Source: Giesbergeria sp.
GTDB taxonomy: Bacteria; Pseudomonadota; Gammaproteobacteria; Burkholderiales; Burkholderiaceae_C
Direction of reading: 5' to 3'
Assembly (NCBI GenBank): GCA_023150295.1
Contig: JAKLLE010000035.1
Location: 1-36,441 of the forward strand
Length of the DNA: 36,441 nt
Positions 1-36,441 of this stretch are shown one piece after another; within the stretch, counting starts at the first letter, position 1; every line of letters starts with the position of its first letter. The notes beneath the pieces were generated by a model. The model searched no databases and was not told the origin of the DNA. It saw nothing but the letters and a program-made list of their open reading frames with translations. The position numbers and the translations under genes were made by a program.

Positions 1-140
1 AGCGGATCGCGCGCCGATTGCGCCTGGGGTCTCCCAGATCTATGCTCTCAAATTCCGTGGCAGCCCAGCTCATTGCGTTTGTCGCTATGAAATCAGTAGC
101 TTACTTCATGGCCGCGACGGACTTGTGTATAACGAAATGC
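1..140. other. Foreign-looking edge sequence joined to herA
   Basis: AT-richer than the rest and not matching the HerA/DUF853 family. At 84-137 it contains GCTAT, 7 nt, GTAGCTTACTT, which resembles the first half of the 54-bp repeat, but the second half is not recognisable. It could be the end of a mobile element or a rearrangement joint. Confidence 0.4.
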
Positions 141-1112
141 ATCCAGCGCGGTCTGCTGCAAATCGAGCAACAGGGCGGCGACCGGTTCTTTGGCGAGCCC
201 ATGCTGGACATCCAGGACTTCATGCAGACCGACACCAACGGCCATGGCGTGGTCAACATCCTGGCGGCCGACCGGCTGATGAACGCACCGCGCCTGTACG
301 CCACCTTTTTGCTGTGGATGCTGTCGGAGCTGTTCGAGACCTTGCCCGAAATTGGCGACCCCGAGAAGCCCAAGCTGGTGTTCTTCTTCGACGAGGCCCA
401 CCTGCTGTTCAACGAGGCGCCCAAGGTGCTGGTCGAGCGCATCGAGCTGGTGGTGCGCCTGGTGCGCTCCAAGGGCGTGGGGGTGTATTTCGTCACGCAG
501 AACCCGCTGGACATCCCCGACAGCGTGCTGGCCCAGTTGGGCAACCGCGTGCAGCACGCGCTGCGCGCCTTCACCCCGCGCGACCAGAAGGCCGTCAAGG
601 CCACGGCCACCACCATGCGGCAAAAGCCCGGCCTGGACATCGAAACCGCCATCACCGAGCTGGCCGTGGGCGAGGCGCTGGTGAGCTTTCTCGACGCCAA
701 GGGCCGCCCCAGCATCACCGAGCGCGTGTACGTGCTGCCACCAGGCAGCCAGATCGGCCCCATCACGCCGCAGCAGCGCCAGGCGCTGATGGCTGGCTCG
801 CTCGTCGCAGGTGTGTACGAAAAGGTGGTGGACCGCGAATCGGCCTACGAAAAGCTCAAGGGCCGCGCCGAACAGACGGCGGCACAGGCACCCGCCAACG
901 GCAAGGGGGCTGCCACCGCGCCCCCGGAGGAAGGCGGGTTGCTGGGCGGCCTCAACGACGTGCTGTTTGGCTCCACCGGCCCGCGCGGCGGCAAGCGCGA
1001 CGGCCTGGCCCAGACCATGGCCAAATCGGCCGTGCGCACCATGGGCACGACGCTGGGCCGCGAGATTCTGCGCGGCGTGATGGGCAGCATCTTCGGCGGA
1101 CGCAGGCGCTGA
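18..1112 (+). CDS. HerA-like ATPase (DUF853), N-terminally truncated
   Basis: From about nt 141 the protein matches the C-terminal part of the HerA/DUF853 family of bacterial P-loop ATPases, which are DNA-translocase-like proteins of poorly known role. Visible landmarks are the [13 protein letters not shown] segment, a Walker-B-like [23 protein letters not shown] and [16 protein letters not shown]. The Walker A half is absent: relatives are about 500 residues and only about 320 recognisable residues remain. The first 40 or so codons (AT-richer, [10 protein letters not shown]...) do not resemble the family, so the break lies near nt 138-141 and the ORF start is artificial. The C-terminal tail is Gly/Arg rich. 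The next gene follows after 18 nt on the same strand. Family assignment is firm; function of this remnant is doubtful because ATP binding should be lost. Confidence 0.8.
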
Positions 1113-1130
1113 GCGCGTGGTGGAGCCCGC

Positions 1131-1997
1131 ATGACTGGCTTTGAATGGCTGCTGCTGCGCTGCGCGCGCTGGCTCTGGCCCGCGCTGGCGGTGGCCTGGG
1201 CCCTGGGTCTGCTGTGGGGCCTGGGAAGCCAGCACTTCGCGGGCGCAGGCTGGCTGCTTCCCTTGGTGCTGAGCGCGCTGGCCACGCATGCGCTGGCACG
1301 CTGGGCCGATGCGGTGCGCGAACGCTTCATCCGCGAAAGCGCCCTGCCCCAGGCCCTCAAGCGCAAGCTGCGTGAAACCTTCCCGCATCTGGGCGCCAGA
1401 GACGCAGAACTGGCCGAACGCGCGCTGCGCCAATTCTTCATAGCCACCCTGCGCAGCCGCGGCCAATACACCGCTGTGCCCACGCGCGCAGCCGATGTGA
1501 TGTGGGAAGTGTTTGCCCACCATGCCCCGGCCTACGCCGCCTGGTGCCGCACGGCGCTGGGCCATGTGCCCGACCATTCGCCGGTGCAGGTACTGGGCAA
1601 GAAGGCGCACTACAACGACGGCCTGCGCCGCACCTGGTACTGGGCCTGCTGCGACGAATCGATCGACCCGCGCCACCCCAGCCGTCTGCCGCTGCTGTTT
1701 GCCATCGACGCCAAGCTCGACATTCCGGACGGCCTGCGCTACGCCGCACGCCCACCCAGTGGGCCGGTGCCGTCCCCCGTGCTGGCCAGCCACTATGGCA
1801 CCAGCTTTGCAGAGGGCGGCTACAGTGGCCGCGCCGTGGATTTCGGCGGGGTGGAGCCACGCCGCAAGCACGGCATGTGGGAGCACGACGGCGATTCCGG
1901 CGGCTTGTCCTGGAGTCACAGCGGCCATGGCGGCAGCAATGCGGACGGGGCGGGCTCCAGCGATGGTGGTGGCGATGGCGGCGGGGGCGGCGACTGA
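1131..1997 (+). CDS. Hypothetical membrane protein with Gly-rich tail
   Basis: Product of 288 residues. Two hydrophobic stretches near the N-terminus (about residues 12-32 and 36-55) suggest membrane anchoring. The central part has a pattern ADVMWEVFAHHAPAYAAWC followed by GHVPDHSP, reminiscent of the D-x-x-W...Y..FC..HH-P pattern of glycine-rich-domain (GRDP, PF07173-like) proteins; this is a weak resemblance, not an assignment. The last 25 residues are almost only Gly, Ser, Asp and Asn. A GGAG precedes the ATG. It probably shares a transcript with the HerA-like gene 18 nt upstream. Function unknown. Confidence 0.75.
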   Translation: MTGFEWLLLRCARWLWPALAVAWALGLLWGLGSQHFAGAGWLLPLVLSALATHALARWADAVRERFIRESALPQALKRKLRETFPHLGARDAELAERALRQFFIATLRSRGQYTAVPTRAADVMWEVFAHHAPAYAAWCRTALGHVPDHSPVQVLGKKAHYNDGLRRTWYWACCDESIDPRHPSRLPLLFAIDAKLDIPDGLRYAARPPSGPVPSPVLASHYGTSFAEGGYSGRAVDFGGVEPRRKHGMWEHDGDSGGLSWSHSGHGGSNADGAGSSDGGGDGGGGGD

Positions 1998-2014
1998 CGC
2001 GGCGTACCGCACAC

Positions 2015-2068
2015 GCTATGCTTTCCATAGCTGCTTGCGCCCACGGAAAGGGCGCTGCAGCCCAATTT
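2015..2068 (+). repeat. 54-bp dispersed repeat, copy A (intergenic)
   Basis: Layout GCTAT, 7 nt, ATAGCTGCTTGCGC, 10 nt, GGCGCTGCAGCCCAATTT. The first part can fold as GCTAT/ATAGC and the second as GCGC/GCGC. It sits between the Gly-rich-tail gene and the dehydratase gene. Four more copies of identical length are at 8178-8231, 22075-22128, 27831-27884 and 30124-30177. Confidence 0.8.
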
Positions 2069-2140
2069 CTTGCAAAAATCCTGGAGCGATCTAAGATGGT
2101 TGCCATCGGTACCAACGCCCCACACCGGGGCCCAGTCGCC

Positions 2141-3127
2141 ATGGAAAACCTGTTCGCTCCCGCGCCTCCCGCTCCCGCCGCCGTGCTGCAGGCGGCCGCC
2201 CGCCTCAAGGGCATGGCCCACCGCACGCCGGTGTTGCGTTCCAGCACCGCCGACGAGCGCCTGGGTGCACAGTTCTTCTTCAAGTGCGAGAACCTGCAGC
2301 GCACGGGTTCGTTCAAGTTCCGGGGCGCCTTCAACGCCCTGGCGCAGTTCAGCGACGACCAGCGCGAGCGCGGGGTCATCACCTTCTCGGCGGGCAACCA
2401 CGCCCAGGCCCTGGCACTGGCCGCACGGCTGCTGGACATGCCCGCACTGGTGCTCATGCCCGAAACCGCTTTGGCCTCCAAGATGGCCGCCACGCGCGAC
2501 TATGGCGCCCAGGTGCTCACCTACAACCCGCTGACCGAAGACCGCCAGGCCATCTGCCAACGCCTGGCGCTGGAGCGCGGCATGACCCTGGTGCCGCCCA
2601 GCGAGCACCCCGACGTGATTGCAGGCCAAGGCACCGCTGCCCTGGAACTGCTGGAGGAGGTGCCGCGCCTGGATCTGCTGCTGGTGCCCGTGGGCGGCGG
2701 GGGCCTTCTCGCGGGCAGCCTGCTGGCCGTGCAGGCGCAAGGCATGCCCTGCCGCGTGGTGGGTGTGGAGCCCGAGCATGCCAACGACGCCCAGCAATCG
2801 CTGCGCGCAGGGCAGATTGTGCAAATCCCGCTGCCGCGCAGCACCATTGCCGACGGCGCCCAGGCGCAGGCCCTGGGGCCGCTGACGTTCGGCCTGATCC
2901 GGCAGCATGCGCAAGACATCGTGACTGCCAGCGACCCGGACATGGTGCAGGCCATGCGCTTTTTTGCCGAGCGCATGAAGCAGGTGGTCGAGCCCACCGG
3001 AGCGCTGGCCTTTGCCGCCGCCCTGGCCGAATCTGCAGGGCTGGATCTGCGCGGCACCCGCGTGGGCGTGATCGTGAGCGGTGGCAACGTCGATTTGCCG
3101 CGCTACGCGCGCTTTCTGGCAGACTGA
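2141..3127 (+). CDS. PLP-dependent threonine/serine dehydratase
   Basis: Fold-type II PLP enzyme of 328 residues that should deaminate L-threonine or L-serine to the 2-oxo acid and ammonia in the cytoplasm. The PLP lysine lies in GSFKFRGAFNAL (about residue 55). TFSAGNHAQALA is the substrate-binding loop, VGGGGLLAG the glycine-rich phosphate loop and VSGGNVDL the C-terminal PLP-ring contact. There is no C-terminal ACT regulatory domain, so it resembles the short catabolic or biosynthetic-like form rather than feedback-controlled IlvA of about 500 residues. The ATG at 2141 fits the family start; an upstream in-frame ATG near 2096 would add 15 residues. A threo-3-hydroxyaspartate dehydratase or serine racemase activity cannot be excluded. 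Confidence 0.88.
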   Translation: MENLFAPAPPAPAAVLQAAARLKGMAHRTPVLRSSTADERLGAQFFFKCENLQRTGSFKFRGAFNALAQFSDDQRERGVITFSAGNHAQALALAARLLDMPALVLMPETALASKMAATRDYGAQVLTYNPLTEDRQAICQRLALERGMTLVPPSEHPDVIAGQGTAALELLEEVPRLDLLLVPVGGGGLLAGSLLAVQAQGMPCRVVGVEPEHANDAQQSLRAGQIVQIPLPRSTIADGAQAQALGPLTFGLIRQHAQDIVTASDPDMVQAMRFFAERMKQVVEPTGALAFAAALAESAGLDLRGTRVGVIVSGGNVDLPRYARFLAD

Positions 3128-3159
3128 CGGTTTATCGCATTTTGTAACGTCTGTTCCCC

Positions 3160-3798
<639 letters not shown>

Positions 3799-3840
3799 GC
3801 CCACCCGGCGCACTGCCTGGACGCAGCCCACGCACAAAAA

Positions 3841-3874
3841 AGCCGCTGCAGGGACTTGCATCCCTGCAGCGGCT
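3841..3874 (-). terminator. Rho-independent terminator after nirS (possibly also upp)
   Basis: Perfect 13-bp inverted repeat AGCCGCTGCAGGG ... CCCTGCAGCGGCT with an 8-nt loop. On the minus strand it is followed by a run of T (complement of CACAAAAAA just left of the stem), as expected for ending the nirS transcript. On the plus strand the following sequence is only moderately T-rich, so upp termination is less certain. Confidence 0.8.
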
Positions 3875-3927
3875 TGTGCTTTGGGCTGGGGCCACACCGG
3901 ATTCCCGGTACAGCCCCGCAACCCGCA

Positions 3928-5679
<1,752 letters not shown>

Positions 5680-5771
5680 TTAACCCCTCCCAGGGATTGC
5701 CCGCTGCGGGCTGCGACAACATGGTCCAGCGGGCGTTGAACTATTATTCCTTGATTGGGTAAGGGTTTTCT

Positions 5772-5785
5772 TTGATTCAGGACAA
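5772..5785. promoter_or_regulatory. Possible FNR/DNR-type box
   Basis: TTGATTCAGGACAA resembles the TTGAT-N4-ATCAA site of FNR/DNR/NNR regulators; the left half is perfect and the right half matches 3 of 5. It lies in the 231-bp divergent region, about 126 bp from the nirS start and 92 bp from the TonB receptor start. A second left half-site (TTGAT) is at 5751-5755. NirS genes are commonly under such control; the assignment here rests on the motif alone. Confidence 0.4.
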
Positions 5786-5877
5786 AGCAGAACTCGAAAT
5801 GCAACTTTGTGCTACACCGGTAACCCCAATAATCCCGCTGCAGACTGACGCTGCGCTTGCCACGCCCCACGATCCCC

Positions 5878-8175
5878 ATGAAACCCACCGATCCATTGTT
5901 GTTTGAACCACACACTGCCTCCCCTCGGTCGCTGCTGAGCCTGTCGGTCACATTGGCCTGCCTTCACATGGGCAGCGCCCTGGCGCAAGGCACAGCCCCC
6001 GCCCATACCAGCCTGCCTGAGATGGTGGTCAGTGGCTCGCGCCAGGAGCAGGCGGCAGACGATCTGCCGCTGTCCTACGACGTGATCAACGCTGCTGCAC
6101 TGAGCAACCAGCAAAGCCGCACGTTGCGCGAAGCGCTGCAAGACCTGCCCAACACCTCGGTCAAGCGCTCCCCCTCGCGCTTCACGGTGGGTGGAACCAC
6201 CGCCAGCGCCGGACGCGACGGTAACGTGGGCATCAACATCCGCGGCCTGGGTGGCAACCGGGTGCTGCTCATGGTTGACGGTGTGCGTATGCCGCGCAGC
6301 TACGCCTTCCGCACCACCACCTTCGACCGCGAATACCTCTCGCTCGAACTGCTCAAGCGCATCGAGGTGGTGCGTGGCCCGGCGTCGGCCCTGTACGGCT
6401 CGGACGGCATGGCGGGGCTGGTCAACTTCATCACGCACGAACCGGCCGATTTCCTGGCCGTTGGCAAGGGCGAAACGCCCAAGACCCTGGGTGGCCGCAT
6501 TGCGGCAGGCTGGAGCGGCGACGACAACGGCCACACCCTGGCTGGCACCGTGGCAGGCAAAGCCAGCGACAGCCTGCAATGGATGCTGACCGCCACCACC
6601 CGTGGCGCCCACGCCATGGACAACATGGGCACCAACGACGAGCCCAACACCAACCGCACCCGCCCCAACCCGCAGGACGACCGCGACAACGCCGTGCTCG
6701 GCAAGATCGTGCTGCGCCCCCATGCCACGCAGCGCCACGTGTTCACACTGGAGCATGTGCAGAAAAAGTCAGATGTGGATTTGCTTTCCAGCCGCACGCC
6801 CCTGCCCTTGCGCGGCACCCCGGCGCAAATCGCCGGTGCCATCGTCGACGAATACTCCTCGCGCTCCATGGAGCGCAACCGCCTGGCCTGGGACGCCCGG
6901 TTTGGCCTGGGTGCCGACTGGGCGGACCATGTGCGCACCGTCGTGGCCTACCAGGACGCGCAATCGCGCCAGGTGGGCACCAGCGTGCGCAACACCCTGC
7001 CGCTGCGTGTGCGCGACAACTCCTACGGCGAAAGCACCTGGCAGGCCGGCGTGCAGGCCGACAAGATCCTGCGCAGCGGTGGCTGGGCGCACAAGATCAC
7101 CTACGGGCTGGACCATGTGCGCAGCGACATCACCAACCTCTACACCGGCCTGGCCCCACTGCCGCCTGAGGTCTTCCCGCTCAAGCGCTTCCCCGACACG
7201 CGCGAGACCACCAGCGCGCTGTTTGTGCAGGACGAATCGGTGCACGGCCACTGGAGCCTGACGCCCGGCCTGCGCTTCGACCATTTTTCGCTCGACGTGA
7301 CCAGCCAGGCGGGCTTTTACCCACCGGCCAAGCAGCCAGGGCAATCGCTCTCGGGCTCGGCGCTGTCGCCCAAGATCGGCGTGCTGTACCGCGCCACGGA
7401 ACAGTGGAGCGTGTTCGGCCAGTACGCCGCAGGTTTTCGCGCCCCTGATGCAGGGCAGGTCAACGGCTACTACGAAAACGCGGCCGAGCAGGTCATCATC
7501 ATCCCCAACCCAGACCTCCGGCCCGAAAAGAGCCGCGGGGTGGAAGTGGGCGTACGCGGGCGCCTGAACCGCCTGAGCCTGGACGCCGCCGTGTTCGGCA
7601 GCCACTACTCCAACCTCATCATGGACACAGTGCTGATCCGTGGCACGGGCACCGCGGCGGACCCGCGCATCTTCCAGACCATCAACACCGAACGCGCGCG
7701 CATCACCGGCTTCGAGCTCAAGGGCCAGTACGACTGGGGCCGCGTAGCGGGCGGGCGCCTGGCCACCCCGTTCAGCTACGGCAAGGTGCACGGCGTGAAC
7801 CGCGCCACCGGCAAGCCCATCAACTCGGTAGACCCCGCCCAACTGGCGCTGGGCCTGCAGTACGACACGGCCGCCTGGGGCCTGCGCCTGGACATGCGCC
7901 ACCACGCCGCCAAAACGGCCAAGGACATCGACAGCACCTCTTCCGTCAAGCCGCCCAACACGCAGTTCACCGTTCCCTCGGCCACCACGCTGGATGTGTC
8001 GGCGCAATGGCGCCTGCGCAAGGATCTGCGCCTGAACCTGGCCGTGCACAACCTCACCAACCGCAAGTACTGGCTCTGGCCCGATGTGTATGGCCTGGCG
8101 GCATCGTCCAGCACCAACGACGCCTACACGCAGCCAGGGCGCAGCGTGCACCTTTCAATGGTCATGGATTTTTGA
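5878..8175 (+). CDS. TonB-dependent haem/haemoprotein receptor
   Basis: Outer-membrane receptor of 765 residues that should import haem or a related iron source with TonB energy. A signal peptide ends near GSALAQG; the TonB-box-like EMVVSGSR follows. The plug contains NIRGLGGNRVLLMVDGVR and IEVVRGPASALYGSDGMAG. The barrel carries GFRAP followed by NPDLRPEKS, the FRAP/NPNL pair typical of haem receptors (HmuR/HemR type). The final residue is Phe, as in most outer-membrane barrels. The start is the ATG at 5878 directly before the signal peptide; the longer TTG-started frame adds nothing recognisable. It is divergent from nirS, a haem enzyme, which fits a haem/iron link but does not prove one. 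Confidence 0.85.
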   Translation: MKPTDPLLFEPHTASPRSLLSLSVTLACLHMGSALAQGTAPAHTSLPEMVVSGSRQEQAADDLPLSYDVINAAALSNQQSRTLREALQDLPNTSVKRSPSRFTVGGTTASAGRDGNVGINIRGLGGNRVLLMVDGVRMPRSYAFRTTTFDREYLSLELLKRIEVVRGPASALYGSDGMAGLVNFITHEPADFLAVGKGETPKTLGGRIAAGWSGDDNGHTLAGTVAGKASDSLQWMLTATTRGAHAMDNMGTNDEPNTNRTRPNPQDDRDNAVLGKIVLRPHATQRHVFTLEHVQKKSDVDLLSSRTPLPLRGTPAQIAGAIVDEYSSRSMERNRLAWDARFGLGADWADHVRTVVAYQDAQSRQVGTSVRNTLPLRVRDNSYGESTWQAGVQADKILRSGGWAHKITYGLDHVRSDITNLYTGLAPLPPEVFPLKRFPDTRETTSALFVQDESVHGHWSLTPGLRFDHFSLDVTSQAGFYPPAKQPGQSLSGSALSPKIGVLYRATEQWSVFGQYAAGFRAPDAGQVNGYYENAAEQVIIIPNPDLRPEKSRGVEVGVRGRLNRLSLDAAVFGSHYSNLIMDTVLIRGTGTAADPRIFQTINTERARITGFELKGQYDWGRVAGGRLATPFSYGKVHGVNRATGKPINSVDPAQLALGLQYDTAAWGLRLDMRHHAAKTAKDIDSTSSVKPPNTQFTVPSATTLDVSAQWRLRKDLRLNLAVHNLTNRKYWLWPDVYGLAASSSTNDAYTQPGRSVHLSMVMDF

Positions 8176-8177
8176 TG

Positions 8178-8231
8178 AAATTGGCCTCCAGCGCCTATCC
8201 ATAAAGCGCAAGCAGCTACTATTTTTATAGC
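8178..8231 (-). repeat. 54-bp dispersed repeat, copy B (intergenic)
   Basis: On the minus strand it reads GCTAT, 7 nt, GTAGCTGCTTGCGC, 10 nt, GGCGCTGGAGGCCAATTT. It begins 3 nt after the stop codon of the TonB receptor and ends just before the bidirectional terminator. Confidence 0.8.
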
Positions 8232-8232
8232 A

Positions 8233-8268
8233 AAAGCCCCCGCAGGCCGTAAGACCTGCGGGGGCTTT
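8233..8268. terminator. Bidirectional rho-independent terminator
   Basis: Perfect 14-bp inverted repeat AAAGCCCCCGCAGG ... CCTGCGGGGGCTTT with an 8-nt loop. A/T-rich flanks on both sides suit termination of both the TonB receptor gene (plus) and the thiolase gene (minus). Confidence 0.85.
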
Positions 8269-8297
8269 GGTTGGGTCGCTGAGGGTTCGCTGGGCGC

Positions 8298-9473
8298 TTA
8301 CAGCACTTCAAACACGCCCGCAGCGCCCATGCCACCGCCGATGCACATGGTCACGCACACGCGCTTGGCGCCACGGCGCTTGCCTTCGATGAGGGCGTGG
8401 CCGGTGAGACGCTGGCCGCTCATGCCGAAGGGGTGGCCCACGGCGATGGCACCGCCGTTGACGTTGAGCTTGTCGGCAGGAATGCCCAGCTTGTCGCGGC
8501 AGTAGATCACCTGCACGGCGAAGGCTTCGTTCAGCTCCCACAGGTCGATGTCGTCCATCGTGAGACCCAGGCGCTTGAGCACCTTGGGGATGGCGAACAC
8601 GGGGCCGATGCCCATTTCGTCGGGCTCGCAACCGGCCACAGCAAAGCCGAGGAAACGGCCCAGGGGTTTGAGGCCCTTCTTGGCAGCCACATCTTCGTGC
8701 ATCACCACCACGGCGCCGGCGCCGTCGGACAGCTGGCTGGCGTTGCCGGCCGACACCAGACCGCCGGGCAGTGCAGAACGCAGGCCCTTGATGCCGTCAT
8801 AGGTCGTACCCGCGCGGATGCCTTCGTCCACGCTCACGGTCACTTCTTTGGTGGAGAGGCCCATGACCTTGTCGGCCACGCCCATGGTCACGGTGATGGG
8901 GGCGATTTCATCGGTGAACAGGCCCTTTTCCAGCGCGGCACTGGCTTTTTGCTGGCTGGCGGCGCCGTATTCGTCCATGGCTTCGCGGCTGATGTTGTAG
9001 CGTTTGGCGACCTGCTCGGCCGTTTGCAACATCGACCAGTACACCTCGGGCTTGTTCTTCATGAGCCAGGTTTCCTGCAGCATGTGCTGGTTCATCTCCT
9101 GCGCGGTGCAGGAGATGGTTTCCAGGCCGCCGGCCACATACACGTCACCTTCATTGGCGATGATGCGCTGCGCCGCCAGGGCAATGGTTTGCAGGCCGGA
9201 CGAACAGAAGCGGTTCACCGTCATGCCCGACACGGTGATGGGGCAACCGGCGCGCAGCGCAGCCTGGCGGGCGATGTTGGCGCCGCTGGCACCCTCGGGG
9301 GTGCCGCAGCCCATGATGACGTCGTCCACTTCGGCGGCTTCAATGCCCGCGCGCTGGATGGCGTGCTGAACCACGTGGCCGCCCAGGGTGGCGCCGTGGG
9401 TCATGTTGAAGGCACCCTTCCAGCTCTTGGTCAGGGGGGTGCGTGCGGTCGATACGATTACTGCGGAAGTCAT
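8298..9473 (-). CDS. Acetyl-CoA C-acyltransferase (thiolase)
   Basis: Cytoplasmic thiolase of 391 residues that should cleave 3-ketoacyl-CoA with CoA in the last step of beta-oxidation. The nucleophilic cysteine is in [11 protein letters not shown] (near residue 90). The C-terminal catalytic pair is in GHPFGMSG and [14 protein letters not shown]. The length is standard for the degradative FadA/PhaA type. It is 33 nt downstream of the multifunctional hydratase/dehydrogenase gene, giving the fadB-fadA-like order. Sequence alone does not separate a fatty-acid thiolase from a short-chain acetoacetyl-CoA thiolase, but the partner gene favours beta-oxidation. Confidence 0.92.
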
Positions 9474-9506
9474 GTGGTTTCCTTGTTCGGTGGTGTGGCT
9501 GCGCGC

Positions 9507-11606
9507 TTACTGGAAGGTCTTGCCATCAAAGGCCAGCTTGGCCAGCAGCGGAGCGGGTTTCCAGAACGCGGCATCGTCCAGCGGGTTCTGTGCAAAGCGC
9601 TTCATGGCTTGCACGACGTTGAACAGGCCGACTTCGTTGGCGTAGTTCAGCGGGCCGCCACGGTGCACCGGGAAGCCGTAGCCGTAGATGTACACAATGT
9701 CGATATCGCTGGCCTTGTTGGCAATGCCCTCTTCCAGAATGTGGGCGGCCTCATTGACCAGGCTGAACACCAGGCGCTGTACGATTTCTTCGTCCGAAAT
9801 CTTGCGTGGGGTGATGCCCAGCGCTGCGCGGTGGTCGGCAATCATCTGCTCCACTTCCGCATTGGGGATGGCGTCCCGCTTTCCGGGCACGTAGTCGTAC
9901 CAGCCCTTGCCCACCTTCTGGCCGAAACGGCCCTTTTCGCACAGCAGGTCGGCGGTCTTGCTGTACTTCATGTCGGGCTTCTCGGTGTAGCGGCGCTTGC
10001 GGATGGCCCAGCCGATGTCGTTGCCCGCCAGGTCACCCATGCGGAACGGGCCCATGGCCATGCCGAACTTTTCCATGGCCTTGTCCACCTGCTGGGGCGT
10101 GCAGCCTTCGTCCAGCAGGAAACCGCCCTGGCGGCCGTACTGCTCGATCATGCGGTTGCCGATGAAACCATCGCACACGCCCGAAACCACGGCAACCTTC
10201 TTGATCTTCTTGGCCACAGCCATCACGGTGGCCATCACGTCCTTGGCGGTGGCTTCGCCACGCACCACTTCGAGCAGCTTCATCACGTTGGCGGGGCTGA
10301 AGAAGTGCAGGCCCACCACGTCCTGCGGACGCTGGGTGAAGCTGGCGATCTTGTTCACGTCCAGCGTGGAGGTGTTGGAGGCCAGGATGGCACCGGGCTT
10401 CATCACGGCGTCGAGCTGCTTGAACACCGCTTCCTTCACGCCCAACTCCTCGAACACAGCCTCGATCACGAGGTCGGCGTCCTTCAGATCTGCATAGTCC
10501 AGCGTGGTGGACAGCAAGGCCATGCGCTGCTCGTACTTGTCTTGCTTGAGCTTCTTCTTGGCCACCTGGGCTTCGTAGTTCTTGCGGATGGTGGCGATGC
10601 CACGGTCCAGCGCCTCCTGCTTCATTTCCAGCATCTTGACGGGGATGCCCGCGTTCAGGAAGTTCATGGCAATGCCGCCGCCCATGGTGCCGGCGCCGAT
10701 CACGGCCACGGCCTTGATGTCCCGCTTGGGGGTGTCGGAGGGCACGTCAGGGATCTTGCTCGCGGCGCGCTCAGCCAGGAACAAGTGGCGCAGCGAGCGC
10801 GACTCGGCCGTCCACATCAGGTTGATGAAGATGTCCCGCTCAACGGCCATGCCATCGGCAAACTTCTTCTTGGTGGCGGCCTCCACGGCATCCACGCACT
10901 TGGCGGGCGCAGGGAAGTTCTTGCTCATGCCCTTGACCATGTTGCGCGCAAACTGGAAGTACGCGTCGCCCTCGGGGTGCTTGCAGGGCAGGTTGCGCAC
11001 CAGGGGCATGGGGCGCACGTCGGCCACGCTCTGCGCGAAGGCCAGGGCCTCGGCGGCCAGTGCCTCGGGCGAATCCACCAGCTTGTCGAACAGCTTTTGG
11101 CCCGGCAGCATGGCCAGCATTTCGCTCTTGATGGCTTCGCCGCTGACGATCATGTTCAGGGCCGCTTCCACGCCAATGACGCGGGGCAAACGCTGCGTGC
11201 CGCCCGCGCCGGGCAGGATGCCCAGCTTGACCTCGGGCAGCGCAATACTGCAACCCGGTGCCGCCACACGGTAGTGGCAGCCCAGGGCCAGTTCCAGGCC
11301 GCCGCCCATGGCCACGCTGTGGATGGCCGCCACCACGGGCTTGCTGGCATTTTCGATGGCTGCAATCACGGAATTGAGATTGGGCTCCTGCATCGCCTTG
11401 TCGGTGCCGAACTCCTTGATGTCCGCCCCGCCCGAGAACGCCCCCCCGGCGCCGGTGATAACGATGGCCTTGACGGCGGCATCCTGCTGCGCCTTGTCCA
11501 GGCCGTCCACAATGCCCTGGCGGGTGGAAAGACCCAGGCCGTTGACAGGTGGATTGGCCAGCGTGATCACGGCGACGCTGCCGTGGACTTTGTATTCAGC
11601 GGTCAT
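9507..11606 (-). CDS. Multifunctional enoyl-CoA hydratase/3-hydroxyacyl-CoA dehydrogenase
   Basis: Protein of 699 residues joining two beta-oxidation steps. Residues 1-190 are a crotonase domain with the oxyanion segments GAFSGGADIKEF and SVAMGGGLELALGCHYRVA and the catalytic LPEVKLGILPGAGGTQRLPR. From about residue 297 comes the NAD-binding 3-hydroxyacyl-CoA dehydrogenase domain: VAVIGAGTMGGGIA, ASNTSTLDVNKIA, GLHFFSPANVMKLLEVV with the catalytic His, and VCDGFIGNRM. Two C-terminal helical domains follow. The length and architecture match the FadJ/FadB-like proteins common in Burkholderiales. AAGGAA precedes the ATG. It is the first gene of the two-gene unit with the thiolase. Confidence 0.93.
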   Translation of the reverse strand: MTAEYKVHGSVAVITLANPPVNGLGLSTRQGIVDGLDKAQQDAAVKAIVITGAGGAFSGGADIKEFGTDKAMQEPNLNSVIAAIENASKPVVAAIHSVAMGGGLELALGCHYRVAAPGCSIALPEVKLGILPGAGGTQRLPRVIGVEAALNMIVSGEAIKSEMLAMLPGQKLFDKLVDSPEALAAEALAFAQSVADVRPMPLVRNLPCKHPEGDAYFQFARNMVKGMSKNFPAPAKCVDAVEAATKKKFADGMAVERDIFINLMWTAESRSLRHLFLAERAASKIPDVPSDTPKRDIKAVAVIGAGTMGGGIAMNFLNAGIPVKMLEMKQEALDRGIATIRKNYEAQVAKKKLKQDKYEQRMALLSTTLDYADLKDADLVIEAVFEELGVKEAVFKQLDAVMKPGAILASNTSTLDVNKIASFTQRPQDVVGLHFFSPANVMKLLEVVRGEATAKDVMATVMAVAKKIKKVAVVSGVCDGFIGNRMIEQYGRQGGFLLDEGCTPQQVDKAMEKFGMAMGPFRMGDLAGNDIGWAIRKRRYTEKPDMKYSKTADLLCEKGRFGQKVGKGWYDYVPGKRDAIPNAEVEQMIADHRAALGITPRKISDEEIVQRLVFSLVNEAAHILEEGIANKASDIDIVYIYGYGFPVHRGGPLNYANEVGLFNVVQAMKRFAQNPLDDAAFWKPAPLLAKLAFDGKTFQ

Positions 11607-11869
11607 GCTGTTGTTCCTTGGAAAGTGGAAAAAGAACGGTCGTGCGATTTTGATTGTAGGGGCAGACCGCGCTTTGACCAGAGGGCCATGTCTCTATTGG
11701 GACAAATACGGGAGTTGGAAGTCCATTTCACACCAATGCCTCATCAACCTGTGTACCTGCAATACTGCCTTGACACCACCGCACGCGGCAGATCAAGTGG
11801 CCGCATACGGTCTGAACAGGCCTTCAACGGTCTGCGGCAACCCCGCGCCCAGAGTTGCCACACAGTCCA

Positions 11870-12931
11870 TCACGCTGCAGTTTGCACCGACACCCCCGCC
11901 GCCTCAAAGCTCGCCATCTCGCGCAGAATGGCGCAGGCCGATGGCAGCAGCGGCCAGGCCAGCGCGGCGCCGGAGCCTTCGCCCAGGCGCAGGCCCAGGT
12001 CGAGCAGCGGCTCGGCCTGCATTTGCGCGAGCATGAGCTGGTGGCCGCGCTCGCCCGAGCGGTGGGCGAACACGCAGCGTTGCAGCACCAGGGGTTGAAT
12101 GCGGCTGGCGACCAGCACGGCGGCGCTGGTGATGAAGCCGTCCACCAGGATCACGCGGCGCTCTTGCGCGGCCTGCAGCACGGCGCCGACCATGGTGGCC
12201 ACCTCGTAGCCGCCCAGCGCAGCCAGGGCTTCGAGTGGCGTGGTGGCGGCGGCGTTGGCGTCCAGCGCCTGCTGCAGCACGGCGCGCTTGCGTTCGATGC
12301 CTGCGGCGTCCAGCCCGGTGCCCGCGCCGGTGCATTCGGCAATCGGCAGGCCGCACAGGCGTGCCAGCAGCAGCGAGGCGACCGAGGTGTTGGCGATGCC
12401 CATTTCGCCCAGCAGGAGCGCGTTGCCGGGCAGCTCGCGCACCAGTTCGATACCGTTGGCCAGGGCCTGGGCGCATTGCGGGGCACTCATGGCCGGGCCT
12501 TGGCTGGCGTCGTTCGTGCCGGGGGCCACCTTGCGCAGCAGCAGGCGTGGCTGGCCGGGGGCGGCTTCGCGCGGGGCGATGTCGCGGGCCACGCCGCAGT
12601 CCACCACGGTGAGCGCCAGGCCGTGCTGGCGCGCCAGCACGCTGACGGCGGCGCCGCCTGCGAGGAAGTTTTCCACCATCTGCCAGGTCACGTCGCTCGG
12701 GAAGGCCGAGACGCCGCGCGCGGCCAGGCCGTGGTCGCCCGCGAAGACGACCATCTGGGGCTGCTCCAGCCGGGGCGATTCAGTGCCCTGAATCTGGCCC
12801 AGCGTGAGCGCCAGGCTTTCCAGGCGCCCGAGCGAGCCCAGCGGCTTGGTCTTGTGGTTCAGCTTGTGTTGCAGGGCCTGGGTGAGCTGCGGGTTGGCGA
12901 TGTCGGCAATCAGGGGCAGGTGGGCATTCAT
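11870..12931 (-). CDS. cobT: Nicotinate-nucleotide:dimethylbenzimidazole phosphoribosyltransferase
   Basis: Activates the lower ligand of cobalamin: nicotinate mononucleotide plus 5,6-dimethylbenzimidazole gives alpha-ribazole phosphate and nicotinate. The protein has 353 residues. Family marks are KTKPLGSLGRLE near the N-terminus, VVFAGDHGLAARGVSAFP, GEMGIANTSVASLL, CTGAGTGLD, VDGFITSAA and the C-terminal LGEGSGAALA, which holds the catalytic glutamate region. The ATG at 12931 is preferred over a TTG six codons upstream. It follows bluB by 97 nt on the same strand and should share its riboswitch-controlled transcript. (Named cobU in the Pseudomonas denitrificans scheme.). Confidence 0.95.
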   Translation of the reverse strand: MNAHLPLIADIANPQLTQALQHKLNHKTKPLGSLGRLESLALTLGQIQGTESPRLEQPQMVVFAGDHGLAARGVSAFPSDVTWQMVENFLAGGAAVSVLARQHGLALTVVDCGVARDIAPREAAPGQPRLLLRKVAPGTNDASQGPAMSAPQCAQALANGIELVRELPGNALLLGEMGIANTSVASLLLARLCGLPIAECTGAGTGLDAAGIERKRAVLQQALDANAAATTPLEALAALGGYEVATMVGAVLQAAQERRVILVDGFITSAAVLVASRIQPLVLQRCVFAHRSGERGHQLMLAQMQAEPLLDLGLRLGEGSGAALAWPLLPSACAILREMASFEAAGVSVQTAA

Positions 12932-13027
12932 GGCTTGTTCAACTTTCAATCAGGTGGAGCTCGGCCCGCAGATGCAGGCCTGCGCAATCAATGGCAGTGC
13001 GCGCCGGCTGGGCAGGCCGTGGCAGGG

Positions 13028-13786
13028 TCAGGCGAGGGCTTCGCGCCCGCGCTGGGCTGCGGCCTGGTCGCGCTGCAGGTGGGCGATGAGGGGCTGCTGG
13101 TCGTCGCGCTGGCCCCATTGCTCGAAGTACACGAGGTCTTCCATGGGCAGGCGCGGCAGCCAGCCGGCGGTTTCCAGTTCGGGCTTGGCGTGGAAGTGGC
13201 TCACGTAGCCCACGCACAGGTAGGCGATGGGGGTGATGCCCTTGGGGATGCCCAGCGCCGCTTGCAAATCGGCCTGGTGGAAGATGCTGACCCAGCCCAC
13301 GCCCAGTCCCTCGGCGCGCGCGGCGAGCCACAGGTTCTGCACGGCGCAGACGCTGCTGTACAGGTCCATGGTTTTCATGTGGGTGCGCCCCACCACCACG
13401 GGGCCGGTGCGCTCGCGGTCGCAGGTGATGCAGATGCCGATGGGCGACTCGACGATGCCTTCGAGCTTGAGCTTCTGGTAGGTGGCGCGCTTGTCGCCCT
13501 CGAACATGTCGGCGGCCTCGGCGTGGGCCTTGGCAAAGGCGTCGTGCACGCGGCGCTTGGTGTCCTGCGAGCGCACCACGAGAAAGTTCCAGGGCTGCAT
13601 GAAGCCTACCGAGGGCGCGTAATGCGCGGCGGTGAGGATGCGGCTGAGCACCTCGTCGGGCACGGGCGTGGGCAAAAACTGCCCGCGCACGTCGCGGCGT
13701 GAAAAGATGGCGTGGTAAATGGCGTCGCGCGCTTCTTGCGTGAAGGCGTGAACGCTTTGCGTGGCTTGCGCCGGTGCGGTATTCAT
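13028..13786 (-). CDS. bluB: 5,6-dimethylbenzimidazole synthase
   Basis: Flavin-destroying enzyme that converts FMNH2 and oxygen into 5,6-dimethylbenzimidazole, the lower ligand of B12. The protein has 252 residues with the nitroreductase-like fold: the FSRRDVRGQFLPTPVPDEVL segment, HYAPSVGFMQPWNFLVV, and GLGVGWVSIF in the C-terminal half. The ATG at 13786 has GGGGAC upstream; the longer frame runs into the riboswitch. It is the first gene after the leader riboswitch and is followed by cobT, so this transcript makes and activates the lower ligand. Confidence 0.94.
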   Translation of the reverse strand: MNTAPAQATQSVHAFTQEARDAIYHAIFSRRDVRGQFLPTPVPDEVLSRILTAAHYAPSVGFMQPWNFLVVRSQDTKRRVHDAFAKAHAEAADMFEGDKRATYQKLKLEGIVESPIGICITCDRERTGPVVVGRTHMKTMDLYSSVCAVQNLWLAARAEGLGVGWVSIFHQADLQAALGIPKGITPIAYLCVGYVSHFHAKPELETAGWLPRLPMEDLVYFEQWGQRDDQQPLIAHLQRDQAAAQRGREALA

Positions 13787-13841
13787 TGCAGTCCCCTGTG
13801 CGTGAATCGTGACGGAACTGCCCAGCCTTGCAGCACCAAGA

Positions 13842-14030
13842 TAAGCATCAGGCCGGTCTTCTGGCTTGGAGTCGTTTGCCCCGATCACACCTTCCCAGCT
13901 TGGCAGCCAGTGGCACACGTGGGGGGCATCGTCCTTACAGCGTTGGGCACGCGGCGGATTTGCACCGCCTTCCCGATTCTCCGGTGCGCCCCACCCCAGC
14001 GGATGGATCGCGCACCGGCACCTGACGGGG
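13842..14030 (-). ncRNA. Cobalamin riboswitch upstream of bluB-cobT
   Basis: Reading leftward, the conserved parts appear in order: TCGGGAAGGCGGTGCAAATC, the GCCC...CTGTAAGG segment, GTGCCACTGG, TGGGAAGG, and the B12 box AGCCAGAAGACCGGCC (complement of 13851-13866). Order and spacing fit the AdoCbl riboswitch class. It fills most of the 314-bp gap between the LysR gene and bluB, and ends about 55 nt before the bluB start. Ligand binding should lower bluB-cobT expression. Confidence 0.93.
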
Positions 14031-14100
14031 CGGGATGATAGCAGCCCATGCAGTACACGACCCTGTCAAGGCACGACCCTTGCCACCCATCTGCTTGGTG

Positions 14101-15027
14101 CTACCGTGCGCTGTTGGCCTCCAGGCCCGCACCCAAGCGCCGGGTCATCACCCGTTGCGCCCAGTCCATGAAAACCTTGACACGGGCCGCGCTTCGATGC
14201 CTGCTTGGCGTCACGAAGTGCAGCGGCATCGATGGTGGCAGCCACTGCGGCAGCACCTGCACCAGCGCCCCACTGGCCAGGTAGTGGCTGGCCACGAACT
14301 GTGCCAGCAACACGATGCCCAACCCGTCCAGAGCCGCGCTGAGGGCGGCTGCGCTGTCGGTGGTGACGAACCGAGCGGGGAGGTCAAAGCTCAGGGATTG
14401 CTCCCCCTGGGTCAGCGCAATGGCGCGTACCTTCCCCGTTGAGGCCAGCAGGAAGCCCACTTGTTGGTGCCGCAATAGATCTTGTGGAGTGTGCGGCAGG
14501 CCATTTTCTTCAATGTAGGACGGTGCGGCGCACAGCACGAACCGCAAGTTGCCAACGAAGCGCGCTGACAAGCTGGAGTCGGGCAGCACACCACCGCGCA
14601 GCACGCAATCCACGCCTTCCCCAACAATGTCCACCGCCCGGTCAGAGCAGGCCAGCTCGATGCTGACTTGGGGATAGCGCTTGAGAAAGTCGCGAATTTC
14701 GGGGGCCAATATCTGACGCCCCACGGCGACGGGCACGTTGACCCGCAAATGCCCGGAAGGTGCCTGAGCACCCTGGCGCAATTGGGCCTCCACGTCGTCC
14801 ATTTGCTTCAAGATGGTGCAGGCGTGCTGGTAGTAGGTCAGCCCCTCTGCCGTGGGCGCGACCGACCGCGTGGTGCGGGTCAACAGCCGGGTATTGATCT
14901 TGGCTTCCAGCTGCGCAATTTGCTGGCTGACGGTGGCTTTGTGTGCGTTGAGCTGCTGCGCCGCTTTGGTGAAGCTGCCACTCTCCACCACCCGTACATA
15001 TGCGCGCATGGCATCAAAACGGTCCAT
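14101..15027 (-). CDS. LysR-family transcriptional regulator
   Basis: Protein of 308 residues. The N-terminal winged HTH covers about residues 1-60, with GSFTKAAQQLNAHKATVSQQ and RLLTRTTRSVAPTAEG as typical LysR signatures. The effector-binding domain follows, and its RVNVPVAVGRQILAP segment fits the CrgA/DsdC-like subgroup. The start at ATG 15027 (MDRFDAMRAY) has GGAGG 7 nt upstream. It is divergent from the five-gene redox unit beginning at 15221 and, by the usual LysR layout, likely controls it; the effector cannot be read from sequence. The 193-bp divergent region contains CACT-N8-AGTG at 15072-15087, a possible but weak operator. Confidence 0.92.
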   Translation of the reverse strand: MDRFDAMRAYVRVVESGSFTKAAQQLNAHKATVSQQIAQLEAKINTRLLTRTTRSVAPTAEGLTYYQHACTILKQMDDVEAQLRQGAQAPSGHLRVNVPVAVGRQILAPEIRDFLKRYPQVSIELACSDRAVDIVGEGVDCVLRGGVLPDSSLSARFVGNLRFVLCAAPSYIEENGLPHTPQDLLRHQQVGFLLASTGKVRAIALTQGEQSLSFDLPARFVTTDSAAALSAALDGLGIVLLAQFVASHYLASGALVQVLPQWLPPSMPLHFVTPSRHRSAARVKVFMDWAQRVMTRRLGAGLEANSAR

Positions 15028-15220
15028 AGGAAGCCTCCGGGGTGTCGCTGCTGCAAAAGCGTGATTGTCAACACTTTTCAAACAGTGAATCCAGCGCCGC
15101 GCTCTATGCCAGAGAGGCGCAAGTTCTTAGAGTACGCCCAAGCGCTCGCGTTGTTCACGGGTCATCAACAGGTGACGCGCGCGCCGTCCCCAAACACACG
15201 ACCAAGAAAGAGAATTAGAC

Positions 15221-15688
15221 ATGCCCAAACGCGCACACCTGATTGCGGGAATTCTGGCCCCGCTGTGTATCGCCACTTTTTTCGTCTCCACGATTGCGGT
15301 CGAGCTGTTCGGTTCGCATGAGGCTGTAGCGCAACTCAAGTCGCTGATTGTGACGCCCGGCCTGTGGATTCTCGTTCCAGCCGTGATGGCAGCGGGCGGC
15401 AGCGGCATGTTTCTCGGCAAATCGCGCAGCGGTCGGCTGGTGGCTGCGAAGAAGAAACGCATGCCCTTCATCGCTGCCAACGGTTTGCTTGTGCTGGTGC
15501 CGTGCGCCTTGGTGCTCAACCGTTGGGCCGCCGCGGGTAGTTTCGACACCGCTTTCTATGTGGTTCAAGCGGTGGAACTCCTGGCCGGTGCCATCAACCT
15601 GACACTGATGGGCCGCAATGTCCGCGACAGCCTGCGCATGGCCGGGCGTCTCAAGGTGACGCCGCCCGCCATCAACAAGGCGCCGTGA
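15221..15688 (+). CDS. Four-helix membrane protein of unknown function
   Basis: Product of 155 residues with four predicted membrane segments (about residues 6-27, 42-60, 80-97 and 106-130) and a basic loop after the second (KSRSGRLVAAKKKR). Histidine 6 before the first helix and His33 after it are possible ligand residues, but this is inference. I do not recognise a named family. AAAGAGA precedes the ATG. It is the first gene of the unit divergent from the LysR gene and is followed after 22 nt by the DUF2269-like gene, so the two membrane proteins may act together. Confidence 0.8.
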   Translation: MPKRAHLIAGILAPLCIATFFVSTIAVELFGSHEAVAQLKSLIVTPGLWILVPAVMAAGGSGMFLGKSRSGRLVAAKKKRMPFIAANGLLVLVPCALVLNRWAAAGSFDTAFYVVQAVELLAGAINLTLMGRNVRDSLRMAGRLKVTPPAINKAP

Positions 15689-15710
15689 GCAGCCCAGCGA
15701 AGGCCTTGCC

Positions 15711-16295
15711 ATGACCTACAACCTGCTCAAATTCATCCACATACTGGGGGCCATCCTCATGGGCGCCGGATTGGTGGCCGTTTGGCTGGCGGATATGCGA
15801 TCACGACAATTGCGCGAACTATCAACGTTCGCCGAAGCGGTGCGCACCATTGCCGTTTGCTACGACGGTCTGGTGGTGCCGGGTTCCTTGCTGCTGCTGG
15901 TCTCCGGTGCATGGATGATCGCCCAGTACTACGGCGGACTGGCCTTTCTACAAGTTCCTTGGCTGGCAGGCATGGTGGCGCTTTTTCTGGCGGAGTTCAT
16001 TGAAGGCAATACCGTGACCCGCCTCTACTTCCTGCGGCTTCGGCGGCTGACACGCCAGTCTTTGCAGGTCGGCCACTTTACTGTCGAGCTGGAGCACGAG
16101 CGGGGCAAGTTGGTGCCGTCGTTCACGCACTTTCTGAACCTTCCCGCGCTCACACTCATCATCGCCTTGGGTGCCCTCAAGCCGGACACTTGGTCCCTGT
16201 GGTGGGCGGGCGTGATCGCCGCGCTTGCGATATCGAGCCTGTTGACCTATTGGATTCCACGCCTGTACCCCTGGGGTGCGCAGGCCGCTTCCTGA
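15711..16295 (+). CDS. DUF2269-like integral membrane protein
   Basis: Product of 194 residues with about five membrane segments. The opening NLLKFIHILGAILMGAGLVA, with a histidine in the first helix, resembles the DUF2269 family of predicted integral membrane proteins. A charged loop RLYFLRLRRLTRQSLQ lies in the middle. Function of the family is unknown. It lies between the small four-helix protein gene and the lipoprotein gene in the LysR-linked unit. Family call is by memory of the motif and is moderate. Confidence 0.75.
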   Translation: MTYNLLKFIHILGAILMGAGLVAVWLADMRSRQLRELSTFAEAVRTIAVCYDGLVVPGSLLLLVSGAWMIAQYYGGLAFLQVPWLAGMVALFLAEFIEGNTVTRLYFLRLRRLTRQSLQVGHFTVELEHERGKLVPSFTHFLNLPALTLIIALGALKPDTWSLWWAGVIAALAISSLLTYWIPRLYPWGAQAAS

Positions 16296-16325
16296 AACAC
16301 CCGCAACTCTGAAAGGACACACACC

Positions 16326-16763
16326 ATGTTGACTTCATGGACACGCGCTGCGCTGATTGCCAGCGCCGTTTTGACACTTGCTGCCTGCGCAGGACCGGGC
16401 CACCACGCATTCCAGAACCAATTGTCCGTTCAAGGCACAGCACCCGTGCTCTCGGTGCAAGGCTACGTGGTGCGCAATGCGCAGGACGAACGGCGGCTGC
16501 GCGATGTATGGCAAAAAATGGCGGAGCTGATGAAGGCCAAGCCTGGCTTCATCACCGCCGACCTCAACCCTGGTGCCGCTGGGTCAGAGCTGTGGATTGA
16601 AATCAGCCAGTGGAGGAGTGCTGCCCACTTGCGCGCTGCGTTCAACGATCCCCAAGTTCAGGAAACGGTGCGGAAACTGCCCACGGTGCGGATGAACCAC
16701 CTGTTCATTGCCTCGGCGGGCGGCCATGCATCCGCAACACCACCCCTGGCTACCAGCAAGTAG
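16326..16763 (+). CDS. Lipoprotein with ABM-like (antibiotic monooxygenase fold) domain
   Basis: Product of 145 residues. A lipoprotein signal ends in the lipobox LAAC (Cys21), so the protein should be acylated and held at the membrane, outside the cytoplasm. The rest resembles a dimeric alpha/beta-barrel ABM domain: a VQGYVVRNAQDERRLRDVWQ opening, KPGFITADLNPG, ELWIEISQWRSAAHLRAAFN and a conserved-looking VRMNHLF end. ABM-fold proteins include small oxygenases and haem-binding proteins, but an exported lipoprotein version is uncommon and no activity can be assigned. AAAGGA lies just before the ATG. Confidence 0.72.
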   Translation: MLTSWTRAALIASAVLTLAACAGPGHHAFQNQLSVQGTAPVLSVQGYVVRNAQDERRLRDVWQKMAELMKAKPGFITADLNPGAAGSELWIEISQWRSAAHLRAAFNDPQVQETVRKLPTVRMNHLFIASAGGHASATPPLATSK

Positions 16764-16770
16764 AGGAACC

Positions 16771-16962
16771 ATGACCATGGCCCATTCAAGCCCCGCAGTA
16801 CGTCAGTTTTATTGCCAGACATGGGGTCACGTCTATGACGAGGCCCTGGGTAACCCAGATGCCCATATTGCCCCCGGCACACGCTGGGAAGACCTCCCGC
16901 AGGACTGGTGTTGCCCGGACTGCGACGCGCCCAAATCCGACTATGTAGAGGTACCGCAGTGA
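16771..16962 (+). CDS. Variant rubredoxin (one metal Cys replaced)
   Basis: Small iron-binding electron carrier of 63 residues. The body matches rubredoxin closely (VYDEALGNPDAHIAPGTRWE and the WCCPDC end). The first metal knuckle, normally C-x-x-C-G, reads C-Q-T-W-G: Cys15 is present but position 18 is Trp (codon TGG). Beside the normal second pair Cys48/Cys51 there is an extra Cys47. Four cysteines exist, but not in the canonical places. ATG 16771 is chosen because AGAGGA lies just upstream; an ATG two codons later is possible. The stop overlaps the GTG start of the reductase gene by 4 nt (GTGA), which ties the pair together. Confidence 0.85.
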   Translation: MTMAHSSPAVRQFYCQTWGHVYDEALGNPDAHIAPGTRWEDLPQDWCCPDCDAPKSDYVEVPQ

Positions 16963-17933
16963 AGGTGGTGGTCGTCGGTTCTGGCCTGGCCGGTGTCACC
17001 GTGGCCGAAGGTTTGGCTGCCGATCCGCTTTGCACGGTGACGCTGGTCACCAGTGAGAACCAAGGCTACTACGCGAAGCCTCGGCCGTCCCAAGGACTGT
17101 CGCTCAGCGACGAAGCCGCTGCGGGCATTCTCATCAAGCCGTTTGCGGCCTTTGCCAACAGCATCCAGAGGGTGACGGGTGTGCGGGTCGCGCAGATCCA
17201 CCGTGCCGCCCGGTACCTACAGCTCAGTACTGACCAGCAACTGCCCTACGACACTTTGGTGTTGGCCACGGGCTCTTCGGCCCGCATTCCGCCGGAACTC
17301 GAGGCGCAACAGGGCGCGCTCCTCACACTCAATGCCCTGGACGACTTGCTGGCTCTGCGCCGCGTGTTGCGTGGTGGCACCCGAAATACCACCACCACGC
17401 GATGGGCCGTTGTGGGGGGAGGTCTCATAGGCTGTGAGCTGGCGTCCGACCTGCACAAGGCCGGGGCCAAGGTCTGCCTGTTTCACCGTGCTTCGCACCT
17501 GATGGAATGCCAGCTGCAGGAGTTCCAGTCCGAAGCACTCGCGCAGCATTTCGATGCGGTGGGTGTTGAGGTTCGCCTGAACGAGACGCTCAACCAACCG
17601 CCCGCAGGCTTTGACGCCACCGTCGTATGCACGGGCTTTCTGCCCAGAACCGAGTTGGCCCGCGCAGCGGGTTTGGACACCGACAAAGGCATTGTGGTGG
17701 ACGGCTTCTTGCGCACCAACGACCCGCACATCGTTGCCGTGGGCGATGTGGCACAAGTGGGTGGACGCCTGTTCCCCTTCGTCGCACCCGTGCGTTCGCA
17801 GGCCTTGTGGCTCGTACAGCACCTTTTGGGACAAAGCGCTGAAGCGTGGAAGCCACCCGCCTTCACACCCACCATCAAAGTGCACGGGTTCAAAGTGCCG
17901 CTTGCAAACTCGGGAAGCAAATCCCCAGCCTAG
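16959..17933 (+). CDS. Rubredoxin reductase-like FAD/NAD(P) oxidoreductase
   Basis: Flavoprotein of 324 residues that should pass electrons from NAD(P)H to the neighbouring rubredoxin. The FAD site is VVVVGSGLAGVTVAEGL at the N-terminus, the NAD(P) site is WAVVGGGLIGCELASDL near residue 150, and the second FAD contact is IVAVGDVAQVGG. The start is GTG 16959, overlapping the rubredoxin stop. Rubredoxin reductases (AlkT/RubB) are usually about 380-390 residues; this one ends soon after the GD motif with a short tail, so the C-terminal interface domain seems missing. No continuation is visible in other frames, so it looks like a natural short form. Confidence 0.85.
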   Translation: MKVVVVGSGLAGVTVAEGLAADPLCTVTLVTSENQGYYAKPRPSQGLSLSDEAAAGILIKPFAAFANSIQRVTGVRVAQIHRAARYLQLSTDQQLPYDTLVLATGSSARIPPELEAQQGALLTLNALDDLLALRRVLRGGTRNTTTTRWAVVGGGLIGCELASDLHKAGAKVCLFHRASHLMECQLQEFQSEALAQHFDAVGVEVRLNETLNQPPAGFDATVVCTGFLPRTELARAAGLDTDKGIVVDGFLRTNDPHIVAVGDVAQVGGRLFPFVAPVRSQALWLVQHLLGQSAEAWKPPAFTPTIKVHGFKVPLANSGSKSPA

Positions 17934-18007
17934 CGCCCGCCGTTATGGGGTTTTGCACCTTGCGTTCCGACCGAAATCGAGGCGAGCACCGTCGAAGGGC
18001 GCTGATG

Positions 18008-19525
18008 CTATGCAGCGCTGCCTTGCGCAATGAGGGCTTCCAACACCCCCGCCTCGAAGTTGCGGGCAATGCTGTCGGCCAGCCCGTCAAAGACACCATC
18101 CAGCGTAGGCGCTCTGGCACCAAAGATGGCTTTCAGCACGGCGGGGTCTTCGAACAGTCCGTGCAGGTACACACCCAGCACATTGCCCGCCGGGTTCTGC
18201 CAGGCGATGCCGGGCATGACTTCGCGCGCCACGTCGCCCTTGGCGGCCATGGCAGGGTGCTGGGCGGTCTGGCCGTGGTGGATTTCATAGCCATGGGCGC
18301 CCACGCCCGAGAGCGGCGCCCAGGCGCCCGTGAGCTGCCCAAAGGCTGCGCTGGTGCGCCGCACGGTCTTGGCGGGCTCGAACACGGTGACCAGCGGCAG
18401 CAGGCCCAGGCCGGGACCGTTGCCGTCGATGCCTGCGGGGTCGATCAGCGCCTCGCCCAGCATCTGCAGGCCGCCGCACACACCCAGCACGGTGCCGCCC
18501 TGCCCTGCGTGGGCAGCAATCGCACCGTCAAGCCCCTGCACGCGCAGCCAGGCCAGGTCGGCGGCGGTGGCCTTCGACCCCGGCAGCACGATCCAGTCGC
18601 CAGGCCGCAGGCCCGCCACGTCGGCCGGGCTGCGCACCCACTGCAGGCGCACGCCGGGCACGTTCTTGAGCGGCTGGAATTCATCCAGGTTGCTGATGCG
18701 CGGGTAGGCCACCACGGCCACGGTGGTGTGCACAACGCCGGGCGTCAGCGTGCGGTCGTCAAAAACACCGTCTTCCTCGGGCAGCCCGTGGTGCCACTGC
18801 ATGGGGATGGTGGCCACGGTGGGCACGCCGGTGCGCTCCTGCAGGTGCTGCGGCGCGGGCGCGAGCAGGCTGGCATCGCCCCGGAACTTGTTGAGCACAA
18901 AGCCGTGGATCAGCGCTCGCTCGTCCGCGGGCAGCAGCGCCCAGGTGCCGTAGAGGTGGGCAAAAGCGCCGCCCCGGTCGATGTCGGTGACCAGCAGGCA
19001 GCGCGCATTGGCGTGGCGCGCCACGCGCATGTTCACGATGTCGCTGGCGTGCAGGTTGGTCTCGGCGGGCGAGCCCGCGCCTTCGATCACCACCACGTCG
19101 TTCTCGGCGCGGAGCTGGTCGAGCGCGGCGGCAATCTGCGGCCACACCACGGCGCTGCGGCCACGCCAGGGCAGCGCGGTGAGCGGCTCGCTCACCTGGC
19201 CCAGCAGCACGACCTGGCTGTGCGTGTCGGCCTCGGGCTTGAGCAGCAGCGGGTTCATGCGCACGCCGGGCACGGCGCGCGCGGCCAGGGCCTGGAAGTA
19301 CTGCGCGCTGCCGATCTCGCCCCAGGCGCCATCAATACCTTCGACCACGCGCGCGTTGTTGCTCATGTTCTGCGCCTTGAACGGCGCGACCTTCAGGCCC
19401 TGGTTGCTGTAGTAGCGGCACAGCGCGGTGGCCAGCCAGCTTTTGCCAGCGCCGCTGGTGGTGCCCAGCACCATGACGCAGCGGGCGGGGCGGGTGTTTG
19501 CGGTGTAGTTGGAGATTGTTGCCAT
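18008..19525 (-). CDS. cobQ: Cobyric acid synthase
   Basis: Amidates side chains b, d, e and g of adenosylcobyrinate a,c-diamide using glutamine and ATP, giving cobyric acid. The protein has 505 residues. The N-terminal dethiobiotin-synthetase-like ATP domain has GTTSGAGKS and FKAQNMSNNA, followed by MNPLLLKPEAD. The C-terminal class I amidotransferase has the nucleophile cysteine in VLGVCGGLQMLGE and the YEIHHGQT histidine region. The ATG at 19525 gives the standard start; the longer frame has no support. It is the last gene of the corrinoid operon and is separated from cobC by vapBC. Confidence 0.94.
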   Translation of the reverse strand: MATISNYTANTRPARCVMVLGTTSGAGKSWLATALCRYYSNQGLKVAPFKAQNMSNNARVVEGIDGAWGEIGSAQYFQALAARAVPGVRMNPLLLKPEADTHSQVVLLGQVSEPLTALPWRGRSAVVWPQIAAALDQLRAENDVVVIEGAGSPAETNLHASDIVNMRVARHANARCLLVTDIDRGGAFAHLYGTWALLPADERALIHGFVLNKFRGDASLLAPAPQHLQERTGVPTVATIPMQWHHGLPEEDGVFDDRTLTPGVVHTTVAVVAYPRISNLDEFQPLKNVPGVRLQWVRSPADVAGLRPGDWIVLPGSKATAADLAWLRVQGLDGAIAAHAGQGGTVLGVCGGLQMLGEALIDPAGIDGNGPGLGLLPLVTVFEPAKTVRRTSAAFGQLTGAWAPLSGVGAHGYEIHHGQTAQHPAMAAKGDVAREVMPGIAWQNPAGNVLGVYLHGLFEDPAVLKAIFGARAPTLDGVFDGLADSIARNFEAGVLEALIAQGSAA

Positions 19526-19576
19526 GGGCGCAACGATACCCGCTACGCGCAAGGTATCCACAAGCGTGGAGTACCT

Positions 19577-19993
19577 TCAGACCGGCAGCAGCTTGACGGA
19601 AGGCTTCCAACCCTTGGCGCTGGCGCGGCGGGCAAATCTCTGGTCATCGAATGTGGCCACGTTGCTGCAATGGCGGCTGGAGGCGTGGTGCAGCGCATCG
19701 GCAAAGTCGAAACCATCGCCCAGGGCAGCGGTGGCCAGCTCCACTGCCACGCGGTCTTCCACCTGCAGGTTGGGCATGCCCAGCAAGTGCGTGAGCACCG
19801 CCAGCACATCCTGGGGCGGGCTCTTGTAATACCCGCGCAGCACCCACTCCAGCTCCATCACCACGGTTTTGCTGACAAACAAAGACTTGCCGCTCTCCAG
19901 CAGCTTTCTGGCCGCAGCGCTTTGCTTTTGTGAGGGCGCATCGCTGCTGGCCACGTAATAGCGGGCCAGCACATTCGTGTCCAGCGCGATCAT
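19577..19993 (-). CDS. vapC: VapC-type PIN-domain toxin
   Basis: PIN-domain ribonuclease of 138 residues, the toxin half of a type II toxin-antitoxin pair. It opens with the metal-binding MIALDTNVLARYY (first acidic residue Asp5). A conserved glutamate lies in VMELEWVLRGYY, and further acidic residues are in GDGFDFADALHHASS and VATFDDQRFA. Its start overlaps the VapB stop by 4 nt (ATGA). It lies between cobC and cobQ on the same strand, 51 nt before cobQ. Confidence 0.92.
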   Translation of the reverse strand: MIALDTNVLARYYVASSDAPSQKQSAAARKLLESGKSLFVSKTVVMELEWVLRGYYKSPPQDVLAVLTHLLGMPNLQVEDRVAVELATAALGDGFDFADALHHASSRHCSNVATFDDQRFARRASAKGWKPSVKLLPV

Positions 19994-20226
19994 GGCGCTT
20001 CAGTGACCAGACTGGCCACATCAAAATCTGCGGGCACCCCTTTGCGCCGACTTTGGATCATCCCGAAGCCGCTGTCCTGTGCCCGCCGAACCGAGCGCGC
20101 AGGCCGCAAGGCAATGTGGTCACCTTCGATTTCGAACGTCACCGCCATGCCCTGCTTGAGTCCAAAATGCTGGCGCACATCCCGTGGAATGGTGACCTGT
20201 CCTTTGCTGGTCAGCGTGGTTTGCAT
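19990..20226 (-). CDS. vapB: VapB-type AbrB/SpoVT antitoxin
   Basis: Antitoxin of 78 residues. The N-terminal swapped-hairpin AbrB DNA-binding domain is seen in TTLTSKGQVTIPRDVRQHFG and KQGMAVTFEIEGDHIALRP. The C-terminal tail (about residues 50-78) should wrap the VapC active site. AbrB-type antitoxins usually repress their own operon, and a perfect palindrome lies just upstream. The gene begins 31 nt after the cobC stop codon. Confidence 0.9.
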   Translation of the reverse strand: MQTTLTSKGQVTIPRDVRQHFGLKQGMAVTFEIEGDHIALRPARSVRRAQDSGFGMIQSRRKGVPADFDVASLVTEAP

Positions 20227-20240
20227 GGCAATGCCCCAGA

Positions 20241-20259
20241 AGTATTACGCTGTAATACT
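20241..20259. promoter_or_regulatory. Palindromic operator candidate for vapBC
   Basis: AGTATTAC-gct-GTAATACT is a perfect 8-bp inverted repeat with a 3-bp spacer, 15-33 bp upstream of the vapB ATG. Position and symmetry fit autoregulation by the VapB/VapBC complex. Its right end overlaps the cobC stop codon (20258-20260) by two bases. Confidence 0.65.
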
Positions 20260-21259
20260 ACCATGCCGATGCGTGATTTCGTACCGCCGCCCGCAAGGCC
20301 TCTTGCGCCTCGGGCGCCAGCACGCCCAGGCGCACCACGCCGGGCAAGCCGAACGAGGCGCAGTCGCGCAGCTTGATGCCTTGCGCGCGCAGGTGGCGCA
20401 GCAGCGCGGGCAGGTCGGCCACCGGGGGTCGTGCGCAAAAGTAGTTGGCCTGGCTGCCGGGCTGCACCTGCCAGCCCAGGGCAGTGCACAGGGCGATCTG
20501 GCGGTCTTTCCATTCGCGCAGGCGGGGCAGGCACTCGGCCAGCCATTGCTGGGTGGCGGGCTGCACCCAGGCCTGCAGCAGCGCCACGCCGTGTGCGCCG
20601 GTGGGCCACGAAGGGGCCAGGGCGGCCAGAGCGGCGGCGTCAGCATCGCCGCCCTGGGGGGCAATGGCATAGGCGGCGCGCACGCCCGTCAGGCCCAGGG
20701 CCTTGTTGGGCGTCCAGAGCTGCCAGCAGGTGGGCGGTGGTGGCGCGGGGTGCGCGTGCAGGCGCAGCGGCTGGTAGGCGCAGTCGAGCACGCGCAGGGT
20801 CTGGGCCGGATCGCCTGCCGCTGGCCACGCGGCCAGCGCCGCGTCGGCCTGGCCCAGGGGGCTGGAGGGCTCGCAGGCCCAGTGCAGCCCTGCCGTGGAA
20901 TGGGGCTCAGTGTGCACGGCCAGGCTCCGGGCGCGTGCAGCCTGGGCGTAGTCGCCATAGCCATGCGGGGGCACGGCCACGGCGCGCACGCCGCGCTGTG
21001 CGGCCAGTGCGGTGATGCGGTGGATGAATTCACTGGCACTGCCCGCCAGCACGATGCGCGCAGCCTCCACGCCATGGAAGGCGGCCAGTTGCGCGCGCAA
21101 GTCGGTGTAGGCGGGGTCGGGGTAGCGCGTGGCGTCGGCCTGTTGCACTGCGGCCAGCGCGGCGGGGCACGGGCCGCAGGCGTTGCTGTTGGTGGAAAAG
21201 TCGTGCGGCGCGGCGCCCTGCGCGTCGGTGCCGCCGTGCACGGCTTGCAGGTCAGCCAT
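20258..21259 (-). CDS. cobC: Threonine-phosphate decarboxylase-like PLP enzyme
   Basis: Fold-type I PLP enzyme of 333 residues. By family and context it should supply (R)-1-amino-2-propanol phosphate by decarboxylating threonine phosphate for the nucleotide-loop arm. The N-terminus has HDFSTNSNACGPCP, the family opening that usually reads DFSxNxNPxGP. DPAYTDLRAQLAAFHGV follows, and the PLP lysine lies in WTPNKALGLTGVRAAYA. The start codon lies inside the end of cbiB (8-bp overlap), so translation is probably coupled. (Named cobD in Salmonella.) A general aminotransferase is possible by fold, but the position argues for the corrinoid role. Confidence 0.9.
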   Translation of the reverse strand: MADLQAVHGGTDAQGAAPHDFSTNSNACGPCPAALAAVQQADATRYPDPAYTDLRAQLAAFHGVEAARIVLAGSASEFIHRITALAAQRGVRAVAVPPHGYGDYAQAARARSLAVHTEPHSTAGLHWACEPSSPLGQADAALAAWPAAGDPAQTLRVLDCAYQPLRLHAHPAPPPPTCWQLWTPNKALGLTGVRAAYAIAPQGGDADAAALAALAPSWPTGAHGVALLQAWVQPATQQWLAECLPRLREWKDRQIALCTALGWQVQPGSQANYFCARPPVADLPALLRHLRAQGIKLRDCASFGLPGVVRLGVLAPEAQEALRAAVRNHASAW

Positions 21260-22337
21260 ACCAACCCCCCATAGCGCAGCCCAGCACCAGGCCCAGTACG
21301 GCCAGCACCACCAGGCGCTGGACCATGCGGCCCGCCAGGCGCCGGGCGCGGCGTGCGTCCAGCGGCGTGGGGCTGCGGCCTGCGCTGTGCAGGCGGTACA
21401 CGCCGGGTTTGGTCAGGCGCACGTTCAGCGCCAACGCCATGGCGGCCATGGGCCAGCCGCTGTTGGGCGAGTCGGTCTTGCGCGCCTCGCGCAGCAGGGC
21501 AGACAGGCGCTGGGCCGGTGCAGGCAGCACCAGCAGCAGTGCGGTGATGCGCGCGGGCAGCCAGGAGAGCACGTCGTCGGCCCGCGCTGCCCATTTGCCT
21601 GCCCAGTGCCAGTAGCGCCCGCCGCGCATGCCACGGTAGCCCCACATGGCGTCGGCGGTGTTGGCCATGCGGTAGAGCGCGGCGCCAGGCAGGCCCGCCA
21701 CAGCGAACCAGAACAGCGGTGCCACGACCGAGTCATTGAGGTTTTCGGCCAGCGATTCGATGGCGCTTTCGCGCACCTCGCTGGCACTGAGCTGCGCCAC
21801 GTCGCGGCTGACCAGGAAGGACAGGCGCTCGCGCCCGGCCTCCAGCGACTGGTCCAGCGCTGCGTTCACCGCGCGCACCTCCTGCACCAAAAAGCTGTAG
21901 GACAACAGCGGCTTGAGCAGCGCGCCCAGCAGCAGCGCCGCCATCAGCAGGCGCAGCGTGGAAATGACGACGGAGGTTTCACCCAGCGCCAGCCCCGGCA
22001 CATCGACGACCGCCGTGCACACCGTGATGGGCGCCCCCCACACCCCCAGCACCAGCGCCTGGAGCACGGCAGATGCTATAAAAACAATAGCTGCCAGCGC
22101 ACACCAGGCAAGCGCTCCAAGCCAAAATTGCTTGGAGCTTTGTGCATTCGGCGCGCTGGGGGCAATCCGCTCCCCCAGCAGCTGAAGGGCCGATCCCATC
22201 CACACCACGGGGTGCCAGCGCAAGGGCGGCTCGCCCCACAGGCGGTCCGCCGCCAGCGCCACCAGCACGGCCAGCGCCAGCAGCACGGCGCCCTGCCCTG
22301 CATGGGCGGCCAAGGGATGAAGCCAGTGCCAGTGCAT
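21252..22337 (-). CDS. cbiB: Adenosylcobinamide-phosphate synthase, with embedded repeat
   Basis: Inner-membrane enzyme of 361 residues that joins adenosylcobyric acid to the aminopropanol arm. Family marks: ALAADRLWGEPPLRWHPVVW near the N-terminus, SRDVAQLSASEVRESAIESL, AENLNDSVVAPLFWFAVAGL and MANTADAMWGYRG. Codons for about residues 70-87 (segment FWLGALAW...VFIA) come from 54-bp repeat copy C at 22075-22128 on the opposite strand, so part of an N-terminal membrane segment is repeat-encoded. The gene starts 9 nt after cobO and overlaps cobC by 8 bp. (Named cobD in the Pseudomonas denitrificans scheme.). Confidence 0.93.
   Translation of the reverse strand: MHWHWLHPLAAHAGQGAVLLALAVLVALAADRLWGEPPLRWHPVVWMGSALQLLGERIAPSAPNAQSSKQFWLGALAWCALAAIVFIASAVLQALVLGVWGAPITVCTAVVDVPGLALGETSVVISTLRLLMAALLLGALLKPLLSYSFLVQEVRAVNAALDQSLEAGRERLSFLVSRDVAQLSASEVRESAIESLAENLNDSVVAPLFWFAVAGLPGAALYRMANTADAMWGYRGMRGGRYWHWAGKWAARADDVLSWLPARITALLLVLPAPAQRLSALLREARKTDSPNSGWPMAAMALALNVRLTKPGVYRLHSAGRSPTPLDARRARRLAGRMVQRLVVLAVLGLVLGCAMGGWYG
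22075..22128 (+). repeat. 54-bp dispersed repeat, copy C (inside cbiB)
   Basis: Layout GCTAT, 7 nt, ATAGCTGCCAGCGC, 10 nt, AGCGCTCCAAGCCAAAAT. It lies antisense to cbiB and is translated there as 18 in-frame codons rich in hydrophobic residues. The stem AGCGC/GCGCT is perfect. Confidence 0.75.
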
Positions 22338-22346
22338 GGTGGGGGC

Positions 22347-22916
22347 TCAGTCCTCGATGCCGCGCTGCGCAGGAATGCCCGCTTGAAAAGCGTGCTTGAC
22401 GAGCTTCATCTCGGTCACAGTGTCGGCAATCGCGATGATTTCCTCAGGGCAGCGGCGTCCCGTGAGGCACACATGCACCTCCTTGGGGCGCGCAGCCAGG
22501 GTGTCGAGCACGTCCTGCAGCGGCAACCAGCCGTAGACCAACGGGTAGGTGATCTCATCGAGCACCACCAAGAAGCGCTCGCCACTGAGGATGTCGGCAC
22601 GCGCCTTGGCCCAGCCGTCGCGCGCAAGCTGGGCCGAGTGCTCCAGGTCCTTGCTCTTCCACGAAAAGCCGTCGCCCAGGCCCTCGATCGGCAGGCCGAT
22701 CTGCTCGAACATGCGGTGCTCGCCAAAGCGTGCGCTGGGCACCTTCATGAACTGGTACACCTTGACCGGCTTGCCGCGCCCATGCGCGCGCAGCGCCAGG
22801 CCGAAGGCGGCCGTGCTCTTGCCCTTGCCGTCGCCGGTGTTGACGATGACCAGGCCCCGGCGTTCGCCCTCGGCCTTGTCGTAGCGTTTCTCGGTGGGTG
22901 GGGTTTCGATCTGCAT
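22347..22916 (-). CDS. cobO: Cob(I)yrinic acid a,c-diamide adenosyltransferase
   Basis: Transfers the adenosyl group of ATP to cobalt of reduced corrinoids, making the coenzyme form and trapping imported corrinoids in the cytoplasm. The protein has 189 residues. The P-loop is NTGDGKGKSTAAFGLALRAH. VYQFMKVP, GDGFSW, VLDEITYPLVYGWL and LTGRRCPEE are characteristic of the CobO/BtuR family. It lies 20 nt after cobN and 9 nt before cbiB in the corrinoid operon. Confidence 0.95.
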   Translation of the reverse strand: MQIETPPTEKRYDKAEGERRGLVIVNTGDGKGKSTAAFGLALRAHGRGKPVKVYQFMKVPSARFGEHRMFEQIGLPIEGLGDGFSWKSKDLEHSAQLARDGWAKARADILSGERFLVVLDEITYPLVYGWLPLQDVLDTLAARPKEVHVCLTGRRCPEEIIAIADTVTEMKLVKHAFQAGIPAQRGIED

Positions 22917-22936
22917 GGCAAAGGTCTTTCAAAAAA

Positions 22937-25900
22937 TCAGTGGGTGGCCACCGCCAGCACCAGGCCGCGCTGGCGCACCCACTGGCGCAGCGCACCGGCC
23001 AGCACCACGGCCAGCAGGCCCAGCAGCACCAGCAGCTGCGCCTTGCGCTCTGCAGCGCCGGGGTGGGTGGATGCTGGCGGCTGCACCGCTTGCAGCAGCA
23101 TACCGGTCACCGGCTGCGCCTTGCCAGACACCACCGGGGGCGCCGCCGGGGGGGCGGCCTGGGACACAGACGGCAACGGCGGTGATGCTGGCGCACGCGC
23201 AGGTGCCTCCAGCCCGGCGCCGCGCTCTGGGCGCAGCGCCTGGCGCGGCTCCAGCGCTGGGCCCGCACCGGTTTGCTGCCGCACCCATTGGCGCACCTCG
23301 CGCAGTTCCAGGGCCAGGGGAGCGGCCTGGGTCAGTTCGGCATAGGTGCGGGCCAGTTCGGTGCGCGTGGCGGCGTCTGGCTGCCAATGGCCCAGGCGGC
23401 TGGCCTGCACCAGGCGTTCCAGCGCCTGCGCGTAGGCCTGCGGGTGCTGGCGCAGCCACTGGGGGGTGCCCAGTTGGTGGCGGTCTTTCACCAGCACGTC
23501 AAAAAAACTCTGCCAGTGGTCGGGCCGGATGGTGTCGGGCGCCACGGCCTGCCAACCCCAGGCGAACTGCACGGCCTTGAGTACCTGCAGCGTGCCCGCG
23601 TAGCCCTCGGCCTGCTGGGCCTGCAACCAGCCGGGGTGCAGGTAGCGGGACTGCATCTCGCGGGCGATGTTGCGCTGCGCGCTTTCGGTGTGCACCTCGC
23701 TGCTGTCGTGCAGCTCGCTCACGTACAGCGCCAGCGCATCCTTCTTTCCCGCCGCCCTGGCGGCCGCTGCCAGGCCGCCCAGGTACTGGAAGGGGTCGTC
23801 CGAGCTGACCATGGCATACAGATGCGAGCTGCGCGAGAGCACCGCCGCATCGGCCTGGCGCAGGTGCGCGCCCAGTGCCTGCACCGCATGGGTGCGGGCC
23901 ACGCCGGGTACAGGCTCGCCGTGGAGGAAGGGCTGGCTCATGCGCTGCAGAAACATCTCGCCCAGCCGCGGGTCGTCGCGGCGCAGGCGGCCGTCCTGCA
24001 CGGCGTCGGACAGGCCGGTGCCGTAGTCGCCTTCCTGGTTGCCAAAGCTGCGGGCCTGCGCCAGGGCCAGGGCCTGGGCGGCGGGCACGCCCGCGCGGCG
24101 CAGCGCACTGTGCACCGCATCCGTGTTGCGCGCCACGGCGTTGGCGGGCTCGGCGCCTGCGGCCAGGGCCACGGCCTGGTCGATCAGCGCCATGAGGGCC
24201 GGAAACTGGTCGCGGTAGGAGCCGGTAACGCTGAGCAGCACATCGACCCGCTCGCGGCCCAGTTGCGCCTGCGGGATCAGTTCCACCCGCTGCGGGCGGC
24301 CGCTGCTGTCCCACACTGGCCGCACCCCCAGGGCCACCAGTGCCTGCGCTTCCATCACGCCCTGGTGGCGCAGTGTTTCCCCGGCCCAGAGCGACAGCGC
24401 CAGGCGCTGCGGCATGCTGCCGCCATGGGCAGCACGCCAGTCTTGCAGCCACTGCTGGAACAGACGCTGCGCCACTTCGTAGGCCTGGCGCGTGGGCAGG
24501 CGGCTGGGGTCCAGGCCGGTGAGGTTGCGGCCCGTGGGCAGGCTGTCGGGGTTGCGGATCGGGTCGCCCCCATAGGCGGCGGTGAGGTAGCGCCCGTCCA
24601 GCGCAGCCAGCAGGCCCGGGATTTCGCCCTCGGTGGCCAGCAGGCGCTCCAGTTCCTGCGCACGCAGGGCCAGCGCGTGCAGCGCGGCAGTGTCTGTGGG
24701 TTGGCGTGCCGCGCGGTTGGGCACAAAGTCCTCGCCACGCAGCGCACTGGCGCCGTCGCCTGCGGGCGCCGAGGCAGGCTGCGCCGGGCGCAGGTCGAGG
24801 CGGCTGGCGGCGTCGGCGTCGCGCAGCGCCACGTCCAGCCAGCGCGCCGGCCGCGCCGTGGCCACGGTGCGGTGGTCGATGAGAAAGGCCTCGTCAATGT
24901 CCTCTCCCAGCGCCTCGATCAGGGGCTGGCGCAGCGCCTGCAGAATGGTCTGGCGCCTGCGCGCCTGGCTGGGCACCTCGCCCAGCACGGCCAGGCCCTG
25001 CGGCTGGCTGCTTTGCGCCAGGCGATCCAGGTAGGGGTGGAGCTGCTCCAGGTACCCCTCGAAGTCCCGCGCAATCGCATCGGCAGTCCAGCCCAGGTCG
25101 CGGTGCAGCTGGTGCTCCACAAACTGCGCGATCAGGCGCCGCTCCAGCGCCTGGCGCGTGGGGCCTGCATCCACGGTTTCCCACTCGTGCATCAGCTCGT
25201 GCATGTGGGCCATGCGGGCATTGAAGCCCGCCGGGGCAAACGCAGGCGTGCGGTGGCTGACCAGCACCGCGCGGCCGCGCCGCTTGGCGGTCAGGGCCTC
25301 GCCCAGGTTGTCCACGATATAGGGGTACACCACCGGAATGTGGCCCGCCGCTGCGCCCAGCGGCAACCACACGTCGTCCCACACATCAGGGCTGCGGGCC
25401 TTGCCGCTGGCCCATTCCTGCGTGCCATGGGTGCCAAAGTGCAGCAGCGCATCGGCCTGCCCCGCCCACAGGTACACGGCCAGGTAGTGGTGCGACAGCG
25501 GTGCCTTGCTTTTGTGCATGAAGGGGTTCTGGCCCAGGCGCAGGGTTTCCTCGCGCGGGGGCTGGGGCAGCACCGCGAGCGTACCCACCCGCATGCGCGG
25601 AATGACGAAGACCGGCACCCCTTGCCAATCCAGCAAGTAGCGGCTGCGCTCGGGCGGGCCCCAGTAGGCCTGGATGCGGGTGCGCACGTCTTGCGGCAAG
25701 GCGTCAAAGAACTGGCGGTAGCGCGCCAGGGGCAGCGCCTCGGCGCGGTCTTGCTCCAGCAGGCTGCGCAGCGCGGCGTCGGGGTAGTAGGCCGCAAGCA
25801 GGGGCTGCAGGCCCGCGATCCAGTCGCCCTCGGGCACCTCCTGGGTGGAGTAGCCCGCCTGCGCCAGCGCGCCCGATACCCGCTGCAGGCTGCGCGGCAC

Positions 25901-27079
25901 GTTCAGAAACGAAGCGCCGAAGTTGCTGCCCCCCGGGGGGTAGTTGTAGACCATGGCCACCAGCGCACGCTGCGCCCTGGGGCGCTCTTGCAAGGCCAGC
26001 AGGCGCTGCACGCGGCCCACCACGGCATGGGCCTGGCGGTCGATGAGCACCGTGCGCCGCCCCTGCTCGGCCGTGGCCGTGACCAGCACCGGGTCAACCG
26101 CCCCCGCGCCCTCGGGCTGGGCCAGGTAGTAGGGCACATCGGACAGGGGCAGGCCCATGGCGCTGTGCGCCCAGTCGGCCTCGGTGCCGCTGCGCCAGGG
26201 CTGCGTGGCCAGCAGCGGCACGCCCCAGCGGGCCAGCAGGGGCTGCAGGGCCGCTGGCTGGCTGACCAGCTGGTGCAGCACCAGTGCCCGGGGGTGGGCG
26301 CTGCCATCGGCGTTTCCCAGCAGGGCCTGCAGACCGGGGGTGTCGAGTTGCTGGCCAAACACGGCATAGGCCCACAGGCCCTGGTGCGCAAACATCCGCA
26401 GCCAGGCGTCGAGCCAGGCGGTCTCGCCGTTGACGAAATGGTGGCGGTGCACAAGCACAGCCACGGCAGGCTGGCCCTGCCCCTTGGACTGGGTGGCCTG
26501 CCACGCCGCCATGGCGCGCGCATCGCCCAAGATGCCGGGTGCATCGGGGTGGTACAGGCCACGCGCGGGCCAGGGGGCGGGCTCGGGCAGCGCAGGGGGC
26601 GGCGCCCCCTGCTGCCAGGCCTGTGCCAGTTGCCAGGCGTGGCGCAGGTTGGCCTGGCCCCCGGCCTGCAGGTAGGCCGCCACGCGCTGCGCCATGCTGG
26701 GCGCTGCGGGCAGCACGCCAGGGCCTGCAGGCACCCACACCACACGGGCGTGGGGCGCCGCCGCCAGCAGGGGCTCCAGCACGCGCTGCAGGCGCGCCTG
26801 CACGGTGGCGTGGGGCATGTCCACCCACACCTGGTCGGCCTGGGCCAGGGCCGCGCGCCAGTGCTGGCGCTGCGGGCCTTCGGGCTCGGCCGGGCCTTGC
26901 AGGGGCCATTGCAGGTGCTGCACCTGCCAGCCCAGGCGCCGGCCCTCGCTTTCGACCTGCGCCGTGCGCGCCGCCGGGGTGATGTCTGCCGTCACCCACA
27001 GCAGGCGGCCCGCTGCCTGGGCAGCGCCGCTGCACACCAGCACGCACAGGGCCAGGCACCAGCGCATCAGGATCGGCAT
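22937..27079 (-). CDS. cobN: CobN-like chelatase subunit, exported and membrane-anchored form
   Basis: Very large protein of 1380 residues in the CobN/BchH/ChlH family, whose cytoplasmic members bind a tetrapyrrole during metal insertion. Family marks: VYNYPPGGSNFGASFLNVP (about residue 376), FGTHGTQEWASGK (G549-W556), YPYIVDNLGEALTAKRRGRA and RNTDAVHSALRRAG. Unlike classical CobN it starts with a signal peptide (MPILMRWCLALCVLVCSGAA, cleavage near AQA) and ends with a proline-rich linker, one hydrophobic helix (QLLVLLGLLAVVLAGAL) and a short basic tail. This points to a periplasmic body tied to the inner membrane. ATG 27079 is chosen because it opens the signal peptide, 10 nt after btuD. No cobS/cobT-type or ChlI/ChlD partner is present here. 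Chelation, dechelation or corrin trafficking are all possible. Confidence 0.88.
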   Translation of the reverse strand: MPILMRWCLALCVLVCSGAAQAAGRLLWVTADITPAARTAQVESEGRRLGWQVQHLQWPLQGPAEPEGPQRQHWRAALAQADQVWVDMPHATVQARLQRVLEPLLAAAPHARVVWVPAGPGVLPAAPSMAQRVAAYLQAGGQANLRHAWQLAQAWQQGAPPPALPEPAPWPARGLYHPDAPGILGDARAMAAWQATQSKGQGQPAVAVLVHRHHFVNGETAWLDAWLRMFAHQGLWAYAVFGQQLDTPGLQALLGNADGSAHPRALVLHQLVSQPAALQPLLARWGVPLLATQPWRSGTEADWAHSAMGLPLSDVPYYLAQPEGAGAVDPVLVTATAEQGRRTVLIDRQAHAVVGRVQRLLALQERPRAQRALVAMVYNYPPGGSNFGASFLNVPRSLQRVSGALAQAGYSTQEVPEGDWIAGLQPLLAAYYPDAALRSLLEQDRAEALPLARYRQFFDALPQDVRTRIQAYWGPPERSRYLLDWQGVPVFVIPRMRVGTLAVLPQPPREETLRLGQNPFMHKSKAPLSHHYLAVYLWAGQADALLHFGTHGTQEWASGKARSPDVWDDVWLPLGAAAGHIPVVYPYIVDNLGEALTAKRRGRAVLVSHRTPAFAPAGFNARMAHMHELMHEWETVDAGPTRQALERRLIAQFVEHQLHRDLGWTADAIARDFEGYLEQLHPYLDRLAQSSQPQGLAVLGEVPSQARRRQTILQALRQPLIEALGEDIDEAFLIDHRTVATARPARWLDVALRDADAASRLDLRPAQPASAPAGDGASALRGEDFVPNRAARQPTDTAALHALALRAQELERLLATEGEIPGLLAALDGRYLTAAYGGDPIRNPDSLPTGRNLTGLDPSRLPTRQAYEVAQRLFQQWLQDWRAAHGGSMPQRLALSLWAGETLRHQGVMEAQALVALGVRPVWDSSGRPQRVELIPQAQLGRERVDVLLSVTGSYRDQFPALMALIDQAVALAAGAEPANAVARNTDAVHSALRRAGVPAAQALALAQARSFGNQEGDYGTGLSDAVQDGRLRRDDPRLGEMFLQRMSQPFLHGEPVPGVARTHAVQALGAHLRQADAAVLSRSSHLYAMVSSDDPFQYLGGLAAAARAAGKKDALALYVSELHDSSEVHTESAQRNIAREMQSRYLHPGWLQAQQAEGYAGTLQVLKAVQFAWGWQAVAPDTIRPDHWQSFFDVLVKDRHQLGTPQWLRQHPQAYAQALERLVQASRLGHWQPDAATRTELARTYAELTQAAPLALELREVRQWVRQQTGAGPALEPRQALRPERGAGLEAPARAPASPPLPSVSQAAPPAAPPVVSGKAQPVTGMLLQAVQPPASTHPGAAERKAQLLVLLGLLAVVLAGALRQWVRQRGLVLAVATH

Positions 27080-27089
27080 AGGCACGGCT

Positions 27090-27890
27090 TCAGAGCGCGG
27101 GGGCACGGGTAGCCAACACCGGCAGCGCCAGCCACTGCTCGGCCACGCTGTGGATGGTGATGCGCTCGTCAAACACCTGCTCCAGCGCGCGGTGCGTGGC
27201 GGCATGCTGCGCAGCACCGTGGTGGCGCAGGCGGCCCTGGGCCAGCACGGCCACGTCGTCGGCCTGCAGCGCCATGGAGAGTTCGTGCAGCACGCTGACC
27301 ACGGTGCAGCCGTGCGCCACCAGGTCGCGCACCAGTTGCAGCCAGTCAGCCTGGTGCGGGGGGTCGAGGTTGGCCAGGGGTTCGTCCATGAGCAGCACCT
27401 GGGCCTGCACGGCCAGCAGGCGCGCCAGCAGCACGCGCTGGCGCTCGCCGCCCGAGAGCTGGCCCAGCGGCCGCGCACGCCAGTCCCAGGCCTGGGTGCT
27501 GCGCAGGGCCTGTTCGACGGCGGCGTGGTCGGCGGCGCTGGGCGGCTGCATCCAGCCCTGGTGCGGCAGGCGGCCCAGCATGGCGACGTCGTACACGGTC
27601 AGGTCGTCGGCGGCGGCTTCGTTCTGGCCCAGCCAGGCCAGGTGCTGGGCGCGCTCGCGCCGGGGCCAGGCGTGCAGGTCGCGCCCGTGCAGCAGCACCT
27701 GCCCGCTGCCCACCGGCAGCAGGCCCGCCAGCACCCGCAGCAGCGTGGACTTGCCCGCGCCATTGGGGCCGACGATGCTGGTCCAGCGCCCCGCCGCCAG
27801 CGCCAGCGTGACGCCGTGGAGTATGGGGTGTTTTCCGATTCCAGCGCTTATCTGTTGGGCGCTGATAGCTATCAATTCAGTAGCAATCAC
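27090..27890 (-). CDS. btuD: Corrinoid ABC transporter, ATP-binding subunit
   Basis: ATPase of 266 residues that powers BtuC-mediated import. Walker A GPNGAGKST, Q-loop GQNEAA, signature LSGGERQRV, Walker B VLLMDEPLANLD and the H-loop in SVLHELSM are all intact. The start is GTG 27890, overlapping the btuC stop as GTGA, with AGGGGA 6 nt upstream. Starting at the third codon, 18 codons (27884-27831) are the 54-bp repeat copy E, so the N-terminal strand is repeat-derived; the Walker domain begins after it. It precedes cobN by 10 nt. Confidence 0.92.
   Translation of the reverse strand: MIATELIAISAQQISAGIGKHPILHGVTLALAAGRWTSIVGPNGAGKSTLLRVLAGLLPVGSGQVLLHGRDLHAWPRRERAQHLAWLGQNEAAADDLTVYDVAMLGRLPHQGWMQPPSAADHAAVEQALRSTQAWDWRARPLGQLSGGERQRVLLARLLAVQAQVLLMDEPLANLDPPHQADWLQLVRDLVAHGCTVVSVLHELSMALQADDVAVLAQGRLRHHGAAQHAATHRALEQVFDERITIHSVAEQWLALPVLATRAPAL
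27831..27884 (-). repeat. 54-bp dispersed repeat, copy E (5' end of btuD)
   Basis: On the minus strand: GCTAC, 7 nt, ATAGCTATCAGCGC, 10 nt, AGCGCTGGAATCGGAAAA. It is the most diverged of the five copies in the middle but keeps the exact length and both stems (AGCGC/GCGCT perfect). It starts on a codon boundary two codons after the btuD GTG and is read in sense. Confidence 0.68.
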
Positions 27891-28996
27891 AGCAATCCCC
27901 TGGTGGCCGTCTTGCGGTGCATGAGCCACAGCAGGTAGCCCCCGCCGAGCACGGCGGTGAGCACGCCCACGGGCAGCTCCTGCGGCGCCAGCAGGCCGCG
28001 CGCCAGCAGGTCGGCGCCCGCCAGCAGCGCGCCGCCCATCAGGCTGGCCAGCAGCATGAGGCGGCCGTGCGTCACGTTCACGGCGGCGCGCACCAGGTGC
28101 GGCGCGGCCAGGCCGACAAAGGCAATCAGCCCGGTCTGCGCCACCGCCGTGCCGGTGGCCAGCGCCAGCACGGCCACCAGCGCGGCGCGCAGCGGTGGCA
28201 GCGGCAGGCCCAGGCTTTGCGCGGTGGATTCGCCCAGCGCCAGCGCATCGAGCACGCGCGACAGCCCCCAGGCCGACGCCAGGCAGGGCAGCCACACCGC
28301 CAGCATAAGCAGGCAGGACGTCCAGCCGACAAAGCCCGTGGAGCCCAGCAAAAAGGCCTGCATGGCCTGCAGCGAGTCGGGCGACATGAGCAAAATCAGC
28401 GAGGTGCACGCTCCCAGCACCACACCCACCACCACGCCTGCCAGCAACAGGCGCAGCGTGTGCTGCACGCCGCGCGCCAGCGCCAGCGTGAGCAGCACGG
28501 CCAGCACCGCGCCCGCAAAGGCCGCGCCCGTGAGCCCCAGGCGCACCAGCCAGTGGCTGGAATACACCGACACCGCCATGGCCGCGCTGGCCCCGCCCAC
28601 CATGCCCGCGCCGCCGCCCATCAGCGCCAGCACGGTGGCCACGCCCAGCGATGCGCCCGAGGCACTGCCCAGCAGGTACGGGTCGGCCAGCGGGTTGCGG
28701 AACAAGCCCTGCGCCACGGCGCCTGCCAGGCCCAGCAGCGCCCCGGCGGCCCAGGCCCCCAGGGTGCGCGGCAGGCGGATGTCCCAGACGATCTGCTGCG
28801 CCATGGCGCGTTCGGCGGCGTCGCCCTGCCCGCCCCACAGCAGGGGCCAGAGGTTCTCCAGCCCGGTGCTGCCCACGCCCGTGCCCAGCAGCACCAGCAG
28901 CACACCCAGCAGTGCCAGCAGCACGGCCAGCCCGTGCGCCCAGCCGGGGCTGCGTGCGGTGGAAGCGGGGGTGCCCAGGGCCATGGTGGTGCTCAT
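27887..28996 (-). CDS. btuC: Corrinoid ABC transporter, permease subunit
   Basis: Inner-membrane FecCD-family permease of 369 residues with about ten membrane helices. Family marks: WDIRLPRTLGAWAAGALLGL, GLFRNPLADPYLLGSASGAS, and GLIAFVGLAAPHLVRAAV, the coupling loop that contacts the ATPase. The start ATG 28996 overlaps the btuF stop as ATGA, and the stop overlaps the btuD start as GTGA. With BtuF and BtuD it forms the importer fed by BtuB across the outer membrane. Confidence 0.94.
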   Translation of the reverse strand: MSTTMALGTPASTARSPGWAHGLAVLLALLGVLLVLLGTGVGSTGLENLWPLLWGGQGDAAERAMAQQIVWDIRLPRTLGAWAAGALLGLAGAVAQGLFRNPLADPYLLGSASGASLGVATVLALMGGGAGMVGGASAAMAVSVYSSHWLVRLGLTGAAFAGAVLAVLLTLALARGVQHTLRLLLAGVVVGVVLGACTSLILLMSPDSLQAMQAFLLGSTGFVGWTSCLLMLAVWLPCLASAWGLSRVLDALALGESTAQSLGLPLPPLRAALVAVLALATGTAVAQTGLIAFVGLAAPHLVRAAVNVTHGRLMLLASLMGGALLAGADLLARGLLAPQELPVGVLTAVLGGGYLLWLMHRKTATRGLL

Positions 28997-29919
28997 TGCG
29001 CGCCTGCCCGCTGTGCCTTGGTGGGTGCACTGCCCGCATGGCGTTCCAGGCAGGCGGCCATCAGGCGCGCGGCCTCGGCCATGCGCGGGCCGGGGCGGAT
29101 GAGCACGTCGGACTCCTCGGGCGTGAACACGCACAGGCGCTGCCCGCGCAGCGCGCGCATCTGGCCCCAGCCGGGGCGCGCGGCCAGACCCTCGGCGCTG
29201 CGCGCGCCGACCATGATGAGGTCGGGGTCGGCGCGCACCACGAATTCGGGGTTGAGCTTGGGGAAGGGCCCCAACGCATCCGGCAGGATGTTGCGCGCGC
29301 CCAGGCGCGTGAGCGTTTCGCCTATGAAGGAGCCCGGCCCGGCACCAAACGGGCCGGGGTTGACCTCGAAATACACGCGCGCACCGCGCGCCTGCGGGCT
29401 GAGCGACTGCGCCGCCGCCTGCACACCCGCATCGGTGGCGCGCCACACGCGCTGCGCATCGGGCACACCCAGCAACTGGCCGACCTTGCCCAGCACGCGC
29501 TGCACGTCGGCGTGGGTCTTGGGCTCCAGCGCGACCACGGGAATGCCCAGCGATTCGAGCCGCGCCGCCGCGCGCGAGGAGGTGGCCATGAGCACCACGT
29601 CGGGCCGCAGCGCGACGACGGCCTCGATGTTCGGGTCCAGCCCGCCGCCTACCTGGGGGAGCTTGCGCACGCTCTCGGGCCAGTTGGTGTAGCGGTCCAC
29701 GCCCACCAGGCGCTGGCACTGGTCGAGCGCGCACACGGTTTCGGCCAGCGAGGGCAGCAGGCTCACGATGCGTTGCGGTGCGCGCGGCAACTGCACCTCG
29801 CGCCCCCGGTCGTCGGTGAGGCGCACGCCCTGCGCGCGCGCCGTGCCCCACATCAGCAGCAGCAGCGCCAGCAGCACGGCCACCACGATGAGGATGCGCT
29901 TGATGGGGGTGGGTTTCAT
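28993..29919 (-). CDS. btuF: Periplasmic corrinoid-binding protein
   Basis: Class III solute-binding protein of 308 residues that delivers corrinoids to BtuCD. An N-terminal hydrophobic signal (ILIVVAVLLALLLLMWGTA) may be a cleaved signal or an anchor. Then RIVSLLPSLAETVCALDQ, VGVDRYTNWPESVRKLPQVG and PDVVLMATS match the BtuF/FecB type. The start ATG 29919 overlaps the cobU stop (ATGA) and the stop overlaps the btuC start. Haem or siderophore binding is possible by fold; the operon and riboswitch indicate corrinoids. Confidence 0.92.
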   Translation of the reverse strand: MKPTPIKRILIVVAVLLALLLLMWGTARAQGVRLTDDRGREVQLPRAPQRIVSLLPSLAETVCALDQCQRLVGVDRYTNWPESVRKLPQVGGGLDPNIEAVVALRPDVVLMATSSRAAARLESLGIPVVALEPKTHADVQRVLGKVGQLLGVPDAQRVWRATDAGVQAAAQSLSPQARGARVYFEVNPGPFGAGPGSFIGETLTRLGARNILPDALGPFPKLNPEFVVRADPDLIMVGARSAEGLAARPGWGQMRALRGQRLCVFTPEESDVLIRPGPRMAEAARLMAACLERHAGSAPTKAQRAGAQ

Positions 29920-30530
29920 GGGGCGTGTTCTTTCAGGGTGGGCGCTTTCAGGGTCAGCGGCAGCCCGGCTGCCATGAGGGTGACGCGCTGGCACACCTGC
30001 GCCACCTGCTGGTTGAGCTGGCCCAGCACATCGACGAAGGCGCGCACCTCGCGCCCCATCGGGATCACCCCCAGGCCGATTTCGTTGCCCACCAGAACAA
30101 CGGGCCCGGGGGCTCGCTCGATTGCTATCAAAAACATAGCTGCTTGCGCTTGCCAGTTGTGCGTTAGAGCCCTATTTTGTTCAAAATCCATGGACTCCAC
30201 CCCTGCGGGCATGATCCAGTTCGTGAGCCACAGCGTGAGGCAGTCCACCACCAGCAGGGTGTGCGCCTGGCTATGGAGAGCGATGGCGCCAGCCAGGTCG
30301 CGCGGCTCCTCCAGCGTGGCCAGGCCAGGCACGCGCTCGGCGCGGTCGCGCTGGTGGCGCGCGATGCGCGCGCGCATCTCGTCGTCCCAGGGCTCGGCGG
30401 TGGCGATGAGCAGCGCGCGGTGCTGTGGCGAGCGCGCCAGCCAGTCGCGTGCAAGCAGCTCGGCGCGGCGCGACTTGCCGCTTTTCTGCCCACCCAGGAT
30501 GAGTTCGCTGCGCGCAATGCCGAGGCTCAT
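29916..30530 (-). CDS. cobU: Adenosylcobinamide kinase/guanylyltransferase, with embedded repeat
   Basis: Bifunctional enzyme of 204 residues that phosphorylates adenosylcobinamide and then adds GMP to give adenosylcobinamide-GDP. Family marks: ELILGGQKSGKSRRAE (P-loop), ATAEPWDDEMRARIARHQRD, VDCLTLWLTNW and VVLVGNEIGLGVIPMGREVR. A stretch of 18 codons in the middle (segment NRALTHNW...FLIA) is the 54-bp repeat copy D at 30124-30177 read antisense. It replaces the usual variable helix before the GPVVLV strand and leaves all recognised motifs intact. ATG 30530 overlaps the cobB stop by 4 nt. (Named cobP in the Pseudomonas denitrificans scheme.). Confidence 0.94.
   Translation of the reverse strand: MSLGIARSELILGGQKSGKSRRAELLARDWLARSPQHRALLIATAEPWDDEMRARIARHQRDRAERVPGLATLEEPRDLAGAIALHSQAHTLLVVDCLTLWLTNWIMPAGVESMDFEQNRALTHNWQAQAAMFLIAIERAPGPVVLVGNEIGLGVIPMGREVRAFVDVLGQLNQQVAQVCQRVTLMAAGLPLTLKAPTLKEHAP
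30124..30177 (+). repeat. 54-bp dispersed repeat, copy D (inside cobU)
   Basis: Layout GCTAT, 7 nt, ATAGCTGCTTGCGC, 10 nt, TGCGTTAGAGCCCTATTT. It is antisense to cobU and translated as in-frame codons. The central 14 nt are identical to copy A. Confidence 0.78.
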
Positions 30531-31873
30531 GCGCCTTCCCCACCCAACAGGTGTGCCACGGCGCGCGGGCTGGAGGCGAACCAGGCATGGAAGTAGCTGG
30601 CGTGCAGGCTGCCGACGCGGTACAGCGCCTCGCCCGCGTCGGGCGCCGGGGCTTCGCCGGGGCGGCTGCTGCGCGCGACGACCGGCGCGCTGCTGGCCAG
30701 CGTGGAGTAGTGAAAGGTGTGGCCGCGCAGCACCTGCCCCGCCAGCGCCAACTGCTGCGGCCCCAGCCCCGCCAGGCGTTTGTGGAGCGTGGCCTGGCCG
30801 GGCAGCAGGCCCCACAGGGGCTGCACCGTGCCGTCCGGCAGCTGCACCGCTTCGCACAGCGCCACCATGCCGCCGCATTCGGCCCACAGGGGGCGGCGTG
30901 CCTCCAAGTGCTGCTGCAGGTCGGCGCGCAGGCCGGTGTTGGCGGCAATGCGCGCGGCATGCAGCTCGGGGTAGCCGCCGGGCAGCCACACGGCGTCGCA
31001 GGGCGGCAGGCGCTCGCCCGCCAGCGGCGAGAAAAAACGCACCTGCGCGCCGAGCTGCGCCAGCGTTTGCAGGTTGGCGGCGTAGATGAAGCTGAAGGCC
31101 GCATCGCGCGCCACGGCCACGGTGCGACCCGCGAGCAGCGGCGGCACGGGCTCGGTAGCCTGGGGCGCAGGAAAGTCCACCGCCCAGCGTTGCAGCGCGT
31201 CGGCCCCCATCTGGCCCAGCGGCGTGGTGGCCAGCGCATCGGCAGCGGCGTCCAGGCGCTGCAGGGCATCACCCAACTCGTGCGCGGCGACCAGGCCCAG
31301 GTGGCGCTCGGGCAGCAGGGCCGCCCCCTCGCCCAGCGTGATGCGCGCCAACGCGCCCTGCCAGTCCTGCGGATCGCGCAGGCCAGCGCGCAGCATGTCG
31401 GCATGGCGCGCGCTGCCCACGCGGTTGGCCAGCACCCCGGCCCAGGGCAGGCCGGGCCGGTAGTCGCGCAGCCCATGGGCCAGCGCGCCGAAGGTGCCCG
31501 CCATGGCCGAGGCATCGACCACGGCCAGCACGGGCACGCCGAAGCGCTGTGCCAGGTCGGCCGCGCTCGGGTCGCCGTCGAACAGGCCCATCACACCCTC
31601 GATGAGGAGCAAATCGGCCTCGCGCGCGGCGTCGTGCAGGCGCTGGGCGCAGTCCTGCTCGCCGTTGATCCACAGGTCCAGCGAGTGCACCGGCGCGCCG
31701 CTGGCCAGTTCATGCCAGTGCGGGTCGAGGAAGTCCGGCCCGCACTTGAACACGCGCACGCGTCGGCGCTGGCGCGCGTGCAAGCGCGCCAGCGCAGCCG
31801 TCACCGTGGTCTTGCCCTGGCCCGAGGCCGGGGCGGCAATCAGCAGTGCGGGGCAGGTGGCAGCGGAGGCCAT
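30527..31873 (-). CDS. cobB: Cobyrinic acid a,c-diamide synthase
   Basis: Glutamine- and ATP-dependent amidation of carboxylates a and c of cobyrinic acid. The protein has 448 residues. The ATP domain shows IAAPASGQGKTTVTAALARL, VFKCGPDFLDPHWH and LIEGVMGLFDG; the amidotransferase domain has the cysteine in PLWAECGGMVALCEA after WLPGGYPELHA, and GHTFHYSTL near the end. ATG 31873 is preferred; a GTG two codons upstream (31879) overlaps the btuB stop as GTGA and could be used instead. (Named cbiA in Salmonella.) In a salvage setting it would let the cell use incompletely amidated corrinoids. Confidence 0.94.
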   Translation of the reverse strand: MASAATCPALLIAAPASGQGKTTVTAALARLHARQRRRVRVFKCGPDFLDPHWHELASGAPVHSLDLWINGEQDCAQRLHDAAREADLLLIEGVMGLFDGDPSAADLAQRFGVPVLAVVDASAMAGTFGALAHGLRDYRPGLPWAGVLANRVGSARHADMLRAGLRDPQDWQGALARITLGEGAALLPERHLGLVAAHELGDALQRLDAAADALATTPLGQMGADALQRWAVDFPAPQATEPVPPLLAGRTVAVARDAAFSFIYAANLQTLAQLGAQVRFFSPLAGERLPPCDAVWLPGGYPELHAARIAANTGLRADLQQHLEARRPLWAECGGMVALCEAVQLPDGTVQPLWGLLPGQATLHKRLAGLGPQQLALAGQVLRGHTFHYSTLASSAPVVARSSRPGEAPAPDAGEALYRVGSLHASYFHAWFASSPRAVAHLLGGEGA

Positions 31874-31875
31874 GC

Positions 31876-33780
31876 TCACTGAGGTGCCCACTTGAGGCCG
31901 ACGTAAAGCGTACGGCCTGGGGTGGCGTAGGTGCGCGCCAGCTCGTAGGCCTTGTCGCCCAGGTTGTCGATGCGTGCCAGCAACGTGTAGTCGCGCGCCA
32001 GGCGGGTGCTGGCATACAGGTTGACGAGCGCATAGCCGCCCAGCACGTTGGTGTTGGCCGCATTGTCGAAGCGACGGCCCGAGGCCTGCAGCTCGGCGCC
32101 CAGCGTCCAACCCGCGAGTTGCGCGTCGGCGCCGAAGGTGGCGTGGCGCTTGGCGCGGCGTGCCAGTTGCTTGCCATTGGCCAGATCGCGCGGGTTCTGC
32201 AGGTCGATGGAGCCATGCCATTGCACGCCCGCCCAGTGGTGCGAAGCGGCGAGCGTGAGGCCCTCGTACTGCGCGCGCGCCACGTTGGCGTAACAGCCAA
32301 AACTGGAGGCACAGGTGCCCGCGCCGCTGAACAGGATCAGGTTGCTGAGACGGTTGCGGTACACGGTGGCCGAGAAGCTGCTGCGGCCCTGGGCATAGCG
32401 CAGGCCCAGTTCGGCGTTGTGGCCGGTTTCAGGCCGCAGGCTGGCCACGCCGTATTCGCTGAAGCGTTGGTACAGCGTGGGGGCACGGAAGGCCGTACCC
32501 ACCGAGGCGGTAGCGCGCCATTGCGGCGTGAGTGCGTAGCCGTAGGCCAGGCTGCCGGTGCCCTTGCCGCCGAATTCGCTGTCGTCATCGTGGCGCACAT
32601 TGAGCTGCAGCGTGTGGCTGCCCGCGTTGTAGCCATAGCCCAGCGCCAGGGCGTCCTGCGAGCGGCTGCGATCCAGCGTGGTGCTCCAGGCGTCCAGGGC
32701 CGGGTTGTTCAGGTGGTCTTCGCGGCGCTCCAGCGCGGCGCTGAAGCGGTGCGCGCCAAGGCGGTATTCGTTCTGCCACAGGTAGCCGCGCAGGTCGGTT
32801 TCGGTGCGGTAGGGCGAGGGCGTGGTTTCGTAGCGGGTGGCGGCATCGGTGACCGACACGCGGGTGCTGTAGGCGGCGGTCCACTGCGCGGCCCAGTTCA
32901 GGCCGGTGGTGCGCAGGCGTTGCTGGCCACGGTCGTCCACCGGGCTGGCGGGCTTGTAGCCCGAGGCGTCGTAGCCCGAGTTCAGGCGGCTGGCCAGCAG
33001 CGTGGCGTCGAGCTTGTGCTGGGCGTTGATCTGGTAGCCCAGGCGTGCGTGGCCCGAGATGTTGCGGTAGCCGTCGCGGTCGGGGTTGTGCGCGCCGCTG
33101 GTCTTGGCGTCAAAGCCGTCGCTGCGCGCATGGGCCAGGCCCAGGGAGTAGTCCAGTGCCTTGTCCGCCCCGGCTGCGCCACTGATGCCGGCCTCCAGCT
33201 TGCGCGTGCCCTGGCTGCCCAGGCCCACACCCACGTAGGGCGCCGCAGCGCCCTCGCCCTTGCGCGTGAAGAGCTGGATCACGCCGCCAATGGCGTCCGA
33301 GCCGTACACCGCCGCAGCGGGGCCGCGCAGCACTTCGATGCGCTCGATCTGCGCCAGCGGGATCTGTTCCCACTGCGCGCCGCCGGTGGACTGCGAGTCC
33401 ACCCGCACTCCGTCGATATAGACGGCGGTGAAGCGTGTTTCAGCACCGCGCACAAACAGGCTGGTGGCATTGCCCACACCACCGTTGCGCGAGATTTCGA
33501 TGCCGGGCAGGCGCGCCAGCACGTCGGCGACGCCGGTGGCGCCGCTGGCCTCGATGGTTTCGCGGTCCACGATGGACACGTCGGCCACCAGGTCGGAGAG
33601 GGGCTGTTCGGTTCGGGTGGCGGTCACCACCGTGTCCTGCAGCGAGGGCATGCGCGCGTTCTGCGCCAGCAGCAGGGGCTGTTGTGCATGGGCTGCACAG
33701 GCGGCGGCAAGGGACAGCACGGCCACGGCGCACGGGCGCAGCGACAGCGCACGGCGCACGCAAGGAGAGGGCTTGTTCAT
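31876..33780 (-). CDS. btuB: TonB-dependent cobalamin receptor
   Basis: Outer-membrane receptor of 634 residues for corrinoid uptake. A signal peptide ends near CAAHAQ; the TonB box is in LQDTVVTATRTE. The plug has DVLARLPGIEISRNGG, LFVRGAETRFTAVYIDGVRV and IEVLRGPAAAVYGSDAIGGV, followed by a barrel with GTAFRAPTLYQRF. The last residues are YVGLKWAPQ, so the usual terminal aromatic residue is not the very last one. It is the first gene after the second cobalamin riboswitch, which supports the B12 role over other TonB substrates. The stop is followed at once by cobB. Confidence 0.93.
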   Translation of the reverse strand: MNKPSPCVRRALSLRPCAVAVLSLAAACAAHAQQPLLLAQNARMPSLQDTVVTATRTEQPLSDLVADVSIVDRETIEASGATGVADVLARLPGIEISRNGGVGNATSLFVRGAETRFTAVYIDGVRVDSQSTGGAQWEQIPLAQIERIEVLRGPAAAVYGSDAIGGVIQLFTRKGEGAAAPYVGVGLGSQGTRKLEAGISGAAGADKALDYSLGLAHARSDGFDAKTSGAHNPDRDGYRNISGHARLGYQINAQHKLDATLLASRLNSGYDASGYKPASPVDDRGQQRLRTTGLNWAAQWTAAYSTRVSVTDAATRYETTPSPYRTETDLRGYLWQNEYRLGAHRFSAALERREDHLNNPALDAWSTTLDRSRSQDALALGYGYNAGSHTLQLNVRHDDDSEFGGKGTGSLAYGYALTPQWRATASVGTAFRAPTLYQRFSEYGVASLRPETGHNAELGLRYAQGRSSFSATVYRNRLSNLILFSGAGTCASSFGCYANVARAQYEGLTLAASHHWAGVQWHGSIDLQNPRDLANGKQLARRAKRHATFGADAQLAGWTLGAELQASGRRFDNAANTNVLGGYALVNLYASTRLARDYTLLARIDNLGDKAYELARTYATPGRTLYVGLKWAPQ

Positions 33781-33811
33781 GGAAAGTCAGCAGAATCGGA
33801 AAGCTACCTGC

Positions 33812-33829
33812 GCCGGCTTCCCCGCCGGC
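33812..33829 (-). promoter_or_regulatory. Leader stem-loop between riboswitch and btuB
   Basis: Perfect GCCGGC/GCCGGC stem with a 6-nt loop that reads GGGGAA on the minus strand, about 30 nt before the btuB ATG. There is no following T run, so a translation-control element of the riboswitch is more likely than a terminator. Inference only. Confidence 0.35.
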
Positions 33830-33869
33830 AAATAGGCGATACGGCCGCGCAGCGCCTGGGGCGCGCACA

Positions 33870-34075
33870 ACCACCGTGTTGGCCGGTATCCGGGCTGGCG
33901 GCACGCTCTCCAACGCCTTCCCAGGCGCTTGTTCAAGGCGCCCAGTGGCAGTGTGCTGGAGAGGGAATCGGGTGATTCGTCCGCTGACCGTTGCGGGGGC
34001 AGCGCAGGCTGGGTGCCGCCCCTGGTGGGTGGCAACCTCCCTGCTTCCCGTTGAACTGCGGCATGTGAACCACAC
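33870..34075 (-). ncRNA. Cobalamin riboswitch upstream of btuB operon
   Basis: Reading leftward: AACGGGAAGCAGGGAGGTTG, GCTGCCCCCGCAACGGTCAG, CACTGCCACTGGGCG, CTGGGAAGGCG and the B12 box GCCAGCCCGGATACCGGCC (complement of 33881-33899). Order and spacing fit the AdoCbl class. With the leader stem-loop it explains most of the 358-bp gap before btuB and should repress the whole uptake/salvage operon when adenosylcobalamin is plentiful. Confidence 0.93.
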
Positions 34076-34138
34076 CGCGAGCACCAACCCGGCGATTTTA
34101 CGGCGCTTTGCCGGGCAACTGCCTACAATCCGGCGGGT

Positions 34139-34360
34139 ATGGCCGCACCGTCCCCCCAAGACCTGATCGCCGAGCGCGTAGAACGCCTGCTGGTGCGCTA
34201 CGAGCAGTTGCAGCACACCAATGCGCTGATGGCACAGCAAATTGCCACGCTCACACAAGAGCGCGACTCGCTGCGTTCGCGCCTGCAGGCCGCACGCCAC
34301 CGCATTGACGTGCTCATCGAGCGCCTGCCCACCACCCCTGCCCCCGAGGACAACGCATGA
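34139..34360 (+). CDS. ZapB-like coiled-coil protein (TIGR02449 type)
   Basis: Product of 73 residues predicted as one long coiled coil (ERVERLLVRYEQLQHTNALM through LRSRLQAARHRIDVLIERL). It resembles the small proteins that precede zapA in many proteobacteria (TIGR02449, ZapB-like), which are thought to act with ZapA at the FtsZ ring. Its stop overlaps the zapA start by 4 nt (ATGA). A TACAAT at 34124-34129 lies only 10 nt before the ATG, so the message may have almost no leader. Confidence 0.85.
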   Translation: MAAPSPQDLIAERVERLLVRYEQLQHTNALMAQQIATLTQERDSLRSRLQAARHRIDVLIERLPTTPAPEDNA

Positions 34361-34722
34361 AGCAGCTCGAAGTGCAAATCATGCAGCAGAGCTATCTGCT
34401 GGGCTGCCCCGAGGGCCGCGAGGCGCGCCTGCTGGACGCCGTGGAGCGCGTGGACACCGCCATGACCCGCATCCGCGACGCAGGCAAGGTGCGGGCACGC
34501 GAGCGCATTGCCGTGCTGGCGGCGCTGAACCTGGCTTTTGAGCTGGCCGACCGCGAAGCGGCCGAACTGGCGGCTGCGGCCCAAGCCCAGCATATGCCTG
34601 CGGCGGGCAGCCTGGGCGTGGCCGGTTCGGATGCCGCAGTGCCCCCCCAGGGCAGCGAACGCCTGCAAGCGCTGGTGCGGCGCATCGACGAGGTGCTGGG
34701 CAGCGACGGCCACCTGCTCTGA
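34357..34722 (+). CDS. zapA: Cell division protein ZapA
   Basis: FtsZ-ring stabilising protein of 121 residues. The N-terminal globular part has QLEVQIMQQSYLLGCPEGRE and LLDAVERVDTAMTRIRD; then RARERIAVLAALNLAFELAD leads into a helical tail that normally forms the tetramer coiled coil. The tail has an Ala/Gly-rich insert (about residues 70-95), common in Burkholderiales. It is translationally coupled to the ZapB-like gene and followed by 6S RNA, the usual order. Confidence 0.92.
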   Translation: MKQLEVQIMQQSYLLGCPEGREARLLDAVERVDTAMTRIRDAGKVRARERIAVLAALNLAFELADREAAELAAAAQAQHMPAAGSLGVAGSDAAVPPQGSERLQALVRRIDEVLGSDGHLL

Positions 34723-34750
34723 ACACCCTCTTTCTTCCTCCCAAAAGTCC

Positions 34751-34756
34751 TACAAT
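34751..34756 (+). promoter_or_regulatory. -10 box of 6S RNA
   Basis: TACAAT lies about 8 nt before the predicted 5' end of 6S RNA. No clear -35 hexamer is seen at standard spacing. Confidence 0.5.
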
Positions 34757-34760
34757 GGCA

Positions 34761-34933
34761 GCGTCTGCAGTGCTGCCGGGTTTAATTTCCTTGAACCAAT
34801 GCTCTTAGAGCCCGGGCTTGGTACATTGCCTGATGAGCGTGATCGTCTCGCGTCAGATGAACCCAACGTCAGGTTGCCCTCGCCCCCCTGAACCCCCGGT
34901 TCAGGATGACGGCCCGGTGGCATTTGCAGACAC
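34761..34933 (+). ncRNA. ssrS: 6S RNA
   Basis: Regulator of sigma-70 RNA polymerase. The ends form a long closing stem: GTCTGCAGTGCTGCCGGG near 34763-34780 pairs with CCCGGTGGCATTTGCAGAC at 34913-34931. The interior has TTTCCTTGAACCAATGCTC and a GC-rich arm as in betaproteobacterial 6S RNA. A TACAAT -10 box at 34751-34756 fits a start near 34761. The position directly after zapA is the conserved location. Ends are good to a few bases only. Confidence 0.88.
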
Positions 34934-34944
34934 CTGTTTCTGCG

Positions 34945-34963
34945 GCGCGCAACCCTTGCGCGC
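34945..34963 (+). other. GC-rich hairpin after 6S RNA
   Basis: GCGCGCAA-ccc-TTGCGCGC is a strong 8-bp stem 12 nt after the 6S RNA end and about 25 nt before the permease start. There is no T run, so it may help end or process 6S RNA or limit read-through; unproven. Confidence 0.4.
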
Positions 34964-34987
34964 GCATCCCCTTCCCACCCCATCCCC

Positions 34988-35797
34988 ATGGACTTGCTCT
35001 TGATCGCCGAACTGGCCCTGCTGGGCCTGGGCACGGGTTTTCTCGCCGGTCTGCTGGGCATTGGCGGCGGCATGGTGCTGGTGCCTTTTCTGACCCACAT
35101 CCTGAGCAAGCAGGGCGTGGAGCCGGGCCTGGCCGTCAAGATGGCGATCGCCACCGCCATGGCCACCATCGTGTTCACCTCACTCTCCAGCGTACGCGCC
35201 CACCACCAGCGCGGCGCCGTGCGCTGGGATCTCGTGCAGCGCCTGGCCCCCGGCATCGTGCTGGGCAGCCTGGCTGCCAGCCTGGGTGTGTTCGCGCTGC
35301 TCAAAGGCAGTTTTCTGGCGGTGTTCTTTGCTTTGTTTGTGGGCTTTTCCGCCTGGCAGATGCTGCGCAACAAAAAGCCCGCCCCCGCGCGCCAGATGCC
35401 CGGCACTGCAGGTCAGTTGGCGGCGGGCGGCACCATCGGTTTCCTGTCGGGCATGGTGGGCGCGGGGGGCGGCTTCATCAGCGTGCCCTTCATGGTCTGG
35501 TGCAACGTGCCCATCCACCAGGCCGTAGCCACCAGCGCTGCGCTGGGATTTCCGATCGCACTGGCCAACGCCTCGGGCTATGTGCTGGGCGGCATGGGGC
35601 TGGCAGGCCTGCCCCCGGCCTCGCTGGGCTATGTGTGGCTTCCGGCGCTGGGTGTGATTGCCACCTGCAGCGTACTCACCGCCCCGCTGGGCGCACGCTC
35701 CGCGCACCAGTGGCCGGTGGACCGTTTGCGGCGTGTGTTCGCCGTGCTGCTCGTGGCGCTGGCCAGCTACATGCTCTGGAAGGGACTCGCAGCCTGA
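34988..35797 (+). CDS. TauE/SafE-family permease
   Basis: Inner-membrane protein of 269 residues with about eight helices in two related halves. Each half starts with the glycine-rich family signature: GFLAGLLGIGGGMVLVPFL and GFLSGMVGAGGGFISVPFM. Members export sulfite, sulfoacetate or other anions, but many are uncharacterised, so the substrate is unknown. The gene follows 6S RNA. Its last 31 bp overlap the end of the EAL gene on the opposite strand. Confidence 0.9.
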   Translation: MDLLLIAELALLGLGTGFLAGLLGIGGGMVLVPFLTHILSKQGVEPGLAVKMAIATAMATIVFTSLSSVRAHHQRGAVRWDLVQRLAPGIVLGSLAASLGVFALLKGSFLAVFFALFVGFSAWQMLRNKKPAPARQMPGTAGQLAAGGTIGFLSGMVGAGGGFISVPFMVWCNVPIHQAVATSAALGFPIALANASGYVLGGMGLAGLPPASLGYVWLPALGVIATCSVLTAPLGARSAHQWPVDRLRRVFAVLLVALASYMLWKGLAA

Positions 35798-36381
35798 CTG
35801 CGCGGCACCGGGGGCCGCAAGGTGGCCTCGGACAGCAGGACGCTGAAATCGTCTGCGGGCAAGGCCGCTGAACACAGAAAGCCCTGAAAGTAGTCGCAGG
35901 CCATGGATTGCAGGGCTTCGCGCTGCGCACGGGTTTCCACGCCCTCGGCCACCACGCTCAAGTGCAGCGCACGCCCCAGGTGGACGATGGCGCTGACAAT
36001 GGCGCGGTCGCCTTCGTCGCCGGGGATGCCGCGCACAAAGGACTGGTCGATCTTGAGCTTGTGGATGGGCAGGTTCTTGAGGTAGGCCAGGCTGGAATAA
36101 CCCGTGCCAAAGTCGTCGATGGCCAGTGCAACGCCCAGGGCAGCCACCTTGTCCAGCCGTTGCGCGGCTTCCTGTGCGTCCTGCAGGAGAATGGACTCGG
36201 TCAACTCCAGCTCCAGCAGGTGCGGCGGCAAGCGGTAGTCCTGCAGCAGTTGAGTGAGCCGCTCGATGAAATCTGGCTGGCGCATCTCCAGCGCCGAGAT
36301 ATTGAGGGACTTGCAGAATTCCTCAACCCAGCCGAATTTGCCTCTGCGTGAGGCGCAAAAAAAGTTGCGGGCACCGCCCAA
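35767..36381 (-). CDS. EAL-domain protein, N-terminally truncated
   Basis: C-terminal part of a cyclic-di-GMP phosphodiesterase domain. From LNISALEMRQPDF on it matches the family: LLELELTES, AIDDFGTGYSSLAYLKNLP (loop 6), KIDQSFVRGI and VVAEGVET. The upstream EAL signature and any GGDEF or sensory part are missing, so activity is doubtful. Homology stops near nt 36305; the first 26 or so residues of the open frame look unrelated. The 3' end converges on and overlaps the TauE/SafE gene by 31 bp. Best read as a fragment cut at the window edge by inserted DNA. Confidence 0.8.
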   Translation of the reverse strand: MGGARNFFCASRRGKFGWVEEFCKSLNISALEMRQPDFIERLTQLLQDYRLPPHLLELELTESILLQDAQEAAQRLDKVAALGVALAIDDFGTGYSSLAYLKNLPIHKLKIDQSFVRGIPGDEGDRAIVSAIVHLGRALHLSVVAEGVETRAQREALQSMACDYFQGFLCSAALPADDFSVLLSEATLRPPVPRSQAASPFQSM

Positions 36382-36441
36382 AAGGCTGGAAGATCAGGGT
36401 ATCGAAGTCTGAACTTGGTGCCCGCCCATGAATACTACCCT
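36310..36441 (+). mobile_element. Possible left end of an insertion element
   Basis: This 130-bp end piece interrupts the EAL gene. It holds an inverted repeat GCGGGCACC (36367-36375) / GGTGCCCGC (36417-36425) and, 3 nt later, an ATG (36428) opening MNTTL, a plausible transposase start. The element family cannot be named from so little. Confidence 0.35.

Follow-up and report, generated by a model that had tools for sequence, protein, structure and literature searches.

A long bipartite DNA motif dispersed through Giesbergeria sp. and related Comamonadaceae: a putative protein-read signal with a tentative link to DNA uptake

The window, i.e., the 36,441-nucleotide stretch of Giesbergeria sp. 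DNA which was analysed, carries five copies of a 54-base repeat on both strands. What kind of element is it: a mobile repeat, a structured RNA, or a signal in the DNA itself? The original prediction had described five copies of exactly equal length with a common layout, and coordinates, strands, length and layout are all correct. Gene positions given below are those of a simple custom-written gene finder; bit scores are from a model built from 35 copies, the five window copies included.

2015..2068, + strand: copy 1, in the gap between the co-directional genes 1131-1997 and 2096-3127; 17/17 motif positions, 62.6 bits
8178..8231, - strand: copy 2, between convergent genes, 2 nt past the stop codon of gene 5968-8175; 17/17, 79.2 bits
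22075..22128, + strand: copy 3, within the CbiB/CobD gene 21252-22286 (-; PF03186), antisense to the gene; 17/17, 48.9 bits
27831..27884, - strand: copy 4, at the extreme start of the ABC-transporter gene 27090-27890 (-; PF00005); 17/17, 45.1 bits
30124..30177, + strand: copy 5, within the CobU gene 29916-30530 (-; PF02283), reading ...DFEQNRALTHNWQAQAAMFLIA...; 17/17, 69.6 bits

The repeat consists of a two-part DNA sequence motif, GCTAY-N2-W3-N2-RTAGCT-N4-GCGC-N11-GC, followed by an A/T-rich tail. Its 26-base core, GCTAYN7RTAGCTN4GCGC, is found without mismatch in all five window copies; shuffled sequences are expected to yield 0.01 even with one mismatch allowed. The constant part originally proposed, GCTGCTTGCGC, survives only partially: just three of the five window copies have it exactly, and columns 31-34 vary in other species. 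In an enlarged set of 90 copies these columns appear over-conserved because its seeds came partly from a search which required GCTTGCGC. The conserved stretch exceeds the 54 letters by about 10 bases, up to ...ATTTNATTCAAAAT.

Predicted genes contain copies 3, 4, and 5: two are cobalamin-synthesis genes, and the adjoining third encodes an ABC transporter. When the same places are inspected in related genomes, copy 1 has a counterpart in G003 and G023 and a degenerate one in G015. Copy 2 follows the same gene in G003, G017, G024, G023, G015, and G013 and is absent in G004. The 54-base core of copy 3 is identical in G003. At the place of copy 5, at least 14 of the 17 motif positions are present in 16 of the 20 cobU genes of the genus, its own included.

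The notion of a dispersed, high-copy family of constant length is upheld, and the possibility that the genome holds only these five copies is excluded. A model search detected at least 150 copies in the genome, and of 150 scored places 148 span exactly 80 bases, with one each of 79 and 82. The pattern GCTAYN7RTAGCTRN3GCGC occurs at 226 places, the reversed pattern at none. Chromosomes of Acidovorax-like bacteria hold hundreds of motif copies, on both strands. Among 150 sampled genomes of the family 43 match this pattern, 31 of them at least 10 times, and the genome records named A. temperans, A. defluvii, and A. delafieldii all carry the motif. Within the genus, some species have the motif in abundance and in others none was found: at a threshold of 15/17 the own genome gives 20 matches in 151 kb and G023 gives 12 in 80 kb, while neither G002 nor G005 gives any in 160 kb each. 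The strict-core counts are graded from 0 to 57, not strictly all or none. A single core consensus holds across four aligned genera. With one copy as query, plasmids gave one weak match and phages none. In viral contigs the number of matching stretches is near chance (70 vs. 63 for the reversed pattern), yet six stretches have two matches each and the control has none, and true copies may be present in a minority of these contigs.

The motif is strongly intergenic. In 151 kb, none of 16 divergent gaps contains a copy; five copies are found in 15 convergent gaps. In 22 of 47 cases the distance of the GCTAY end from a stop codon is -1 to +5 nt, and some tandem gaps hold little beyond the element and a ribosome site. 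In co-directional gaps the orientation is neutral (31 copies in the same orientation, 21 in the opposite). Chromosomal positions were tested in G023 with the best 150 of 2159 candidates, one of them on another contig: the spread from origin to terminus is even (KS p 0.37) with no clear sign of clustering, and no clear bias relative to the replication fork emerged (85/149, p 0.10).

In 24 diverged orthologous copies, taken from genomes other than G003 and G023, the motif blocks are 0.79-0.96 identical, compared with 0.36-0.44 for the interleaved spacers, 0.44-0.61 for the outer parts of the element, and 0.24-0.29 for the flanks; these rows are model hits and as such biased to retention, two rows of a length other than 80 were dropped, and the assignment of G014 for copy a is uncertain. 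A second test was based on anchors. At least 15 of the 17 positions are kept at 38 of 50 copy-by-relative sites and at least 13 at 42; shuffles never exceeded 14. When the two nearest relatives are omitted, at least 13 positions are kept at 32 of 40 sites. On the opposite strand at least 13 positions matched at 15 of 50 sites, therefore 13 is a weak threshold; at least 15 matched at 2, one element being counted twice. The site counts include some duplication, as sites b and c are one element in five relatives, and likewise two G014 misses are counted twice. The score of 16 for w2 in G013 stems from a moved right-hand block, with 14 at the left-hand site, and the miss of e in G015 is the edge of the compared piece, where the model does place a copy (35.2 bits, L170). 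At most of the orthologous places compared, the motif is preserved position by position; it also occurs inside conserved coding sequence.

The key letters tend to stay fixed between species while their surroundings change, and therefore the motif looks like a DNA signal read by a protein, most probably a recognition motif in double-stranded DNA. Its left part appears to be a dyad, i.e., two independent GCTAY half-sites flanking an A/T core. Among copies selected as GCTAY...RTAGCT the half-sites vary independently of each other (TA 175, TG 30, CA 30, CG 7; Fisher p 0.47).

Which protein-based process might maintain such a motif? The most likely mechanism, which we put forward tentatively and from sequence features, would be a DNA-uptake-type signal. 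Incoming DNA with the motif would be preferentially taken up and recombined, so that matching alleles would displace non-matching ones. Copies would be built and kept where the sequence is free to change, such as short gaps after stop codons and tolerant helices, and they would build up without transposition. The over-representation expected of a DNA uptake sequence is found in the own genome and in related species. As with the uptake sequences of Pasteurellaceae (USS) and Neisseriaceae (DUS), hundreds of constant copies occupy both strands in many related species, and copies in coding sequence show a bias of frame or orientation. In contrast, the element is a bipartite dyad of 54-66 bp instead of about 9-12 bp, is less dense, and is more intergenic; the likeness is one of sequence features. 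Uptake sequences are short motifs described, in the passages drawn on, as accumulating by molecular drive (PMC1939737) and as having intragenic orientation and gene-end biases, with almost 1,500 copies per genome in Neisseria and 'hundreds to thousands' for the class (PMC2346458).

On the side of uptake we counted the pointwise constraint, the independent half-sites, the neutral orientation, the lack of a clear fork bias, the even chromosomal spread, coding copies without change of length (Dxr, LpxB, YccW/RlmI type), the sharp differences in presence within the genus, and viral contigs near chance. On the other side we counted the low density (20 in 151 kb vs. almost 1,500 per Neisseria genome), a motif far longer than known uptake sequences, the strong intergenic bias, the adjacency to stop codons (22/47), which fits a gene-end function equally well, and the possible true copies in a minority of viral contigs. 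Also in favour of uptake, natural competence with DNA selectivity is reported for Verminephrobacter eiseniae as well as Acidovorax temperans in the relevant part of PMC4212676. Against it, DNA of A. defluvii or A. delafieldii failed to transform A. temperans in that study, and these two species themselves gave zero transformants. The records of all three Acidovorax species carry the motif, and therefore a shared signal alone does not explain the specificity. It is conceivable, though somewhat doubtful, that the repeat is a Comamonadaceae uptake signal which would represent a third independently evolved lineage of uptake sequences, with a type IV pilus receptor reading its long bipartite dyad, and would underlie selective transformation in Verminephrobacter and Acidovorax.

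The main rival is a chromosomal site for a DNA-binding protein, e.g., a nucleoid organiser, a supercoil-domain factor, or a gene-end/roadblock factor, with selection acting at each site. It is a serious contender, short of being probable. The same pointwise constraint would be expected; a dyad with an A/T core and independent half-sites, the even spread over the chromosome, the frequent filling of the gap after a stop codon, and the presence of copies in convergent but not in divergent gaps all agree with it. That some species of the genus lack the motif would fit loss of the cognate protein. Yet keeping at least 17 positions fixed across hundreds of sites, enzymes included, would require strong selection per site, and tandem gaps filled by little else than the element lack space for a strong terminator. 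We know of no protein of the kind needed, which was counted against this rival.

The repeat might instead be an ancient mobile element of the non-autonomous kind (REP/REPIN or MITE), formerly spread by a transposase and now inherited vertically; this reading is already disfavoured, and we regard it as improbable. The high copy number, the intergenic preference, and the palindromic halves do resemble REP/REPIN-RAYT systems. In REPs, RTAG stands in front of the palindrome, and RTAG precedes the palindrome here as well. The genome has one RAYT-like gene; its protein reads RYH at what we take to be the position of the HxH motif. However, this gene is not flanked by copies, its 3.3-kb locus is without a match to the repeat, and 21 Y1_Tnp loci (RAYT and IS200-type) contained no convincing copy (best E 0.037). 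The repeat does not track RAYT-type genes, as each occurs without the other: among these draft genomes, which are 99% complete, G003 combines 48 strict-core copies with a lack of Y1_Tnp matches, and G002 and G005 show the opposite pattern. The sites at the loci compared are mostly old and shared; none of 8 loci displayed a clean empty site, and where a copy is missing the surroundings are too diverged to reveal a junction. Further, motif letters are conserved and the spacers between them are not, and none of the eight intragenic copies checked is a full-length insertion. Filing the repeat as REP or MITE, as originally suggested, thus finds no support: a RAYT link was not detected, conservation is pointwise at orthologous sites, pairing is unconstrained, and one core consensus spans four genera.

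The absence of constraint on pairing also bears on a structured RNA element (terminator, mRNA stabiliser, or sRNA), a very unlikely alternative even though copies often follow stop codons and their folding on each strand slightly surpasses that of shuffled sequences (mean z -1.7 and -1.5). The compensating changes first reported in the stems do not exist; stem 1 of copy 4 has a C.A mismatch, and pairing shows no gain over shuffles. In 90 distinct copies the stems pair in 83.3% of cells, in shuffles in 84.0%; covariation is absent and C.A mispairs are no rarer than chance, so selection on a hairpin is unsupported. Stem pairing upheld by compensatory change, as in REP/RAYT systems, was therefore not seen. 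By mutual information, the top-ranked positions were in the loop and not in the stem pairs. A covariance reading was set aside: the structured model served as a detector, and its base pairs gained nothing from covariation. In orthologs C36 is kept in 96% and its partner G52 in 50%, and orientation relative to genes is without clear bias. At gathering scores Rfam has no match at the repeat positions; in the window it returns only two cobalamin riboswitches, located elsewhere.

What remains are the copies in coding sequence. All 16 intragenic copies with at least 16/17 motif positions are read in a single frame (AIxxIA), a count which excludes the L141 model match (7/17, out of register). One coding match at 15/17 is in another frame (L107:4471), and a reversed control also produced one at 15/17 in the same 151 kb. 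When the proteins are compared with solved homologues, the residues added at the element number 0 in Dxr, LpxB, and a YccW/RlmI-type methyltransferase, about 3 in a FolM-like SDR and NadE, 7 in ThiL, 10 in ECH, and 14 in CobU. As to substitution in place, the first three are without change of length, ThiL, ECH, and CobU have 7-14 extra residues, and stepwise gain was not seen in any. Rickettsia palindromic elements (RPE) likewise have copies within genes in one reading frame, yet an in-frame insertion of this type, as also envisaged originally, is hardly credible since none of the 8 of 16 intragenic copies checked is an insertion of the expected 18-22 codons.

The original prediction knew of no named family, and our search of the open-licence literature found neither a named family nor a description of the whole element. 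A word search of REP/HUH literature passages returned no mention of the relevant genera, and passages on Rhodoferax yielded nothing. The Betaproteobacterial repeat element BRE is common to Bordetella and some Comamonadaceae; compared by description, not by letters, it was set aside as the identity of the repeat, as the portion consulted gives about 90 bp, 69% GC in Bordetella, and sometimes tandem copies (PMC3110155). Closer are two spaced motifs in the section of PMC5217627 compared, GCTTAT(N)5AAGCG with 114 copies in Acidovorax ebreus and ATAGCT(N)22CAAAAG with 125 copies in Polaromonas naphthalenivorans, both from the same bacterial group and mostly intergenic, the former with few in divergent gaps. 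The first agrees with the GCGCTTAT...ATAAGCGC part of the repeat, the second with ATAGCT and the region around a GCGCAAAA variant; by their letters, both pairs are probably pieces of it. In that section they are two separate, unexplained pairs, whereas the whole element, its wide spread, the pointwise constraint, and the coding copies do not appear there.

A motif whose 17 positions stay fixed at hundreds of sites, which a single family sample shows in dozens of genera and which occurs even within housekeeping enzymes, must be under active maintenance. If the motif is an uptake signal, a third family would become available for the study of biased DNA uptake, and a direct test of the published DNA selectivity of this group would be possible. 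If it is a protein-binding site, an abundant new chromosome-binding protein would await discovery. With either reading, two motif pairs printed in 2017 without explanation gain a common frame.

Coordinates and strands of the five copies of the 54-bp repeat are as originally predicted:

2015-2068, plus strand: copy 1
8178-8231, minus strand: copy 2
22075-22128, plus strand: copy 3
27831-27884, minus strand: copy 4
30124-30177, plus strand: copy 5

All five contain the 26-base core GCTAYN7RTAGCTN4GCGC with zero mismatches; dinucleotide shuffles of the window yield it 0.01 times on average even when one mismatch is allowed. The assembly (3.69 Mb in 142 contigs) contains 57 instances of the strict core GCTAYN7RTAGCTGCTTGCGC vs. 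0 of the reversed control, 226 of GCTAYN7RTAGCTRN3GCGC vs. 0, and 275 of GCTAYN7RTAGCTR vs. 18 of the control, a few palindromic sites being counted twice. A model built from 35 copies has at least 150 matches, a lower bound because scoring covered only 150 of the 2117 candidates from the first look, and 148 of these 150 span exactly 80 bases. A 151-kb sample (the window, contig C60 and part of contig C102) contains 20 places which match at least 15 of 17 motif positions (1 in the reversed control) and 19 which match at least 16 (0 in the reversed control). Extrapolation from this count puts the genome total at roughly 465-490 places.

Ninety distinct copies yield the consensus WTT-GCTAT-NAWWWTN-ATAGCT-GCTT-GCGC-TT(N)7RR-GCGC-TNNAGSC-MNATTT-NATTCAAAAT, with a conserved length of about 66 bases. 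Copies from three other genera, 20 each, are identical in the core, which was fixed by the pattern used to pick them, and variable in the letters at columns 31-34. The original prediction that the stems are kept by compensating changes did not hold. Pairing of the palindromic halves is not maintained: in the 90 copies 83.3% of the cells are paired vs. 84.0% with shuffled partners. The sole variable pair of stem 1 reads TA 175, TG 30, CA 30 and CG 7 times in 242 copies (Fisher p 0.47); therefore, the GCTAY half-sites each behave independently. In this they would resemble the two halves of a dyad in DNA to which a protein dimer binds. The copies fold somewhat better than shuffles, an effect which the palindromic sequence alone would already give.

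Individual copies are old and kept. A relative with about 91% identity to the window across the first 11.7 kb (G003) has copies 1, 2 and 3 at the window positions, and copy 5 in its cobU as well. In an anchor test eight copies (window copies 1-3 and five on contig C102) were followed into relatives with alignable neighbouring sequence, and the motif was sought beyond the anchor regardless of detection by the model. At least 15/17 positions are retained at 38 of 50 copy-by-relative sites and at least 13/17 at 42; with the two nearest relatives left out, at least 13/17 are retained at 32 of 40. Shuffles of the same regions never exceeded 14/17; the opposite strand reached 13/17 at 15 sites and 15/17 at two. 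In 24 diverged orthologous copies, which as model hits lean towards retention, identity to the window-genome copy is 0.79-0.96 in the motif blocks, 0.44-0.61 in the outer element parts, 0.36-0.44 in the spacers between motif blocks, and 0.24-0.29 in the flanks, i.e., at saturation. Since whole-tract conversion would not spare the interleaved spacers, the maintaining force probably works position by position and not on whole tracts.

On C102 a 1.5-kb gene block (stretch L110:8427-10026) is flanked by two same-orientation copies. Five block-less relatives (G024, G013, G016, G004, G017) have one copy at the corresponding junction, as if the block was gained or lost by use of the flanking repeats; a further relative, G014, has no recognisable copy there. 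In several relatives synteny breaks at window copy 2 (8178-8231), and in G013 the gene 3' ends thus separated each have a copy, one degenerate. A few bases past one C102 copy lies a 22-bp inverted repeat (AGGGCCTGTTCACACTATTTTT..., L110 ~8486-8539); in a three-contig relative (G023) the arms are about 214 bp further apart, which resembles a MITE or an insertion-sequence remnant.

Most of the 90 copies are located in gaps, 52 co-directional, 16 convergent and 5 divergent, and 17 are within predicted genes. Gap copies in the 151-kb sample number 8, 5 and 0, respectively, the corresponding gene pairs 92, 15 and 16. In 22 of 47 cases the GCTAY end is -1 to +5 nt from a stop codon; 31 copies have the same orientation as the co-directional genes, 21 the opposite one. 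The 149 best-scored copies on the main contig of G023 are evenly distributed from origin (by dnaA) to terminus (assumed opposite; KS p 0.37), with no clear bias in fork orientation (85/149, p 0.10) and slightly clustered spacing (CV 1.22 vs. 0.85-1.15). A strong terminator-like hairpin follows one C102 copy (copy a; L110 ~4155-4190) in the window genome and most aligned relatives, and window copy 2 likewise abuts such a hairpin (8232-8270).

Intragenic copies which match at least 16/17 positions are in a single reading frame (16/16), encoding A-I-x-x-I-A. Identified hosts are cobU, cbiB, an ABC-transporter gene, nadE, dxr, lpxB, thiL and genes for an enoyl-CoA hydratase (ECH), a FolM-like SDR and a YccW/RlmI-type methyltransferase. 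Insertion predicts 18-22 extra residues per protein. Compared with solved homologues (8 of 16 genes), the surplus of residues at the element amounts to 0 in Dxr, LpxB and the YccW/RlmI type, to about 3 in SDR and NadE, to 7 in ThiL, 10 in ECH and 14 in CobU. The CobU helix bearing the left half is ungapped in two relatives (G002, G005) in whose sampled DNA no repeat copy was found. The simplest reading is that intragenic copies arose by substitution in place; for the three longer cases (ThiL, ECH, CobU) insertion and later loss is possible. Two cobalamin riboswitches (window 13834-14040 and 33864-34103, minus strand) lie beside a cobalamin gene cluster.

In the GTDB family 150 genomes were sampled; GCTAYN7RTAGCTRN3GCGC is present in 43 of them, with at least 10 matches in 31 and one to nine in 12, and controls never had more than 3. 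The strict core is absent from 24/24 genomes of other families in the order. Two genomes of one genus (G063, G180) have 76 vs. 0 matches, and within the window genus strict-core counts range from 0 to 57. Named carriers include Acidovorax, Comamonas granuli, Diaphorobacter, Extensimonas and Giesbergeria, and the host group is therefore called Comamonadaceae. For places with at least 15/17, the 80 kb examined of G023 contain 12, and G002 and G005, sampled at 160 kb each, contain none, in agreement with the model search. Viral contigs are near chance level (70 stretches with the motif vs. 63 control); six stretches have two matches, no control stretch has two. A single copy used as query had no match among phage records and one weak match among plasmids.

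Searches of the openly licensed literature yielded no description of the complete element. PMC5217627 gives two spaced motifs as potentially new pairs and offers no explanation for them: GCTTAT(N)5AAGCG, with 114 copies in A. ebreus (44 convergent, 4 divergent and 59 co-oriented), and ATAGCT(N)22CAAAAG, with 125 copies in P. naphthalenivorans. Judged by their letters and where these stand, both resemble pieces of the present element. The BRE repeat (PMC3110155) differs: it is longer, GC-rich and sometimes tandem.

A repeat of the RAYT (REP-associated transposase) type was rejected. None of 21 Y1_Tnp loci has a convincing copy, and presence of repeat and Y1_Tnp is mismatched: G003 combines 48 core copies with zero Y1_Tnp matches, and G002 and G005 show the opposite, Y1_Tnp genes without a core copy. 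The window genome has one Y1_Tnp protein, REP-transposase-like, at 68 bits vs. an NCBIfam cut-off of 80. The usual RAYT motif is HxH; this RAYT-like protein (L031:1126-1824, minus strand) reads RYH at this position and is possibly inactive or repurposed.

Any explanation must cover why copies are maintained position by position, lack a clear orientation and are spread evenly, why the motif is widely constant and missing from some species, and why copies in conserved coding sequence keep to a single frame. The uptake sequences of Pasteurellaceae and Neisseriaceae share this combination in part. These are described as building up through point mutation combined with biased uptake where DNA is under less constraint (PMC1939737), and as biased in their orientation within genes and with respect to gene ends (PMC2346458). 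According to PMC4212676, natural transformation occurs in V. eiseniae, A. temperans and A. facilis. In V. eiseniae it requires type IV pili, and foreign DNA inhibits it in a saturating manner, as though the binding were selective; A. temperans is transformed by own-species DNA only. The passages used discuss uptake sequences and name none for these bacteria. Because of the shared features, and of competence and selectivity in V. eiseniae and A. temperans, we tentatively prefer an uptake-type signal. Low copy density, unusual motif length and strong gene-end preference speak against it. Further, PMC4212676 reports A. defluvii and A. delafieldii as not transformable and their DNA as failing in A. 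temperans, yet genome records under all three names have the motif (partly other strains than in the transformation study, the A. defluvii record being flagged as contaminated). Divergence could also explain this failure. On present evidence a chromosomal protein-binding site is as likely as an uptake signal; a mobile repeat, an RNA element, or an element like the Rickettsia palindromic element is much weaker. If the repeat serves as an uptake-type signal, its copies would accumulate through point mutation plus uptake bias, as described for known uptake sequences.
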